DNA of 64,000 nucleotides from Alkaliflexus imshenetskii DSM 15055 (GTDB lineage Bacteria > Bacteroidota > Bacteroidia > Bacteroidales > Marinilabiliaceae), in contig NZ_KI912105.1 in the NCBI RefSeq assembly GCF_000517065.1, forward strand, positions 2,118,820 through 2,182,819. The letters are read 5' to 3'. The notes beneath the pieces are model-generated. The model searched no databases. It had not been told where the DNA came from and saw nothing but the letters and a program-made list of their open reading frames with translations. Shown here piece by piece: positions 1-64,000 of this stretch. Every line of letters begins with the position of its first letter. Position 1 is the first letter of the stretch. The position numbers were made by a program, and so were the translations under genes.

Positions 1-444
1 CTGTTCGAGTACGAAAGCCTCTATGGCAGAGATTTCGTTTTTAGGAATTTTGAAAACATCGGCCACCGTGTTGATGATGGCCATTCGCTGATCTGTCAGT
101 TTCATGTCCATGCTAATGAGTTCATACAAACGCACCAGCACGACCACTTTTTGTTCGCGGTTTAATTGTTTATTGATTTTTTTGCAGATGCCGAGGATTT
201 TAACAGAGTCCTTCATTGAGGTCAGTTTTACTTTGCCCTCCTCTTCAGTATCTTTTCCATCCTCTTTGCTGGCCTCGGCCGAGTGTTTCAAAAAGAGTGC
301 AAAATATTCTTCAACAGCCTCAGTATTAAGCTGCTGTTTCAGAAACGAGCGCACATACTCCGTCTCATTGGATTCAACGCCTCCATCCTGCTTGGTAATT
401 AAACCAAACAGCTGCATTAATGCTTTTAGAATTTCTTCACTCAT
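1..444 (-). CDS. N-terminal part of a TerB-like domain protein (partial)
   Basis: An open frame starts at an ATG (complement of 442-444) and runs off the left edge after 148 codons, so only the N-terminus is visible. It begins MSEEILKALMQLFGLI and is helical and acidic, with a Lys/Glu-rich linker near residues 65-75. The pattern resembles the TerB-like helical domain that, as I recall it, precedes large ABC-transporter-type ATPases in Bacteroidota; that extension is recollection, not something visible here. It lies 39 bp downstream of the siaC homologue on the same strand, so it could be the last gene of the signalling cluster. Identity beyond 'TerB-like' is uncertain. Confidence 0.6.
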   Translation of the reverse strand, partial: MSEEILKALMQLFGLITKQDGGVESNETEYVRSFLKQQLNTEAVEEYFALFLKHSAEASKEDGKDTEEEGKVKLTSMKDSVKILGICKKINKQLNREQKVVVLVRLYELISMDMKLTDQRMAIINTVADVFKIPKNEISAIEAFVLEQ

Positions 445-483
445 TCTTTAAAAAATCAATGGAACGCTTGTTCCTACCGGGAA

Positions 484-864
484 TTAGTCGGTGTAAACAA
501 TATAGTCAAATGGGATCTCCACAATGTCCGAATACTCCTCACCTGCCTCGAGCATGTCTTCTTCGTCCTCGTGGTAATGCCACTTAATCACAACTTCTTT
601 TCCGCTTTCTACAATTTCTTCAAATTTGAGAAGAATATCCAGAATTACTTTTGAAGAAGCAGTGTTGAAGTACTCCAGTTTAAAATTAAATTCAGTCCGG
701 TCATTTGGTTCTTTGGCGTACGCATCAATCCAGTCTAGAATTTGCTCATAAAACTGGTTAACGTCCTCAGGAAGAGAACGACCCGAAATTTCGAATTGAC
801 CGCTCGCCTTATCCAGAATCACGTTTGGGGTATCATCTGTTCCTTTGATGTTAATAATTTCCAT
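484..864 (-). CDS. siaC: SiaC-family regulatory phosphoprotein (DUF1987)
   Basis: The 126-residue product fits the DUF1987/SiaC family over its whole length. SiaC is the phosphoprotein of the SiaABC switch: in Pseudomonas a Thr is phosphorylated by SiaB and dephosphorylated by SiaA, and the unphosphorylated form activates the diguanylate cyclase SiaD. The conserved core is visible as LEYFNTASSK around residues 63-72; the Thr/Ser of NTASS is the likely phosphosite, as in the STAS-like fold of the family. It follows the SiaB homologue by 17 bp and the PP2C phosphatase upstream of that, which supports the assignment. No GGDEF gene is adjacent, so its target here is unknown. Confidence 0.88.
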   Translation of the reverse strand: MEIINIKGTDDTPNVILDKASGQFEISGRSLPEDVNQFYEQILDWIDAYAKEPNDRTEFNFKLEYFNTASSKVILDILLKFEEIVESGKEVVIKWHYHEDEEDMLEAGEEYSDIVEIPFDYIVYTD

Positions 865-881
865 AACTATCAGCGCTTTAA

Positions 882-1457
882 TCAGTTTCTTTTAATTGTT
901 GAGGTGAGGATAAAAAACGAAACTTTATCATTCAGTTCCTTAAATTGGTATCCCAGCTTGCTCCCGGTTTTCTTTGCAATATCGATAAATCCGAGTCCTG
1001 CACCACCTTTTTCAGAAATTGTGGTTTCTTTAATTTGTTGTTTGAACAGAGCAGAAAGTCCTTCTTTATCAAGGCTGTTGATGTGTTCCAGGTTTTTCTT
1101 AAGATCCGGTACTTTCTCGTTTTTAATGATGTTGCCGGTAATGATGTTGTAGGAGTCATCACCTTTGCTCACCATTACAATGCCGCGACGCTCCTCGTCT
1201 TCTTCACTAAGGGCATCGGCATGTTTGCTGATGTTTTGTAAACATTCGACCATTACATTGAAAACCTTTTTCTGCACAGTGTTTGATTCTGCACTTTTTG
1301 AAAGGCTTTTTTCAGTTAGGGAAGTAAAGGTTTTGGTTATTTCCTGTGTTACTTCACCCTCGTAAACCAAACTAATTTCGTTGGTTTTCATAGTCTTATA
1401 GAGTTGGTAAGCAAACTCCAGAAAACCTTGCTTCTCTTTTTCCATTTCGTTAATCAT
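882..1457 (-). CDS. siaB: SiaB-family protein kinase (DUF6272)
   Basis: A 191-residue protein matching the SiaB kinase family, which phosphorylates SiaC through a GHKL-like ATPase fold. An N-box-like segment is seen as VECLQNISKHAD near residues 70-81, and a G-box-like segment as GGAGLGFIDIAKK near residues 151-163. It lacks a histidine-kinase H-box, as expected for a Ser/Thr kinase of the anti-sigma-factor type. It sits between the PP2C phosphatase (29 bp upstream) and siaC (17 bp downstream), the order phosphatase-kinase-substrate. An ATG five codons further in is an alternative start. Confidence 0.87.
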   Translation of the reverse strand: MINEMEKEKQGFLEFAYQLYKTMKTNEISLVYEGEVTQEITKTFTSLTEKSLSKSAESNTVQKKVFNVMVECLQNISKHADALSEEDEERRGIVMVSKGDDSYNIITGNIIKNEKVPDLKKNLEHINSLDKEGLSALFKQQIKETTISEKGGAGLGFIDIAKKTGSKLGYQFKELNDKVSFFILTSTIKRN

Positions 1458-1486
1458 TCAATAATCAAAAAAGTATGTAAATATAA

Positions 1487-4111
1487 CTACAATTCAATTC
1501 CTATCAATAGCACATCGTCAACTTGTTTTTCATCGCCCATCCATTCATAAAAATCTTTTGAAAAATGACGGGCAAAATGTGCCATACTGGTGCCTGCATT
1601 TTCGGTGAGGCTTTCACGAATGCGACGCGCCTGATACTTTTTGCGGTCAGTGCCTCCAATCTGATCCGGCAAACCATCAGAGAACACAAAAATTTGATCG
1701 CCTCTCTGATAGTTAATAACGTGATTTTCAAAATCTTTTTCAACTTTATTTCGAATTGGAATGCCACCAATTGCTTTTCGGGTTCCCTGGTATTCGTTAA
1801 GTTCGCCGTTACGAACCAAATAAAGTGGGCGGTGCGCACCTGAATAGTTTAGTATCTGTTTCTCCTGGTCGATGATGCAGAGAGCTAAGTCCATTCCATC
1901 GCGTCCAAGGGCTCCTTCCTGGTCTTGCTTTAGTGTGCTTCGAACCTGTTGATGTAATTCATCCAGAATTTGAGCCGCACTGTGGTCTGTTTGGGCGTTT
2001 ACTATGTTGTTGAGCAGGAAGTATCCAATAAAGCTGATAAGTGCGCCCGGCACTCCATGACCGGTACAGTCTACGGCCGCCACGTATGAAATGTTATCTT
2101 TTTGGAAAAACCAGGGAAAATCACCGCTCACCACGTCTTTCGGACGATAGAAAATAAACGACCGTGGGAAATACCTCTGAATTATACGTGTATCAGGCAA
2201 AATCGACGTCTGAATACGTTGCGCATAATTGATACTGTCCGAAATTTTCTTGTTTTTCTCTTTGATGTCCGCTTCAATTTTCTTGAATTCGGTCATATCG
2301 TGCGCCACAAAGAGAATGGTTTCCAGCTCTCCCTCCTCTCCCAGTTCCGGGATGGCTTTAATCTGCATTATGCGCTCCCCGTCCATTGAGTTAATAGCCA
2401 CTTCTGAGATGGACTGGGTCATGTACTCTCTGATATAGGCCAGGCTCTCCTGAACAAAGTCGATAAATCGGGTATCAATATCAAGTTCGTTGATACGTTT
2501 TTTCACCAGTTCGTGCGCCGGAAGGTTCATGAATACAGAAACGGCAGGGTTAACATATACAAGTTTACCCATTATATTTAAACGGATGATCATATCGGGT
2601 GAGTTTTCCGATAAGCTTTGCATCCGGCTCTTCATCCGTTCTTCTTTCTCTGCACGTTTTCTTTCAGTTATATCCTGGGTGTTGAAAATAATTCCCTTAA
2701 TGGCAGGATCGTGCAGCAGGTTTTTTCCTTTGGTCTCGAGAAATAGTTTCTCGCCGTTTTTTCTGAGATAGGTATATTGCGCTGTTTGCTCGCCTCCAGG
2801 AGTATCAAGCAGATATTGAAAGAGGTTGTTAATGGTTTTTAAACCGCGTGGGGTGAGGATATCGGGATCCATACCCGTAATTTTGTCATCATCATTATAG
2901 CCCAGAATGCGTTTAACCGATGGACTTTCGAAAAGCAGTTCCTGCTCCTCACTGTAGATGGAGATAAATTCTGACGCGTTGGTAAGCAGCGCTTCGAGTC
3001 TTTTGCGTGAGTTGGCCACCTCTTGAATTTGTGACTCAAGCATTTTATTAGAACGCTCCAACTCCTCTTGTGCCGCAATCATTTCATGAGCGTTTTTACG
3101 GAGCTGGTCCTCGTTTTCGCGCAGCGCAGCAGTCATCTGTTGCGATTCAACAAGAAGCTGTTCGGTGCGGGTGGTAATTTTCAGGTTGTATATGGTTTGC
3201 CCAATGGTAGAACTAATTTCTGATGCAAACTGCAACATAAATCCAGGCACTTTGTCATCCAGAAAAGCCATCTCCATAACGCCTTGCAGATTCTCTTCCT
3301 GCTGAAGCGGTAATATAAGGATACTTCTGGGTTTTTGCTCACCCAATAAGCCGGAGGTAACCGTGTAATAATCCTCTGGTATTTCGGTACGGTAAATCAT
3401 GGCTTTTTCGTACGCAGCGGCTCCAATGAGACCTTTTCCAATCTCCACCTCATTGAACTCAAAACGTCGTCTGCCGTAAGCGTACATGGCTGTACGTTTT
3501 AGCACCTGGTTGTTTAGTATATAAAATGCGCCTTGTATGGCACCTGTATAATTAATGATGGCTTTAATGGTGCTGAATGAGAGATCTTCAAGATTGTGTG
3601 CATTGCGCAGCAAATCTGAAATTTCCTCTTTTCCTTTGGTAATCCAGTTATGCTCTTCTTCTTTCTTCTTGCTTTTTCGAATATTCTCTCCAATGTCAAT
3701 AAGGGTTTCTGAAAGAACATCTCCATTGGATTTTAACATCTCCCATTTGTTGCTCTTCAGTGCGCGGGCCAAATCGTAATTGCTACGGATACGGTTATTT
3801 AGCTCTTCTAGCTGATGTTGTGTGTCCGAAGTTTTAATTTTCACTTTGTTGAGTGAATAGAGAAGCAGTAAAGGAAAGGCTATAATTAGCACATTGACAA
3901 TCCATACCGGTACAAATTTGTGTAGGTAGAGGATGTTTAATAAAGTCACCGGCAAATCGAGGAAAGCCAGAAATCCTGACCATGAGAAAAAGAGCAGGAA
4001 TAATACGGAGAGCAGCAGGTAGTATCTCTCACGCATGTTGAGCACATACGGAGAAAATTGCTTTTTCCACTTTTTACTTATGTATTTTATGTTTAATGAT
4101 TCTAACATCAT
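1487..4111 (-). CDS. Membrane GAF-PAS-PAS PP2C/SpoIIE phosphatase (SiaA-like)
   Basis: An 874-residue multidomain protein. Two hydrophobic segments near residues 30-50 and 70-92 anchor it. A GAF domain follows (about 175-310, with the motif IPEDYYTVTSGLLG), then a coiled coil (about 315-370), two PAS domains (about 370-490 and 500-620) and a C-terminal SpoIIE-type PP2C phosphatase (about 650-874). The metal-binding signatures are intact: VSGDF, VDCTGHGVPGA, FSDGLPDQ and a final VDDVLLIGI. With siaB and siaC downstream it should dephosphorylate SiaC in response to a GAF/PAS signal, as SiaA does, but the sensor half is different from Pseudomonas SiaA. The first in-frame codon is TTG at 4114; ATG at 4111 is chosen, and the next codon is also ATG. 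Confidence 0.85.
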   Translation of the reverse strand: MMLESLNIKYISKKWKKQFSPYVLNMRERYYLLLSVLFLLFFSWSGFLAFLDLPVTLLNILYLHKFVPVWIVNVLIIAFPLLLLYSLNKVKIKTSDTQHQLEELNNRIRSNYDLARALKSNKWEMLKSNGDVLSETLIDIGENIRKSKKKEEEHNWITKGKEEISDLLRNAHNLEDLSFSTIKAIINYTGAIQGAFYILNNQVLKRTAMYAYGRRRFEFNEVEIGKGLIGAAAYEKAMIYRTEIPEDYYTVTSGLLGEQKPRSILILPLQQEENLQGVMEMAFLDDKVPGFMLQFASEISSTIGQTIYNLKITTRTEQLLVESQQMTAALRENEDQLRKNAHEMIAAQEELERSNKMLESQIQEVANSRKRLEALLTNASEFISIYSEEQELLFESPSVKRILGYNDDDKITGMDPDILTPRGLKTINNLFQYLLDTPGGEQTAQYTYLRKNGEKLFLETKGKNLLHDPAIKGIIFNTQDITERKRAEKEERMKSRMQSLSENSPDMIIRLNIMGKLVYVNPAVSVFMNLPAHELVKKRINELDIDTRFIDFVQESLAYIREYMTQSISEVAINSMDGERIMQIKAIPELGEEGELETILFVAHDMTEFKKIEADIKEKNKKISDSINYAQRIQTSILPDTRIIQRYFPRSFIFYRPKDVVSGDFPWFFQKDNISYVAAVDCTGHGVPGALISFIGYFLLNNIVNAQTDHSAAQILDELHQQVRSTLKQDQEGALGRDGMDLALCIIDQEKQILNYSGAHRPLYLVRNGELNEYQGTRKAIGGIPIRNKVEKDFENHVINYQRGDQIFVFSDGLPDQIGGTDRKKYQARRIRESLTENAGTSMAHFARHFSKDFYEWMGDEKQVDDVLLIGIEL

Positions 4112-4117
4112 CAATAC

Positions 4118-4891
4118 TTATAGAATTCCTTTATCAATTAACTTTTCAGAAATGACATGCCACATTTTTTCAATTTCGGTGTTATGAAAGGTTATCATTT
4201 CCAGCAAATATTTACATTCGCCATTTTTAATTACCGGCAAAAGATATAAATAACCTTTTGAGGATGCTCCTAATCCGGACGATATTTGAAAATAGTCCTC
4301 CGGCAAATCCGCAACCAGCATTGGAACACCATCCGATACAGCCTGGCCGTTAAGACCTTCTCCGGCTGTAAATGAAGCAGGAGTAAAATCTTCGGGCAAT
4401 GCATAGCTCTGTTCTACGTTAAAATGGCCTTTGGGTTCTGTTTCTTTGTAAAGAACCAATGCCCCTGCTTGAAATACTTCTGAGATTAAATGCAGAAGAT
4501 GGTGCTTGTCTCCTTTTTTTATATCGTTACGGAATAGTTTGAGCATTACCTTTTCCTGATAAGATGCAAATTTTTGTGATGCGTACTCTTTCTCTTCGTA
4601 TGCCGATAGCTTCTCCTGTAACTCTCGTTTTTGGTTCTCCCAGTCGGTCGTAGCATTTTTAAAATCTGCCTCTAAGGCAGAAAGTGCATTGTTGGTTTTG
4701 CGGTATTGATTATCGATAAGATAGATAGCCAATACGAACAGCATGAAGGTGACCGATTCAAGCATATAGAAATAGCCTGAAACAGAAGGTGGTGCTACCA
4801 AATATTTCACTACGGCCACCATCAATGCGATAAGCGCCGGAACATAGAGCTTCAAGAGCGCAGAATGCTTTTTTAGTATGTCAGTGTTCAT
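4118..4891 (-). CDS. Membrane-anchored GAF domain protein without output domain
   Basis: A 257-residue protein: two membrane segments (about 14-31 and 42-60), a coiled coil (about 65-115) and a GAF domain to the C-terminus with GEGLNGQA and LPEDYFQISSGLG. The same GAF signature occurs in the phosphatase downstream and in the GAF-PAS protein at 7167-9044, so the three are paralogous sensors. No kinase, phosphatase, cyclase or methyl-accepting domain follows, so it must pass its signal through contacts. Its ATG overlaps the stop of the receiverless CheB gene by four bases, indicating translational coupling. The role is inferred only. Confidence 0.7.
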   Translation of the reverse strand: MNTDILKKHSALLKLYVPALIALMVAVVKYLVAPPSVSGYFYMLESVTFMLFVLAIYLIDNQYRKTNNALSALEADFKNATTDWENQKRELQEKLSAYEEKEYASQKFASYQEKVMLKLFRNDIKKGDKHHLLHLISEVFQAGALVLYKETEPKGHFNVEQSYALPEDFTPASFTAGEGLNGQAVSDGVPMLVADLPEDYFQISSGLGASSKGYLYLLPVIKNGECKYLLEMITFHNTEIEKMWHVISEKLIDKGIL

Positions 4892-5466
4892 TGTGGCAGA
4901 GCATTTAAAAATTCCAGAATTTGTTGGGGATCAAGAACCAAATCAGGTTGAAACAGTTGTAGCGCCGAACGTGGCATCGTATCAATGTCACACGATTTTG
5001 GGTCCTGAACAATGGTAAAGCCTTTGTTATCGGCAATCTCTTTTATTCCCCTGGCTCCATCTTTGTTTGCGCCGGTTAAAAGAATGCCCAACACCCGGTC
5101 GCGAAAAGCATACGCTGCCGACGACAAGGTATAGTCGATTGATGGGCGGCTGTGATTAAAACTCTCCTCGGTTGATAGTGCAATGGATCCGTCAAGTTCA
5201 AGAAACAGGTGGTAGTTGGATGGCGCCAGATAGACCGTGTTGGGTCGCAGCTTCGCCTTATCGTTGGGTTCAACCACCGGTATAACTGACTTTAGGCTTA
5301 AACCTTCGACCAAACCAGATCGTACATGCTTCAATCGGTGAAGACATAAAACAATAGGTATTTTGAATTCGGGGTTTATGCCAGCCAGAATATGCGATAC
5401 AACAGAAAAACTTCCTGCTGAACCACCCATTACAATCACTTTATATGTCTGATCCTGATTATACAT
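4888..5466 (-). CDS. Receiverless CheB-type methylesterase
   Basis: A 192-residue protein consisting only of the CheB catalytic domain; no response-regulator domain precedes it. The catalytic serine is in GGSAGS, the histidine in CLHRL and the aspartate in LLTGANKDGA, so hydrolysis of glutamyl methyl esters or glutamine deamidation is plausible. A full-length CheB is encoded at 9102-10181, so this is a second enzyme, perhaps dedicated to a non-receptor substrate or to the neighbouring GAF/PAS proteins. It overlaps the upstream CheR-like gene by 8 bp and the downstream GAF gene by 4 bp, forming a tight CheR-CheB-GAF block. Confidence 0.82.
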   Translation of the reverse strand: MYNQDQTYKVIVMGGSAGSFSVVSHILAGINPEFKIPIVLCLHRLKHVRSGLVEGLSLKSVIPVVEPNDKAKLRPNTVYLAPSNYHLFLELDGSIALSTEESFNHSRPSIDYTLSSAAYAFRDRVLGILLTGANKDGARGIKEIADNKGFTIVQDPKSCDIDTMPRSALQLFQPDLVLDPQQILEFLNALPQ

Positions 5467-6292
5467 GATTGAAATTGCGTATTCTGGATGGTTTTTGGAA
5501 TATTTTCTCGTTTTTATCGATGGTGATAAGCTCTTCTTGCAGAAAAGATGGCAGCTCCTCTTTTACGCCTATGGCTATGAATCCGCCAGGCATTAGTTTT
5601 TCAACCAACAAGCGGAAAGTATTATCAGTGAGCTTTCGATTGTAATATATGGATATATTTCGAAACAGTATTAAGCCAATATTCTCTTTACTGTTTTCCT
5701 GTGAATGAAAAGCCTCGTGCCTGCATTGAACAAGATTGCGGATTTGCTGCGAAACCGTTAGTGAATTGTTGCCAACCTCAAAGTAGGATTCGTAGTTTTC
5801 CTTATCTTCCAATCGTTTATAGTTGGTTTGATTAATGTCGTTGTGTCCCGGGTTTATTCTTCCTGCAGCAATGTTTTCACAGTTTTTTAACGATGTGTTG
5901 TTGCAGAGAATTTTGTACTTGTCTGACAATCCGGCCTCGTGAAGAATTATAGCGAGCGAAAATGCCTCTTCCCCACTTGCTTCATGCGGTAGCCAAAGTG
6001 TTTGGCAATCTTCAGGCAATTTAGGCATAACCTGATCACGGAGATGTCGCCAGAAAGCAGGATCCCGAAACATTTCCGTAGTTTCTACATTCATCAATGT
6101 TTTCACATCATCTCTGAAGGCACTTTTCGAAAGGTATTCGATGAACTGCTCTTTGCGGCGTATATGCAGTTGTTTACAAATCATGGATAGCCTTCTTTTG
6201 AGAAAGGCAAATGCATAATCAGAATAATCCATGTCAGGAAAATCTGCCATGGATGCTGTTAATTCTTTTATGTCGTTTATTCCAAGATTCAC
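5459..6292 (-). CDS. Divergent CheR-like methyltransferase
   Basis: A 277-residue protein with the two-domain CheR layout: N-terminal helical region, then a Rossmann-like domain. The SAM-binding motif is altered. The usual WSAGCSxGEEPYS is LWLPHEASGEEAFS, and the usual ATDIS after the second strand is CNNTSL. The RNVLIYF motif is RNISIYYN. The helical VETTEMFRDPAFW segment that normally contacts the substrate is intact. It may bind SAM poorly or act as a non-catalytic partner of the CheB it overlaps. The first codon is GTG; a Met at residue 15 is a possible later start, but it would trim the helical domain. Confidence 0.72.
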   Translation of the reverse strand: MNLGINDIKELTASMADFPDMDYSDYAFAFLKRRLSMICKQLHIRRKEQFIEYLSKSAFRDDVKTLMNVETTEMFRDPAFWRHLRDQVMPKLPEDCQTLWLPHEASGEEAFSLAIILHEAGLSDKYKILCNNTSLKNCENIAAGRINPGHNDINQTNYKRLEDKENYESYFEVGNNSLTVSQQIRNLVQCRHEAFHSQENSKENIGLILFRNISIYYNRKLTDNTFRLLVEKLMPGGFIAIGVKEELPSFLQEELITIDKNEKIFQKPSRIRNFNHV

Positions 6293-6303
6293 AATAAAAC
6301 TAT

Positions 6304-7152
6304 CTAGTATTTAAAATGAAATGTGTTTGTACGTTCGTAAACTGGGCCGTTTTTCGCAAATTTTGTTTTAAAAAAGCCGTTGATTGACTCATGTGTGCCC
6401 AGCACCATTGCCCCACCCGGGAACAGGGTGTCGTGAAATTTCTGAATTATTCTTGATTGCAGACCCGAATTGAAATAAATCAAAACGTTACGGCAAAATA
6501 TTAAATCGAACTTATTGTAAAACGGCAAAGGCTGTTTTACCAAATCATGTTTTATAAACTTCGCTTTACCAAGTAAGGATGGCTTAACGGACATTCTGTC
6601 TTTTGACTCGTCGATATCAAAATATCCCAGGAACTTTTCCTTCGGAAGGTTTGGAAAGGCATCCTGAAAATTGTTCAGATATTTCTGAAAATTGAAATTG
6701 TACTTATATGAACCGCTATTGGCTACTTCAAGAGATTTTTTACTTATGTCTGTGGCATAAATTTCGCATTTATCGGCTAATCCCATTATATCCAACAATA
6801 TGAGGTTGGAATATACTTCCTGACCCGATGAGCATCCGGCATGCCAGATGTTTATTTTTGGTCTGCTCTTTAGTGCCCAATAGACTTTTTCATAAAGATG
6901 TTTCCATACCGGAGGATCACGAAAAAGCTCTGTGGTGTTAACAGTAATTGCTTCTACCACAAGCTCAACAAACTCCTCGTCGGTGCGTGTTTTATAGATT
7001 AGTTCATCCAGATTCAGGCGATAATCCTGCATTATTTTCTGGATGCGTCTATCGATTGAATTATCTGAATATTCACAAAAATCATAGGGTGAACATTCCT
7101 TAAGTACTTGCAGATAATCCTTATATGTCTGTCTCTCTTCCCTATTCTGCAT
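6304..7152 (-). CDS. CheR-type protein methyltransferase
   Basis: A 282-residue CheR-family enzyme that adds methyl groups from SAM to glutamates of chemoreceptors. The SAM motif is IWHAGCSSGQEVYS, the second-strand acidic motif is YATDIS, and FCRNVLIYFN is canonical. The N-terminal domain carries VNTTELFRDPPVW. It is the second of three CheR-type genes in this strand run. It lies 11 bp upstream of the degenerate CheR and 14 bp downstream of the GAF-PAS protein. Its conserved motifs suggest it is active; whether its substrate is the chemoreceptor at 16722-18422 or something else is open. Confidence 0.83.
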   Translation of the reverse strand: MQNREERQTYKDYLQVLKECSPYDFCEYSDNSIDRRIQKIMQDYRLNLDELIYKTRTDEEFVELVVEAITVNTTELFRDPPVWKHLYEKVYWALKSRPKINIWHAGCSSGQEVYSNLILLDIMGLADKCEIYATDISKKSLEVANSGSYKYNFNFQKYLNNFQDAFPNLPKEKFLGYFDIDESKDRMSVKPSLLGKAKFIKHDLVKQPLPFYNKFDLIFCRNVLIYFNSGLQSRIIQKFHDTLFPGGAMVLGTHESINGFFKTKFAKNGPVYERTNTFHFKY

Positions 7153-7166
7153 GCTTAAGGCTATTG

Positions 7167-9044
7167 TTAAAATAATTCTACTTCCACATTTTGAATAAAT
7201 GCGGTATACGAAAAACTGTTGTCAACCTGGGCTTCGGAAAGCAGGAACAGTACCGGAACATCTTCACCGTATTTGTTTCTAATAGGAATTTCGCGTCTTT
7301 CGCCAATGATTTTGTTTCCTTCTTTGGTTACAAAGGCGGCTACAAACTCGTTGGTTTTGGTTGTTTCTTTAGAAAATAGCATCGACACACTTTGTCCCAG
7401 CACTTCTGAACGATCATAACCCCAAAGTTTCTCAGCTGCCGCATTGAAAAACTCGAGTGTGCCGTCATCATTGGTTGTGATGATGGCATCCAGCGCACCT
7501 TCAAGGGTTTTTTCATTGCGAATTTTTACTGCCTCAATCTCCTTGAATTGTTCTTTCATTTCGTTGCGCGCATCCTCCAGCATCATACCCAGCTCCTCTT
7601 TGCTTCGCTTAAGGGCTTCCTCCATTTCAACCTGTTCAGTGATGTCATTTTCGAGACTCAGAATCTTGAGAATGTCGCCATTGTGATCCATAACAGGACT
7701 ATAGGTTGATAGCAGATATATCTCATCGCCTGATTTGGTGCGTCGTCTTACGCGTCCACGAAAGTTCTGACCATTTTGCAAATCAGCAAGAATTCTGTCG
7801 AGTTCTCCAACATCCTCTTTAAAGAAAAATATCTTCAGGTTTTGTCCTTCAACCTCTTCGGGTTTGTATTTGAATCTTTTCAGGAAGTTATCGTTAACGG
7901 ACAACAGCTTTCCACTGATATCAAATTCACATGAGATGGCGGCATGGTCAATGGCTTCGAGAATTCCTTTTCGCTCTATTTCTCTACGGTCGCTCTCTTC
8001 TTGTGTTGCACGCATCTCTTCAAGGTTTTGGCGCAGCTCTTCCTCTTGTTGAGCCATTTTTTCAGCCTGAATCTGCGTCTCTTTTAACAGTTTGTTGGTC
8101 TGTATGTTATTTTTTACTGTGGCAATTGTTGCGGCAATACTTTCTGCAGACTTTTCAACCAACTCCACTTCAAATTTCTGAAGCACCTGAAAGGACGCCA
8201 GCTCAATTACACCATAGAGTTCATCGTTGGTTTTAAGCGGTACAATAAGTATTGTTCCCGGATTGGCCTCTCCCAGTCCTGAGGTAATGTGAATGTAATC
8301 GCTTGGGATGTCGGTAAGCAGTATGGTCTCTTTTTCGAGTCCGCATCGACCAATGAGCCCTTCGCCCCAGTTTATTGTTTTGTCTGTATATTTTCGCCTG
8401 TCGAAAGCAACGCAGGCAGTCATTTCAAAGTATTTGTCGCCGTTTTTGCTTTGGTTAAGCAGAAATACTCCACCCTGATTTATTTTCATGTAGTTTACCA
8501 GGTAGCGGATAATGTTGTATGAGAACTCTTCCAGGTTGTCATTCGATTTGCGAAGTATTTCGCCAAATTGGGCAAGACCTTGTGTCACCCAGGTGCGTTG
8601 CTCCTCCTCTACCCTTCTGCGTTCCTGTTCTGTTTTACTTTGCACCATAAATTCGCGCAGGTTAAGCAGTGCCTTAGTCATTGGGTCTTTCTTGTCCTCA
8701 TTGGTGAGTGGTTCGTCAAGTTTGTCCTGTCTGAGGTTTTCGATAAATGACAAAACCATTTTGGTACGTCCGGCTTCTTTGAGGAGCTTATTCGTTTGTC
8801 TTTTAATAATGGCACCAAATTGTCGGGCTATATACCAAGTCATTAAAGCAAAAGCGAGCGGAAGTACCACAACACCCCACATACCCGGAAAGATACGGAA
8901 TAGTTCGGCCAAGGTTCTGTTGGATTGGGCAAATGCCGGTGCATCAAAACTAAGCAGAACAATTATAATGGCAAGGATGAAACCCAATGCCACACTTTGC
9001 AGTGTAGATTTGGAAATCAGTTTTTTATACTTAATTTTTTTCAT
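7167..9044 (-). CDS. Membrane GAF-PAS-PAS sensor without output domain
   Basis: A 625-residue protein. Two hydrophobic segments lie near residues 12-40 and 52-72. A coiled coil leads into a GAF domain (about 170-315) with GEGLIGR and IPSDYIHITSGLG, then a second coiled coil, a PAS domain (about 370-480), a short coiled coil, and a second PAS domain that ends the protein. There is no histidine kinase, GGDEF, phosphatase or methyl-accepting domain. The N-terminal half parallels the SiaA-like phosphatase, as if that protein had been duplicated and lost its catalytic end. The upstream TTG at 9053 is an alternative start; ATG at 9044 is preferred. Confidence 0.72.
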   Translation of the reverse strand: MKKIKYKKLISKSTLQSVALGFILAIIIVLLSFDAPAFAQSNRTLAELFRIFPGMWGVVVLPLAFALMTWYIARQFGAIIKRQTNKLLKEAGRTKMVLSFIENLRQDKLDEPLTNEDKKDPMTKALLNLREFMVQSKTEQERRRVEEEQRTWVTQGLAQFGEILRKSNDNLEEFSYNIIRYLVNYMKINQGGVFLLNQSKNGDKYFEMTACVAFDRRKYTDKTINWGEGLIGRCGLEKETILLTDIPSDYIHITSGLGEANPGTILIVPLKTNDELYGVIELASFQVLQKFEVELVEKSAESIAATIATVKNNIQTNKLLKETQIQAEKMAQQEEELRQNLEEMRATQEESDRREIERKGILEAIDHAAISCEFDISGKLLSVNDNFLKRFKYKPEEVEGQNLKIFFFKEDVGELDRILADLQNGQNFRGRVRRRTKSGDEIYLLSTYSPVMDHNGDILKILSLENDITEQVEMEEALKRSKEELGMMLEDARNEMKEQFKEIEAVKIRNEKTLEGALDAIITTNDDGTLEFFNAAAEKLWGYDRSEVLGQSVSMLFSKETTKTNEFVAAFVTKEGNKIIGERREIPIRNKYGEDVPVLFLLSEAQVDNSFSYTAFIQNVEVELF

Positions 9045-9101
9045 TATTTGCAAACTTGATAAATGATTCCGACAATTATACGTGACAGGTATAAATGGGT
9101 T

Positions 9102-10181
9102 TTAAAAGAATTTTTTGATAAGACTTGGGCCAATGTCACCAATACCCAAAATTTCTTTGGCAGCTCCCAGCTTTATTGCTTCTTTGGGCATACCGAAAAC
9201 AACGGAGGTTTCCTGGTTTTGCGCTATTGTGTCTGCCCCTACTTCTTTCAGTTCTAAAAGCCCTTTGGCGCCATCTGCTCCCATGCCGGTAAGTAAAACG
9301 CCGGTTGCATTTTGTCCGGCATATCGGGCAGCTGAGCGAAAGAGTACATCAACCGAAGGACGGTGTCGATTAACCAGAGGACCCGTTTTAACTTCGACAG
9401 AATACTCTTTACCTACCCGCTTAAGCAGCATGTGGTGGTTTCCGGGCGCAATAAGTACACGACCTTGATAGAGACGGTCACCATCTTCAGCTTCTTTTAC
9501 CTCTAATTCACAAATGTTGTTGAGGCTGTTGGCAAAAGAACGTGTGAAACCTTCTGGCATGTGCTGCACAATGGCTATTCCGGGCATTCGTGGGGGCAAG
9601 CTTTTCAGAAACAGACGAATGGCCTCCGTCCCTCCTGTTGAAGCGCCCAGTACAATAATTTTTTCAGTATCTACAATGCGATTCTTCAATGAAGAACGCT
9701 CAAGAATGATGTCGGCCGAATATTTGGGCTGCACCAGCTGTGCAACCGGGGGATTGTTTATTTTTAACCGCGACAGTTTTGCCTGAGATGCAGCTTTTAC
9801 CGCATCGCAAAGCATAATTTTTGATTCATTAAAAAACTGTGCAGCGTTCATCGCGGGTTTTCCGATGATTTCTGAGGCTCCATATTCCAATGCTTTCATG
9901 GCCACTTCGGTACCTTCACTGGTAAGGGACGAAATAACGACAACAGGAATCGGATGCTGCGACATTATTTTACGCAGAAATGTAAGCCCGTCCATGCGTG
10001 GCATTTCAATGTCAAGTGTTATGACATCGGGCACTTCCTTCATTATTTTTTTTACAGCAATCAGTGGATCAGCAGCAGTACCCATCACTTCAATCTGGGG
10101 ATCGCTCTCCAGAATTGATGTGAGGCTTTGACGCACCACAGCCGAGTCATCGACTATTAATACCCGAATTTTCTTATCCAT
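9102..10181 (-). CDS. cheB: CheB chemotaxis response regulator protein-glutamate methylesterase
   Basis: A 359-residue CheB with both domains. The receiver (about 1-120) has the acidic pair VDDS, phosphoacceptor Asp57 in LDIEMP and a conserved KP. The C-terminal esterase has Ser in GASTGG, His in QHMPEGF and Asp in TGMGADGA. It removes methyl groups from receptors when phosphorylated by CheA, giving adaptation. It is encoded next to cheD and the divergent kinase-like gene, with a 70-bp gap to cheD and 57 bp to the GAF-PAS gene downstream. Confidence 0.95.
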
Positions 10182-10251
10182 AGATTGCTCTGATAAATGT
10201 TGAAATTAACATCAGGCCTGGTGCGATTGTTTTCGCTTTCGGCCTGATGTG

Positions 10252-10722
10252 CTAATATTCTCTTTTATCAATGAATTTGTGCCTTACCTCCCCAGTATCG
10301 GTAAAAAAGAGGATTTTCCTCCCTTTTCGGCCACCGGTACTGGAAGCGACTATCGGAATGTTCTTTTCCTCAAGTAACATGCGGGCCACCCGTATATTGC
10401 GTTCTCCGATGAGCATTGCACTTCGGTCGGCCGCAATAAGATCCCCTCCTCCAAATATCTTGGCTTGTAGGTTTTCTTTTCTGCATCCTAAAGCATAGAG
10501 TCGTTCCAGCAGTTTTTCAATGGCAATGTTGCCATATTTAGGCGACGCCAAATCGTTTCCGTTCCAGTTGGGAAGCATATAGTGATTGATGCCGCCCGCC
10601 TTTACAACCGGATCCCACAGGCATATAGCCACACAGGATCCGAGTATGGTTTTTACCATATAAGGCTCCTTGCTGGCAAACAGTGTTGAAGGATACAAAA
10701 AATGTTGATAATATTGATTCAT
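10252..10722 (-). CDS. cheD: CheD chemoreceptor glutamine deamidase
   Basis: A 156-residue CheD. The catalytic cysteine lies in LGSCVAICLWD, the histidine in GGINHYMLP and the third conserved segment is KIFGGGD. CheD deamidates specific glutamines of chemoreceptors and, in organisms with CheC, also binds that phosphatase. No cheC or cheX is visible in the window. It lies 9 bp downstream of the kinase-like gene. The start is the ATG after which the product reads MNQYYQHFLYPST. Confidence 0.93.
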   Translation of the reverse strand: MNQYYQHFLYPSTLFASKEPYMVKTILGSCVAICLWDPVVKAGGINHYMLPNWNGNDLASPKYGNIAIEKLLERLYALGCRKENLQAKIFGGGDLIAADRSAMLIGERNIRVARMLLEEKNIPIVASSTGGRKGRKILFFTDTGEVRHKFIDKREY

Positions 10723-10731
10723 TCTAATTCC

Positions 10732-11631
10732 TTAAAAAATCTCGTCATCATCATCGAAGAAGATGTCGTTTCCTTCTCCGCTAAATCCTTCAACTACGTT
10801 TTTTGCTTCAGGAATTCTAACCGTAAAGGTAGAACCGTCCCCTTTTTTGCTGGCGATTTCGATGGATCCACCCATTACATCAAGTAGCGCTTTGGTGATG
10901 GACAAACCAAGACCATGGCCGCGGTTAATGGAGTTGATTCCTGAATCGAGACGCTTGAAACGTTCGAAGATGACTTTTTGATTTTTCTCGGAAATGCCGG
11001 TTCCATAATCCTGAACCGAAATATTGAGCGAGTCCTCATCGGCCGTCATGGTGATGATGACTTTACTATCTTTAAAACTGTATTTGAGCGCGTTGTTAAG
11101 CAGGTTACTCATGATGAGTTTAAGCTTTTCACTGTCGGTTTTAAAATAGAAGTTCTTTCCAAAACCATATTCGATATTGTAGTTGAATTCAATATCGATA
11201 CCCATTTTGCGTGCTACCAGGCTGAAAGACTCTATAATGGTCTGAACAATGTTTCTTACATTAACCTTTGCAATGTTGGGTACTACTTCGCCAGCCTCAA
11301 TTTTTGCGGCAACAAAGATGTTACGAAGCTGAAAATCGAGGTTAAATGCCTCACTGTGGATGAGCGCAACCATGGAAACTACTTTTTTCCAGTCGTTTTT
11401 CTCAACCTGAAGGATGGATTTGGACAATCCAAGTATAGATGTAAACGGGTTTACAATCTCGTTCGAAATGTTGGAGATGAAGTGACTCTTTAATGCTTCT
11501 GATTCTTTAAAACGCTTTGTTACATCCTGAAGCTCCTGTGAGAGCATATTTACCTCCTGCTCGTATTTGGTACGCTCCTGGAGCCTGTCTTTGAGCTCCT
11601 TTAAAAGTTGTCTGTCCGAAAGATTCGTCAT
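10732..11631 (-). CDS. Histidine-kinase-like ATPase with Asn in place of the phosphoacceptor His
   Basis: A 299-residue cytosolic protein: N-terminal coiled coil (about 5-55), a HisKA-like dimerisation helix and a GHKL ATPase domain. The N-box (SNLLNNALKYS), G1 box (DYGTGIS), F box (FERFKR) and G2 box (GHGLGLSI) are intact. The H-box, normally SHELRTP, reads SNEIVNP, and the underlying codon is AAC, so the acceptor histidine is absent. The tail is very acidic (FFDDDDEIF). It may be a pseudokinase, an ATP-dependent scaffold, or a kinase that phosphorylates another protein directly. It sits 37 bp downstream of the canonical cheR. Confidence 0.78.
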   Translation of the reverse strand: MTNLSDRQLLKELKDRLQERTKYEQEVNMLSQELQDVTKRFKESEALKSHFISNISNEIVNPFTSILGLSKSILQVEKNDWKKVVSMVALIHSEAFNLDFQLRNIFVAAKIEAGEVVPNIAKVNVRNIVQTIIESFSLVARKMGIDIEFNYNIEYGFGKNFYFKTDSEKLKLIMSNLLNNALKYSFKDSKVIITMTADEDSLNISVQDYGTGISEKNQKVIFERFKRLDSGINSINRGHGLGLSITKALLDVMGGSIEIASKKGDGSTFTVRIPEAKNVVEGFSGEGNDIFFDDDDEIF

Positions 11632-11668
11632 AGTACAGTTGTTATTATATCCTCTGGTTTGATTGTAT

Positions 11669-12535
11669 TTATTTTTTTCTAAAAATTGTTGGCTTTATAT
11701 GTTCAAGCGGTAAATCCATCCCTGAGAGTGACTCTGAATGGCCGATGAAAAAATAACCTCCTTTTTTGAGGTGCATACACAATTTCGAAATAACCCGTTC
11801 TTGTGTGGGTCTGTCAAAATATATCAGTACGTTTCTGCAAAAAACTATATCAAACGTTTCCTGTATGCCGTAAGTTGCGTCCATCAAGTTAAGATAACTA
11901 AGCCTGATGTTTTTTTGAAGCAACGGATGTACCCGGCTTGTTTGATTGTGAGGATCCTTACTTTTAAGGAAATACCTCTTTTTTATTTCGAGCGGAATGG
12001 TAGCTACCTTGTTCATGGCGTATACACCGCGAGCGGCTTTTTCGAGCATTTGGGTTGAGATATCAGTACCTAATATCTCAAATTTGAACAAGGGGTTTGC
12101 CCGCTCAAACTCATTCAAAACAATAGAAATGGTATAGGGTTCTTCTCCACTTGAACAGCCTGCGCTCCAAACCTTTAGTGGCTGATTGCCGCTGTCTCTT
12201 CTAAACTCAGGTAAAACAGTCTCATTGAGAAAGATAAAATGCACCGGTTCTCGAAAAAAATCTGTTTTATTGGTTGTAACTACGTTTAAAAAGTGCAGAA
12301 GTTCCTTTTCCTGGCCTTCTTTACTAAAAAAGTAGTCTTTGTATTCCGAATAAGAGTTCATACGCAGTTCCCGTATGCGTTTTAACAAACGTCCCTGCAA
12401 CATGATTCTTTTTATCGGAGGCATCTTTATGCCATATTCGGAGTAGATGTAACGGCTAAAAACCTGAAAATCTTTCTCCGATAATTCTGCTTTAAAGCAA
12501 TCCAGACCTCCGGAATTTTCACTTCCAATATCCAT
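11669..12535 (-). CDS. cheR: CheR chemoreceptor glutamate methyltransferase
   Basis: A 288-residue CheR with all expected motifs: VTTNKTDFFREPVHF in the N-terminal domain, VWSAGCSSGEEPYT for SAM binding, LGTDIS after the second strand and FCRNVLIYFD. It methylates receptor glutamates to raise CheA activity during adaptation. It directly follows the two cheW genes and is the most conserved of the three CheR-type proteins here, so it is the best candidate for servicing the chemoreceptor encoded in the same run. No TPR or pentapeptide-binding extension is seen. Confidence 0.94.
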   Translation of the reverse strand: MDIGSENSGGLDCFKAELSEKDFQVFSRYIYSEYGIKMPPIKRIMLQGRLLKRIRELRMNSYSEYKDYFFSKEGQEKELLHFLNVVTTNKTDFFREPVHFIFLNETVLPEFRRDSGNQPLKVWSAGCSSGEEPYTISIVLNEFERANPLFKFEILGTDISTQMLEKAARGVYAMNKVATIPLEIKKRYFLKSKDPHNQTSRVHPLLQKNIRLSYLNLMDATYGIQETFDIVFCRNVLIYFDRPTQERVISKLCMHLKKGGYFFIGHSESLSGMDLPLEHIKPTIFRKK

Positions 12536-12550
12536 TGATTTGCTCGTTGG

Positions 12551-13030
12551 TTATTTGATGTTGGTTATAATATCCATCATGGAAATGATCTCCTTCTGAT
12601 TGAACACCATATCGGCGTTTAAAATATATATGAATTGATTGTCAGATGTATATGTTCCTAAAATGTATCCTGGCCGGTAGTCATCATCGATGGTTTTAAC
12701 GCTGCTTTGGTCGGCTTCAAACACGTCCGAAACGGCATCCACCAAAATTGCTACCCGGTAGGTTTTTCCGAGCACGTCGTTGGTAAGCTGCAACACGATG
12801 ATGCAGGTGGATGGTTCAACCTGTATGGGTGTCATGCCAAATTTTATCGATGTGTCAATCAGCGGAATCACTTCATCACGGTATTCAATAACTCCTGTGA
12901 CAAAAGGAAGTGACTGCGGGAGTGGTTTTGGGGTGATATACTCTTTAATCTCCATTACTCTCGCCACATTTACGCCAAACACGTCTTCTCCGAGTTTAAA
13001 GGTGAGATATGAATTTATTTCAACGGACAT
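12551..13030 (-). CDS. cheW: CheW coupling protein
   Basis: A 159-residue CheW-domain protein, the adaptor that links receptor tips to CheA. Family features include YLTFKLGEDVFGVNVARVMEI at the N-terminus (cited in part), the PFVTGVIEYRDEVIPLID strand-turn region and a conserved AILVDAVSDV stretch. It is the downstream member of a cheW pair 18 bp apart; the two are clearly different in sequence, suggesting separate roles such as receptor class or array-spacer function. It lies 15 bp upstream of cheR. Confidence 0.92.
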   Translation of the reverse strand: MSVEINSYLTFKLGEDVFGVNVARVMEIKEYITPKPLPQSLPFVTGVIEYRDEVIPLIDTSIKFGMTPIQVEPSTCIIVLQLTNDVLGKTYRVAILVDAVSDVFEADQSSVKTIDDDYRPGYILGTYTSDNQFIYILNADMVFNQKEIISMMDIITNIK

Positions 13031-13048
13031 ATCAGTTTTTTTTCCCTG

Positions 13049-13498
13049 TTATTTTTCAATTACTTCCATTATGTTTTTGATATCAATGACGTGTATAAAC
13101 TCTTCATTGATACAAAGCGTCCCTTCAAAGGTGTCGATCAATCCTTTCTTACCATCGGTAACAGTTTCTGTTAGTTCAGATTGATTGGTCTCGATAACTT
13201 CCTTTACCATATCTACCAGAAGACCCAACCGGGACTCCTGCTCAGCGTTTGGGTTTATTACAATGATGGAGGTATCAGCTCCGTTAATGGTTTTTTCATT
13301 TCCCATTAGGATACGCATATCCACCACGGGAACAATATTACCGTGCAGATTTATGATACCCAGCATGAATACCGGTGTGTTGGGGACTGCTGTAATGGTT
13401 GATGGAACCTCGAGTATATGGTTTACCTGAAGTGCATCAACAGCAAAAATGTCCTCACCTATTTTAAACGACAATAATGTCAAATCCTGAGATGTCAT
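13049..13498 (-). CDS. cheW: CheW coupling protein (second copy)
   Basis: A 149-residue CheW-domain protein. It shows LLSFKIGEDIFAVDALQV at the N-terminus, the MLGIINLHGNIVPVVDMR segment typical of the family and LGLLVDMVKEVIE. It lies 40 bp downstream of cheA and 18 bp upstream of the second cheW. Paired cheW genes are common in non-flagellar chemosensory systems; the sequence alone does not show which copy binds CheA P5. Confidence 0.92.
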   Translation of the reverse strand: MTSQDLTLLSFKIGEDIFAVDALQVNHILEVPSTITAVPNTPVFMLGIINLHGNIVPVVDMRILMGNEKTINGADTSIIVINPNAEQESRLGLLVDMVKEVIETNQSELTETVTDGKKGLIDTFEGTLCINEEFIHVIDIKNIMEVIEK

Positions 13499-13538
13499 AA
13501 CTTGTATGGCTTGGTTTTTACAGATAAAACAGACTGTA

Positions 13539-15575
13539 TCAGCCGGTTACTTTAATATTTTTTCTGGACTGTAACAGTCTTGATGTATCAATTACCATCG
13601 ATATTGTGCCATCGCCCATGATTGAGGCTCCGGAAATTATCTCCTGTTTTTTAAGGTATCTGCCCAAGGGTTTTACCACAGTCTGGTACTCTCCAACTAC
13701 GTTATCTACAATTACGCCGCTTTTTTTGTCTTCAGATTTAACCATGACCATCTGTACAATATCAGTCTGGTGTTGTGGTTCATTGAATACTTTTCTGAGA
13801 TCAATAAAAGGCACTTGCTCTTTGTCGATAATCACAACGTTGTTAAACGATTGTTTGATTTGAGCCGGATCAAGGGCGTATATTTTGTCGATGGATGAAA
13901 TGGGTATTACATATTGATTGTCAGCAACTTTTACAAGCAAACCATCAATAATAGAGAGCGTAAGTGGCAGACGTATCGATATCAGGGTGCCTTTTCCAAC
14001 TTGAGATTCAATGGTAACTTCTCCCCTGATGTTTGCGATTTTTCGTCGTACTACATCCATACCAACGCCACGTCCCGATACATCAGATACCGTATCACGC
14101 GTACTAAAACCGCTCACGAAAAGCAGCTCAAGTATCTCTTTTTCGTTGAGAACCGCATCGGCCTCAATAATGCCCTTTGAAATGGCTTTTTGACGGATAT
14201 ACTCCGTATCCATGCCTTTACCATCATCCGAAATCTCAACAATTACGTTGGCTCCTGAATGAAATGCTTTGAAAAGGATGGTGCCTTTAGGAGATTTTCC
14301 TTTTGCAATACGCTCTTCGGGCAATTCAATACCGTGGTCTATTGAGTTACGTAGTATATGTAGCAGCGGATCGGTAAGGTTTTCAATGATGTTTTTGTCT
14401 AACTCAAGATCGCCACCTTCAATTACAAAATCAATATCCTTGTTCTGCTCTTTGGACAAGTCTCTGACCAGCCTCTGAAAACGCATCAACTCACTTTGCA
14501 ATGGTATCAACGAAATGTCAAAGGCATTTTCCCGTAACTGCCGAGATAGCTTTTGAATGTTCTCAGTAAGTGCACCAATTACAGGATCGTCATGATTTTC
14601 GGCATAAAGACTAAGCTGGGCCTGAATGGTTACCAATTCGCTCACCAAGGTAACCAGTTCGTCAATTTTGTGCGATGTTACGCGAATACTCGATATTTTG
14701 TGTTCTTTAACGACAACTTTCTTTTTTTCTTCAGGTTCTTTTGTCTGAACCTTATTCCAGTCGCCACTTTTAAAGTCATCAGGAGTTAAAAGCAGGTTGT
14801 GTTGTAATGCTTTTTCAATAAGTACGTTGATTTCCGGTTTGCCGATGATATTAGTTTCAGCAATTTGGTCAACGTGAAGTTCACATTCATCCTCAACAAA
14901 AATGAAAACATCCTTTATTTCGTTGACCGACTCGGCAGTGTTGACGAGAATTTGCCAGATGCAGTAGTTGGACGTGTTGTCAATTAAATCGAGAGATGGA
15001 ACCTTGTGCGTGTATGCAATTGAAACGGCTTGCCCCAGAGCGTGAATGTCATCCATCAGGTATAGCGGGTTGGTGCCGTTTTGAAGGAGTTCAGGCTGTG
15101 GTATAAAACTAATCAGGTAAGTTTTTGTGGCGATGGCCGCTTCAGCTCCGCTGGCTTCAACCGATGTCATGCCTGCTTTTTGAGCCGGCGAATCTGTAAG
15201 GGTCAGAAAAGCTTGTACACGCTGAATAAACGCTTTTTGGTCTGCAATTTCCTCATCGTTAGTTAAATCTCCGGTTTTCAGCAGGTGGTTGATGTGGTCG
15301 ATAGCCGAAAAAGTAAGAGAGATAAGATCGGTAGATACGGCTAACTTATTACCTCTCACCCAATCAAAAATGGTTTCCAGGTGATGGGTAAACTCGCTCA
15401 GATGATTAAATCCAAACATTGCTCCGCCCCCTTTCAGGGAGTGCATCGCCCTGAATATCCTTTCAATGAGTTCTTTATTGTTCATGTCTTTTTCCAGAAG
15501 AAAGAGTGCTTCTTCCAGATCATGAACATTGTCCATTGATTCCTCTACAAACTTAGCTTTGAATTTATCTATCAT
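13539..15575 (-). CDS. cheA: CheA chemotaxis histidine kinase
   Basis: A CheA of about 678 residues. The N-terminal Hpt domain has the phosphoacceptor in MHSLKGGGAMFGF (about residue 45). A linker region of about 170 residues follows, then the P3 dimerisation helix (KIDELVTLVSELV), the GHKL ATPase with HILRNSIDHG, SDDGKGMD and GRGVGMDVVRRKI, and a CheW-like P5 domain to the end. It phosphorylates CheY and CheB in response to receptors. Two starts are possible: ATG at 15596 adds seven residues, while the ATG at 15575 gives MIDKFKAKF, the usual CheA beginning, and is preferred. Confidence 0.94.
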   Translation of the reverse strand: MIDKFKAKFVEESMDNVHDLEEALFLLEKDMNNKELIERIFRAMHSLKGGGAMFGFNHLSEFTHHLETIFDWVRGNKLAVSTDLISLTFSAIDHINHLLKTGDLTNDEEIADQKAFIQRVQAFLTLTDSPAQKAGMTSVEASGAEAAIATKTYLISFIPQPELLQNGTNPLYLMDDIHALGQAVSIAYTHKVPSLDLIDNTSNYCIWQILVNTAESVNEIKDVFIFVEDECELHVDQIAETNIIGKPEINVLIEKALQHNLLLTPDDFKSGDWNKVQTKEPEEKKKVVVKEHKISSIRVTSHKIDELVTLVSELVTIQAQLSLYAENHDDPVIGALTENIQKLSRQLRENAFDISLIPLQSELMRFQRLVRDLSKEQNKDIDFVIEGGDLELDKNIIENLTDPLLHILRNSIDHGIELPEERIAKGKSPKGTILFKAFHSGANVIVEISDDGKGMDTEYIRQKAISKGIIEADAVLNEKEILELLFVSGFSTRDTVSDVSGRGVGMDVVRRKIANIRGEVTIESQVGKGTLISIRLPLTLSIIDGLLVKVADNQYVIPISSIDKIYALDPAQIKQSFNNVVIIDKEQVPFIDLRKVFNEPQHQTDIVQMVMVKSEDKKSGVIVDNVVGEYQTVVKPLGRYLKKQEIISGASIMGDGTISMVIDTSRLLQSRKNIKVTG

Positions 15576-15621
15576 GAGAAAAATGCATTTGGGCATTTAA
15601 ACGTATTGAGAATTACCTCAA

Positions 15622-15951
15622 TTACTGTCTTTGAATACTGTTCTCTTCTACAAATGTTTGAATGAGCACTTCGATGGCTCTTTTGGTTTGCCAAATAAGT
15701 TGAGGCGTTAGATTTCGCTGCCCTGCCCTTATGTCATAAAAGGTTCTTTCCAGTTTTCGAGACAGTTTGGATGCCCCGTCGAAACCAAGCATCGGCCCCG
15801 TACCACTTATTTGATGTGTCAGGGTAAAGATTTGTTCTGTCAAAACCGGGTGGTCTTCAACCGGCACCTCCTCATGAGAGAGCTTTATGTTGATGTCTTC
15901 CAACTCTTTGACAGTTGTTTCGTAAAACTGTTTCTTAATTTCTGCTAACAT
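15622..15951 (-). CDS. Stand-alone Hpt-like protein
   Basis: A 109-residue helical protein between cheY and cheA. The segment FTLTHQISGTGPMLGF matches the Hpt phosphotransfer signature (His-x-x-Lys-Gly in classical members), keeping the His and Gly, but the Lys is replaced by Ser. The following KLSRKLERTFYDIRAG also fits the Hpt helix pair. It could shuttle phosphate between CheA, CheY and CheB or serve as a phosphate sink, which would matter because no CheC, CheX or CheZ is seen. Activity of the substituted motif is uncertain. Confidence 0.75.
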   Translation of the reverse strand: MLAEIKKQFYETTVKELEDINIKLSHEEVPVEDHPVLTEQIFTLTHQISGTGPMLGFDGASKLSRKLERTFYDIRAGQRNLTPQLIWQTKRAIEVLIQTFVEENSIQRQ

Positions 15952-15960
15952 TGCTTTACG

Positions 15961-16326
15961 CTATCGAATAACTCTGGAAATGGCAGAAAGCAATTTAGCT
16001 GGAACAAACGGTTTAATAATCCATCCTGTAGCTCCGGCTTCCTTGGCTTCCATTTTTTTAGCGGCCTGTGACTCAGTTGTCAGAAAGAGGATTGGAATGT
16101 GTTTGTAATTTTCCATCTCACGCACTTTTCTGATAAGCCCCAGCCCGTCGAGGTTTGGCATGTGAAGGTCGGTGATGATAATATCAATATGACGGCCGTC
16201 GAGGAATTTTAACGCGTCTTCACCATCAACACCAACGAGCACATCGTAACCTTCATTCTGAAGCGTAAAATTTACCACTTCACGGATACTTTCGGAATCG
16301 TCTACAATTAGAACGGTTTTAGCCAT
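15961..16326 (-). CDS. cheY: CheY-type single-domain response regulator
   Basis: A 121-residue receiver with no output domain. The acidic pair is in LIVDDSES, the phosphoacceptor is Asp53 in ITDLHMPNLDG, the switch Thr lies in FLTTES and the conserved Lys in IIKPF. It is encoded 13 bp from the STAS gene and 9 bp from the Hpt-like gene, directly ahead of cheA, so it is the natural phosphate acceptor of that kinase. In a bacterium without visible flagellar genes its target is unknown, possibly the gliding machinery or a surface system. Confidence 0.93.
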   Translation of the reverse strand: MAKTVLIVDDSESIREVVNFTLQNEGYDVLVGVDGEDALKFLDGRHIDIIITDLHMPNLDGLGLIRKVREMENYKHIPILFLTTESQAAKKMEAKEAGATGWIIKPFVPAKLLSAISRVIR

Positions 16327-16339
16327 AATATTTTGATTT

Positions 16340-16657
16340 TTAGTTGTTTTGTTTGAGTAGATTGCCGAACCCGGCGTTTACGATCAAGGATTCCAAGTCC
16401 TCGGGCAAAGTCATGGAGAGATTCACCGCAAAACCCTTTTTCTTTCCGCTGTGTTTGATTGAGTGCAGCAGCTGAATAAAGGTTAAATCGATGTTGTCAA
16501 CATCCTTAACTGTAATATTAACTACCGACTGATCGGTAATTTGACTCTTCACGCTTTCGGTTACTTTTTTGATGGTGTTGATAGTCAACTGTCCAGTGAA
16601 AGTAATGTCGAGTTCGTGGTTGTTTTTCTTATAGTCGATGTTGAAATTCTCTGCCAT
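16340..16657 (-). CDS. STAS domain protein
   Basis: A 105-residue protein of STAS fold, the fold of anti-sigma-factor antagonists. It reads ITFTGQLTINTIKKVTES near the start, with the central phosphosite loop DVDNIDLTFIQLLHSIK, where the usual Asp-Ser is Asp-Leu-Thr. The Thr could be a phosphosite. It lies between the chemoreceptor and cheY. Since a SiaB kinase and PP2C phosphatase are encoded 12-15 kb further along the same run, this STAS protein may be a second client of that switch. That link is inference. Confidence 0.8.
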   Translation of the reverse strand: MAENFNIDYKKNNHELDITFTGQLTINTIKKVTESVKSQITDQSVVNITVKDVDNIDLTFIQLLHSIKHSGKKKGFAVNLSMTLPEDLESLIVNAGFGNLLKQNN

Positions 16658-16721
16658 GGTTTCTATTTTGATCGTGTCTGATACGCAGGATTAACCTAAA
16701 AAGTTATATTCTTATGAAACT

Positions 16722-18422
16722 TCAAAACTTTTCATAGTTGTCCAAATCAAATTCCTTCTCGAGGTTAGAAAGATTCTGCTTGATTCCACCGGGTTTTGAC
16801 GAATCCAGCGTTTCTCTGCTGCCAGCTTTTTTGTCAGCAGATGGTTTTTCTGTTTTCGATTGAGGTACCGATTGTCCTGCCTTTTCCTCCCCTATATTGA
16901 AATAGCTGACCGCCTCCTGAAGGTTTTGTGCCAAACCGGATAGCTGCTCTGAACTTTGGGTAAGCTCATCTGAGCTGGATGCATTTTCCTGGGTAATCAT
17001 GTTCAATTGCTGCATGGCCAGATTAATTTGGTCGGCACCAGTTTTTTGTTCCATGCTGGCTGCGGTAATCTCTTTAATGAGCAAGGTGGTTTTCTCGATG
17101 TCGGGTACCAGCATTCTGGCTTTCTCGCCGGCTTCTTTCGATACCTTGAGTCCTTTGTTAACGAGGGTTACAATTTCATCGGCTGCCGATTTACTTCTTT
17201 CCGCCAGTTTACGCACCTCTGCTGCAACAACCGAGAAGCCACGACCGTGTTCTCCGGCTCGTGCCGCCTCAACCGCCGCATTTAGCGCCAGAATATTTGT
17301 CTGGAAAGCAATGTCGCTGATGATGGAGATTTTTTCTGAGATGGCGCTCATGGCTTTGGCCGCTTCAGAACTCAGCTCGTTGGCGATGTTTACGTCCTTG
17401 GCTGTTTCTACTGTAATTTTTTCAGTCTGAATGGCATTGTCTGTGTTCTGGTCGATGTTTGCAACCATCTCTTCGATTGAGGTAGATACCTCCTCGGCAG
17501 ATGCTGCCTGATCAGCAGAACCTCTCGACAATTGCATTGAACTTTTCTTCAGAACATCACTTGAGTAGACCAGATTAGCGGCATTTTCCTTAATGGAAAC
17601 GACAGTCCTTTTAAGGTTGTCGGCCATGTTTATCATCTCTTTGGCAAGTACACCAATTTCGTCATCCTGATTTACATCCACACTTGCAGTGAGGTTACCA
17701 CTTCCAATTGCTTTTGCAAATTCAACGCCTTTGTTAAGTGGCAACACAATGGCACTGTAAAGCAGCCATGCAATACCTAACGAAGCCACAATCAGTAACA
17801 ATCCCATGATGATAACCACCCAGGTTAGTGTGGCAAATGCTGAACGCATATTTGCCAGAGCCTCTTCGTTCAGTGCTGCGTATTTATCGGAGATAGTTGA
17901 AATCTCATCGGCAATTTGATCCGAGAGGCGCATGATACCGCGACCCTCCATCACCATGTCCTCAGCCTGGAAAAATACCATTACATCTTCATAGGCTTCA
18001 AATGAATCAAGACTCTCCATCACTTCGCGTTGCAGACCGTAGAGCGAATCTGTACGATGGATTATTTTTTCCAATAGTTCAATGTCTTCACTGTCTCTCC
18101 AGCGATTTGCAATTGGCCTGAGTCTTTGCTGAAGTTGGGGCCAATCGGTGTTTTGAAGCTCAACTAATCTTATTTTGTCAGGTGTTCCCGGCTGTTTGTC
18201 AACGAATACCCAGTTTCGAATGAGCATTTTACTCTGGGTAATTTCGGTATCTAACTCACTTAAAGCCTGAACTGTTGGGCCATATATTCCGGTAACCTGA
18301 TTGTTAAGGTTTGTGCTTCTTACCAAAGTAAAGATTGTAAGAACACTGTTAAGCAAAACAACAACCAAGATAAGGCCGAACCCATACAACAATTTCTGGC
18401 CTATATTCAACTTCATCTTCAT
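16722..18422 (-). CDS. Methyl-accepting chemotaxis protein (transmembrane chemoreceptor)
   Basis: A 566-residue receptor. One membrane helix at about 10-30 and another at about 200-222 enclose a periplasmic four-helix-bundle-type sensor of about 170 residues. HAMP follows (about 222-275), then the signalling domain with the hairpin tip [20 protein letters not shown] and [18 protein letters not shown]. The C-terminal 55 residues are a Pro/Ser/Lys linker ending DLDNYEKF, with no NWETF-type CheR tether. It is the only chemoreceptor gene seen and is the first gene of the che run, which suggests it feeds this CheA. Confidence 0.94.
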
Positions 18423-18766
18423 TTTTTAATCATTTGTTGGTTTATATCTCTCGTTTTCTGGTTCTGATATTACGTCTGAATTCAAAATATCAAGCAAGCA
18501 TTCTCACTACATGATACCACAAAAATGGTTTTCAGAATAAAAACTGACCGCCGCAACTCGCCAAGCTATATGGTTTAATTCGTAAATTGCGATAAATCAG
18601 TTTATTCTGAACACACTATTTTGCCGTCGGCAATTTAGCAAAATTATCAAAGAGATACAGAAACCTTTATTGAAAAAATGGCATAATTCATTTAATCTTA
18701 AAAGTACTCTTCTCTTTTTGACTGATGCAATCAATAAAAATACAGTTGATGGCCTTTGCACAGGTT
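18423..18766. other. Intergenic region between chemoreceptor and yfiR-like gene
   Basis: No credible gene in 344 bp. A small palindrome, TTGCC-GTC-GGCAA, lies at 18621-18633. On the minus strand a TAATTTTG element (complement of 18639-18646) matches the Bacteroidota -7 consensus, but no -33 TTTG is at the right distance, so the promoter of the che run is only tentatively placed here. Confidence 0.4.
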
Positions 18767-19282
18767 TTACAAGTTGATTGCTGCAGCCATTCCTTCAAGC
18801 CTTGAGCTAAACTGCAACCCCATTCGTGCAGCATTTGCTTTGTGTAGCTCAAACCGCAATGTGCCGTCGCGAACTACAAAATTAATTGCCGAACCATGAT
18901 TTGTTGCACCTTCAGAATCAGTTATTATCAGGCTGTTTTTTTGACGGGCCTTATTAATAAGCGCTTCTGAATTGCTCCGTAAGTTAATTGATGAGGATAC
19001 ATAAATCACCTGACAGCCTTCTACTTCGTCGATGCTTCTGTATTCTCTAACAACGACATCTTGAAACCCAAACTTTTTTCCTTCGGATTGACTTCGAATC
19101 CAGTCTGCAATTTCGCGGTCACGTACAACTCCAATTACAAAATCTCCCTGTAGGGACGATTCAGGCCACCCAATGTATCGTATGAAATTTAGGGTGAACA
19201 CGGCTTTAAACTTTGCCTCCTGCGCTACCATTGAAAACATGGGAAGCATGAGAAGCAATAACAATAAGTAATGCTTTTTCAT
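18767..19282 (-). CDS. YfiR/HmsC-like periplasmic protein (DUF4154)
   Basis: A 171-residue secreted protein. The N-terminus MKKHYLLLLLLMLPMFSMVAQ is a signal peptide. The mature part has the DUF4154 signatures: VFTLNFIRYIGWP, FVIGVVRD, the central CQVIYVSSS and the C-terminal INFVVRDGTLRFEL and AARMGLQFSSRL. YfiR represses the diguanylate cyclase YfiN in the periplasm of Pseudomonas; no YfiN-like or GGDEF gene is nearby here. A 344-bp gap separates it from the chemoreceptor, whose periplasmic sensor is a possible partner. Confidence 0.85.
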   Translation of the reverse strand: MKKHYLLLLLLMLPMFSMVAQEAKFKAVFTLNFIRYIGWPESSLQGDFVIGVVRDREIADWIRSQSEGKKFGFQDVVVREYRSIDEVEGCQVIYVSSSINLRSNSEALINKARQKNSLIITDSEGATNHGSAINFVVRDGTLRFELHKANAARMGLQFSSRLEGMAAAINL

Positions 19283-19782
19283 AGAATTGTGTCCTTTCTC
19301 TTTTTACCTGACCAATATTACGGAGAGAAAACTATTTGGTTTCTTTTTTTACAATTTTTCAGAATGTGAGCAGGTTTTAAGATTTTGGTTAACATAGATG
19401 TTTGCAGGTAAAGTGCTGGCTAACAGGCATGAATTTAATATGAAAGAAAAATGCAAAAATGAATTTTAGTGTGTTGAAAAAGGGGTATCTTACAAATTGT
19501 AAGTGAGATTTGCGGACTCAGTTAGATCATCTTTCCGCTTCAATGAAAACAGGAGTTTGATTAAGCTGACAGACTCAGAAAAGAAACATAAGCACCAACA
19601 AAATTGACTTAAACCTTCTTCTACACCCAGGTTTTATAGCAGGGTGTCTACTGTTTGCTTTCTGTTTGCTATCTGTTATTTACATGGCTCGGATTTTTCT
19701 CTCAAAGGTGATTTAAAACAGTTTCTTATTTTTTGCTTAAATTCGCATCTTTTTGCGGATATAGAGGTTAATACAAACAAAT
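19283..19782. other. Divergent intergenic region
   Basis: A 500-bp AT-rich region between the minus-strand yfiR-like gene and the plus-strand exporter. No ORF of quality is present. A direct repeat of CTGTTTGCT occurs near 19648-19670, and T-rich tracts ending in TTTTTTGC and CTTTTTGCGG lie 30-50 bp before the exporter start, reminiscent of Bacteroidota promoters but not matching the spacing. Both promoters presumably lie here. Confidence 0.4.
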
Positions 19783-22197
19783 ATGTGGGTTAGAGTTGCC
19801 AGTACCATTCTTAGAAACCGTTTGCCAATTTTGTTTATTCTGGGTGCCATAACTGTGTTTATGGCGTTTCAGGCTCAACGCATTGAGATGTCATATCAAT
19901 ATGCGCCCTTGCTGCCCGAAGACGATCCAACTTACCTTGAGTATGAGTATTTTGTAAAATTGTTTGGCAACGAAGGAAACCTTTTGGTTTTGGGCGTTGA
20001 AGACGCTTCATTTTTTGAGAAAGAGCATTTTAACAGATGGCAGATTTTGGCTGCTGAGTTAAAGGCAATTCGAGGCGTGAGTTCTGTCTTTTCAGCAGCT
20101 GATGCCTATAATCTGGTTCGAAGTCAGGAAGAGCGAAGTTTTAGGGCTGAACCTCTGTTTGCCACTGCTGAAACGGCCGCAGAGATTGATTCGCTGCGTC
20201 TGGTTTTTGAGAATCTGCCATTCTACGAAGAATTGATATACAATAAGGAAACCAACGCCTATATGATGGCCGTGATGTTGGTTCCAGAAATTTTGCAAAG
20301 TCCTGACAGGGTTCAACTAATTGAAGAGATTAAAGCAGCCGGTAACAGATACGAGAGTGGTAATGGCACAAAACTACGTTACTCGGGACTTCCATTTATA
20401 AGAGTAGAAACAGCCGAGATGGTTAAACGTGAATTAAACATGTTTATACTGCTGGCACTTGGCGTAACTGCACTCATCATATTCCTGTTCTTCAAATCAT
20501 TTAAAGTGGTATTGTTTTCCATGCTTGTGGTGGGCACAGCCGTTATCTGGGCGCTGGGCAGTCAGGCGTTGCTTGGATTTAAAATTACCATTCTCACCGG
20601 AATGATACCACCGCTCATTATTGTAATCGGCATCCCAAATTCAGTTTTTATGCTGAATAAGTACCATCAGGAGTTCCGCAAGCATGGAAACAAAATAAAG
20701 TCGCTCCAGCGGATGATTCGCAAAATTGGCAATGCCACTTTTTTAACCAACCTGACAACAGCCAGTGGTTTTGCCACCTTCGTATTTACCAGCAGCCGCA
20801 TCCTGGTTGAGTTTGGAATTGTAGCGGCTATCAATATAATGGTGGTTTTTATTCTTTCTCTGCTGCTTATTCCGATTATCTTCAGCTTTTTGGCCGACCC
20901 GCAGGAAAGGCATATCAAGCATTTGGATCGCAAGTTAATGGTAAAGGTAGTTGAGAAGTTAATGCACATTTCACTCTATCATCGACGTAAAGTGTTTGTG
21001 GTAACCGCCATAATGCTAATTGTTGGACTTTATGGAATTTCACGCATCAAAACCACCGGCTATATGCTTGACGACATACCTCATGAACACGCCCTGTATG
21101 AGGATCTTAAATTCTTTGAGTCGCATTTCAGCGGTCTGATGCCGTTGGAGATTCTAATTGATTCACGGCGCCCCAATGGAATGATGCAAAGTGCCAACAT
21201 GCAGAAAATGGATTTGTTGCAGGAGCGACTTGACTCCATTCCGGTTCTTTCACGCCCCCTCTCCTTTCTTGAACTTGTAAAGTTTTCGCGACAGGCATAT
21301 TACAATGGCAACAGCAATTTTTATGGTGTGCCCAATAGCAGGGAGCGCAATTTTATATTGTCATATATGCAGGGAGGCGGAAGTGACACAACCGGACTAA
21401 TGAGTGCTTTTATGGACTCTACGCGGCAGAAAACACGCATAAGCCTCCGCATGGCCGATATTGGAACTACCCGTATGGGCGAGCTTGACACAGAAGTGCG
21501 TGCCATTATCGAAGATGTTTTTCCGGCTGAGGAGTATGATACATTGATAACCGGTGCCAGTGTGGTCTTTTTTAAGGGTACAAACTATCTGATTCGCAAT
21601 TTGTTTATTAGTTTGTCATTGGCAATAGTGCTTATCGCATCGTTTATGGCATGGATGTTTAGTTCCAAACGTATGGTGCTTATGTCTTTAATTCCCAATA
21701 TTATTCCGCTATTGATGACAGCCGCACTCATGGGCTATTTTGGCATACCCATTAAGCCCAGCACAATATTGGTTTTCAGCATCGCTTTTGGTATTTCGGT
21801 GGATGATACCATTCACTTTTTAGCCAAGTACCGGCAAGAACTCAGAGAAACCAACTGGAGCATACGTGCCGCAGTAGTTCTTGCAACAAAAGAGACCGGG
21901 TTGAGCATGATTTACACCTCCATAATTTTGTTTTTTGGCTTTGGCATATTTAGTATGTCAGAGTTTGGTGGTACTGTGGCTTTGGGCTTACTAGTGGCAT
22001 TTACACTGCTCGTGGCCTTGTTTGCTAACCTTATTTTGCTGCCATCGCTTTTACTCACACTTGAAAGGTTAATCACCAACCAATCGTTCCGTGAGCCATT
22101 GCTTACCATCTACAATGAAGATGAAGATATTGAGATTGATGATTTGGTAATAGAATCAAAGAAACCAGTTAATAACTCTATACAAGGCGAACAATAA
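19783..22197 (+). CDS. RND/MMPL-superfamily exporter
   Basis: An 804-residue membrane protein with the duplicated RND topology: one helix near the N-terminus, a large periplasmic loop (about 35-220), a block of helices (about 220-375), a second single helix (about 400-418), a second periplasmic loop (about 420-605) and a final helix block (about 610-770). The motif GISVDDTIHFLAKYRQEL in the second half is typical of patched/MMPL-type transporters, which use the proton gradient to move lipids or hydrophobic molecules. It is followed 17 bp later by a polyprenyl diphosphate synthase, hinting at a lipid or isoprenoid substrate, though no adaptor protein is encoded. Confidence 0.85.
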   Translation: MWVRVASTILRNRLPILFILGAITVFMAFQAQRIEMSYQYAPLLPEDDPTYLEYEYFVKLFGNEGNLLVLGVEDASFFEKEHFNRWQILAAELKAIRGVSSVFSAADAYNLVRSQEERSFRAEPLFATAETAAEIDSLRLVFENLPFYEELIYNKETNAYMMAVMLVPEILQSPDRVQLIEEIKAAGNRYESGNGTKLRYSGLPFIRVETAEMVKRELNMFILLALGVTALIIFLFFKSFKVVLFSMLVVGTAVIWALGSQALLGFKITILTGMIPPLIIVIGIPNSVFMLNKYHQEFRKHGNKIKSLQRMIRKIGNATFLTNLTTASGFATFVFTSSRILVEFGIVAAINIMVVFILSLLLIPIIFSFLADPQERHIKHLDRKLMVKVVEKLMHISLYHRRKVFVVTAIMLIVGLYGISRIKTTGYMLDDIPHEHALYEDLKFFESHFSGLMPLEILIDSRRPNGMMQSANMQKMDLLQERLDSIPVLSRPLSFLELVKFSRQAYYNGNSNFYGVPNSRERNFILSYMQGGGSDTTGLMSAFMDSTRQKTRISLRMADIGTTRMGELDTEVRAIIEDVFPAEEYDTLITGASVVFFKGTNYLIRNLFISLSLAIVLIASFMAWMFSSKRMVLMSLIPNIIPLLMTAALMGYFGIPIKPSTILVFSIAFGISVDDTIHFLAKYRQELRETNWSIRAAVVLATKETGLSMIYTSIILFFGFGIFSMSEFGGTVALGLLVAFTLLVALFANLILLPSLLLTLERLITNQSFREPLLTIYNEDEDIEIDDLVIESKKPVNNSIQGEQ

Positions 22198-22214
22198 CCC
22201 AAAACCACACAATT

Positions 22215-23192
22215 ATGGCATACATTCAAAGTTTTCAGGAAGAGATAGAATCCGCACTCTCAAATATGGAAGTTGGCCGGGAGCCAGCCGGTTTGTTTGA
22301 ACCTGTTACTTATATATTGTCGTTAGGCGGAAAGAGAATTCGCCCTGCGCTCTGTTTGGCCGGTTGCGCACTTTTCGATATGTCGCAATTAAAAGATTGT
22401 ATGCATGCCGCTTTGGGGCTTGAAGTGTTTCATAACTTTACTCTTTTACACGACGACATAATGGATGGTTCGCAAATGCGCCGTAACCACCAGACGGTTC
22501 ATGAAAAGTGGAATGTGAATACCGCCATCTTATCCGGCGATGCCATGCTGATTAAAGCATACCAGCATATTGCCAGCATATCAAAATCAGCTTTGCCGGA
22601 TGTGTTGACAGTGTTCAGCCGCACAGCCATGGAGGTGTGTGAGGGTCAGCAATACGATATGGAGTTTGAAACACGAAATAGTGTTGTTGAGGATGAGTAT
22701 ATTAACATGATACGTTTGAAAACTGCCGTACTAATTGGTGGCAGTCTCGAGATTGGAGCTATTATTGGCGGTGCATCAAGCGATGAGCGCAGTAATCTTT
22801 ACCGTTTTGGAACCAACATCGGAATATCATTCCAGCTTCAGGACGACTGGCTCGATGTATATGGTGATTCCGAAACTTTTGGGAAAGCCATTGGAGGTGA
22901 TATCGTTAACAATAAGAAAACCTTTCTCCTAATCAATGCACTGAACAATCTTTCAGTCACATCGCGTAAGGAGCTGGAAAAATGGATATATGCCAAAGAG
23001 TTTAATCGCGAAGAGAAAATTACCGCAGTGCGCAATCTTTACGAAGAGGCAGGTGTAGGGCAGAACGCACGAGAATTGATGGATAAATACTATCAGAGCG
23101 CGTTGAAGCATCTGAGTCTGATTGAAGGAAATCAGGAAGTTAAAAGTGAGTTGGCTTCATTTGCGCATCAGTTGATGGAACGATCCCGGTAG
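22215..23192 (+). CDS. Trans-isoprenyl (polyprenyl) diphosphate synthase
   Basis: A 325-residue enzyme of the IspA/GGPPS family, which condenses allylic diphosphates with isopentenyl diphosphate in the cytosol. The entry motif GGKRIRPAL is at about residues 38-46, the first Asp-rich motif DDIMD at 80-84 followed by the two Arg, and the second Asp-rich motif in FQLQDDWLDVYGD. Product length cannot be read with confidence. It is 17 bp after the RND exporter and probably co-transcribed with it. The product may feed quinone side chains or carotenoids. Confidence 0.9.
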   Translation: MAYIQSFQEEIESALSNMEVGREPAGLFEPVTYILSLGGKRIRPALCLAGCALFDMSQLKDCMHAALGLEVFHNFTLLHDDIMDGSQMRRNHQTVHEKWNVNTAILSGDAMLIKAYQHIASISKSALPDVLTVFSRTAMEVCEGQQYDMEFETRNSVVEDEYINMIRLKTAVLIGGSLEIGAIIGGASSDERSNLYRFGTNIGISFQLQDDWLDVYGDSETFGKAIGGDIVNNKKTFLLINALNNLSVTSRKELEKWIYAKEFNREEKITAVRNLYEEAGVGQNARELMDKYYQSALKHLSLIEGNQEVKSELASFAHQLMERSR

Positions 23193-25286
<2,094 letters not shown>

Positions 25287-25320
25287 ACACAGGATCCAAT
25301 ACATACGTCTCAATTCCTTT

Positions 25321-25360
25321 AATGCCCTTGTTGGTAGCTTTATGCCATCACAAGGGCATA
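25321..25360 (+). terminator. Stem-loop after atpC
   Basis: A perfect 9-bp inverted repeat, ATGCCCTTG at 25322-25330 and CAAGGGCAT at 25351-25359, with a 20-nt loop. It is followed by AT-rich sequence without a clean T-run, so it is a likely mRNA end or stabilising hairpin rather than a textbook terminator. Confidence 0.5.
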
Positions 25361-25378
25361 ATTATTGTGTAAAAATAA

Positions 25379-25386
25379 TACCTTTG
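25379..25386 (+). promoter_or_regulatory. Bacteroidota -7 element before DUF4254 gene
   Basis: TACCTTTG matches TAnnTTTG exactly and lies 31 bp before the ATG, just after the atpC hairpin. The -33 TTTG is not clear (an ATTG is only 11 bp upstream), so only the -7 half is supported. Confidence 0.4.
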
Positions 25387-25417
25387 TTTTATTAGTAATC
25401 ATTAAAAAATCTGCAAT

Positions 25418-26026
25418 ATGAGTTTTAGTCAGCTTTGTAACAGAATTTTTGGCGAAACTACAGCCTTGTACCATGTAACCGACGATGTAGACGCACAACC
25501 TGTAAACCCATATAATCAGGGTAGTATTGAGTTTTTGCTGTTCTCAAAAAACTGGATTGATGCGGTTCAATGGCATCTTGAAGATATCATTCGCGATCCG
25601 CAGATTGATCCCATCGAGGCATTGAAAATTAAGCGTCGTATTGATATGTCCAATCAAGACAGAACGGATTTGGTTGAGTATATCGATGGCTATTTTATGG
25701 ATAAATTTAAGGATGTTAAACCAAAACCGGAAGCAGGGTTAAACACCGAAACACCAGCCTGGGCTGTGGATAGGTTGAGTATTCTGGCATTGAAGATTTA
25801 CCACATGGAGCAGGAAACACTTAGAACCAATGCAAGCACAGAGCACATTGCCGGTTGCAAGCAAAAGTTGAATGTATTGCTTACCCAGCGTGTTGATTTA
25901 AGTGGAGCCATTGATGAGTTACTAAGCAATATTGAATCGGGCAAAAAGTATATGAAGTTATACAAACAGATGAAAATGTATAATGATCCGGCTTTAAACC
26001 CCGTACTTTATAAAACCGGAAAGTGA
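25418..26026 (+). CDS. DUF4254 domain protein
   Basis: A 202-residue all-helical cytosolic protein of the DUF4254 family, with the conserved NPYNQGSIEFLLFSKNWIDAV and HLEDIIRDP segments near the N-terminus (cited in part) and SNQDRTDLVEYID further on. Its function is unknown. In Bacteroidota it is usually paired with a family-9 glycosyltransferase, as here, where its TGA overlaps the GTG start of that gene. A role in lipopolysaccharide core assembly is a reasonable inference from the pairing. Confidence 0.88.
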   Translation: MSFSQLCNRIFGETTALYHVTDDVDAQPVNPYNQGSIEFLLFSKNWIDAVQWHLEDIIRDPQIDPIEALKIKRRIDMSNQDRTDLVEYIDGYFMDKFKDVKPKPEAGLNTETPAWAVDRLSILALKIYHMEQETLRTNASTEHIAGCKQKLNVLLTQRVDLSGAIDELLSNIESGKKYMKLYKQMKMYNDPALNPVLYKTGK

Positions 26027-27066
26027 GCAGTAGAAGTAAGATTCTGATATTCAGATTTAGCGCATTGGGTGATGTGGCAATGACTGTACCGGTCATCTGG
26101 TCGTTATTGCAACAATACCCTGAGCATGATATTGTTTTTGTATCCCGTCCCTTTGCACAGAAGTTTTTTACACCAATTGCTAGGGTGCAATTTGTATCTG
26201 TTGATTTTGGCGGAAAGCACAAGGGATTAAAAGGTCTTTACCAATTGTTTAAGCGGCTACGTGAACTGGGACCTTATAAGATGGTTGCTGATTTACATGG
26301 CGTTTTAAGAAGCTATGTGTTAGGAGCAATGTTCCGGCTAACAGGAGCAAAAGTGCTTTGCATTGATAAAGGAAGGCAAGACAAGAAGGCTCTTTGCGCA
26401 AAGGAGAACAAACAACTTGTTCAGCTTAAGCCAACATTTGAGCGTTATCGTGATGTGTTTATTAAGGCAGGTATGAATTTTCCATTGGTTGGTTTTCCCG
26501 GGCGAGACATTTACAATGCTGATGCCGACACCGTTCCACACAGCGCACTTAATAATCGTGGTGCCAAAATAGGGGTGGCGCCCTATGCCAAACATCAATG
26601 GAAAATGTGGCCTATAGAGAAGATGCACCGATTGGTAGAGATTCTCGATGGTAAAGGATATCAAGTGTTTCTGTTTGGAGGAAGAGGCGAAGAAGAAGCT
26701 ACGCTGGAAGAGTGGGCTTCGGAGTTTGTCAATGTGCATTGCCTGGCAGGCCAGTTGAGTATGGACGAAGAGTTAAAAGCCATTGCCAATCTTGATTTAA
26801 TGGTCTCGATGGACTCAGCCAACATGCATCTTGCCAGCTTGGTAGAGACGCCGGTAGTGAGCGTTTGGGGAGCCACACATCCATACGCCGGGTTTTACGG
26901 CTGGGGACAAAAACCGGATAACGCAGTACAAATAGATTTGGAATGCCGACCATGCTCCGTTTTTGGTAATAAACCCTGTTTCAGAGGTGACTTTGCCTGC
27001 ATGGAGTCTGTTACCGTAGAGATGATTGAAGCTAGGATTGAACAGATTGTATCGTTGAAGAATTGA
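26023..27066 (+). CDS. Family 9 glycosyltransferase (heptosyltransferase-like)
   Basis: A 347-residue GT-B fold enzyme of the ADP-heptose:LPS heptosyltransferase group. It begins ILIFRFSALGDVAMTVPVI, the classic GT9 start, and has FLFGGRGEEE, the VSMDSANMHLASL acceptor/donor region and VVSVWGATHPYAGFYGW in the C-terminal half. It probably adds a sugar to the LPS core on the inner face of the membrane. The start codon is GTG at 26023-26025, giving a GTGA overlap with the DUF4254 stop. A clear terminator follows at 27101-27128. Confidence 0.9.
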   Translation: MSSRSKILIFRFSALGDVAMTVPVIWSLLQQYPEHDIVFVSRPFAQKFFTPIARVQFVSVDFGGKHKGLKGLYQLFKRLRELGPYKMVADLHGVLRSYVLGAMFRLTGAKVLCIDKGRQDKKALCAKENKQLVQLKPTFERYRDVFIKAGMNFPLVGFPGRDIYNADADTVPHSALNNRGAKIGVAPYAKHQWKMWPIEKMHRLVEILDGKGYQVFLFGGRGEEEATLEEWASEFVNVHCLAGQLSMDEELKAIANLDLMVSMDSANMHLASLVETPVVSVWGATHPYAGFYGWGQKPDNAVQIDLECRPCSVFGNKPCFRGDFACMESVTVEMIEARIEQIVSLKN

Positions 27067-27100
27067 CAATGGGTATTGCCTATAGCTTATTCTGAACATA

Positions 27101-27130
27101 AAAAAATCCCGCATCGACGGGATTTTTTTA
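27101..27130 (+). terminator. Rho-independent terminator after GT9 gene
   Basis: An 11-bp perfect stem, arms 27101-27111 and 27118-27128, with a 6-nt loop (CATCGA), an A-run before and a T-run in the 3' arm. It ends the DUF4254-GT9 transcript 34 bp after the stop codon. The A/T symmetry would let it work in both directions. Confidence 0.88.
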
Positions 27131-27187
27131 TACAGTTTTTACGAAAAAATTAATGCTTCGTGATAGTTAAATTACTAAATGGTGTAA

Positions 27188-27195
27188 TATATTTG
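27188..27195 (+). promoter_or_regulatory. Possible -7 promoter element for glycosyltransferase operon
   Basis: TATATTTG fits TAnnTTTG, lies after the GT9 terminator and 93 bp before the next gene. No TTTG at the -33 position is visible, so this is a weak assignment. Confidence 0.3.
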
Positions 27196-27288
27196 AACCT
27201 TTAAATAATATACCAGTTTTAAACCGTTAATGGTATACAGACTGCCTGTATTTTTTGTTGCAACGTTAACCTGACACAATTTTGAAGG

Positions 27289-28038
27289 ATGAAGATTTCA
27301 GTAGTAATAAACACATATAATGCAGAACAGCATCTGGATAAAGTATTGGAATCGGTAAAATCCTTTGATGAAGTTGTGATATGTGATATGCACAGCACGG
27401 ATAGAACAATTGAAATTGCTCAAAAATATGGTTGCAGAATAGTATATCATGCCAAGGAAAAGTATGTAGAACCAGCACGAAACTTTGCCATACAGCAAGC
27501 GCAATACGATTGGATTCTTGTGGTTGATGCCGATGAAGTTATCCCTGCTGCACTTAAGGAGTACTTATACAATCAATTAGATAAAAAGGACTGCCCAGCC
27601 GGAATATTTATTCCCCGAAAGAACTATTTTATGGGTCGTTTTATGCGTATAGCATATCCAGACTACAACCTGCGCTTTGTAAAAAAGGATGCGACATTTT
27701 GGCCTCCTTATATCCATTCACATCCAATAATAGAAGGTAAAATCATTAAAATACCTGCCAAATATGTTGGGCTGGCAATGGAGCATTTGGCTAACGATAG
27801 AATTGAACAGATTCTGACTAAAAACAATGTTTACTCTTCCGCAGAAGTTGTTCGACGTGCCAATCAGAAAGTATCCATTGGTCACATCATTGTTTCACCA
27901 TTTTTCCGATTTATAAAATTGTATTTTTTTAAAGGCGGTTTTCGCGATGGAATGCCTGGGTTTTTATTCTCAATATATAAAGCGCAGTACAAATTTGACA
28001 CGCTAGCAAAGATGGCAGAATCTCAATATCGTAATTAA
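27289..28038 (+). CDS. Family 2 glycosyltransferase (KdtX/WaaE-like)
   Basis: A 249-residue GT-A enzyme. It starts MKISVVINTYNAE, has DMHSTDRT in place of the common DDGSTD, then CRIVYHAKEKYVEPARNFA and the metal-binding VVDADEVIP. This set is typical of the subgroup containing the LPS core beta-1,4-glucosyltransferase WaaE/KdtX. It presumably transfers a sugar to a surface glycan in the cytosol. It is the first of four consecutive glycosyltransferases on this strand. Confidence 0.85.
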   Translation: MKISVVINTYNAEQHLDKVLESVKSFDEVVICDMHSTDRTIEIAQKYGCRIVYHAKEKYVEPARNFAIQQAQYDWILVVDADEVIPAALKEYLYNQLDKKDCPAGIFIPRKNYFMGRFMRIAYPDYNLRFVKKDATFWPPYIHSHPIIEGKIIKIPAKYVGLAMEHLANDRIEQILTKNNVYSSAEVVRRANQKVSIGHIIVSPFFRFIKLYFFKGGFRDGMPGFLFSIYKAQYKFDTLAKMAESQYRN

Positions 28039-28073
28039 AATTATTCGGTTACATTAAGTAATCTCCCTGATTT

Positions 28074-28886
28074 ATGCAAAGTACAAAACCATCTGTCTCT
28101 CTCATAATCAGCACATACAACTGGAAAGAGGCATTGAAGCTATCAGTTGAAAGCGCATTAAAACAATCGGTTCAACCTGATGAGATTATTATTGCCGATG
28201 ATGGTTCACGCGACGACACCCGGCTGCTTGTTGAGAGTCTTAAGGCTGTTTCGAGTGTACCAATAGTTCACATCTGGCATGAAGACATAGGATTCCGTTT
28301 AACAACCATTAGAAATAAGGCAATTGCTGCGAGTGTTGGCGATTACATCATCCAGATTGATGGTGACATTATTCTTCATCGCCATTTTATAAAGGATCAT
28401 GTTGAAACGGCCCGGCCTGGATGTTTTGTTTGTGGAAGCCGGGTAGGGCTTGACAAAGAGAGTAGTTCCAAAATTTTTAAGAATCAAACATTTAGTAGCA
28501 GCCCACTGTCCGGAGGATTTAAGTACTTTTTGAATAATTTTCGGTTTTCACCGTTGCGTCGATTTCTCGCGCCGCGCTACGGACAGAAAAAAGTAGACCG
28601 CCTAAGGGGATGCAACATGGCCTTTTGGAAGATGGATTTGGTTGATGTAAATGGCTACAACGAAACACTTACCTCCTGGGGACATGAAGACGCCGAGCTT
28701 GCTTATCGGTTGATTTATGCCGGCAAAAAAAAGCGTTTTCTTAAAATGGGAGGTATTGCCTATCATCTCTGGCATCCAGAAGCGTCAAAAGATGATGAGG
28801 CCAAGCATCATGATGTTATTAATCAGGTGAAATTGTCACAATCAAGGTGGTGTGAAGATGGATTGAGGAAGTATTTAAAGGGGTAG
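28074..28886 (+). CDS. Family 2 glycosyltransferase with GT7-like C-terminal domain
   Basis: A 270-residue GT-A enzyme with SLIISTYNWKEALKLSVES, IIADDGSRDDT and the metal site QIDGDIILH. The C-terminal part carries RGCNMAFWKMDLVDVNGYNE and WGHEDAELAYRL (GHED motif), as in the galactosyltransferase/chondroitin-polymerase type C-terminal domain. The sugar is unknown. It lies 35 bp after the preceding glycosyltransferase and 9 bp before the next. Confidence 0.85.
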   Translation: MQSTKPSVSLIISTYNWKEALKLSVESALKQSVQPDEIIIADDGSRDDTRLLVESLKAVSSVPIVHIWHEDIGFRLTTIRNKAIAASVGDYIIQIDGDIILHRHFIKDHVETARPGCFVCGSRVGLDKESSSKIFKNQTFSSSPLSGGFKYFLNNFRFSPLRRFLAPRYGQKKVDRLRGCNMAFWKMDLVDVNGYNETLTSWGHEDAELAYRLIYAGKKKRFLKMGGIAYHLWHPEASKDDEAKHHDVINQVKLSQSRWCEDGLRKYLKG

Positions 28887-28895
28887 GGATAAAGT

Positions 28896-29909
28896 ATGGT
28901 GAAGCCTTTGATTTCTGTTATTATACCTGCGTATAATGCCGAAAAAACAATTGTTGAGTGTTTGACTGCTGTCTGTGGCCAATCTTATCAGGAACTTGAG
29001 ATTATAGTTATCAATGATGGTTCTACGGATGGCACATCAACCATTATTGCTGATTTTCAAACAAATGATTCGCGAATTAAAATCATTGATCAAAACAATG
29101 GAGGCGTATCATCGGCCAGAAATGCCGGTTTGATGATTGCCAGCGGTGACTACATTGCTTTTGTGGATAGTGATGACATCCCGGATAGGGAAATGATAGA
29201 AGTTTTGTTTCACGGTCTGGTATCCAGCAATAGCGATATCAGCATCTGTGGACATTGGGTTACTTTTGTAGGTCAGAGGACTAAACAGTATGGTTCATTA
29301 AAGCGATATCAAAGAGTACTTTCAGGTAATGAGGCTCTTCAGCTGTTAATATATGATAAGGAAATAAAGAGCTACCCATGGGATAAGTTATATAAGAGAG
29401 CGTTGTTTCAAGGTATTTTATTTCCAGTTGGACGAATTTATGAGGATTATGCGATTATGTATAAGGTATTCATGCGCGCGCAAGGGGTTTACCAAACTAG
29501 CCAACCATTGTATCAATATGTTCATATTGCAAACAGTCTATCTCGTAATTTTAGTCCCAGAGGCGAGTATCACTTTTTTCTATCTGTTAAAGAGCGGTTC
29601 TTTTTTATGCAGAATCATCCATGGTTGATAAGTGACATGAAACGGTTTACTGCAGAAACTGTTAATCTTACATTTACGGTACTTAAGCGCTTTATTCGTA
29701 TGGATAGATCAATCGTCATGGTTGATGAAATAAAGGAGATAAAGACGTTTTTCTGTTCTTTCGCGGGCTTTGACAGGGGACACCTTAATTTTGTCAGGTA
29801 CATAAAGATTGTTTTGATGATGAGGTTTTTAAGTCATTATTCCGCCATTTTGAGAATTGTGAAAAATATATCTACTTATCTTTATACCAAAGTAAAGTTG
29901 TCTGGATAG
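28896..29909 (+). CDS. Family 2 glycosyltransferase
   Basis: A 337-residue GT2 enzyme. The N-terminal GT-A domain has ISVIIPAYNAEKTIVEC, INDGSTDGT, GGVSSARNAGL and the metal site FVDSDDIPD. The C-terminal 110 residues are helical and basic, a common membrane-associating tail in this class. The acceptor is unknown, probably a surface polysaccharide. Its codon use is more AT-rich than that of its neighbours, which is usual for polysaccharide loci. Confidence 0.87.
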   Translation: MVKPLISVIIPAYNAEKTIVECLTAVCGQSYQELEIIVINDGSTDGTSTIIADFQTNDSRIKIIDQNNGGVSSARNAGLMIASGDYIAFVDSDDIPDREMIEVLFHGLVSSNSDISICGHWVTFVGQRTKQYGSLKRYQRVLSGNEALQLLIYDKEIKSYPWDKLYKRALFQGILFPVGRIYEDYAIMYKVFMRAQGVYQTSQPLYQYVHIANSLSRNFSPRGEYHFFLSVKERFFFMQNHPWLISDMKRFTAETVNLTFTVLKRFIRMDRSIVMVDEIKEIKTFFCSFAGFDRGHLNFVRYIKIVLMMRFLSHYSAILRIVKNISTYLYTKVKLSG

Positions 29910-29929
29910 GAACAAGAAATACAAATACC

Positions 29930-31069
29930 ATGCGAATAGCTTTTGATGCCAAGCGAATTACACATAATGCCACGGGATTGGGGAACTACAGCCGTTTTGT
30001 AGTGAATGGACTTAGCCGTTATTTTCCAGAGAATGATTATTTGCTCTTCTCGCCATCACAGGGACATGATCACCTCCGTCAGCAAATTGAAAGCAGTCCA
30101 TCGGTGCATTATCATCTTCCTGAGATGTTTCACCATCGAAAGTTGCGGTCGTTTTGGCGCTCTTATTGGGTTTCTAAAACTTTACAGGAAAGGGGTATAG
30201 ACCTTTTTCATGGATTGAGCAATGAACTCCCCCTCAATATACGCAGCAGTAAAGTGCCATCAATTGTTACCATTCACGATTTGATTTTTCTTCGATATCC
30301 TGAGTTCTATAAACCCATCGACCGGGCAATTTATAAGTACAAGTTTAAAAAGGCTTGTACCGACGCTACGCACGTTGTTGCTGTCAGTGAATCTACCAAA
30401 CGCGACGTAATCAGTTTTTTTGGTATTGATGAAAGAAAGATTTCGGTGGTCTACCAAGGGTGTAATCCTGTGTTTGGAATAGCTGCATCAGAGGAGTCTC
30501 GTATACGCGTTATTCAAAAATACGCACTCGATGAACCATTTATCCTCTATGTAGGTAGTATAGAGAGCAGAAAAAATTTGCTGGTTGCCGTTAAAGCAAT
30601 GAAGCGCTTACAATCAGGTATCAGATTGGTGGCAATTGGTCGCGAAACGGCATATACCAAAAGTGTACGCACCTATATCCATGCCAATGGCCTATCAAAT
30701 AAGGTTTCTATCCTGAACAATGTACCATTTGAAGACTTACCTGTTTTTTATCAGATGGCGAAGGTGTTTGTCTATCCTTCTTTGTTTGAGGGTTTTGGCA
30801 TTCCTCTTTTAGAAGCGCTTTCGGCTAGAGTACCGGTTATTGGTGCTACCGGATCATGTCTGGAAGAGGCCGGTGGTCCGGGCTCACTATATTTTAATCC
30901 ATCTAACTCTGACCAGCTGAGCAGTTACATCACCCAGATTCTTAATGATAGCGAACTGGCCGGGAGAATGGTTTCTGACGGGCTTGTACACCTCCAAAAG
31001 TTCCAGCCTGAGACGCTCAGTTCTCAAATGATCTCTCTTTATAGAGAAATTTGTAGAACTTCATTTTAG
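29930..31069 (+). CDS. Family 4 glycosyltransferase
   Basis: A 379-residue GT-B retaining glycosyltransferase. The N-terminal domain starts MRIAFDAKRITHNATGLGNY with the glycine-rich acceptor loop, and has VTIHDLIFLRYPEFY. The C-terminal domain shows ILYVGSIESRKNL and the donor-binding EX7E region FEGFGIPLLEALSA. It is the last glycosyltransferase of the plus-strand group, 20 bp after the GT2 gene and 83 bp before the Wzi-like gene. Confidence 0.9.
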   Translation: MRIAFDAKRITHNATGLGNYSRFVVNGLSRYFPENDYLLFSPSQGHDHLRQQIESSPSVHYHLPEMFHHRKLRSFWRSYWVSKTLQERGIDLFHGLSNELPLNIRSSKVPSIVTIHDLIFLRYPEFYKPIDRAIYKYKFKKACTDATHVVAVSESTKRDVISFFGIDERKISVVYQGCNPVFGIAASEESRIRVIQKYALDEPFILYVGSIESRKNLLVAVKAMKRLQSGIRLVAIGRETAYTKSVRTYIHANGLSNKVSILNNVPFEDLPVFYQMAKVFVYPSLFEGFGIPLLEALSARVPVIGATGSCLEEAGGPGSLYFNPSNSDQLSSYITQILNDSELAGRMVSDGLVHLQKFQPETLSSQMISLYREICRTSF

Positions 31070-31152
31070 TCCGAAGCATAGGCAAGGGTTGTCTAATCGG
31101 CCTTAAATGAATATCTTAGTGTTTTTTTAACCATTGAAAAGACTCCTCCGTT

Positions 31153-32769
31153 TTGAAAAAGCTATTTATCATACCAATTCTGTTTATTACATTTATCGCT
31201 AAAGCTCAGGTTGAAGTGGACGCCGGCATATCTACAATGGCCAGTTTTTCTTCTTTTGAACTAAAGCCTTTATGGATGCACGCAAACCAATGGGGCGTGA
31301 TTGATCCATTGGGCAAGGCCGATGCAATGATTTTGGGAGATGTGGAGATGTCATTGCTTCGGATGAAAAATTTTACGCTCGATGCCGGCGTTGCAGGTGT
31401 TGTTCGGAACCCCGCAAATGCAAGTTTTCTGCATGAGCTCTATCTTAGCGGCAAAATTTCGTTTATCGATTTTGTAATTGGAAAAAAGGCTTACGCGCCA
31501 CACGCTACTTATGACCATATAAGCTCTGGTTCCTATCTGCTTGGCTCAAATGCACGCCCTGTACCGAAAATTAGTATTGGTATTTTTGATTTTATACAGG
31601 TACCCTACACTTTCGGTTGGCTCGAAGTTAAAGGCTATTTAAGCCAGGGAGTTTTAAATGAAGAACCACAACCGCGGATAACAGGCAATGTACTTCATCA
31701 TGAAAAGTTTGCGTATGTGCGGATTGGTAAATATCATATCAAGCCTTATGGAGGGCTTACGCATTCTGCGTTGTTTGGCGGCGAGCGTTATGATGGAAGT
31801 AAAATACCGGTTGACTTTTGGGCAACGCTTTGGGCAAAAGGCTCCGAGAAGATAGGTGGCGGCGAGCTAACCAATGCTGCCGGCGGGCATGAGGGGTTTT
31901 GGGATTTTGGGATTGATGCCGATTTTGATTTCGGTTCGATGCATTTGGGCATGCGCAAGCCATTCACCGATCGCAATGGTTATGTTTTGAAACATGCTTT
32001 CAGACGCAATCAGGATTACAACTTCATCTGGCATTTCAAACTTAATAACAGCCGCTTTGTTAAGCAGATGTTGGTGGAGTTTGTTAAGACAGATCACCAA
32101 TCGGGAGAGGGAATACCGGATCCACTGTACCCTGTCGGTTTTACAAAAGACCCAGCCAAAGTTGGGCAACTGATTTTCCCCTGGCTTGTAAGCGATTGGG
32201 AAAAATATATGGACGATAATTTCACCGGAATACCCCGGCCGGAAGGAGGCTGGAGTGCCAGGTCGTTTGAAGATTATTGGCAAACTCATTTCAATCAGGG
32301 TCATATTTTTGGTGGGCGAGCCGACAATCTGAACAATGGCATGTACTACAGAGGATATTCCTATCACGGACAATCGATGGGGACGCCACTCTTTCATACC
32401 TACTCAATGGTAAGGGCTTATGCTCCAAACTGGTCGCCCAACAATCATGGGATTTTCATCAACAACCGGGTAAGAGCCTTGCATTTGGGCTTGATGGGTG
32501 ACGTTACAACTCGTTTGGACTACATTTTTAAGCTTACCATGACAGCTAATTACGGCCATTGGGCCGAAAAGTACCGGAGCCGTTACAGCTGGGAACTCAC
32601 TCCCGACTATTTTTTCGAAGAGAGTAAATACCAACATCACTCATATATTAAGGTGAATTACAGAGATTGGCTGTTAGAGAAACTAAACCTTAATGGCGCC
32701 TTAGGGTATGACTTTGGTGATCTTTATAATAGCTTTGGTGTGAATATTGGCTTGGATTATCGGTTCTAA
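31153..32769 (+). CDS. Wzi-like capsule assembly outer membrane protein
   Basis: A 538-residue predicted outer membrane beta-barrel. The N-terminus MKKLFIIPILFITFIAKAQ is a signal peptide cleaved before VEVDAG. The body alternates aromatic and polar residues, and the C-terminus ends in NIGLDYRF with a terminal Phe, as barrel proteins do. It resembles the Bacteroidota capsule assembly Wzi family, which anchors or exports surface polysaccharide. The position after four glycosyltransferases fits. The start codon is TTG at 31153; no ATG preserves the signal peptide. Confidence 0.78.
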   Translation: MKKLFIIPILFITFIAKAQVEVDAGISTMASFSSFELKPLWMHANQWGVIDPLGKADAMILGDVEMSLLRMKNFTLDAGVAGVVRNPANASFLHELYLSGKISFIDFVIGKKAYAPHATYDHISSGSYLLGSNARPVPKISIGIFDFIQVPYTFGWLEVKGYLSQGVLNEEPQPRITGNVLHHEKFAYVRIGKYHIKPYGGLTHSALFGGERYDGSKIPVDFWATLWAKGSEKIGGGELTNAAGGHEGFWDFGIDADFDFGSMHLGMRKPFTDRNGYVLKHAFRRNQDYNFIWHFKLNNSRFVKQMLVEFVKTDHQSGEGIPDPLYPVGFTKDPAKVGQLIFPWLVSDWEKYMDDNFTGIPRPEGGWSARSFEDYWQTHFNQGHIFGGRADNLNNGMYYRGYSYHGQSMGTPLFHTYSMVRAYAPNWSPNNHGIFINNRVRALHLGLMGDVTTRLDYIFKLTMTANYGHWAEKYRSRYSWELTPDYFFEESKYQHHSYIKVNYRDWLLEKLNLNGALGYDFGDLYNSFGVNIGLDYRF

Positions 32770-32866
32770 CCAGCCATGACCCATTGCTCAGTAGCTATTG
32801 TTCCTTTTTTTGCAAGATTTTCAGCATTTGGCAGGAGTACCTGCTAAAAGAGATGGAATTACAAGA

Positions 32867-33601
32867 TTATTTAGATTTTAGCTTCGACAGCAGGTAAGTC
32901 GGATATATTCGCATCATAAGCCGTATCCACTCCAACCCTTTATCGCACTCGTTTATAATATGGATGTTTTCTTTAAGTCCTGCCGATCTGTTGAAATTTG
33001 AAACCCCTTTTGTATCGAAAATGGCAATGGGAATATTTACCTTCGCAAATGTGTAGTTGTTTTTGTAGAGTGTTTTAAAAAGCTTGAAATCAGCACTCAT
33101 TTTGAGCTTTTCATCAAATTGAAATATTTTGAGCAGGCTTGTCTTTACAAATGCGCTTTGATGACAAAAATACATCCGATGCTTATTTTGAGGTTCTTCT
33201 GCTTCTATTTCTACTAACATTTGCTTCTTCTCTTTAATCACATTGCCATATAAAACATCACATTCATTATCACGAATGATTTTTGAGGTTAATTCTAAGG
33301 TGTTTTGACTGGCAAAGGTGTCGCCGGAATTCATAAATAGTGTGTATCGTCCGTTTGCAAGGTTAATTCCCTTATTCATTGCATTATAGATACCTGTGTC
33401 AGACTCCGATACAATTTGGGTTATTTTGTTTTTGTATTTGTTGATTGTATGGTGAGTGTTATCTGTTGATTTTCCATCAATAACAATGTATTCAAAGTTC
33501 GCATACGTTTGGTTAACAATGCTCTGTATGGTTTTTTCAATGTTCTTTTCATCGTTGTACACAACGGTTATAATTGAAAATAGAATCTCATTATTTTCCA
33601 T
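32867..33601 (-). CDS. Family 2 glycosyltransferase (opposing strand)
   Basis: A 244-residue GT-A enzyme, convergent with the Wzi-like gene. It has FSIITVVYNDEKNIEKTIQS, VIDGKSTDNT, SDTGIYNAMNKGI and the metal region FMNSGD in place of DxD, all typical of the WcaA-like subgroup. It is noticeably more AT-rich and Lys/Asn-rich than the preceding glycosyltransferases and is flanked by an AT-rich 471-bp gap, which may indicate a later arrival. The acceptor is unknown. Confidence 0.87.
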   Translation of the reverse strand: MENNEILFSIITVVYNDEKNIEKTIQSIVNQTYANFEYIVIDGKSTDNTHHTINKYKNKITQIVSESDTGIYNAMNKGINLANGRYTLFMNSGDTFASQNTLELTSKIIRDNECDVLYGNVIKEKKQMLVEIEAEEPQNKHRMYFCHQSAFVKTSLLKIFQFDEKLKMSADFKLFKTLYKNNYTFAKVNIPIAIFDTKGVSNFNRSAGLKENIHIINECDKGLEWIRLMMRIYPTYLLSKLKSK

Positions 33602-34072
33602 TCAAGATATATTTGAAGATAGCTTTGACATTCATTTGTTTTGCATGATATTCTAAATATAATAAACATTTTCCTATTCGTTTTTATTTGAATAGAGGCG
33701 CAATCTGTTGTGAGAAGCAAAAAGTATTTGTTCTATTTTTTCACTAGAACCAAATCATTAAATTAAACAACTCGAACTGAATAATCTATAATTAACCGCA
33801 TAATTAATTGTCATGTCTGATAAAAGAAATACTTTTGCTTTTTAATTTTAGAAACAAATGCATTTCTTATACACCGATTGTGTTGTGCTGCTGATATTTG
33901 AAGGGGTTTCATTTGCCAGATTTGTTCATGCTTTTTAATTGGCATGTACCTCATTAGAGCGGTTTTACCATAATGAAATCTGTCGTGTAGAAATTTGAGG
34001 AGAATAGAATCAATCAACTTCAATCGTTACGTGCAGGAATGTGTCTGTGAAAGATTTGAATAATTTAAACGT
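33602..34072. other. AT-rich intergenic region
   Basis: A 471-bp region, clearly more AT-rich than the surrounding genes, between two divergent genes. The only open frame (complement of 33811-34023) has no recognisable features. No repeats or promoter of good quality were found. Confidence 0.45.
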
Positions 34073-35899
34073 ATGCTAAATTTCTTAAAGTATTTTCTTA
34101 AATCTGCCATATTCTGGTTGGTGTTTTTTGCCATTTTCCGGCTGGGTTTTATTCTGGTTAACTTGTCGTATGCAGGCGATGCCTCATTTGGTGCAATGGC
34201 TGCTTCATTTCTTGTGGGGTTGCGATTGGATTTGTCTATGACTGGTTACGTTCTTATTTTAACTTGTGTGCATCAGGCTGTTACTCTGTTAGTTTTTCGA
34301 AGGTTTGTATATATTCATCTCAATTGGCTTCACTACACATTAGTAGGTGCATTTTCTGCTTTGTTGCTTGCCAACATCCATTTATATGCCTACTGGGGTC
34401 GCCATCTGGACGCAGAAGCTTTTGGGTTTTTAAAAACTCCGGGTATTATTTTAGCTTCGCTTAGATGGTGGGAGGTTTTGCTGTTTGGTGCCGGCTTGTT
34501 TGTTTTGTCAGCACTGTTTATCGCTGTTTATCGGAGATGGGTTTCAGAGAACTTTGTTGTCAAGCGGTTAAAGTTTCTAAATGCTGCCATTGCGGCATTT
34601 GTCGTATTGTTCTTAGGTGCATTGATGATAATTCCAATTCGCGGAAGTTTTGGTGTGGCACCTATAAATACTGGTGTTGCCTATTTTTCACGACACATGT
34701 ATGCCAACCATGCTGCCATAAATCCGCTTTGGAATTTGTTTTACAGTTTCAAGCGTGTGGATGCTCGTACCCGCCATTATAAGTTCATGGATGAGGAGAA
34801 AGCGAAAGCATTGTTTCTTGAGACTGTTTACACAGAGGGAGCCACACAAAAAATCATCAATACAGAGAGACCCAATGTGGTCATTATTCTGTTGGAGAGT
34901 TTTTCTACACAGGTCATAGGGCGCTTAGGAGGCAATCCGGTAACGCCAAATTTCGATAAGTTGGTAACCGAAGGTGTGCTTTTTTCAAATATCTACGCAG
35001 CCAGTGACCGGTCTGATAAGGGCTTGGTAGCTACCCTTGCAGGGTATCAGGTAATGCCGGCTTATTCAATAATTCAGTATCCAGCAAAGTCTCAATCACT
35101 CTCGTTTTTACCCGAGCGTATGCGCGAGGCTGGTTATGGAGATATGACTTATATGTATGGTGGCGATATCGGCTTTAAGGGGATGAACTCCTTTGTGACG
35201 CTTGCTGGTTTCGATCAGATAATTTCAATAAGTGATTTTCCACGATCCTCTCATGGTCAAAAATGGGGCGTTCATGATGAGTACACATTTCAGCGTCTTG
35301 CTGAAGAGATGAAAAAGGCTGAAGAGCCCTATTTTAAGTTTTATTTCACGCTAAGTAGTCATGAGCCTTTTGATGTGCCGATGGAAAAAGTCTTTGACGA
35401 TCCGTATTTAAATTCGATTCATTACACGGATCGTTGTCTCGGCGAATTCATTGATACTGTCAAACGTGTTGGCTTATGGGAGAATACGCTGTTTGTGCTT
35501 ATTGCCGACCATGGTGTTCCCGGACCATTAAGAGCTACTTCGCAGATGAAAGAACGCTACCATATACCCATGCTTTGGACAGGTGGAGCTATTGCCAAAA
35601 AAGATACAGTTGTTAAAACACTGGGAAGTCAAACGGATATGGTCTCTACACTGCTTAATCAGCTCGACCTAAGTACCAACGGGTTTGATTTTAGCAAGAA
35701 CCTTATGGCTGAAACGGTTTCGGAGTTTGCCTTTTTTACCTATCCGGATGCATTTGGTTTTATCACACCTACGATGTATCAGGTATTTGATAACCGTGCC
35801 AACCGATTCATTGTTTTTGAAGGTGAGGCGGCTGCAGCCGATAGTTTAAAGGGCAAGGCCTATTTGCAGGTTTTATCTGCTGATCATCTAAAAAGGTAA
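34073..35899 (+). CDS. LtaS-like membrane sulfatase/phosphotransferase
   Basis: A 608-residue protein of the alkaline phosphatase superfamily. Five hydrophobic segments occupy about residues 8-210; the rest is a periplasmic catalytic domain. Metal and catalytic positions include Glu275 in VVIILLESFS, a likely nucleophile Ser314 in DRSDKG (Thr in LtaS), and Asp479-His480 in LIADHG. Gram-positive relatives make lipoteichoic acid; Bacteroidota homologues are annotated as LTA synthase family proteins and may add phosphoglycerol or phosphoethanolamine to surface glycans or lipids. Its location beside polysaccharide genes fits such a role. The substrate is unknown. Confidence 0.85.
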   Translation: MLNFLKYFLKSAIFWLVFFAIFRLGFILVNLSYAGDASFGAMAASFLVGLRLDLSMTGYVLILTCVHQAVTLLVFRRFVYIHLNWLHYTLVGAFSALLLANIHLYAYWGRHLDAEAFGFLKTPGIILASLRWWEVLLFGAGLFVLSALFIAVYRRWVSENFVVKRLKFLNAAIAAFVVLFLGALMIIPIRGSFGVAPINTGVAYFSRHMYANHAAINPLWNLFYSFKRVDARTRHYKFMDEEKAKALFLETVYTEGATQKIINTERPNVVIILLESFSTQVIGRLGGNPVTPNFDKLVTEGVLFSNIYAASDRSDKGLVATLAGYQVMPAYSIIQYPAKSQSLSFLPERMREAGYGDMTYMYGGDIGFKGMNSFVTLAGFDQIISISDFPRSSHGQKWGVHDEYTFQRLAEEMKKAEEPYFKFYFTLSSHEPFDVPMEKVFDDPYLNSIHYTDRCLGEFIDTVKRVGLWENTLFVLIADHGVPGPLRATSQMKERYHIPMLWTGGAIAKKDTVVKTLGSQTDMVSTLLNQLDLSTNGFDFSKNLMAETVSEFAFFTYPDAFGFITPTMYQVFDNRANRFIVFEGEAAAADSLKGKAYLQVLSADHLKR

Positions 35900-35943
35900 G
35901 GGGTTATTCGCATCTGTCTGAAGATATAGATTAAAGCGTTAGA

Positions 35944-37200
35944 ATGAAACGAGAAGATTTTGAGATTATGGCGCCTGCCGGTTCGTTTGAATCGTTAATG
36001 GCCGCTATACAAGGAGGTGCCGATTCAGTATATTTTGGGGCAGGTAACCTGAATATGCGTTCGCGCTCATCGGCCAATTTTAGTCCGGAGGATTTAAAAC
36101 AAATAGCAGACATTTGTCGCGACAATGGCCTTAAGTCCTATCTGACTTTGAACATTACGCTATACGATGAGGATTTGAATGAAATGAAGCGAATGGTTGA
36201 TGTGGCTAAAGAGAGCGGAATTTCTGCCGTCATCGCATCTGATCAGTCCGCCATTCATTATGCCAGAAGTAAAGATGTGGAGGTTCATATCTCCACCCAG
36301 GTAAACATTTCAAATATTGAAACGCTCAAATTTTATAGCCTCTTTGCCGATGTGGTTGTGTTGGCACGCGAGCTAAACATGGAACAAGTGAAGGTGATAC
36401 ATGAGGCCATTGTAAGAGAAAACATCAGAGGACCCCGTGGCGAGCTTATACGAATCGAAATGTTTACACATGGCGCCTTGTGTATGGCTGTTTCGGGGAA
36501 ATGTTACCTTAGTCTGCATCAGTTAAAGTCATCAGCCAATCGTGGCGCTTGCTTGCAAACATGTCGCCGGAGTTATATCGTAACCGACAAGGAGACTGGT
36601 GAGGAACTTGAGGTAGATAATCAATACATCATGTCACCCAAGGATTTAAAAACCATTCATTTTCTTAACCGGATGGTGGATGCAGGTGTAAGGGTATTCA
36701 AAATCGAAGGTCGTGCCAGAGGGCCGGAATATGTAAAAACTGTTTCCAGATGCTACAGCGAAGCCATAGAGTCTATTCTAGCTGGCACTTTTGATCAAGC
36801 CAAAATTGATGCATGGGACAAGCAGTTGGCTGCTGTATTTAACCGGGGATTTTGGGATGGATACTACCTTGGCCAAAAACTGGGAGAATGGAGTGCCAAT
36901 TACGGTTCAATGGCTACTGAGCGCAAGATTTATATTGGTAAGGGAACCAATTATTTCCCCAAAATAGGAGTAGGGGAGTTCTTGCTTGAAACCCATGACC
37001 TAAGCGTAGGTGATAAGATTTTAATTACCGGCCCCACAACCGGTGCTGTTGAAATGGTTGTACCGGAGCTTCGTCTCGAGTTGAAACAGGTAGATGCCGT
37101 TAAAAAGGGTGATACGTTTTCGATGCCTGTGGAGACCAAAATTCGCCGTGCCGATAAGCTTTTTAAAATAGTAGATGCCAAGGAGATAAAACGCCAATGA
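35944..37200 (+). CDS. Peptidase U32 family protein (tRNA hydroxylation/RlhA type)
   Basis: A 418-residue protein of the U32 family. It has MAPAGSFESLMAAIQGGADSV at the N-terminus (cited in part), FTHGALCMAVSGKCYLS, the cysteine pattern RGACLQTCRRSY, and FKIEGRARGPEYVKTV. Characterised members such as TrhP and RlhA support RNA hydroxylation, with prephenate as donor, and use the conserved cysteines for an Fe-S cluster. Peptidase activity is doubtful for most of the family. The stop overlaps the DUF2797 start by four bases, so the two are coupled. Confidence 0.88.
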   Translation: MKREDFEIMAPAGSFESLMAAIQGGADSVYFGAGNLNMRSRSSANFSPEDLKQIADICRDNGLKSYLTLNITLYDEDLNEMKRMVDVAKESGISAVIASDQSAIHYARSKDVEVHISTQVNISNIETLKFYSLFADVVVLARELNMEQVKVIHEAIVRENIRGPRGELIRIEMFTHGALCMAVSGKCYLSLHQLKSSANRGACLQTCRRSYIVTDKETGEELEVDNQYIMSPKDLKTIHFLNRMVDAGVRVFKIEGRARGPEYVKTVSRCYSEAIESILAGTFDQAKIDAWDKQLAAVFNRGFWDGYYLGQKLGEWSANYGSMATERKIYIGKGTNYFPKIGVGEFLLETHDLSVGDKILITGPTTGAVEMVVPELRLELKQVDAVKKGDTFSMPVETKIRRADKLFKIVDAKEIKRQ

Positions 37201-38009
37201 CCAAGCAGCGAGTAACTGGTAATTTATTAAAGATGCTGGGAGAACTCTCTGCAAACAATCGGGTGCACTATTATTTAGAGCTGGAAGGAATAACTGTAGC
37301 TGTAAACGATTTGGTAGGGCAGGAGGTTTCTCTTTTGTTTATGGATACAATCAACTGTATCTCTTGCGGAAAAGTGACCAAGAAATCGTTTGCACAAGGA
37401 TTCTGTTTTTCATGTATGCAAACTGCGCCGGAGGCTGATGACTGCGTTTTGCGTCCAGCTTTGTGTAAGGCCCATTTGGGTGTTTCGCGCAACATGGAGT
37501 GGGCAAGAGGCCACTGTCTTCAGTCGCATTATGTCTATCTGGCAAATACCGGCGATGTAAAGGTTGGTGTAACCCGTGAGTCGCAAGTGCCCGTGCGTTG
37601 GATTGATCAGGGTGCCACATCTGCCGTTAAACTATGCAAAACGCCTAACCGCCACATGGCCGGTTTGATAGAACAGTACTTAAGCCGTCATTTTACCGAT
37701 AAAACATCATGGAAAAAAATGGTGACCAACAATGTAGATGAAACGCTTAATCTTATTGACTTTCGCGAAAGAGCCATATCATTGTTAACACCAGAAATGA
37801 GAGCGTTTGTTTGTGAGGATGCGGCTGTGACGAGTTTGCTCTATCCGGTAGATAGATATCCTACGTCTCCGGTAAGCCTAAGTTTTGATGCCCAAAAAGA
37901 GATATCTGGAAGATTGAGCGGCGTAAAAGGCCAATATATCTTGTTTGATGATGATCGGGTACTAAATATTCGCCGCCATACAGGGTATTTAATCACATTG
38001 ACTTATTGA
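37197..38009 (+). CDS. DUF2797 domain protein
   Basis: A 270-residue protein of the DUF2797 family. The first third has a four-cysteine knuckle (CISCGK and CFSCMQ). The central part has HYVYLANTGDVKVGV, VRWIDQGA and LIEQYLSRHF, spaced like the Tyr, Arg/Lys and Glu positions of the GIY-YIG nuclease fold. Function is unknown; RNA binding or processing would fit both the zinc knuckle and the coupled U32 gene. Its last 7 bases overlap the end of the convergent lipoprotein gene. Confidence 0.8.
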   Translation: MTKQRVTGNLLKMLGELSANNRVHYYLELEGITVAVNDLVGQEVSLLFMDTINCISCGKVTKKSFAQGFCFSCMQTAPEADDCVLRPALCKAHLGVSRNMEWARGHCLQSHYVYLANTGDVKVGVTRESQVPVRWIDQGATSAVKLCKTPNRHMAGLIEQYLSRHFTDKTSWKKMVTNNVDETLNLIDFRERAISLLTPEMRAFVCEDAAVTSLLYPVDRYPTSPVSLSFDAQKEISGRLSGVKGQYILFDDDRVLNIRRHTGYLITLTY

Positions 38010-38881
38010 GTTAACCAGGGAGGAACCACCATGGTTCCTTGTCGCGTGCGACGCTCAAACAGAAATCGCATCTTTACCATTACCGGCTCATGTGCAGTAA
38101 GTTTTTCTCCGTTTGCCGAAAGGGTGTTATAGCTCACGTGTTTCAATGTTTGCAAGTATCCGTTCGATAGTATTATTCCCGGCGTTATTTCATCCAAGCC
38201 ATTTGCGTTTTTGCGCGCTATCTTCCTGGTTGCTGTATGTGAGCAATTTTCTAACGAAAGATATCGGTCCCAGTTTGAAGTAAGAATCTGATAGGAAGCA
38301 GAGGTTTCTGACATATTGAAACAGCCGGTTACAATTACAGGAGCGTTTCCTGCGATGTTATGGATTTTCGTTAGAAGTAAAATGGAACTTTTAACTCTGG
38401 CGCTTTCATCCAGATGGCAGAAATGTGCATTGAAAACGTAAAAAATATGTCCCGATCTAATGCTCTGTAGTTTAACCCACGAAACCGTTCGAGGTTCATT
38501 TCCACCCCATGTGAAACTTTCGGGTACTTCAGGCGTGTCTGACAACCAAAATTTTGACTTCGAAAGCAGTGTGAACCTGTCGGAGCGGAAAAGCACAGGA
38601 TTCATGGTAAACTCGGTATCATCTTCATCATTTTCACCCGTAACAACCGAATATGCACCAAGCACTGTGCGAAAATCCTTCACATATTGCGGCTTAATCG
38701 CCTGCAATGTTACTATATCACTGTTTTGATCTTCAATAAATTTGATGATGCCTGGAAAGCAGAGCTCCCAATCGGCAATAGCAATTCCATTGCTACTTGC
38801 TGATATGGAGAGAACCTTAAACTGCCCGGGATTGCTACAGGCTGTCAGCAATACAAATATGCCAATTAGTAGTTTGTTCAT
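38003..38881 (-). CDS. Endonuclease/exonuclease/phosphatase-fold lipoprotein lacking catalytic residues
   Basis: A 292-residue protein with a lipoprotein signal (LLTAC, lipidated Cys about residue 15) followed by an endonuclease/exonuclease/phosphatase (EEP) fold. The framework is recognisable: VTLQAIKP, FNAHFCHLDESAR, APVIVTGCFN and LTAHEPVMV. The catalytic residues are changed: the metal-binding Glu of the QE motif is Ala61, the Asp of GDFN is Cys187, and the Asp of the final SDH is Ala263. His153, Asn189 and His264 remain. The frame is intact over its full length, so it looks like a maintained pseudoenzyme, perhaps a binding protein on the periplasmic face. Confidence 0.75.
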   Translation of the reverse strand: MNKLLIGIFVLLTACSNPGQFKVLSISASSNGIAIADWELCFPGIIKFIEDQNSDIVTLQAIKPQYVKDFRTVLGAYSVVTGENDEDDTEFTMNPVLFRSDRFTLLSKSKFWLSDTPEVPESFTWGGNEPRTVSWVKLQSIRSGHIFYVFNAHFCHLDESARVKSSILLLTKIHNIAGNAPVIVTGCFNMSETSASYQILTSNWDRYLSLENCSHTATRKIARKNANGLDEITPGIILSNGYLQTLKHVSYNTLSANGEKLTAHEPVMVKMRFLFERRTRQGTMVVPPWLTQ

Positions 38882-39148
38882 GTCAGTTATTGAATACGGA
38901 TGCGGGAATAGATATCTGCCTGATATAATTTTCCTTTCATAAAACCTGCCAGATAATCAAAAGTTTATGGGTTAAATAGCAGAAGGCATCTGTACGCGTT
39001 TAATGCATCAATGCACCATGTCTATTTCACCTATCACGGAACAAATCGTCCTGTAAGTAAAGTTAGAACAAAGCATATCAATTATCATAAAATTTACAGC
39101 AACGTATCTTTTTTATTGATAATGATAGTAATAACGACATGTGTAGGG
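38882..39148. other. Short intergenic region upstream of the EEP lipoprotein gene
   Basis: About 270 bp between two minus-strand genes, holding the 5' region of the lipoprotein gene and the 3' end of the oxidoreductase gene. It is AT-rich; no hairpin with a T-run and no consensus promoter were recognised. Confidence 0.35.
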
Positions 39149-40141
39149 TTAATCCGAAATGCTAACCCAGCTCCCTATTTCTGCTGATTTCCGAATGGTA
39201 TCTATTACATTCATATTGCCTATGGCATCAGATAGTGGGTTTGGCATCTTTTCTCCATTTATCAAGGCCTTGGCAAAGGCATCAAACATCAATCCGTAGG
39301 CATCACTAACCGGAAAATTTACGTCGCGACTACCCTGACCGGTATTAACTGTGATAGTTGATGGCACATCCACATAACTATTAAAAGGGATATGGATTGT
39401 AATGCTGCCGGCAGTTCCTACTATATCAACCTTCTGAAAGGGCTCAGACATGGTAGAAACGTGAAAAGAGGCTCTCGCACTCCCAAAATCCAACAGCCCC
39501 GAAGTGTGCATGTCAGTTCCAAAATCGGGATGGGTTATGCTTTGAGCCAAAACGCGCAGAGGTTCCTTATCCAATAAAAACCGAGGAACAGAGATGGCGT
39601 AACATCCAATATCCATTAAAGCACCACCCCCAAAATCTTTATTGTTTCTGATGTTGGTTTCTGATGGGTTATTGTACGAGAAGGAGGTGTGAATGTATGA
39701 GATGTTTCCAATCTGGTTGGTTTTTATCAAGTTGCGCGTATGTTGCCACATTGGATGAAATTTGTACATAAAGGCCTCCATTACCGGGATACCAGTGATA
39801 TTTGACACATCGGCCATTTTTTTAGCTTCTGCCTCGTCCATGCCTAGTGGTTTTTCACAAAGTACTGGTTTGCCTTGTTCAAGCGCCTTAATAGTCCACT
39901 CGGCGTGAAGATGGTTTGGAAGTGGATTGTAAATTGCATCCACATCCGGATGTGAAATGAGATCCTCGTAGTTGTTGCAAACCAAAGGAATGTTAAAATC
40001 ATCAGCTACCGATTCAGCTTTTAATCTCTGACGCGATGCTATGGCGTATATGTGGCAGTTTGATGTTTTTTGCAGTGGTAGTGCAATGCGCTTTATAAAG
40101 TGATTTGAAACACCAAGCACACCAATCTTTAATTTTTTCAT
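39149..40141 (-). CDS. Gfo/Idh/MocA family oxidoreductase
   Basis: A 330-residue NAD(P)-dependent oxidoreductase. The N-terminal Rossmann domain starts LKIGVLGVSNHF; the nucleotide loop is less glycine-rich than usual. The family motif LCEKPLG with the catalytic Lys is intact, and the C-terminal domain has GGGALMDIGCYAISVPRF with the conserved Asp and Tyr. Substrates in this family are sugars, inositols and related polyols. It is a single gene, not clearly in an operon. Confidence 0.9.
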   Translation of the reverse strand: MKKLKIGVLGVSNHFIKRIALPLQKTSNCHIYAIASRQRLKAESVADDFNIPLVCNNYEDLISHPDVDAIYNPLPNHLHAEWTIKALEQGKPVLCEKPLGMDEAEAKKMADVSNITGIPVMEAFMYKFHPMWQHTRNLIKTNQIGNISYIHTSFSYNNPSETNIRNNKDFGGGALMDIGCYAISVPRFLLDKEPLRVLAQSITHPDFGTDMHTSGLLDFGSARASFHVSTMSEPFQKVDIVGTAGSITIHIPFNSYVDVPSTITVNTGQGSRDVNFPVSDAYGLMFDAFAKALINGEKMPNPLSDAIGNMNVIDTIRKSAEIGSWVSISD

Positions 40142-40333
40142 TGGTAATTGATTGTCATTTAGTTTATAAAGTTAAATAGCGCCTAATGTTGCTGTCCATC
40201 TCCGTAATCCAAAACCCATTGTGGTGTTATTTTTTTGCTTAAGAAACAGTGATAAGTTGACTTAAACAGCTTGTGTTTGGTGTGTCAAAAATCCCCAATT
40301 GTAGCGGACAAGCTTGTCTATTGTTTCCCCACA

Positions 40334-43057
40334 TCATTCAATTCTGTAATTATAGAGATAATTGAACTCTCCTCCGGTGATGAGATTGAATCTGTAGGCC
40401 GATGATTTAAGAAATCCAATGCTGAAACGGCTTATTCCTTTAAGCGGGAATCCTTTATACGTGGAGCCATCTCTGTTTATAAGGTGGATTTGTCCGCCTG
40501 TTTTTTCAACAACTCCAAACTTGATGTCGTTAGCCGAAAAGCGATATAAATCCACATGTGGATGTATTGGCTCATCAAAAATAACATTGAGAGTTTCTTT
40601 ACCGGCAGAATTATAAATAACCAGATTGTTACGTGTGATGTATAGATACTCCGGTGAAGTTGAAGCTGCAGGCAAAAGCGTAAACTGATGTTCTCCTGAG
40701 GTATCAATAATCTTTGTAAGCGAAGTGCTTCCTGAGGGCAGAGCAATTTTTGCCAACTCCCCATTTACCGTAGAAGTAACAAGTGCTGCCCTATCGCTGT
40801 TCTCTCCTTCAAGGAAAAAGGCCGAGAATTGGTTTCGTGTGAAAGGCACAGAGGGTACCACCCTGGTTTCCCCACGTCTGTCGAGTATGTAGTTTCTGAA
40901 TTGATCGCTGAATACAATATAGTCACGCCCCTGATTGTGAAAATACTGTACAGGTGTTGACACAACTCCTTCTGTCTGAGGTAACGACCAGCCCGGGTTT
41001 CGATTCCCTGTTTTATCGAACAGGTAAATGCGTTTATCGGCCAAGGCCAGAAATATTCGATAATCTTTGTTGTTTTCGTAATCGAATACGGCCAGTCCGT
41101 TTGTTGCTTTGGCAGGCAAAGTAAATGGATACCGCGCTACATGGTTGCCGTTTCGGTCAAGCAAATAGATGCGATCAGCTGTATTAAAAAGGTATTGCAA
41201 TTTGTTGTTTCTGTAATAGTCTATCTGAGATATTTCGCTTATGATTGGGCCGTCGAGCGGGCGCTTCCACAACACACGCCCCATATTGTTTATCAGATAT
41301 AGATTGTAGGATGCATCCTGCACAAGAATCTCTTTTTCTCCGGAAACGTGGTTGTCTACCAGAGCGGGTTTGCCAATGATGGCTGAGTCGAGCCTGCTCT
41401 GCCAAATCGTGCGTGGCTCTTTGTCTCTGTGTGGAGCGTGGTTGGCATGCAGTGTGGTGTATGTTAAATCACCTGCTGCCGACATCTGAATTCCAATACC
41501 ATAAAAATTGGCCAGTGCCTTATTCTGCTCATTGGTTGGATTAAAGTGCGTGCGATTCAGGTGTTTGTTGGATAAGTTAAATATAAAAGGAATCTCGGCG
41601 AAAAGGGAAAAGTTCTCCTGATAGGAAAAGTTTTCGGTGAAGGGGGCATAATATGGATGTGCCGAAAGTGTTTTATTCAGAATGTTGGCATACATGAAAC
41701 TACCGATAGCCTCCGCACTATTAGCAAACACAAGATAATTTCGATAAAAGGCAAAATAGCGTGCCGGAACTTCCGGGAAGAGAAAACCCCAGAACTGTTG
41801 CATCATCAATGGGTCTGGTGTTTCATAAACAGGAAACCGTGTTTGGTTATCCAGCTCTGTCCATCCGAATGGTTGCGTGCTTTTACCATTTTTTGTCATC
41901 ATTTCCTGTAAAGCCTGCAACGCAGCCGATTGTCCGGAAGTGAAAAAGACCAACAGTTTGTTGTTGTGAGGATTTCGGTTGTCAGGTTCTGTGTAAATTA
42001 ATGCACACTCTCTTTCGATGAAAGAGAAGAAGAGATCCGCAAACTCTGCATTGTGCTTTCTCTTAAATGCTGCTGATTGTTGCGTATAGGTTTCGTTTCG
42101 GTCACTTTTCGTTATTAAGCTCACAAGATTGTCCTTAAAACGCTCCTTTGTATGCAGTGAGTAACTCATCATAAACTTGGTGGATGCAGGCAACACTCCC
42201 GAAATCTCATTCTTCTGAGGTGAAATGCCATCAAACAGTTTGGTAAACAGGGAGTCTCCGGTGCCAAAAGTAAAGCCATTCAGATATATGCCGTCATTTC
42301 TGATGTCCAAATCAAGCTCAGTCCAATCCGACACCCGGTTTAGAAATGGTGCTGAAAACAAATCGGATGTGTACTCTTGTAGATGATTGAAATTGAGATA
42401 GACAGACGTAGTGTTGGAGGTGAATGACGTTTTATGGATTTTTTTAAAGGACGCATCATCCAGTAAAGAGATGTTTCTTTTTCTCTGTTTTACTGATGCA
42501 GACAACAACGATTCTGAATTTGAAATGGAGAGAATGCCTCGATATGCCAAAACGTAAACAGGTATCGGAATCAACTTACTATCTTTAATTAGGGTTATGG
42601 TTACCCCCTCTTTTTTTACTTGTTGCGATGATGTTGAAAAGGAGCTTATTAACCGGTTAATTTCATTGGCTTCTGCTCTGGTTTTTATTGCGCAGCTTAC
42701 AATCCAACTTTTATCATCTTCATCGGTATGGAGCGACAGTGTAAAAGGCCTTTTCTTAAGTTTGTTAATCGGATTGTTTTTTAAAACGAATGCAGAATCC
42801 AAAAACGCTGTAATTTTTCTGATGGTTCGGAAACTCTCGAAATGAATAAGATCGGCGGTGAAGGTTGTATTTGAGGAAAGTGACCCACTCAGTTTTTCAG
42901 GATTGTTTATTTGAAGTATGATGGCAGCGTTTACCGGAACAGCAGATACCGGGTCGTTCTCTTCAAATCGTTGCCCCTTACGAACATACAGGAAAGCTAT
43001 AACAATGATGATAACAAGCGATATGATACCAGCAATTGTCAAGTTTTTTCTGAGCAT
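40334..43057 (-). CDS. Large membrane-anchored protein with C-terminal beta-propeller
   Basis: A 907-residue protein of no known function. One membrane helix at about residues 7-26 anchors it, with the bulk outside the cytosol. Residues about 40-560 resemble the DUF3352-type region (PVNAAIILQINNPEKL near the start). The C-terminal third (about 575-907) has repeats such as NLYLINNMGRVLWKRPL, IYLLDRNGNHVARYP and IYLFDKTGNRNPGW, which form a PQQ/WD-like propeller. It is 36 bp downstream of porZ and co-directional with rdgB, so an envelope role connected with type IX secretion is possible. Confidence 0.65.
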   Translation of the reverse strand: MLRKNLTIAGIISLVIIIVIAFLYVRKGQRFEENDPVSAVPVNAAIILQINNPEKLSGSLSSNTTFTADLIHFESFRTIRKITAFLDSAFVLKNNPINKLKKRPFTLSLHTDEDDKSWIVSCAIKTRAEANEINRLISSFSTSSQQVKKEGVTITLIKDSKLIPIPVYVLAYRGILSISNSESLLSASVKQRKRNISLLDDASFKKIHKTSFTSNTTSVYLNFNHLQEYTSDLFSAPFLNRVSDWTELDLDIRNDGIYLNGFTFGTGDSLFTKLFDGISPQKNEISGVLPASTKFMMSYSLHTKERFKDNLVSLITKSDRNETYTQQSAAFKRKHNAEFADLFFSFIERECALIYTEPDNRNPHNNKLLVFFTSGQSAALQALQEMMTKNGKSTQPFGWTELDNQTRFPVYETPDPLMMQQFWGFLFPEVPARYFAFYRNYLVFANSAEAIGSFMYANILNKTLSAHPYYAPFTENFSYQENFSLFAEIPFIFNLSNKHLNRTHFNPTNEQNKALANFYGIGIQMSAAGDLTYTTLHANHAPHRDKEPRTIWQSRLDSAIIGKPALVDNHVSGEKEILVQDASYNLYLINNMGRVLWKRPLDGPIISEISQIDYYRNNKLQYLFNTADRIYLLDRNGNHVARYPFTLPAKATNGLAVFDYENNKDYRIFLALADKRIYLFDKTGNRNPGWSLPQTEGVVSTPVQYFHNQGRDYIVFSDQFRNYILDRRGETRVVPSVPFTRNQFSAFFLEGENSDRAALVTSTVNGELAKIALPSGSTSLTKIIDTSGEHQFTLLPAASTSPEYLYITRNNLVIYNSAGKETLNVIFDEPIHPHVDLYRFSANDIKFGVVEKTGGQIHLINRDGSTYKGFPLKGISRFSIGFLKSSAYRFNLITGGEFNYLYNYRIE

Positions 43058-43093
43058 ATTTAACCGGTTTAGATGAGTTTCAATTTTAGTCTC

Positions 43094-45505
43094 TTACCTT
43101 ATAATTGCTACCTTGGTTACAGCTGATTGACTACCGTCTTCACTGGCTACAAATATCAGGTAAACACCTGATTTAACAGAATCTCCCCAAAGATTTCTTC
43201 CATCCCAGAAGGCTTGTCCGCCCACCGATGAGGTTTCATATACCAGTTTCCCGGAAACATCGGTAATCTTAACATTGGTTTTAGCAACCAACCCGGTGAT
43301 GGTGATGTTTCCATTAAAGCCCGGTCTGACAGGGTTTGGATAAACGTACATGTCCGAATAGCTATTACTTCCTCGCGTGGCAGTTCCCTTGAAAGAGATA
43401 AGGCCATTATTGGTTGCAATATAAACCTCTCCAGACCTTTCGTCGATGGTAATTGCGGATATATAGTCTGATGGCAAAGGACTGTTTGAGGTGTTGAATG
43501 CATGTATCTCCTTTGTTCCATCGGCAGAAACCAGAAAAAGTCCATTCCCCTGTGTGCCTAGCCATTTACGATTGGCCGGGTCGATGGCTATTGCACTGAC
43601 TATTTCGTTTCCTAAAAGAAAATCCGCATAAATTGAACCATCTCTGCGAGGTACTTTAATTCTGGAAAATACAGGCTTTTCACGTGTAAAAATTGTTTGT
43701 GGCTGATACTGAACAACAATGCCACGGTCTGTTCCCATCCAGATGTGTCCATTCTGGTCTTCAGCCATTGAGTAGATGTTGTTTGTTATCTCACTTCCTT
43801 CCTCATCCCAAAGCAGTAATTGTCCTTTGTTTCTATTATCCTGATCTAATGAAGGAGGAATGGCTCCACGATAGCGATCGTCACTTTGGTCTTTTGGTGT
43901 GTTGTTAACATTCCACACAAATAATCCCTTAGCTCCTTTGGAAACAGTTAATCCTTCGCGAAAGATAGATAACCAGATATCTCCATTTGATGTAATCAAT
44001 AAGGGTGCTAAGCCTTGTGTAAGTGCCGGAATATAGTAACTATATCGAATCCAGAGGTTTTCGTCAGGATAAAAAGCTACAATGGCATTGTTTACAGATG
44101 AGTTTGTAGCCCACAACACATTGTTTCTATCAAAAGCAGTAGCAGCTACTCTCACAAATCTTCTATTGTCGCCCGTGGCACTTTGCAAGCCGTTTGGAGG
44201 GATAAAATAGTTGTTGGTAACTTTCAAGTCTCCTTCCTGAGCAGTCACTTCAAAAATACCGCTGCCCCAAGAGTTGATGAAGACATTGTCCTGGTTTTTT
44301 GGGTTTTCGGTGATGCTCATTAAATCAACAGCTCCGGCAAATAGTGCTGTATTTTGTCGTGTGAAATATTTCCATCCAGTTGGAGTAAGGACTGACACTG
44401 ATGCCGTAGTGTTGGTGTTATTCCATGTTGTGCTTGTGCCTCCTGGAACAGTCCACAATTTATCGCCAATGAATCTGGCCTGAAACACATAATTATTGAG
44501 TGGCCCTGCTGGTAAATATTGACTATAAATGCCTGTTGGTTCCAGATTGAGCAGACCTAGGTTGAAATCAGCAATCCAGAGTTGATTGTTACTACTGATA
44601 TGTGCATCCCTAAAAGATGGGGTAAATGCTTGTCCGTTTATGGTTGGGCTTTCGATGGTTTGCGTTAACTGAAAATTGTTGTTGTAAACTCTAATGGCAT
44701 TACTGCTTATGGAAACAATGCGATCACTGTAGGTTCTGAGCTTAATAAAAGTAGATACATTTGCTATGTTTGTTGTGGCGTCATTTCTCAGAAACATTAA
44801 GGTACAGGTTTCACGAATAGATCCTCTCGACACTACAAATCCATTTCCGAAAGAGCTTATAGAGTTATATGATAAATTATCGGGTGAATACAGACTCCAG
44901 GCATCGTAAATTTGTATGTTTGGAGCGTCTAGTCGTGCTCGTAATACTCCTTTTTCAGTTGCAGCATACAAATAGTCAGCATCACTGGTAATTTGAAAAA
45001 TCTTCAGGTCAGAAGCGTTTTCTCCGATGAAATAAGTCGATTCAAACTCAAACTTTTTTAAATCGACAACCAGAATGGCAAAATCGGTAGCGCAATAAGC
45101 TTTATCACCAATGGTGTGAATGTGGTTAATGCGTTTGCTGCCATCCATCTGCCTAATTTTCAGGTCGTTGATGTTCGTTGTAGTGCCATTTTGAAGCACA
45201 TCAATGTTCCCGTTTGTGTATCCAATTATTATAGATTGCCTGGAAGGCACATGGTTTACAGTGGAGATGCCATAGTCTGAAAGCCCATTTATTCGGGTAA
45301 GTGTACTTAAGGAATAGTCCGATTTTTCGAGTATTATCAATCCCATGCTGGTAGCGCCAATTACCTGCGTTGGTGTTTCAATGATTTCAAAGCAATTGTT
45401 ATATGCAAAGTGTGATCGCCATTCTCCGGTTCGCAACACTTCTTCCCCATTTACAAAAAGAAAGGAGGATAACAACAAAATGAAACTCAAAATGTGCTTG
45501 ATCAT
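43094..45505 (-). CDS. porZ: PorZ-like type IX secretion system protein
   Basis: An 803-residue secreted protein. It has a signal peptide (about 1-20), two long propeller regions with repeats such as IWMGTDRGIVVQY, WLGTQGNGLFLVS and VYIATNNGLISF, and a C-terminal type A sorting domain (YVYPNPVRPGFNGNITITG, ending VTKVAIIR). This is the layout of PorZ, a surface component of the type IX secretion attachment complex that delivers anionic LPS for linking to cargo. The early GEWRSHFAYNN segment fits the family. It overlaps rdgB by four bases and precedes the propeller protein. Confidence 0.78.
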   Translation of the reverse strand: MIKHILSFILLLSSFLFVNGEEVLRTGEWRSHFAYNNCFEIIETPTQVIGATSMGLIILEKSDYSLSTLTRINGLSDYGISTVNHVPSRQSIIIGYTNGNIDVLQNGTTTNINDLKIRQMDGSKRINHIHTIGDKAYCATDFAILVVDLKKFEFESTYFIGENASDLKIFQITSDADYLYAATEKGVLRARLDAPNIQIYDAWSLYSPDNLSYNSISSFGNGFVVSRGSIRETCTLMFLRNDATTNIANVSTFIKLRTYSDRIVSISSNAIRVYNNNFQLTQTIESPTINGQAFTPSFRDAHISSNNQLWIADFNLGLLNLEPTGIYSQYLPAGPLNNYVFQARFIGDKLWTVPGGTSTTWNNTNTTASVSVLTPTGWKYFTRQNTALFAGAVDLMSITENPKNQDNVFINSWGSGIFEVTAQEGDLKVTNNYFIPPNGLQSATGDNRRFVRVAATAFDRNNVLWATNSSVNNAIVAFYPDENLWIRYSYYIPALTQGLAPLLITSNGDIWLSIFREGLTVSKGAKGLFVWNVNNTPKDQSDDRYRGAIPPSLDQDNRNKGQLLLWDEEGSEITNNIYSMAEDQNGHIWMGTDRGIVVQYQPQTIFTREKPVFSRIKVPRRDGSIYADFLLGNEIVSAIAIDPANRKWLGTQGNGLFLVSADGTKEIHAFNTSNSPLPSDYISAITIDERSGEVYIATNNGLISFKGTATRGSNSYSDMYVYPNPVRPGFNGNITITGLVAKTNVKITDVSGKLVYETSSVGGQAFWDGRNLWGDSVKSGVYLIFVASEDGSQSAVTKVAIIR

Positions 45506-46080
45506 TGAATCGATATTAAGTGTGCAATTAATTTTTCTACTGCTCGTCCGCGGTGGCTTATTTTGTTCTTTTGTGCAGCATCCATCTCGGCAAAGGAGCA
45601 GCTGAAGCCTTCCGGCTTAAATATGGGGTCATATCCAAAGCCCATATTTCCTGATGGCGTATGCAGAATTTGTCCTTCTACAACTCCCTCAAAAAGATAC
45701 TCTTCGCCTTCTATAATGAGTGCTATTACAGTTTTAAACCGGGCTGATCTGTTTGGTTGGTCTTTCATTAACATCAGAACCTTGGCCATGTTTTTTTGTG
45801 CATCTTTCTCTTCGCCTGCAAACCTGGCAGATAAAACACCAGGATCACCTCCCAGGGCATCAATTTCAAGTCCGGTATCATCTGCAAAAACATTGTAATT
45901 GAAATGGTTGTAGATGGTGCGAGCTTTTATGAGGGCGTTTTCAGTAAGATTGCTTCCTGTTTCTTCAATGTCGTGATGGTATCCAATGTCGTTAAGGCTC
46001 AACAATTCTGTGGAGCTGTTAAGAAGCTCTAAAATCTCCTGAAGTTTGTGATTGTTATGTGTGGCAAAAACCAGTTTCAT
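45502..46080 (-). CDS. rdgB: Non-canonical purine NTP pyrophosphatase (RdgB/HAM1)
   Basis: A 192-residue enzyme that hydrolyses dITP, ITP and XTP to the monophosphates and so keeps deaminated purines out of DNA and RNA. It begins KLVFATHNNHKLQEI and has FADDTGLEIDALGGDPGVLSAR (cited in part), GFGYDPIF and ISHRGRAVEKL, all family signatures. It opens the rdgB-porZ-propeller transcription unit; its stop overlaps the porZ start in an ATGA. Confidence 0.96.
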   Translation of the reverse strand: MKLVFATHNNHKLQEILELLNSSTELLSLNDIGYHHDIEETGSNLTENALIKARTIYNHFNYNVFADDTGLEIDALGGDPGVLSARFAGEEKDAQKNMAKVLMLMKDQPNRSARFKTVIALIIEGEEYLFEGVVEGQILHTPSGNMGFGYDPIFKPEGFSCSFAEMDAAQKNKISHRGRAVEKLIAHLISIQ

Positions 46081-46221
46081 TCTTAGCCGGTGTTTGTTTA
46101 ATGGTAGAACTAAAATTTAGGAAGTTTGTTGTGTTTTTTCTTTAACATATCTGTTTCACACAATTATATCCCTAAACTACTTGATGCGAAAATATAAAAA
46201 TAATCTGAGATATATTATAAA

Positions 46222-46255
46222 AAACCCTCCGTTCAGCCAGTGGCCGGGAGGGTTT
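46222..46255 (-). terminator. Intrinsic terminator after the universal stress protein gene
   Basis: Arms AAACCCTCC (46222-46230) and GGAGGGTTT (46247-46255) form a 9-bp stem. On the minus strand the hairpin is followed by a run of T residues (A-run at 46219-46224 on the plus strand). It lies 26 bp past the stop of the stress protein gene. Confidence 0.85.
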
Positions 46256-46280
46256 GATTTATATAAATTGGCAATTGGGT

Positions 46281-47117
46281 TTACCCAAAGTTGCCATAAC
46301 CATATTTCATGAGATCGGTGCGCGGGTTAATCACCATAACCGGTATTTTGGCTGAGTTGGCTATCATATATTGTTCTTGAGCACCAAGCACATAATCGTG
46401 AAATGCTATGTCACGGGTGGTCATAATGATGATGAGGTCAGCATCCCGGCTCTGCGCAAAATCGAGTGTTTCCTGACTAAACGACGCATCATTTTTTGAG
46501 AGCACCAATTCATAGTTAATATTCCGCTCTTCCAGAAAGGCTTTACAAAACACCAAATTGGCCTTTGTGCGCGGATCAACCACGCCCTCTTTGGATGTTG
46601 CCGAAAAGAGATAGATTTTTGACGGAAAATATTTGGCCATAAATTGTGCCCACTTGAGTTTTTCCTTGTTTTCCGATTTAAAGTCAACCGGAAAAACCAG
46701 CTTTATCTCTTCTTCCGCTGACTTTGGCGGCTCTTGCACAACCAGAAAAGGGATTTTTGAACCTACAATTACTTTTAAAGCCCAACTGCCGGTCAGTTTC
46801 TGAAGCCCTTTCATTCCATGGGTTCCCATCACAATCAGAGTAGCTTCCACTTCATGAGCCACCTGGTTAATGGTTTTAAAAATCGAACCCTCCTTGACCA
46901 AACAAGCTGGTTTGACGTTGTAAGTCTCGTTAATTTTTTGAGCCTCGGCAGTTAACTGTTGCTCAAGCTCGTTGATTTCAGTATCTTTTTTAGCGATATG
47001 CAAGAGTGTAATTCCCGTATCTAATCTTTTAGAAAGGTTCACTGCATGGGCTACAGCATTCATGGCCACTTCCGTGAAGTCGTAAGGCACAATTATGCTA
47101 TGATTCAGGGCTTCCAT
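46281..47117 (-). CDS. Tandem-domain universal stress protein
   Basis: A 278-residue protein with two UspA folds. The first (about 1-145) starts SIIVPYDFTEVAMNAVAHAV and has the ATP-type loop VMGTHGMKGLQKLTGSWA. The second (about 150-275) is more divergent, with LIIIMTTRDIAFHDYVLG in place of the glycine loop, suggesting only the first half binds nucleotide. Such proteins act in general stress survival in the cytosol. It is a single-gene unit with its own terminator. Confidence 0.9.
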   Translation of the reverse strand: MEALNHSIIVPYDFTEVAMNAVAHAVNLSKRLDTGITLLHIAKKDTEINELEQQLTAEAQKINETYNVKPACLVKEGSIFKTINQVAHEVEATLIVMGTHGMKGLQKLTGSWALKVIVGSKIPFLVVQEPPKSAEEEIKLVFPVDFKSENKEKLKWAQFMAKYFPSKIYLFSATSKEGVVDPRTKANLVFCKAFLEERNINYELVLSKNDASFSQETLDFAQSRDADLIIIMTTRDIAFHDYVLGAQEQYMIANSAKIPVMVINPRTDLMKYGYGNFG

Positions 47118-47495
47118 ATTGTAATCTGTTCAGAGTTAAATTTTGCGAATTAAATATAGTACATTTGGTAAAACAAACACACTTTTGAATAATTAATTTT
47201 ATAAAGCATCGATTTTATAGGGTGAATTTTCATAGGCATCTACGAGAGAAGCGACAGAATGTTTACAGAATCGCGCTTTTTTTCACTATATAGAATGAGT
47301 GTTGATAATATTTCATGACACTTTCAATTATTTGGTATATGGATACACTGTTTGGAGGAAGTTTTTCTTAAATTACACCTATATATTATTAGGTTCATCT
47401 CCTTGTAAGTTCAAGTTGTGGGTTTATTGTTTTATCCAATTGCAGGATAGAATATTGCAGCGTACCTATTCAATTGATTTTCGATTGTAATAAGG
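47118..47495. other. Divergent intergenic region before the cyclase gene
   Basis: A 378-bp AT-rich region. A plus-strand TACATTTG at 47160-47167 fits the -7 consensus, with a TTTG at 47142-47145 that is only 14 bp upstream, short of the usual spacing. A 63-codon open frame at 47299-47490 looks non-coding. Confidence 0.35.
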
Positions 47496-48974
47496 ATGTT
47501 CATTGGTTTTTATTGTATTAGCTCGTTCATTGTTGTTAAACTATTGGTGGGGATTATGGTGTTGATAGTATTATTCTCGGTAATTGCATTGTTGGTGATT
47601 CTTTATTATTTACGGCAATATTTTTTCCGTAAAGTAGAGGAGTTGGCAGCGGAGCGGGTCAGTCAGGCATTGCAGGTAAAAGAAAAAGCCATGCGCATCC
47701 GAAGTGGGTATGATCAGGAGGGTATGAACGTTTCTGAAGGCGCAAAAATTAAGCCGGTAAAGTATAATAGCGTTACTGTCTTGTTTGCCGATATACAAGG
47801 TTTTACAAAAATTGTAGAACACCTGAACCCCGAAGTACTTATTGATGAACTTGATCATTTCTTTTTCAAGTTCGATTCTGTTGTAGAGAAGCATGGCATC
47901 GAAAAGATTAAAACCATTGGAGATGCCTATATGGCTGCAGGCGGAATTCCGGGGAAAAGTAGCACACACCCCGTAGAGATGGTTTTGGTTGCACTCGAAA
48001 TACAGAATTATATGCAGCAGCTGCGAGCAAGAAAAATACGTGAGCATCAAGACTTCTGGGAGCTGAGAATTGGAATTCATACCGGACCGGTTATTTCCGG
48101 GAAAGTGGGACGAAACAAGGCCAGTAACGACATCTGGGGTGACACAGTAAACATTGCAAGCAGGATGGAGTCTTCCGGTGTGGCCGGAGAAATCAATATT
48201 ACCGGTACAACCTATCAATTGGTAAGGGACTTTTTTATTTGCGAGTATCGCGGTAAGATGCCGGTTAAATATAAGGGAGAGATAGATATGTATTTCATCA
48301 AAGGCATAAACCCGGAACTTTGTGAAGAGGGGACAAAGGATGTTCCAAATGAATTGTTCAACATCAGGTTGCAACACATCCGGTTTATCGATTTGGAGAT
48401 GGCTGTGCTTGAACGATTGGAGAAGGAACTCCCCCAAAATGTTTCCTATCACAACGTAAAGCATACTATTGATGTCGTAACACAAGTGGAAATCATAGGT
48501 CGTGGTGAAGGTGTGAGTGAAGAGGAGTTGTTGCTTCTTAAAACTGCTGCACTGATGCACGACACAGGTTTTCTTATAACCTACAACGACCATGAAACCA
48601 ATAGTATAGAGCTTTCGGCTGATGTTCTGAAACGGTTTAAATATACCCCTTCGCAAATTGATCAGATTGCGCGGTTGATAGAAGTTACGAGACCCAAAGC
48701 CCGCCCTGTTAATAAGCTTCAGGCCATTTTAAAAGATGCTGATCTGGACTATCTCGGACGCAGCGATTTCCTTATTCTGTCTGACAATCTTTATAAAGAA
48801 CTTACCGAGTATAATGGAAAAATGAGTTCTCCTGAATGGAATCAAAAACAGCTCGATTTTCTTTCCCGTCACCGTTACTATACCGAAACGGCGAGAAAAA
48901 TGAGGCAAGTTAACAAAGATAAACAGGTTGAAATGCTTAAAGAACTGATTCCTGTAAAAGACCAGAGAAGTTAA
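47496..48974 (+). CDS. Class III adenylate cyclase fused to a PDE-like HD domain
   Basis: A 492-residue protein: a membrane helix (about 14-38), a coiled coil, a class III cyclase domain (about 90-270) and an HD domain (about 300-480). Metal ligands are Asp99 in LFADIQGF and Asp143 in TIGDAYMA. The purine-selecting residues Lys139 and Asp212 (NDIWGD) point to ATP, and Asn219 and Arg223 of the transition-state pair are present. The HD part has YHNVKHTIDVVTQ and ALMHDTG, close to the signature of animal-type cyclic nucleotide phosphodiesterases. One chain may both make and break cAMP. A later Met at residue 21 is an alternative start. Confidence 0.85.
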   Translation: MFIGFYCISSFIVVKLLVGIMVLIVLFSVIALLVILYYLRQYFFRKVEELAAERVSQALQVKEKAMRIRSGYDQEGMNVSEGAKIKPVKYNSVTVLFADIQGFTKIVEHLNPEVLIDELDHFFFKFDSVVEKHGIEKIKTIGDAYMAAGGIPGKSSTHPVEMVLVALEIQNYMQQLRARKIREHQDFWELRIGIHTGPVISGKVGRNKASNDIWGDTVNIASRMESSGVAGEINITGTTYQLVRDFFICEYRGKMPVKYKGEIDMYFIKGINPELCEEGTKDVPNELFNIRLQHIRFIDLEMAVLERLEKELPQNVSYHNVKHTIDVVTQVEIIGRGEGVSEEELLLLKTAALMHDTGFLITYNDHETNSIELSADVLKRFKYTPSQIDQIARLIEVTRPKARPVNKLQAILKDADLDYLGRSDFLILSDNLYKELTEYNGKMSSPEWNQKQLDFLSRHRYYTETARKMRQVNKDKQVEMLKELIPVKDQRS

Positions 48975-49364
48975 TTATTACCCTATAATTATACCATTTT
49001 CACGCGCTTTGCTTCCATGCGGCATTCAATTTTTTTATATTTGTTCAGAATAATACATTATTATCGGTTAGGTAATTGATGCAATGGTTGTTTTAGAATC
49101 CTTTATCGGATATTTAGGAGAGTAAGTTTAGATTGAATACAGATAGCACTCTCATCTTTGACCTAAAGGCACGAGTTTTGCATGGTGCGGAGTTGTTTTG
49201 AGACTACCACCTGTATAATATTTTCAAGTAAACCGATAATCGGGGTTCTATATCCACAAGAGCTAAAATGGAAAAGATTAGCAGGTAGAAGTCTGACCCT
49301 AATTTTGGGGTTCTTAGAGTTTGACGCGTTTTTTCTATATCTATAACACATAAAAAATTGAACA
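48975..49364. other. Intergenic region between cyclase and bactofilin
   Basis: A 390-bp region with no convincing ORF. Two -7-like elements are present on the plus strand: TATATTTG at 49036-49043, with a TTTG 24 bp upstream at 49008-49011, and TAATTTTG at 49300-49307, which lies 57 bp before bactofilin but lacks a -33. The first would give a long 5' leader or a small RNA. Confidence 0.4.
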
Positions 49365-49739
49365 ATGAAAAACTACGAAGCGGAAAGCAAATTGCCAAAT
49401 ATGATTGGGCCGGGTACCAAAATAGTTGGTAATATTGAGACCAACGGAGATATCCGCATTGATGGAAACATCGAAGGCAACATTAACTCCAAAGGAAAAG
49501 TAGTTATTGGCAACAATGGTTTTGTAAAGGGTGAAATAGTTTGCAGCAATGCCGAAATTGCCGGAACACTTAATGGTAAGGCTACCGTTTCCGAACTGCT
49601 TTCGCTTAAAGCCAGTTCCAAAGTAAATGGTGATATCAAATCGGGTAAACTTTCTATTGAGCCTGGTGCCATATTCTCAGGAACCTGCACAATGGGCGGA
49701 AATGCGCCAACAATCCCGCTCCGCGAAGAGAAAAAGTAG
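49365..49739 (+). CDS. Bactofilin-family cytoskeletal protein
   Basis: A 124-residue bactofilin (polymer-forming cytoskeletal family). The central right-handed beta-helix is seen as short hexapeptide-like turns: IVGNIETNGDIRIDGNIEGN, KVVIGNNGFVKGEI and AEIAGTLNGKATV. Short disordered tails flank it. Bactofilins form filaments at the membrane and position envelope enzymes. Its place directly upstream of the F0 genes is shared by many Bacteroidota. A terminator at 49899-49938 separates it from the next genes. Confidence 0.93.
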   Translation: MKNYEAESKLPNMIGPGTKIVGNIETNGDIRIDGNIEGNINSKGKVVIGNNGFVKGEIVCSNAEIAGTLNGKATVSELLSLKASSKVNGDIKSGKLSIEPGAIFSGTCTMGGNAPTIPLREEKK

Positions 49740-49898
49740 TATGATTAAAAGGGTGACATCAGTTAGCTTTGATTTTTAATAGATAAGATAATAGGCTGGT
49801 CGCTTTTTAAAATATTTCACGCACTCATAAATACCATGTATCATGCCCCCGTTAAGAGGTTTTGGTTGATAACACACTGGTAGTTATAAATAATTAGC

Positions 49899-49938
49899 AA
49901 AAATGTCGATAAGGATTATACTTCTTATCGGCATTTTT
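49899..49938 (+). terminator. Intrinsic terminator between bactofilin and the atp operon
   Basis: Arms 49899-49913 and 49924-49938 pair over about 15 bp, with one G-U pair and a 10-nt loop, and the 3' arm runs into a T-tract. It is 160 bp after the bactofilin stop. The following ATP synthase genes therefore probably need their own promoter. Confidence 0.82.
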
Positions 49939-49965
49939 TTTATTTTACCATAAAATATAAATCAC

Positions 49966-50364
49966 ATGATTAGACTATTGATCAAGGAAATTATTTTAGG
50001 TGCTGTTATTCTGGTTGGCGGATTACTCTTTTTCCAATCCATTGGTCTTGCAATTTGGACCAAATGGATAATTTTTTCGTTTGTGCTTACTGCACTTTTT
50101 ACCACCGGAACAGTTTTGTTTAAACTGTTGAAGTTGAGCAAGTCAGAATGGACTGGGTTGTCGTTTGCAGGCATAACATTGGTCAATCAATTAATTCTTT
50201 TAATTCTTTTATTCATTTTTCTTGAACCTGAAGAGACAAATCATCGTATAGTGGCAAAAGTTGGGATTGGGATTTATCTGATTTTCCTCGGAATCGATAC
50301 CTTCTGGAAATTGAAATGGTTACTCCCGCCAAAAACAAATGGGGATAGTGCCGGGAACATATAA
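49966..50364 (+). CDS. Four-helix membrane protein in the AtpI position
   Basis: A 132-residue protein with four hydrophobic segments (about 6-28, 33-53, 66-84 and 97-116). It is unannotated by recognisable motifs. It stands 30 bp before atpB, where many bacteria encode AtpI, an assembly factor for the c-ring, and in Bacteroidota a small hypothetical membrane protein. No AtpZ-like gene is present in the 226 bp before it. An AtpI-like assembly role is inferred from position and topology only. Confidence 0.7.
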   Translation: MIRLLIKEIILGAVILVGGLLFFQSIGLAIWTKWIIFSFVLTALFTTGTVLFKLLKLSKSEWTGLSFAGITLVNQLILLILLFIFLEPEETNHRIVAKVGIGIYLIFLGIDTFWKLKWLLPPKTNGDSAGNI

Positions 50365-50394
50365 ACACATTCATTTGAAAAAGCACTCGCGTCA

Positions 50395-51468
50395 ATGAGA
50401 GCAGCAGGTCTATTTTTCTTTTTGATAGCGACAATATTGCCGCTGCAAGTAAATGCTTCAGTGGCCGGGGAAAAGTCCGGTCAGTTTGATGCAACTGAAA
50501 TGATTATGCATCACATTGCCGATGCACATGAATTTCATATTGTGACATACACCAAGGCTTCGGGGGAAGAGGTTCACATCTCAATGCCTTTACCAGTAAT
50601 AATTTGGCATAGTGGCCGGTTTCACGCCTTCATGTCATCGCGGTTCCATGGCGGTAAGAATCTGGTGCCCGTTGAAGGTGCATACCTTAAATTGTATCAC
50701 GGAAAAATTTATCTTACCAATGTAGAAGGAACAATCCATTACAATGAAAAGGGAGAAGTAGCTAACGCAAAGCCATTAAATTTCTCTATCACCAAGAATG
50801 TGGCGAGCATGTTTTTGGGCAGTTTTTTAATTTTCCTGATTTTTGGAACAGCAGCCAAAAGATATTCTAAACGAGGCGGTTTGGCTGTGCCCAAGGGAAT
50901 TCAGTTGCTTGTTGAGCCCATTATCCTATTTGTGAGAGATGATATTGCCCGTGAGCAAATAGATGCGCGAAAGGCTGATTTGTTTATGCCCTACCTTCTT
51001 ACCCTCTTCTTTTTTATCTGGATTAATAACCTTATTGGATTGATACCATTTTTCCCGGGTGGTGCAAACCTATCCGGAAATATATCCTTTACACTCACCT
51101 TGGCAGTGATGTCTTTTTTTGCTATAAATATTTTCGGATCAAAGCATTACTGGAAGGAAGTTTTAATCGCACCAGGCATTCCGTTTTTTGTGAAGATTTT
51201 TCTTGTGCCAGTTGAGATTATAGGATTGATTACCAAGCCATTTGCACTTATGTTGCGTTTGTTTGCCAACATTACTGCAGGCCATATTATCATACTCAGC
51301 TTAACCTCCATGATATTTATAATGCAATCGGTTTATGCCGCGCCAATGACCATACTGTTATCGTTGATAATGTATTCTCTGGAGTTTTTGGTGGCTATTC
51401 TGCAAGCTTATATATTCACTTTATTAACCTCACTGTTCATTGGCATGGCAGTGAATGAACATCATTAA
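50395..51468 (+). CDS. atpB: F0 ATP synthase subunit a
   Basis: A 357-residue subunit a. It has a signal-like N-terminus (about 1-22) and a periplasmic extension of about 110 residues that is typical for Bacteroidota, then five to six helices. The essential stator Arg lies in LMLRLFANITAGH, and the last helix has LEFLVAILQAYIFTLLTSLF. It forms the proton half-channels against the c-ring. The order continues as atpEFHAG. Confidence 0.95.
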   Translation: MRAAGLFFFLIATILPLQVNASVAGEKSGQFDATEMIMHHIADAHEFHIVTYTKASGEEVHISMPLPVIIWHSGRFHAFMSSRFHGGKNLVPVEGAYLKLYHGKIYLTNVEGTIHYNEKGEVANAKPLNFSITKNVASMFLGSFLIFLIFGTAAKRYSKRGGLAVPKGIQLLVEPIILFVRDDIAREQIDARKADLFMPYLLTLFFFIWINNLIGLIPFFPGGANLSGNISFTLTLAVMSFFAINIFGSKHYWKEVLIAPGIPFFVKIFLVPVEIIGLITKPFALMLRLFANITAGHIIILSLTSMIFIMQSVYAAPMTILLSLIMYSLEFLVAILQAYIFTLLTSLFIGMAVNEHH

Positions 51469-51489
51469 TCAAACTAAAACTTTTTTAAC

Positions 51490-51696
51490 ATGGAAGGATT
51501 GAATTTAACCCCTTTTGGCTTAGGCCTGATTGTTTTCTCTGCTGCTTATGGTATTAGTAGAATAGCGCAAGCCGCTATGGAAGCTATGGCCCGTCAGCCC
51601 GAGATCAGCTCAAAAATTCAAACCGCAATGATTGTGGTTGCTGCGTTAATTGAAGGAGCTACACTTTTTGCCATTGTTGTGGCGTGGCTGGGATAA
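51490..51696 (+). CDS. atpE: F0 ATP synthase subunit c
   Basis: A 68-residue proteolipid with two helices joined by the ARQPE loop (residues 34-38). The ion-carrying Glu55 is in ALIEGATLF. The residues expected for sodium binding (a Gln in helix 1, Ser or Thr after the Glu) are absent, so it should carry protons. The GxGxGxG packing motif of helix 1 is nearly lost: the segment reads SAAYGISRIAQAAMEAM, with only Gly21 kept. This loss is unusual and may affect ring size. Confidence 0.95.
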   Translation: MEGLNLTPFGLGLIVFSAAYGISRIAQAAMEAMARQPEISSKIQTAMIVVAALIEGATLFAIVVAWLG

Positions 51697-51731
51697 GGTA
51701 ATCGTTTTTGCACTAACCAAATTGTTGTATT

Positions 51732-52226
51732 ATGGGACTTTTGATGCCGGATCCCGGGTTGGTTTTCTGGACCTCCTTTTCATTTCTCACGTTACTCATT
51801 TTGTTGAGAAAGTACGCCTGGAAACCAATCCTAAGGGCGCTTAAAGTGAGGGAGGAGTACATAGAGTTTTCGCTGAAGGACGCCGACCAGGCTCGTGAAG
51901 AGTTGCGCAAACTATCAGATACCCGCAAACAGATGATAGAAGCATCTCGTTTGGAAAGGGAGAAGATGATACGTGAAGCGCGCGACCTCAGGGAGGAAAT
52001 AATCAGGGAAGCAAGAACCGCGGCCGAAGCCGAATCTACCCGAATGATAGAGCAAGCCCGTGCCCAGATACAACGCGAGCGTAAGGAGTCTTTATCTGAA
52101 ATTAGGCAGCAAATAGGGTTAATATCACTCGAAATTGCTGAGAAGATTCTGAAGCAGGAACTTGCCAGTGATGAAAAACAGAAACATGTAATTAATGAAT
52201 ACCTCAATCAGGTGAATTTTAACTAA
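51732..52226 (+). CDS. atpF: F0 ATP synthase subunit b
   Basis: A 164-residue subunit b. One membrane helix at about residues 9-26 (FWTSFSFLTLLILL) is followed by a long charged coiled coil rich in Arg and Glu, which forms the peripheral stalk. No second b-type subunit is encoded. It lies 35 bp after atpE. Confidence 0.95.
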   Translation: MGLLMPDPGLVFWTSFSFLTLLILLRKYAWKPILRALKVREEYIEFSLKDADQAREELRKLSDTRKQMIEASRLEREKMIREARDLREEIIREARTAAEAESTRMIEQARAQIQRERKESLSEIRQQIGLISLEIAEKILKQELASDEKQKHVINEYLNQVNFN

Positions 52227-52270
52227 TTTTGATTGTACGGTTCATCGAATTTAACAAACCATTCGTATAA

Positions 52271-52813
52271 ATGAATGCAAGCCTGATAGCCATGCGGTAT
52301 GCCAATGCGCTCTTTCAATTGGGGAAAGTAGATGAATTGGTGCTCGATTCCATTTACATCGACTGTTCCTACTTAAAGGGGGTCATGAAGGAGTCGCAGG
52401 ATCTTGATCAATTTTTACGCAACGCATTGATTAAGCCAGGCAAAAAGATCCAGGTTTTTCATGGTATTTTTGAAAAGCAATTGCATGTATATACACTCAA
52501 GTTTATTGATTTGGTTATCAATAACAACAGAGAGGTACTTCTAAGTAGTATCCTTCTCAATTTTATCGAGATGTATCGCAGGTTTAAGGGCATTAAAACC
52601 GTTACGGTAATAACAGCTGTGCCCATCGATGATAAAATGCATCAGGCTATTTGTGAGAGTATAGGCAGGCAGTTTAGCTGTTTGGCCGAACTCGAATGCC
52701 GCGTTGACCCTGATATTATCGGTGGCTTGGTGCTTATGATGGATGGCAAAATGGTTGATGGCAGTATAACGGGGCAGTTGCGCTCTATGAAAAAGAAATT
52801 GTTGACTAATTAG
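52271..52813 (+). CDS. atpH: F1 ATP synthase subunit delta
   Basis: A 180-residue delta subunit connecting the peripheral stalk to F1. It starts [17 protein letters not shown] and has LINFxxMYRR-type helix [11 protein letters not shown] and the C-terminal [20 protein letters not shown] that defines the family (cited in part). It lies between atpF and atpA with 44 and 11 bp gaps. Confidence 0.94.
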
Positions 52814-52824
52814 AAGTTCAGCTA

Positions 52825-54414
52825 ATGGAACAAATCAAACCTTCTGAGGTCTCTGACCTTTTGCGCAAGCAGATTGAGGGATTTCAATCATCTTCCCAGT
52901 TGGAGGAAGTTGGGACGGTTCTTCAGGTGGGAGACGGAATTGCCCGGGTATATGGCCTGACCAATGTAAAATCCAACGAACTTGTTGAGTTGGATAGATG
53001 CATGGGTGTGGTTCTTAACCTGGAGCAGGATAACGTCGGAATTGTGCTTTTTGGTCCTTCCCATCTGGTTCGCGAGGGCGACGTGGTGCGCCGTACCGGA
53101 CGAATCGCATCCATACGCGTGGGCGATGGTATGGCGGGTCGTGTGGTGAATTCCCTTGGAGAACCGCTTGACGGAAAAGGCCCCGTACTTGGTGAATTGT
53201 ACGAGATGCCACTGGAACGTAAAGCTCCCGAGGTGATTTTCAGGCAGCCCGTTAAAGAACCATTGCAAACCGGACTAAAGGCCATTGATGCCATGACACC
53301 TATCGGTCGTGGCCAGAGGGAGCTGATCATTGGCGACCGGCAAACCGGGAAAACGGCCATTGCGCTTGATACCATCATCAACCAAAAAGCCTTTTACGAT
53401 AAAGGGGAGCCGGTATTTTGTGTATATGTTGCCATTGGTCAGAAAGGTAGTACCGTGGCACAAATTGTAAAAACCCTTGAGCAGCATGGCGCCATGGACT
53501 ACACGGTTGTGGTGATGGCCACCGCCTCAGATCCTGCTGCCATGCAGTTTTACGCACCTTTTACCGGAACAGCTATTGGAGAATTTTTTCGCGACACTGG
53601 CCGTCACGCACTGATTATTTATGATGATTTATCAAAACAGGCGGTTTCATATCGCGAAGTATCATTGCTTTTGAGGCGCCCACCCGGGCGGGAGGCATTC
53701 CCCGGTGATATTTTTTACCTGCATTCACGCTTGCTGGAGCGTGCAGCAAGAATTATCGATTCGAAAGAGATTGCTTCAAAGATGAACGACCTACCTGCTT
53801 CCATCGCAAGCATTGTAAAAGGTGGCGGTTCGCTCACTGCCCTGCCAATTATCGAAACACAGGCAGGTGACGTATCGGCATATATCCCAACCAACGTGAT
53901 ATCTATTACCGATGGGCAGATTTTTCTTGAATCGTCGTTGTTTAATGCCGGCATTCGACCCGCAATTAACGTGGGAATATCCGTTTCCCGTGTTGGTGGT
54001 AATGCTCAAATTAAGCCAATGAAGAAAGTGGCCGGCACATTGAAACTCGATCAGGCACAGTATCGCGAGCTTGAAGCTTTCTCCAAATTCGGTTCTGATC
54101 TTGATCTTGCAACCATGGCGGTGTTGGATAAAGGGCGCAAGAATGTTGAACTTTTAAAACAGCCACAATATAAGCCTATGGCAGTAGCGCAACAGGTAGC
54201 TCTGATTTTTTGTGGAACCAGAGGTTTACTTCGCGATGTGCCTATGGATAAAATACAGGAATTTGAGCACGATTTTATTCAGAATCTGGAGCTGAGGCAT
54301 GGTGTTGTGTTGGAGAGTATTACTGCCGGAAAACTGGATGATGATATTGAGGCATTACTGCGTGATGTGGCAGAGGATCTTTGTGTGAAATACAGAGTTC
54401 ACGACCAGGAGTAA
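52825..54414 (+). CDS. atpA: F1 ATP synthase subunit alpha
   Basis: A 529-residue alpha subunit with the P-loop GDRQTGKT at residues 170-177 and the regulatory (non-catalytic) nucleotide site. Later segments include [20 protein letters not shown] and [14 protein letters not shown], the family signature region. It pairs with beta from the distant atpD locus, so the two loci must be expressed in balance. atpG follows after 15 bp. Confidence 0.97.
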
Positions 54415-54429
54415 TTTTTTCAGACTAAG

Positions 54430-55311
54430 ATGGCAAACCTTAAAGACATACGCACCCGCATAAATTCGGTTAAGACCACCCGTCAGGTGACGAGTGCCAT
54501 GAAGATGGTTTCTGCTGCCCGATTGAAAAAGGCGCAGGATGATATCTCGCACATCAGGCCTTTTACCAGTCGTTTGGCATCAATTATCCAAGACTTAACC
54601 AGCGCGATTGATGAGAAGATACCTGTTTCATATACCGTGAGCGGGAAAGGCAAATTAACTCTGGTGCTTGCAATAGCATCCAACCGCGGGTTGTGTGGTG
54701 GGTTCAACATAAACGTGGTGAAGGAGGTACAAAGTCTTTTATCAGGTAAATTGCGCGATGAATATCGCAAAGGGAATGTATTGGTTGGTGTAATGGGCAA
54801 ACAGATTGAGAAACTCTTTAAGTCACGCGACATCAAGGCAGATTTTATATATCATGAATTGCTCTTTTCTGCCTCTTACGAATCGATTTCAGGATTGGCC
54901 AATGAGTTGATGTTAGAGTTTAAGGAGGGAAATCTGAAGGAGGTGATACTGGTGTATAATGAGTTTGTGAACGCAGCTGTTCAGGCGGTACAAGTACAAC
55001 AGTATCTGCCATTTGCCGTGCCAAAGTCAGATACTGCTGATGAACTTCTTGATTATATTCTGGAGCCGGATCCAGTCAGCATCATCGATTCTCTTATTCC
55101 CAAGATGCTTCAGACCATGCTTTACCAGGTAGTGCTTGAATCTTTGGCATCGGAACATGGGGCACGGATGACCTCTATGCATAAAGCAACAGACAATGCT
55201 TCGGATCTTATTCGTGATTTGCAACTAAGTTATAACAAGGCCCGCCAGACTGCCATTACCAATCAGATAGTGGAAATAACCGGCGGAGCCGAGGCTTTAA
55301 AAGGAGGCTAG
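54430..55311 (+). CDS. atpG: F1 ATP synthase subunit gamma
   Basis: A 293-residue gamma subunit, the rotor shaft. The N-terminal helix reads MANLKDIRTRINSVKTTRQV and then TSAMKMVSAARL; the core has ASNRGLCGGFN; the C-terminal helix has SLASEHGARMTSMHKATDNA and YNKARQTAITNQIVEI. It closes the atpBEFHAG operon. The stop codon lies inside a palindrome (55302-55317) shared with the end of the convergent homoserine dehydrogenase gene. Confidence 0.96.
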   Translation: MANLKDIRTRINSVKTTRQVTSAMKMVSAARLKKAQDDISHIRPFTSRLASIIQDLTSAIDEKIPVSYTVSGKGKLTLVLAIASNRGLCGGFNINVVKEVQSLLSGKLRDEYRKGNVLVGVMGKQIEKLFKSRDIKADFIYHELLFSASYESISGLANELMLEFKEGNLKEVILVYNEFVNAAVQAVQVQQYLPFAVPKSDTADELLDYILEPDPVSIIDSLIPKMLQTMLYQVVLESLASEHGARMTSMHKATDNASDLIRDLQLSYNKARQTAITNQIVEITGGAEALKGG

Positions 55312-55317
55312 CCTCCT
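55302..55317. terminator. Palindrome shared by the ends of atpG and hom
   Basis: AGGAGGCTAGCCTCCT is a perfect palindrome (6-bp stem, CTAG loop) that contains the atpG stop and reaches the first base of the hom stop on the other strand. On the minus strand it is followed by TTTT. It is a plausible compact bidirectional terminator for two convergent genes only 4 bp apart. Confidence 0.5.
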
Positions 55318-56521
55318 AATAGTTTAACGATTTTCCGGTAGCTGCTATGAACAGATCTTTATTGTTTCGTAGCAGCTCCTTTTTTTGTATCAGGCAGCTA
55401 AGCTTTACAAATCCTATTTTATAGGAATGCACAGGTCCCTGGTAGGCTTCGGAAACCGATTGAAAATCGATGAGCTTTAGGACGTCCGGATGGTTGTAGC
55501 GAAGGTAAATCTCAATGGCACCATCCTTAAAATAGTTAAAACCCTCAAAATAGTTGGCCTTTTTATACTCATACCGATAGTTGTGCATCAATGCCGTAAT
55601 GTCGGATAGCACAGCCGACCCGGTTGGATGGCCGCCTGCTCCTTTACCAAACATAAACTGCTTGTCGTAGGCCAGGCCTTTTATTACCACGCCATTAAAT
55701 TCGTCTTCTACACTGTAAATATATTTGTCGCGTGCCACAAAGCGTGGCAACACAAAGAGGGTGATTTTTTTATCGCGCAAGCGTTCCACCTGACCCACCA
55801 GTTTGATTTTAAAACCTTTCTCGCGGGCATAGCGGATGTCAAAGTCGGATATGTTTGAGATGCCGTAATTCAATACTTCATCGGGATTTATTACCACACC
55901 AAAGCTGTGCATGGTAAGAATGATGAGTTTGAAGAGCGAATCGAAGCCATCTACATCGAAAGATGGGTCAGCCTCTGCAAACCCTAAGTCCTGAGCTTCT
56001 TTTAGCGCCTCGGTGTAAAGTTTGTTGTGGTCAAAAACCTTGGAGAGGATGTAGTTGGATGAGCCGTTGAGAATTCCGGTTACAGACAGAAGCAGGTCGT
56101 TGTCGTAATACTCCTCCAGACTACGTATGACAGGGATACTACCACATGCCGACGCTTCATAAAGCAAGGATACGTTGTGCTTTTTCTGGAGCTCAATCAT
56201 CTCCTTCATGTTTTCGGCAATCATTTTTTTATTGGCCGAAACAACGTTTTTGCCTTTGCTGAGAGCCGTTTTTACTATCTGATAAGCTTCCTGAGAATCG
56301 TTGATAAGTTCAACTACGGTATTTATTTCCGGATCGTTAAGTATGTCATTGGCATCGTAGCAAAAAAGCTCTTCGGGTAAACCTCTCTCTTTCTTATTTT
56401 TGACACATATTTTGGAGATGGCCTTATCGAGCGCCGGGCTTTGGCTTATCACGTCGTACAGGCCTTGTCCCACCACACCAAATCCAAATAATCCGATGTT
56501 AATTTTCTGTTGACTGGTCAT
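55316..56521 (-). CDS. hom: Homoserine dehydrogenase
   Basis: A 401-residue NAD(P)-dependent enzyme making homoserine from aspartate semialdehyde, the branch to methionine and threonine. The nucleotide motif is GLFGFGVVGQGLYDV; SANKKMIAE and ASACGSIPVI carry the catalytic Lys region and substrate loop, followed by LNGSSNYILSK. The C-terminal part after about residue 335 is shorter than the usual ACT domain, so threonine feedback may be weak or absent. It lies 6 bp after the O-acetylhomoserine sulfhydrylase gene, which dedicates it to methionine synthesis. Confidence 0.93.
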   Translation of the reverse strand: MTSQQKINIGLFGFGVVGQGLYDVISQSPALDKAISKICVKNKKERGLPEELFCYDANDILNDPEINTVVELINDSQEAYQIVKTALSKGKNVVSANKKMIAENMKEMIELQKKHNVSLLYEASACGSIPVIRSLEEYYDNDLLLSVTGILNGSSNYILSKVFDHNKLYTEALKEAQDLGFAEADPSFDVDGFDSLFKLIILTMHSFGVVINPDEVLNYGISNISDFDIRYAREKGFKIKLVGQVERLRDKKITLFVLPRFVARDKYIYSVEDEFNGVVIKGLAYDKQFMFGKGAGGHPTGSAVLSDITALMHNYRYEYKKANYFEGFNYFKDGAIEIYLRYNHPDVLKLIDFQSVSEAYQGPVHSYKIGFVKLSCLIQKKELLRNNKDLFIAATGKSLNY

Positions 56522-56527
56522 TGGATG

Positions 56528-57832
<1,305 letters not shown>

Positions 57833-57882
57833 TCAGGTTATATTATTCATTTTTAATAAACAGAAATAGCTCAACAATGCGG

Positions 57883-57946
57883 GTCGCATCGGAATCTGAC
57901 AGTAACAAAAACTAAATGGAATAATAAAGATCAGACAGGATGCGAC
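57883..57946 (-). promoter_or_regulatory. Inverted repeat in the metY leader
   Basis: Arms GTCGCATC plus TCTGA (57883-57899) and TCAGA plus GATGCGAC (57931-57946) pair in two helices around a small internal loop, with a loop of about 31 nt. It lies 66-129 bp upstream of metY. It lacks a T-run. Just after it on the minus strand, ATGCG-ACC-CGCAT can form an overlapping alternative hairpin, which suits an attenuator, but this was judged by eye only. Confidence 0.5.
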
Positions 57947-57948
57947 AG

Positions 57949-57960
57949 GCCGTTAGCGGC
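57949..57960 (-). promoter_or_regulatory. Small hairpin at the end of the putative metY leader ORF
   Basis: GCCG-TTAG-CGGC is a perfect 4-bp GC stem with a 4-nt loop. Its loop contains the stop codon of the possible leader peptide (57953-57955), so a ribosome stalled before the stop would block it. Confidence 0.4.
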
Positions 57961-58000
57961 GCATGGACATTCGCATCGTGGAGAAAGAAGCTGATGACAT
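57953..58000 (-). CDS. Possible methionine-rich leader peptide upstream of metY
   Basis: A 15-codon frame reading MSSASFSTMRMSMRR, with four Met of 15 including three within MRMSM, ends 135 bp before metY. Met codons are rare, so such a cluster ahead of a methionine operon is suggestive of ribosome-mediated attenuation. A TAGTTTTG -7-type element lies only 3 bp upstream, which would make the message nearly leaderless. Evidence is limited to the composition, position and the hairpins that follow. Confidence 0.33.
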   Translation of the reverse strand: MSSASFSTMRMSMRR

Positions 58001-58003
58001 AGT

Positions 58004-58038
58004 CAAAACTATTGCTAAGGCCATTGTGGCTGAGCAAT
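58004..58038 (-). promoter_or_regulatory. Candidate promoter of the metY-hom operon
   Basis: On the minus strand TAGTTTTG (complement of 58004-58011) matches TAnnTTTG, and ATTG (complement of 58035-58038) lies 23 bp upstream as a partial -33 element. Transcription would start near 58000 and give a leader of about 180 nt. Confidence 0.4.
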
Positions 58039-58328
58039 GCATCAGGTGATGAATGTTTTGACGGTTTATCATATCTTTAATGTCTGTAATTGCAAATATG
58101 GCTATTTCATCGTGAAAAACAAATAGAACGACAAGAAACTATTTTTTTGTAGCAAAATTAAGGTATAGTAGGTCTGTTTTCTTTGGGTTATTGCCATTGA
58201 AGTTCATTGTTAAAGTGCGATACAGGCATTTTTACGTTATCTGCGAAAATTTCAATAAAAAATGGCTAGCCTGCGAATGTTTTTAAGATTGGTTGTGTCC
58301 AAAGAATACAACCAAAAATATAAAGGCA

Positions 58329-58703
58329 ATGAAAAAGTTCGTTTTATCAATGATGACAGTTGCAGGTTTTCTTTTTATGGGAACCGTAATTGCAGAAGCA
58401 CAAGAGAAAGAAGCAACTAAGGCAACTACAACTGAGAATGTGCGCAGTGGGTTTGTTGATGCCGATGGAGATGGCGTGTGCGACCGGTACGATGGTACCC
58501 GTCCCGGTAAAGGATTAAGAGAGGGGCAGGGCGAAGGCGTTAAGCGAGATGATGGAGTCAGACGCGGTATGCAAAAAGGTTTGCGTGATGGACGCGGCCA
58601 GAAACAAGAGATGCGAGATGGTACCGGACAGGGTAGGGGACGAGGTGACCGCCAGCAATTGCGAAATGGCACCGGACAGAATTGTCCCAATCCCCAGAAA
58701 TAA
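58329..58703 (+). CDS. Small secreted Gly/Arg-rich protein with a DGDGVCD calcium-type motif
   Basis: A 124-residue protein with a signal peptide (MKKFVLSMMTVAGFLF and then AEAQ). The mature part has FVDADGDGVCDRYD, which resembles a thrombospondin type 3 or EF-hand calcium loop, then about 75 residues of Gly, Arg, Gln and Asp in imperfect repeats (RDGTGQ, RNGTGQ, RDGRGQ). It ends with one more Cys. Similar small proteins occur in Bacteroidota without known function. It precedes an ECF sigma operon whose last gene also has a Gly/Arg-rich tail. The 5' region has a 7-bp hairpin at 58290-58314. Confidence 0.75.
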   Translation: MKKFVLSMMTVAGFLFMGTVIAEAQEKEATKATTTENVRSGFVDADGDGVCDRYDGTRPGKGLREGQGEGVKRDDGVRRGMQKGLRDGRGQKQEMRDGTGQGRGRGDRQQLRNGTGQNCPNPQK

Positions 58704-58827
58704 ATATCTTGATGGAGTTGCCTGAAATATTTGGATGATATGAGGCTCATTCGCTTTCAGACAACTCTATCGATATCAAATGTTGGGTTTTGCCCCTATT
58801 GCATAAGGTTTTTACAATGTTTTGCCA

Positions 58828-59433
58828 ATGAAACATCCATCGTCTGACGATCTCGAAATTGTTGCAAGAATTAGGGCTGGTGATAAGGAGTCCTTTTCTG
58901 CTCTGGTTGAGAAGTACAGTCAAAGGGTATTTCAATCATGTATGGGATTTTTGCATGATACGGATGAAGCTGCTGATCTTACGCAAGAAGTGTTTGTTAA
59001 GGTCTTTGAAAAGTTAGGTGATTTTAGAGGTGAGGCGAGTTTCTCAACCTGGCTTTATCGCATCACACTAAATATGGCACTCAACCATTCGCGCAAACTT
59101 AAGTTGAAGCGTTTTTTTTATCGCTTTTCTGAGGATGGACAACGGCCAGAGTTACAACTCACCAATGATTCAAGTGCCGACAGTGGTATCATTCGGGAAG
59201 AGCAGCGGCAGTTGATTCGAAAATGTGTGGACAAGCTTCCGGCGATGCAGCGAAAGGCCTTTATATTAAATCATTATCAGGACATGAGCAACAGTGAGAT
59301 GGCGAGTGTTTTGCGATTGTCGTTAAAAGCAACCGAAAGTTTGTTGTTTAGAGCCAGGAGTAGAATGAAGACCGAACTAAAGAAATCGTTAAATCCTGAG
59401 ATATGGAGTGTAAGCAATACGAACAAGCAATAG
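58828..59433 (+). CDS. ECF-type RNA polymerase sigma factor
   Basis: A 201-residue sigma-70 family factor with only regions 2 and 4. Region 2 shows AADLTQEVFVKVFEKLGDFR and STWLYRITLNMALNHSRK; region 4 has LPAMQRKAFILNHYQDMSN and LRLSLKATESLLFRARSRMK (helix-turn-helix). The ATG at 58828 is preferred over an in-frame TTG at 58822. The end overlaps the anti-sigma gene by 31 bp, so the two are coupled. The regulon is unknown; the Spy-like protein downstream suggests an envelope or metal stress signal. Confidence 0.93.
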   Translation: MKHPSSDDLEIVARIRAGDKESFSALVEKYSQRVFQSCMGFLHDTDEAADLTQEVFVKVFEKLGDFRGEASFSTWLYRITLNMALNHSRKLKLKRFFYRFSEDGQRPELQLTNDSSADSGIIREEQRQLIRKCVDKLPAMQRKAFILNHYQDMSNSEMASVLRLSLKATESLLFRARSRMKTELKKSLNPEIWSVSNTNKQ

Positions 59434-59822
59434 CCGGTTTAACCGAAGGAGTTATTTCCAAAGAAACGCTTTTGGCTCACCTGCAAGCATGCTCCTCATG
59501 CCGAATGCTTTATAATGCTTGGGCGTTTGCCGGTGAAGTGATTGCTGATGAAAAATCGGCACAGGTATCGCCTTTTATTCACACACGCATTATGGCAAAT
59601 GTTGGCAAGCGTGCCCAAGGTGCACATGGTTGGTTGCAAGGTGTGGCACTGGCAAGGGTGGCCTTGGTCTGGTTTGCTTTAGTGGCTGGTCTATTTGGTG
59701 GCTGGTGGGTAGATGGTTTCAATCATGACGATGGAAAACAAGCTGTTTATATCGATTATTTTTATACAGACCGCATGTCAATCGAATCGGGTTGGTTAAA
59801 TAATGACTTTTATGAAGAATAA
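59403..59822 (+). CDS. Zinc-type membrane anti-sigma factor
   Basis: A 139-residue protein. The N-terminal part has HLQACSSC at about residues 26-33, the His-x3-Cys-x2-Cys signature of ZAS-domain anti-sigma factors, with Cys3 as a further ligand. One membrane helix (about 82-103) separates it from a short periplasmic tail. It should bind and inhibit the sigma factor whose gene it overlaps. The stop overlaps the next gene by 20 bp. Confidence 0.88.
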   Translation: MECKQYEQAIAGLTEGVISKETLLAHLQACSSCRMLYNAWAFAGEVIADEKSAQVSPFIHTRIMANVGKRAQGAHGWLQGVALARVALVWFALVAGLFGGWWVDGFNHDDGKQAVYIDYFYTDRMSIESGWLNNDFYEE

Positions 59823-60342
59823 AACGATAGGTTTCTTACTCCTTATTTTACTTGCTTTTATAACAGGTGTTTGGGGATATCGGCTGATTAAGCCCGCAAC
59901 GGATGAGGATGTAGTTGTCTCTGATGTGGTTGATGCTACTCCGGGGCGAGGTTTTCGTCACATGGTTGATGAGCTCGAATTGGATGATAGTCAGGCAGAA
60001 GCTTTTCGTCAGCTCGAAACCACCTACAGAGAGAATATTCGCCATTTCAATGGCGATTTAAGGATACTTGAAAGAGCTATTATTGAGGAGTTGTCAGTTA
60101 TAAATCCGGATACAGCAATGCTTCATGTATATGCCGATTCTATTGGGAAAGTTCAAAGTCAAATCAAGCTTTTAACCATTCAGCATTTTTTGGCTTTACG
60201 CGATGTATGCAATGAAGAGCAGCAAGCGCGACTCTCGAGATTATTTACACGACTTGAAACAAGTGCTGGACGGGGTCGTGGAGCAGGATATGGCCGCGGA
60301 GAGGGAATGCAACAAGGCCGCAGACATCGACAAACAAAATAG
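59812..60342 (+). CDS. Spy/CpxP-like periplasmic protein with Gly/Arg-rich tail
   Basis: A 176-residue protein, with an in-frame ATG at 59803 as alternative start. A membrane anchor or signal (about 4-24) is followed by a helical region with LELDDSQAEAFRQLETTYREN (cited in part) and RDVCNEEQQARLSRLF, which resemble the LTxxQ motifs of Spy/CpxP/ZraP-type chaperones or metal sensors. The last 30 residues (GRGRGAGYGRGEGMQQGR and on) are Gly/Arg-rich. It is the third gene of the sigma/anti-sigma unit and may sense periplasmic stress and feed it to the anti-sigma factor. Confidence 0.8.
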   Translation: MKNKTIGFLLLILLAFITGVWGYRLIKPATDEDVVVSDVVDATPGRGFRHMVDELELDDSQAEAFRQLETTYRENIRHFNGDLRILERAIIEELSVINPDTAMLHVYADSIGKVQSQIKLLTIQHFLALRDVCNEEQQARLSRLFTRLETSAGRGRGAGYGRGEGMQQGRRHRQTK

Positions 60343-60344
60343 TA

Positions 60345-61319
60345 TTAGAACATTTGCTGTTCAAACAATCCGCGTGGGCGTCTGGGCTTCTCTCCGAAGT
60401 ACCAGGTTAAATCAATTGATGGGAAAATCTTTACTTTAGAAGAACCATAGTTGGCAAATGAAAGGATGTAGCCGGGCGAGATGGAGGTATTGTGGTTTAG
60501 AAAATAGTTTAGTGCGCCATGGTGTTCAACAGCGTTAAGAGTCTCAAAATTGTGGAAGAAGAATTTTACCCCACCTTCAATAAATGTGCGATAAGTAAGT
60601 TGTGCATCTACGCGTATCCGTGCGTTCACCAACACGCCTTTGCCGGTTAATGCGGGGTTTCTGCTACCTCCCAAATGCTCATCAATGTCAATCAAATCGT
60701 TGGATCCAAGCGGGAAGCCATAATCCAGTGCCAGTGCTGCGGTTAATATCAGGTAGGGCTGCTGATTCACACAGGTGTAGTCATAGTCCCATGGTTTACT
60801 GATGATTAGCTCGTTGCGAACAGTAAATATGTGCGGCACCTTCACCAACGAGTCGGCAATGGATTGATATCTTTTTTGTTTCGCCCATTCTAATCCTGGC
60901 GTGGATGAGTAAATGCCGTGACGACTTGCGACCCACCAATTGTCAGAACGGATTCTGTGCTTAAGCATCAGGTTTGGAACCCAGAAAGCTGCTCCAAGTA
61001 GCGATTGTAACTCGTTGTTTCGGTGTATGCCAAGTCGTGAAGGTGTGGTAATGCTCACGTTGCCGGCATTCACAGTGGTGATGTAGGCCGTCTCCGCAGA
61101 CCAGATATGGTCATCGCGCTGAAAATTTTCCCTCGCTCCCATTGGCTGAAGGGGGTTAAACATATTGCCCTGAGACACTTCCTTTTGTCTTTTCTCTAAA
61201 TCGCGTGTGGCGCGCTCTGCCTGACTTCGTTTTCGGAGACGAAGAAACTGGGCGTGAACATCGCCACCGCCGGTAAACTCCAGCATTAACACAACTATCA
61301 AGATTAGCAAGCGCATCAT
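60345..61319 (-). CDS. Outer-membrane-like protein of unknown function
   Basis: A 324-residue secreted protein with a signal peptide (MMRLLILIVVLMLEF to about residue 24, cleaved near HAQ). A short basic helical region (about 25-45) leads into a beta-rich part with aromatic residues and alternating patterns, suggesting an outer membrane barrel: IFPSIDLTWYFG near the end fits a last strand. No family is recognised. It converges with the Spy-like gene, 2 bp apart. The TTG at 61340 is an alternative start; the ATG at 61319 gives the signal peptide. Confidence 0.6.
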   Translation of the reverse strand: MMRLLILIVVLMLEFTGGGDVHAQFLRLRKRSQAERATRDLEKRQKEVSQGNMFNPLQPMGARENFQRDDHIWSAETAYITTVNAGNVSITTPSRLGIHRNNELQSLLGAAFWVPNLMLKHRIRSDNWWVASRHGIYSSTPGLEWAKQKRYQSIADSLVKVPHIFTVRNELIISKPWDYDYTCVNQQPYLILTAALALDYGFPLGSNDLIDIDEHLGGSRNPALTGKGVLVNARIRVDAQLTYRTFIEGGVKFFFHNFETLNAVEHHGALNYFLNHNTSISPGYILSFANYGSSKVKIFPSIDLTWYFGEKPRRPRGLFEQQMF

Positions 61320-61425
61320 TGGTCGGGTAATTTTCAGCAATTTACCAAAAAAATATTTTCGGGTAATTATATTTTACACTGATATTCAGTTTTTAGTGAC
61401 AACCATCATTGCAATATTGAGCTAC

Positions 61426-61471
61426 CATGAAAACAGTTATACCCAATTGTGAGGGTATAACTGTTTTCATG
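61426..61471. repeat. Perfect 19-bp inverted repeat
   Basis: Arms 61426-61444 and 61453-61471 are exact reverse complements, with an 8-nt centre. The outer ends are CATG. It lies about 107 bp upstream of the outer-membrane-like gene and far from any gene end, so it is not an ordinary terminator. It has no clean T-run. It could be an operator, the terminator of a small RNA, or a mobile-element remnant. Confidence 0.75.
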
Positions 61472-62076
61472 CTTTCCCAACAAGCTTGATTTCGTAGAAT
61501 AGGCATCGTTGAATATTTCTAGATTTAATCGCGGATTAAATAGTTGTAAAACAAAGAATAACAGAAATTTAAGGCGCTGTTTTACGCATCAAATATTGTT
61601 CGGTGATAAGTTGTGTATAACCTTATCTCCAAGCGATTTATATCTCAGTGTTACAAAAACGTTATTAATTTAAAGCAATAAATTATGAAATCAGTAGGCC
61701 TATAATTGGGTTAACAGGATGTGTTAGATCTCCATAAGTAATTTGGTGCAAATAAATAAGTTTTATCAGAGTGGATTTAACTCTGGAAGCCGCCATAGAT
61801 AGAAGTTTCAAATAAATTGTCACATTTTTTATCCGGATGCAACCATTTTGAAATTTTTGTGTCATAAAGCAGCAATGGAATGTGGTGTTGATGATGGATT
61901 GGGTTTTAAGCGTGTTTCATTCAATTGGTTGCTTTGGCATTGACTATTGGGGAGTAGTTGTTTAATGGGCGGTTGCTCCTTTCGCATACTCACAAACTAT
62001 CTGTATTAAAGGGTTTAAATGCTTCAAACGCAGTTTCGCTATTGAGCGGCAAAAATCAACTACTCATCGAAATTTG

Positions 62077-62108
62077 TTTGTAGGCATTTATAGGATGGAA
62101 TAATTTTG
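62077..62108 (+). promoter_or_regulatory. Bacteroidota promoter of the efflux operon
   Basis: TTTG at 62077-62080, a 20-bp spacer and TAATTTTG at 62101-62108 match the -33/-7 consensus exactly. Transcription should start near 62113, leaving a 5' leader of about 110 nt. A hairpin CCAGC-ATT-GCTGG lies in this leader at 62184-62196 and is followed by AGTTTT. Confidence 0.7.
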
Positions 62109-62223
62109 GCCTTGAATTGAGTCTGCAGGGAACATTCTCATATACCATCTGTTTTGGGTTTGGAGTAGACTTGACCACCCATACCAGCATTGCTGGAGTT
62201 TTAATTCGTGAATTATTAAGCTA

Positions 62224-63606
62224 ATGAAGAAGAGAAGTATGTGTTTATTTATTAGTAGGCGATTACAAGTGTTGGTAGTATTTTCCTTTTTCCTAATCCG
62301 GATTGATGCCCAAGTGCAGGTTAAGTCCTATACTTTGCAGGAGGCTCTGGATCATGCATCAGAAAATGCATATCAAAAAATCAGTTCAGATTATGATGTG
62401 GCATCTGCCAAAAAGAAAATATGGGAGACGATAGCCACCGGATTGCCGCAAGTTGATTTTTCATCACAGTATAACCACTCCCTCGACTTAGCAAAAAGTC
62501 TTTTGCCAATTGAGTTTTTTCCTGAGGAGAACTGGCCATCCGGAGCTCAGCCGGGCGATAAAATACCTGTTGCTTTTGGTACCTCTTATGATGCCAATTT
62601 TGCGGTGGGTGTTTCTCAGCTGATATTTGATGGCTCCTATTTTGTTGGTATTCAGGCCACGCGGGTTTTTCTTGAGCTTACCGAGCAACAGCAACGCAAA
62701 ACCGAAGTGGAAATACGCAACGGGGTAGCGCAGGCGTATTTCATCGCCCTGAGTGCAAGAGAAAACCGTAATGCTTTCACCGAGCTGCTTAAAGTAAATG
62801 AGGAGATTTTGCGCGAAACGCGTGCGCAGTTTTCCAGCGGTTTTGTAGAGTCGATGGACGTATCGCAAATGGAACTGTTGGTGAACGACTCCCGCAAAAG
62901 GTTGATGGAGGTGAGCCGCAACGAAGAGGTGGCGCTGGCTGTGTTGCGCTTTTCGATGGGACTTAATCCAACCGACGAAATTGAACTTTCCGATTCGCTT
63001 ACATATCTATCGGGACGTATCATAGCCGGAGGCATGCCAATGGAGATTCTGGTGCCCGATACGCATGTGGATTATCAACTGGCCATGAGCAATGAGGAGA
63101 GCCAACGGCTGTATCTTAAGAACGAGCGTGTACAATACCTTCCGAAGATCAGTGCATTTTACAACTATCAAAAGATGGGATTTGCTGATGACTGGAATCT
63201 TTTTGATGAAAAATGGCATAAAGCCCAGATGGTTGGTTTAAAGGTTAGTGTGCCAATTTTCTCCTCGGGAATGCGATATGCACGCGTTCAGCAGCAGAAG
63301 TTAAGTTATCAGAAGAGCCAGAACGAGCGCGAAATGGTGCTGCACGACCTCTACAACCGCTTTTTAACCGCGCAGGCCGATATGCGAAGCAGTTACGACA
63401 ACTATCTGTATAGCATCGAGAATCGTAAGCTGGCACTCGATATTCTTGAGAAAACCAGGGTGAAGTTTAGCCATGGCATCGCTTCCAGTTCTGAGTACAC
63501 ACAGCAGCAGAGCCAGTATATTCAGGCGCATCTTGGATATGTGCAGTCCGCCGTTAACCTAATGAATGCCCATATTGCACTATTAAAAGCTACCGGTCAG
63601 CTATAG
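62224..63606 (+). CDS. TolC-family outer membrane efflux protein
   Basis: A 460-residue protein: signal peptide (about 10-29, ending IDAQ), then two structurally similar helical halves separated by beta-segments. VKSYTLQEALDHASENAYQ at the mature N-terminus, SQLIFDGSYFVGIQA and VSVPIFSSGMRYARVQQ are family landmarks. It forms the outer membrane duct of a tripartite exporter. The membrane-fusion protein follows 54 bp later, so the RND pump is presumably beyond the window. Confidence 0.92.
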   Translation: MKKRSMCLFISRRLQVLVVFSFFLIRIDAQVQVKSYTLQEALDHASENAYQKISSDYDVASAKKKIWETIATGLPQVDFSSQYNHSLDLAKSLLPIEFFPEENWPSGAQPGDKIPVAFGTSYDANFAVGVSQLIFDGSYFVGIQATRVFLELTEQQQRKTEVEIRNGVAQAYFIALSARENRNAFTELLKVNEEILRETRAQFSSGFVESMDVSQMELLVNDSRKRLMEVSRNEEVALAVLRFSMGLNPTDEIELSDSLTYLSGRIIAGGMPMEILVPDTHVDYQLAMSNEESQRLYLKNERVQYLPKISAFYNYQKMGFADDWNLFDEKWHKAQMVGLKVSVPIFSSGMRYARVQQQKLSYQKSQNEREMVLHDLYNRFLTAQADMRSSYDNYLYSIENRKLALDILEKTRVKFSHGIASSSEYTQQQSQYIQAHLGYVQSAVNLMNAHIALLKATGQL

Positions 63607-63660
63607 CACCGGAAAAGTTTGTTTTATATTTTATGTGAGACCATTAATGTGATTATAATA

Positions 63661-64000
63661 ATGAAAAGTAAATTGATTCTTTGGCCAATGATTTCCGGTT
63701 ACCTCTTTCTGTCGGCTTGTGGTTCGCGTGTGGCAGACGAAAACTGGGAGAAAGCTGATCAACTGGCTGAATACAAGGTTCAGATGGAAGATCTACGGAA
63801 GAAGATAGCTCAACTAGAGCGTGAACTAAATATTGTTGACGATAAATCAACGGTGAATGTGGAGATTACTCCGGTGGTGAAAACCAACTTTGAACATTTT
63901 GTTGATGTAATGGGACGGGTACAATCTGACCAGAATTTGCTGGTGAGTCCTGAGTCTGCCGGTAATATTGTTGAGATTCTGGTTAAGGAGGGCGACAGGG
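63661..64000 (+). CDS. RND efflux periplasmic adaptor (membrane-fusion protein), partial
   Basis: The first 113 codons of a frame that runs off the right edge. It has a lipoprotein signal (YLFLSACGS, Cys about residue 20), a coiled coil (about 32-57) and the start of the HlyD/AcrA-type barrel-sandwich domain, with VDVMGRVQSDQNLLVSPESA and VEILVKEGD. It links the TolC duct to an inner membrane pump. An extra N-terminal coiled coil before the barrel is a feature of some Bacteroidota adaptors. Confidence 0.88.
   Translation, partial: MKSKLILWPMISGYLFLSACGSRVADENWEKADQLAEYKVQMEDLRKKIAQLERELNIVDDKSTVNVEITPVVKTNFEHFVDVMGRVQSDQNLLVSPESAGNIVEILVKEGDR

Follow-up and report, generated by a model that had tools for sequence, protein, structure and literature searches.

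The minus-strand gene run at the left edge of the window (the whole stretch of 64,000 nucleotides analysed here) is composed of two older Bacteroidales units that have been joined. Unit A is a chemosensory core comprising receptor, STAS, CheY, Hpt, CheA, CheWs, CheR, histidine kinase, CheD, CheB and GAF-PAS genes. Unit B comprises CheR2, CheR3, CheB2, GAF, GAF-PAS-PP2C, SiaB and SiaC, and ends in a TerB-ABC exporter with lipoprotein-like and secreted-like partners. The exporter, and not the che genes, occupies the slot held by SiaD in Pseudomonas, because it followed SiaC in 78 of 80 SiaB loci, including loci where SiaB-SiaC had left the che genes, and because GGDEF was found in none of 60 Marinilabiliaceae genomes, this one included (controls were positive in 8 of 14). 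These findings suggest that the switch may steer export rather than messenger-molecule synthesis in Marinilabiliaceae.

Gene content of the run

ORF calling and Pfam placed 19 consecutive genes, from the chemoreceptor to SiaC, at 484-18422, with intergenic spacing of -8 to 70 bp. The first-pass annotation had described the same 19-gene run with gaps of at most 72 bp and no diguanylate cyclase in it, and both points held. Its end coordinate, 19282, includes a 20th same-strand gene (YfiR/HmsC-like) that lies upstream of the receptor gene and is separated from it by 344 bp. Beyond SiaC, the run continues after 39 bp into the exporter gene, of which the first 148 codons lie inside the window (444->1).

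1..444, minus: TerB-ABC_tran-ABC2_membrane exporter, N-terminal 148 codons (TerB region) of 1032 aa; leaves the window at the left edge (whole gene L165:12166-15264)
484..864, minus: SiaC (DUF1987), 126 aa, YFNTASSK phosphosite motif; Pfam PF09345, 144.9 bits; aligns with the DUF1987 protein 6kko_C (E 8e-19)
882..1457, minus: SiaB-family protein kinase (DUF6272, Pfam), 191 aa; NCBIfam SiaB_fam_kinase 176.6 bits (cut-off 85); PDB 6kko_A, E 2e-15
1487..4114, minus: SiaA-like phosphatase, 875 aa, with hydrophobic N-terminal segments (by eye), GAF, PAS, PAS and PP2C/SpoIIE (Pfam; the two PAS stretches from NCBIfam)
4118..4891, minus: GAF protein, hydrophobic N-terminus (by eye); Pfam GAF_2 E 4e-4, below cut-off; position conserved in Marinilabiliaceae
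4888..5466, minus: CheB2, methylesterase domain without receiver; Pfam CheB_methylest 157.1 bits
5459..6292, minus: CheR3, CheR-like (degenerate), broken SAM motif; Pfam CheR 72.9 bits
6304..7152, minus: CheR2, CheR methyltransferase, SAM motif retained; Pfam CheR 133.5 bits
7167..9053, minus: GAF-PAS-PAS sensor without output domain, at the junction of both units (Pfam)
9102..10181, minus: CheB, REC and methylesterase (Pfam)
10252..10722, minus: CheD (Pfam)
10732..11631, minus: soluble histidine kinase, no recognised sensor domain; Pfam HATPase_c 94.4 bits, HisKA 18.7 bits (below cut-off)
11669..12535, minus: CheR, CheR_N and CheR (Pfam)
12551..13030, minus: CheW (Pfam)
13049..13498, minus: CheW (Pfam)
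13539..15596, minus: CheA with Hpt, dimerisation, HATPase_c and CheW domains (Pfam)
15622..15951, minus: stand-alone Hpt, CheA-P1-like; Pfam Hpt 29.9 bits; matches CheA in homology search
15961..16326, minus: CheY (Pfam)
16340..16657, minus: STAS protein; Pfam STAS 30.5 bits
16722..18422, minus: chemoreceptor, HAMP and MCPsignal (Pfam)
18767..19282, minus: YfiR/HmsC-like protein (DUF4154); Pfam 107.3 bits

The component proteins of a chemosensory array were present by Pfam (MCP, CheA with Hpt/HATPase/CheW domains, CheW and CheY). The soluble histidine kinase gene was absent from the gene list of the first-pass annotation. Positions 1-19800 held 53 promoter-like sites (42.6, sd 6.2, in shuffles) and 19 terminator-like sites (17.7, sd 4.0, in shuffles), and a Bacteroidetes promoter pattern had 2 matches in the window vs 4.0 expected. 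One weak hairpin was located at 474-461, between SiaC and the exporter start.

Motifs were compared in an alignment of 66 chosen loci, 34 from Marinilabiliaceae and 32 others. The SiaC Thr motif was retained in 65 of the 66 (34/34 Marinilabiliaceae and 31/32 other unit sequences), and the catalytic residues of SiaB, the Asp/GHG motifs of PP2C and the Ser/His/Asp of CheB2 were invariant in all 66. The SAM motif AGxxxGxE of CheR2 kept both Gly and the Glu in 66/66 and the first Ala in 28/34 Marinilabiliaceae and 32/32 others, while its AG was lost in CheR3. The position of Pseudomonas SiaC Ser69 is Ala in SiaC here. Scores against the NCBIfam equivalogs were under the cut-offs for SiaC (90.8 bits, cut-off 150), SiaB (85.7 bits, cut-off 225) and SiaA (174.8, cut-off 700), and the Pfam SpoIIE match of the PP2C protein scored 68.4 bits.

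Joining of the two units

The linkage described in the first-pass annotation recurred in relatives: SiaC lay downstream of the orthologous CheA, at 12.6-14.0 kb, in at least 38 of 58 Marinilabiliaceae genomes, from 17 genera, counting only the SiaC matches listed. The 58 genomes were those left from 60 after setting aside G336 (no CheA match) and G301 (a distant match only), and two of them (G304 and G324) had partial or broken CheA matches. Among the 20 genomes that were not linked, the contig with CheA carried none of the listed SiaC matches in 11, and in 9 it carried one that was on the opposite strand or over 20 kb distant. Chance or artefact as the source of the arrangement was ruled out by retention of the order in 17 genera. 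In 19 of 20 Marinilabiliaceae loci examined, a YfiR/HmsC-like homologue lay upstream of the receptor gene; the exception (L071) had none in the ~1.3 kb available before the contig end. The right neighbour, a divergent MMPL gene, was present in 13 of 18 loci, and the left neighbour beyond the run (cation efflux) in just 5 of 32 SiaB-centred loci reaching 3 kb past ORF o305. Neighbour labels in the surveys of che, SiaB, Sia-unit and exporter loci are best phmmer matches to the window's proteins, not a full annotation.

At 20 Sia-unit loci outside Marinilabiliaceae, the DNA read around the loci contained CheB2 in 17 and CheA in none, with coverage of at most ~4 kb upstream of CheR2 at the stand-alone unit loci (L142-L164), so that a che core farther off would be missed. 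CheR2, CheR3 and CheB2 are thus members of the Sia unit. Since the exporter adjoins SiaC and these three genes go with the Sia unit, we rejected the earlier proposal that chemotaxis genes take the place of SiaD. The STAS gene is part of the che core: che loci outside Marinilabiliaceae supplied 33 STAS sequences for an alignment, and three of these loci (L036, L039 and L041) showed SiaB or SiaC in the DNA read, some stretches of which were short. The GAF-PAS-PAS gene at the junction scored 433-580 bits against full-length GAF-PAS genes of che cores and ~240-362 bits against those of Sia units.

A second che-Sia join was found in a genome of another family (G243, locus L039). Its forming one clade with Marinilabiliaceae, and with that a common origin of both runs, was rejected (AU p 0.006) in a test on 36 rows chosen from a 54-row tree, with the long-branch L166 and L220 excluded and the group set by gene arrangement, the larger tree having been seen before the test. 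The join apparently arose independently in two families. The CheA tree, in which L039 fell on a long and not strongly supported branch, was not used for the question. SiaB/SiaC near CheA in L036, L041 and L043 were not counted as linkage, because their orientation differs and their genomes carry 15, 19 and 11 SiaC matches, respectively.

Across 295 genomes of the order, 60 had both the CheA core and the exporter, 11 CheA only, 26 the exporter only and 198 neither (kinship ignored), with cut-offs of ~E 1e-123 for CheA, which includes paralogous CheAs, and 1064 bits for the exporter. Of the 60 genomes with both units, 5 had them joined; in G054 they were on opposite strands with 20 kb between them, in 3 they were far apart on one contig, and in 51 on different contigs, many assemblies being fragmented. 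Even within Marinilabiliaceae, SiaB-SiaC have left the che run in genus g192, G317 and two g187 genomes. In all 8 g192 genomes, SiaC was either 40-121 kb away from CheA or on a different contig, and tight che-Sia linkage is therefore not indispensable. The earlier idea of che and sia as one system thus stands in part: the run is conserved as one, and the seemingly double origin of the join, together with the co-occurrence of the units even where unlinked, makes joint working plausible, but close linkage can be dispensed with.

The exporter adjoining SiaC

The exporter was directly downstream of SiaC in 28 of the 30 best exporter loci, and in 20/20 loci from 20 genomes outside Marinilabiliaceae that were picked from a set overlapping that survey. 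Beyond it, the usual next genes were one lipoprotein-like and one secreted-like. SiaC/DUF1987 was present in 63 of 149 order genomes sampled, of which 58 had both SiaC and the exporter and 5 SiaC only; a further 5 had a related exporter only and 81 neither (kinship ignored). In g192, SiaB-SiaC (G332, G343) and the exporter (e.g. L092, L105) remain together away from the che genes. Exceptions were L096, where GAF-PP2C-SiaB-SiaC was present and the exporter was not downstream, and L176, where SiaB was beside the exporter and no SiaC was called. A second SiaB-SiaC pair of this genome (L166) adjoins another such ABC protein, convergent and without a TerB match by Pfam, and a third exporter copy (L226) had no SiaC in the flanks read.

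Pfam matches of the exporter were TerB (25.0 bits, cut-off 24.4), ABC_tran (111.2) and ABC2_membrane (72.4). It resembles ABCG-type exporters in its chain order, with the NBD followed by the ABC-2 TMD; PDB sequence matches include CDR1, ABCG1, ABCG2 and ABCG5, and the best NCBIfam match was TIGR00955 (243.5 bits, far under its cut-off of 736). Unlike these exporters, it has an N-terminal TerB region, an adjacent SiaC, and lipoprotein-like and secreted-like partner genes. No PDB entry matched the structure model of ORF o305 (mean pLDDT 74.7) at E <= 0.001. The model of ORF o146 (mean pLDDT 86.2) had 10 such matches, which include a PPC domain and GOLD domains and indicate a beta sandwich, a fold that points to no particular function.

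The unit resembles SiaABCD of Pseudomonas aeruginosa in having a PP2C phosphatase, a SiaB kinase and SiaC with a conserved Thr motif in the same gene order, with a presumed effector gene behind them. It differs in what fills this effector slot, in the CheR/CheB and GAF genes that it contains, and in being joined to a che core. According to the Pseudomonas study (eLife PMC8457831), the T68 region of SiaC binds the SiaD stalk and T68 phosphorylation blocks binding; its authors also suggest that modulation of adjacent proteins is what DUF1987 proteins do. The exporter conserved beside SiaC is a specific candidate for the SiaC target in Bacteroidales, and GGDEF was not found in the family searched for it.

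Possible working of the joined run

We lean slightly towards reading the joined run as one chemosensory exporter-control system, in which SiaC would gate the exporter and GAF/PAS and chemosensory inputs would set its phosphorylation. SiaB would phosphorylate SiaC at the Thr of YFNTASSK, and the membrane GAF-PAS PP2C would remove the phosphate. Unphosphorylated SiaC would then bind the exporter at its cytoplasmic TerB end and switch it, as SiaC does on SiaD in Pseudomonas. Methylation by CheR2/CheB2 may tune the gain of the GAF/PAS sensors, which we infer to be its target, and in Marinilabiliaceae the receptor array may feed the same adaptation and phospho-relay pool. That SiaC acts on the exporter is likely, with binding the presumed means; signalling from the che genes to SiaC is proposed more tentatively, and the dual-input reading of the first-pass annotation is likewise one that we infer. 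Counting against the joined reading are the TerB score just above its cut-off and the L166 copy without TerB, the Ala at the Ser69 position, the weak hairpin in front of the exporter, the exporters without SiaC, the loci L096 and L176, the PP2C without a receiver, and the many genomes in which the two units lie apart. The full version, in which the array and CheR/CheB adaptation control the ABC exporter via a SiaABC-type Thr partner switch, the TerB region is the SiaC target in Bacteroidales, and export is under chemotactic control with no second messenger, is speculative and rather unlikely to hold in every part. Adaptation by methylation would reach into Ser/Thr switches through the CheR/CheB enzymes that accompany PP2C/SiaB/SiaC at loci where the DNA read shows no CheA nearby. 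Marinilabiliaceae, where receptor, switch and exporter are together in one run, include organisms that are in culture.

Alternatively, the run may hold two independent machines in one operon, with the array steering motility via CheY, the Sia unit gating the exporter on its own GAF/PAS signals, and the join serving co-expression only. This is a serious possibility, though on balance the less likely one. The units are apart in most genomes having both, and SiaB-SiaC split off in g192. GldL was found in 21/21 Marinilabiliaceae genomes searched and the flagellar switch FliG_C in 0/21 (controls were positive in 4 of 14), and CheY may therefore have access to an output of the gliding type. In addition, a Pfam search of the PP2C protein (1487-4114) for a receiver domain (Response_reg) found none, so there is no visible direct route from CheA to PP2C. 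However, the apparent second join, the full gene order conserved in Marinilabiliaceae, the che-core-like GAF-PAS gene at the junction and the co-occurrence of the units argue against independence. In its MCP, CheA, CheW, CheY, CheR, CheB and CheD, and in the GldL and FliG_C results, the core resembles non-flagellar chemosensory arrays, but it differs from them in having a STAS protein, a soluble histidine kinase and a stand-alone Hpt, and in leading on to a Ser/Thr switch and an exporter.

Classical partner switches act on sigma factors, and by analogy the Sia unit could act on an unlinked target such as a sigma or anti-sigma factor, neither the exporter nor the che genes being effectors. The genomes with only a related exporter or only SiaC (5/149 each) are compatible with this, but SiaC and the exporter co-occur and adjoin, and we consider such a target quite improbable. 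Least probable is the version of the first-pass annotation in which SiaC or the che STAS acts on CheA, CheY or CheR-like proteins and the exporter is incidental: the che genes are the upstream neighbours in Marinilabiliaceae, and the STAS phosphosite, at what we take to be the place of SpoIIAA Ser58, is Thr in 21/21 family sequences vs S or T in 21/33 elsewhere (a contrast weakened by kinship within the family), but the constant set in the order is SiaB-SiaC-exporter, with no CheA in the DNA read at 20 loci, and STAS occurs in che cores without SiaB nearby.

In HptB-HsbR-HsbA of Pseudomonas, PP2C is fused to a receiver domain. The run shares with that system His/Asp relay parts and a STAS protein near a PP2C phosphatase, but here PP2C is without a receiver and the kinase/substrate pair is SiaB/SiaC. 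A coiled-coil signature was present in GAF-PAS proteins (57/106 ORFs) and PP2C proteins (11/84 ORFs).

The che-Sia gene run in Marinilabiliaceae

The che-Sia run is real and conserved. The window spans 2118820-2182819 of contig C5 in a 4.12-Mb genome. ORF calls, Pfam domains and gap measurement bore out the nineteen-gene minus-strand run described in the first-pass annotation, within which a soluble histidine kinase absent from its list was also found. A 20th gene, YfiR-like, lies 344 bp upstream of the run, and the genes on this side are as follows:

18767-19282, minus strand, YfiR/HmsC-like gene upstream of the chemoreceptor
19783-22197, divergent from the run, MMPL-family gene adjoining it

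A YfiR homologue was upstream of the receptor in 19/20 family loci, and the divergent MMPL gene was beside the run in 13 of the 18 loci extending far enough. The YfiR-like gene was kept despite the lack of GGDEF proteins (0/60 family genomes), because of which a YfiN-type partner is not at hand; the chemoreceptor may be its partner. Two more CheA clusters of the same genome (L025 and L026, 45% identity to the run's CheA) had neither SiaB nor SiaC among the genes called in the 20 kb examined.

SiaC was present in at least 59 of 60 genomes of the family, which its named relatives (Natronoflexus, Alkalitalea, Geofilum, Marinilabilia, Carboxylicivirga, Breznakibacter and others) identify as Marinilabiliaceae. 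Orthologous CheA was present in 58, the remaining two genomes having no match in one case and no more than a distant hit in the other. Linkage in related genomes, where the first-pass annotation had proposed looking for it, was conserved: at least 38 of the 58 genomes, from at least 17 genera, had a same-strand SiaC 12.6–14.0 kb downstream of CheA. For 11 of the 20 unlinked genomes, the CheA contig had no SiaC among the matches listed. When the che runs of 20 other family genomes (L005-L007 and 17 further loci) were read gene by gene, the order was identical through SiaC in 15, including one with the receptor cut by the contig (L053), one with PP2C in pieces (L057), and some with the stand-alone Hpt uncalled. 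PP2C remained with the che genes and SiaB-SiaC was located elsewhere in three genomes (G332, G343, G317); SiaB-SiaC was divergent in two (G350 and G339), where the sequence read stops inside the che part. In Geofilum rubicundum (L057:2217-5418, also L110), the PP2C gene consisted of three ORFs and SiaB was apparently shortened, which reflects either draft errors or decay.

An exporter downstream of SiaC

At 39 bp after SiaC follows a gene for a 1032-aa TerB-ABC_tran-ABC2_membrane protein (locus L165), whose first 148 codons lie inside the window (444->1). It is followed in the same orientation, after intervals of 45 and 46 bp, by genes for a 305-aa protein and a 151-aa protein, with lipoprotein-like and signal-peptide-like starts, respectively (by eye). 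The TerB-ABC exporter was directly downstream of SiaC in 78 of 80 SiaB loci (the best 80 of 276 from a search with a SiaB alignment); of the other two, L119 stops ~0.3 kb past SiaC and L096 is a true exception. SiaC was immediately upstream in 28 of the best 30 exporter loci (exceptions L176 and L192). The genome's second SiaB-SiaC pair (L166:9826-13962) and a further ABC-2 exporter, of similar size, are convergent; TerB had no Pfam match in the latter. A third related exporter (C5:2295904, L226) had no SiaC within the 1.5 kb flanks examined.

SiaB, SiaC, the exporter and the 305-aa gene were together in 20/20 loci from 20 genomes outside Marinilabiliaceae. The Sia unit's CheB2 was at 17 of these loci (one divergent) and its CheR2 at 16, and CheA at none within the 9–19 kb examined. 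Both units, separately placed, were found in several genomes outside the family, e.g., G064 (L008 and L200). Outside the order, the genes from PP2C through SiaB, SiaC and the exporter to o305 (the gene for the 305-aa protein) and o146 were found in three genomes of one family, f128 (L217-L219). In the phylum sample, the exporter was detected at E <= 1e-80 in 7/296 genomes, including the window's own, and two of the seven lacked the N-terminal part. SiaC had up to 21 matches per genome in the order (e.g., G042, G047, G070).

Joining of che core and Sia unit

CheA and the exporter co-occurred strongly among 295 genomes (60 with both, 11 with CheA only, 26 with the exporter only, and 198 with neither), a count that ignores kinship. 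Among the 60, the genes were joined in 5, at 20 kb on opposite strands in 1, far apart on one contig in 3, and on different contigs in 51. Outside Marinilabiliaceae, G243 was the only one of the 295 genomes to have CheA and the Sia unit in one same-strand run. In the exporter tree, a branch with SH-aLRT 100 set Marinilabiliaceae apart from the remaining sequences, and G243 was placed among other families. Grouping the family with G243 was rejected (AU p 0.006, 36 rows, tree seen before the test), suggesting that the two units were joined at least twice or that genes moved between lineages.

Conserved residues and a possible mechanism

The available text of PMC7647112 describes SiaABC as a partner switch. 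According to that of PMC8457831, Pseudomonas SiaC contacts the stalk of the diguanylate cyclase SiaD via Y65, N67, T68 and S69, SiaB blocks this binding by phosphorylating T68, and DUF1987 proteins are proposed to modulate adjacent proteins. Compared with Pseudomonas, the window's SiaC retains Y, N and T, whereas S69 is replaced by Ala, and the protein adjoining SiaC is the exporter. Y-F-N-T was retained in 34/34 family and 31/32 other aligned SiaC sequences. With these residues kept, GGDEF proteins missing from the 60 family genomes and the exporter adjacent, the sequences point to the TerB-ABC exporter as the most likely SiaC target. The functional picture of the first-pass annotation, in which receptor and GAF/PAS signals meet on SiaC or STAS proteins, stands on a real, conserved run but is incomplete without the exporter.

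Across the 66 sequences aligned, there was no variation at the Asp residues of PP2C, at E/N/H and GAGLG in SiaB, or at Ser/His/Asp in CheB2, and the SAM motif was retained in CheR2 and lost in CheR3. CheR2 and CheB2 probably target the GAF/PAS sensors. Since PP2C has no receiver domain, any array input would need another route to the Sia unit, which might be shared CheR/CheB adaptation, the STAS protein, or the histidine kinase and GAF-PAS protein at the junction. At the position of SpoIIAA Ser58, the STAS protein had Thr in 21/21 family sequences, whereas 33 non-family sequences (G243 included) had S (12), T (9), A (9), G (2) and P (1), a contrast weakened by kinship inside the family.

Cross-talk between such switches and chemoreceptors is not a new idea, as the available text of PMC9239204 already speculates that a PP2C-kinase in Campylobacterota affects a chemoreceptor through a STAS protein. 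To judge by titles and the openings of abstracts, none of the papers listed from the full-text literature searched, which leaves out most subscription papers, describes the che-Sia-exporter arrangement. In another family (genome G090), a PP2C protein that carries a receiver (L036:4556-5752) accompanies SiaB and SiaC ~9 kb from a CheA and divergent from it, a possible direct His-Asp route to SiaC.
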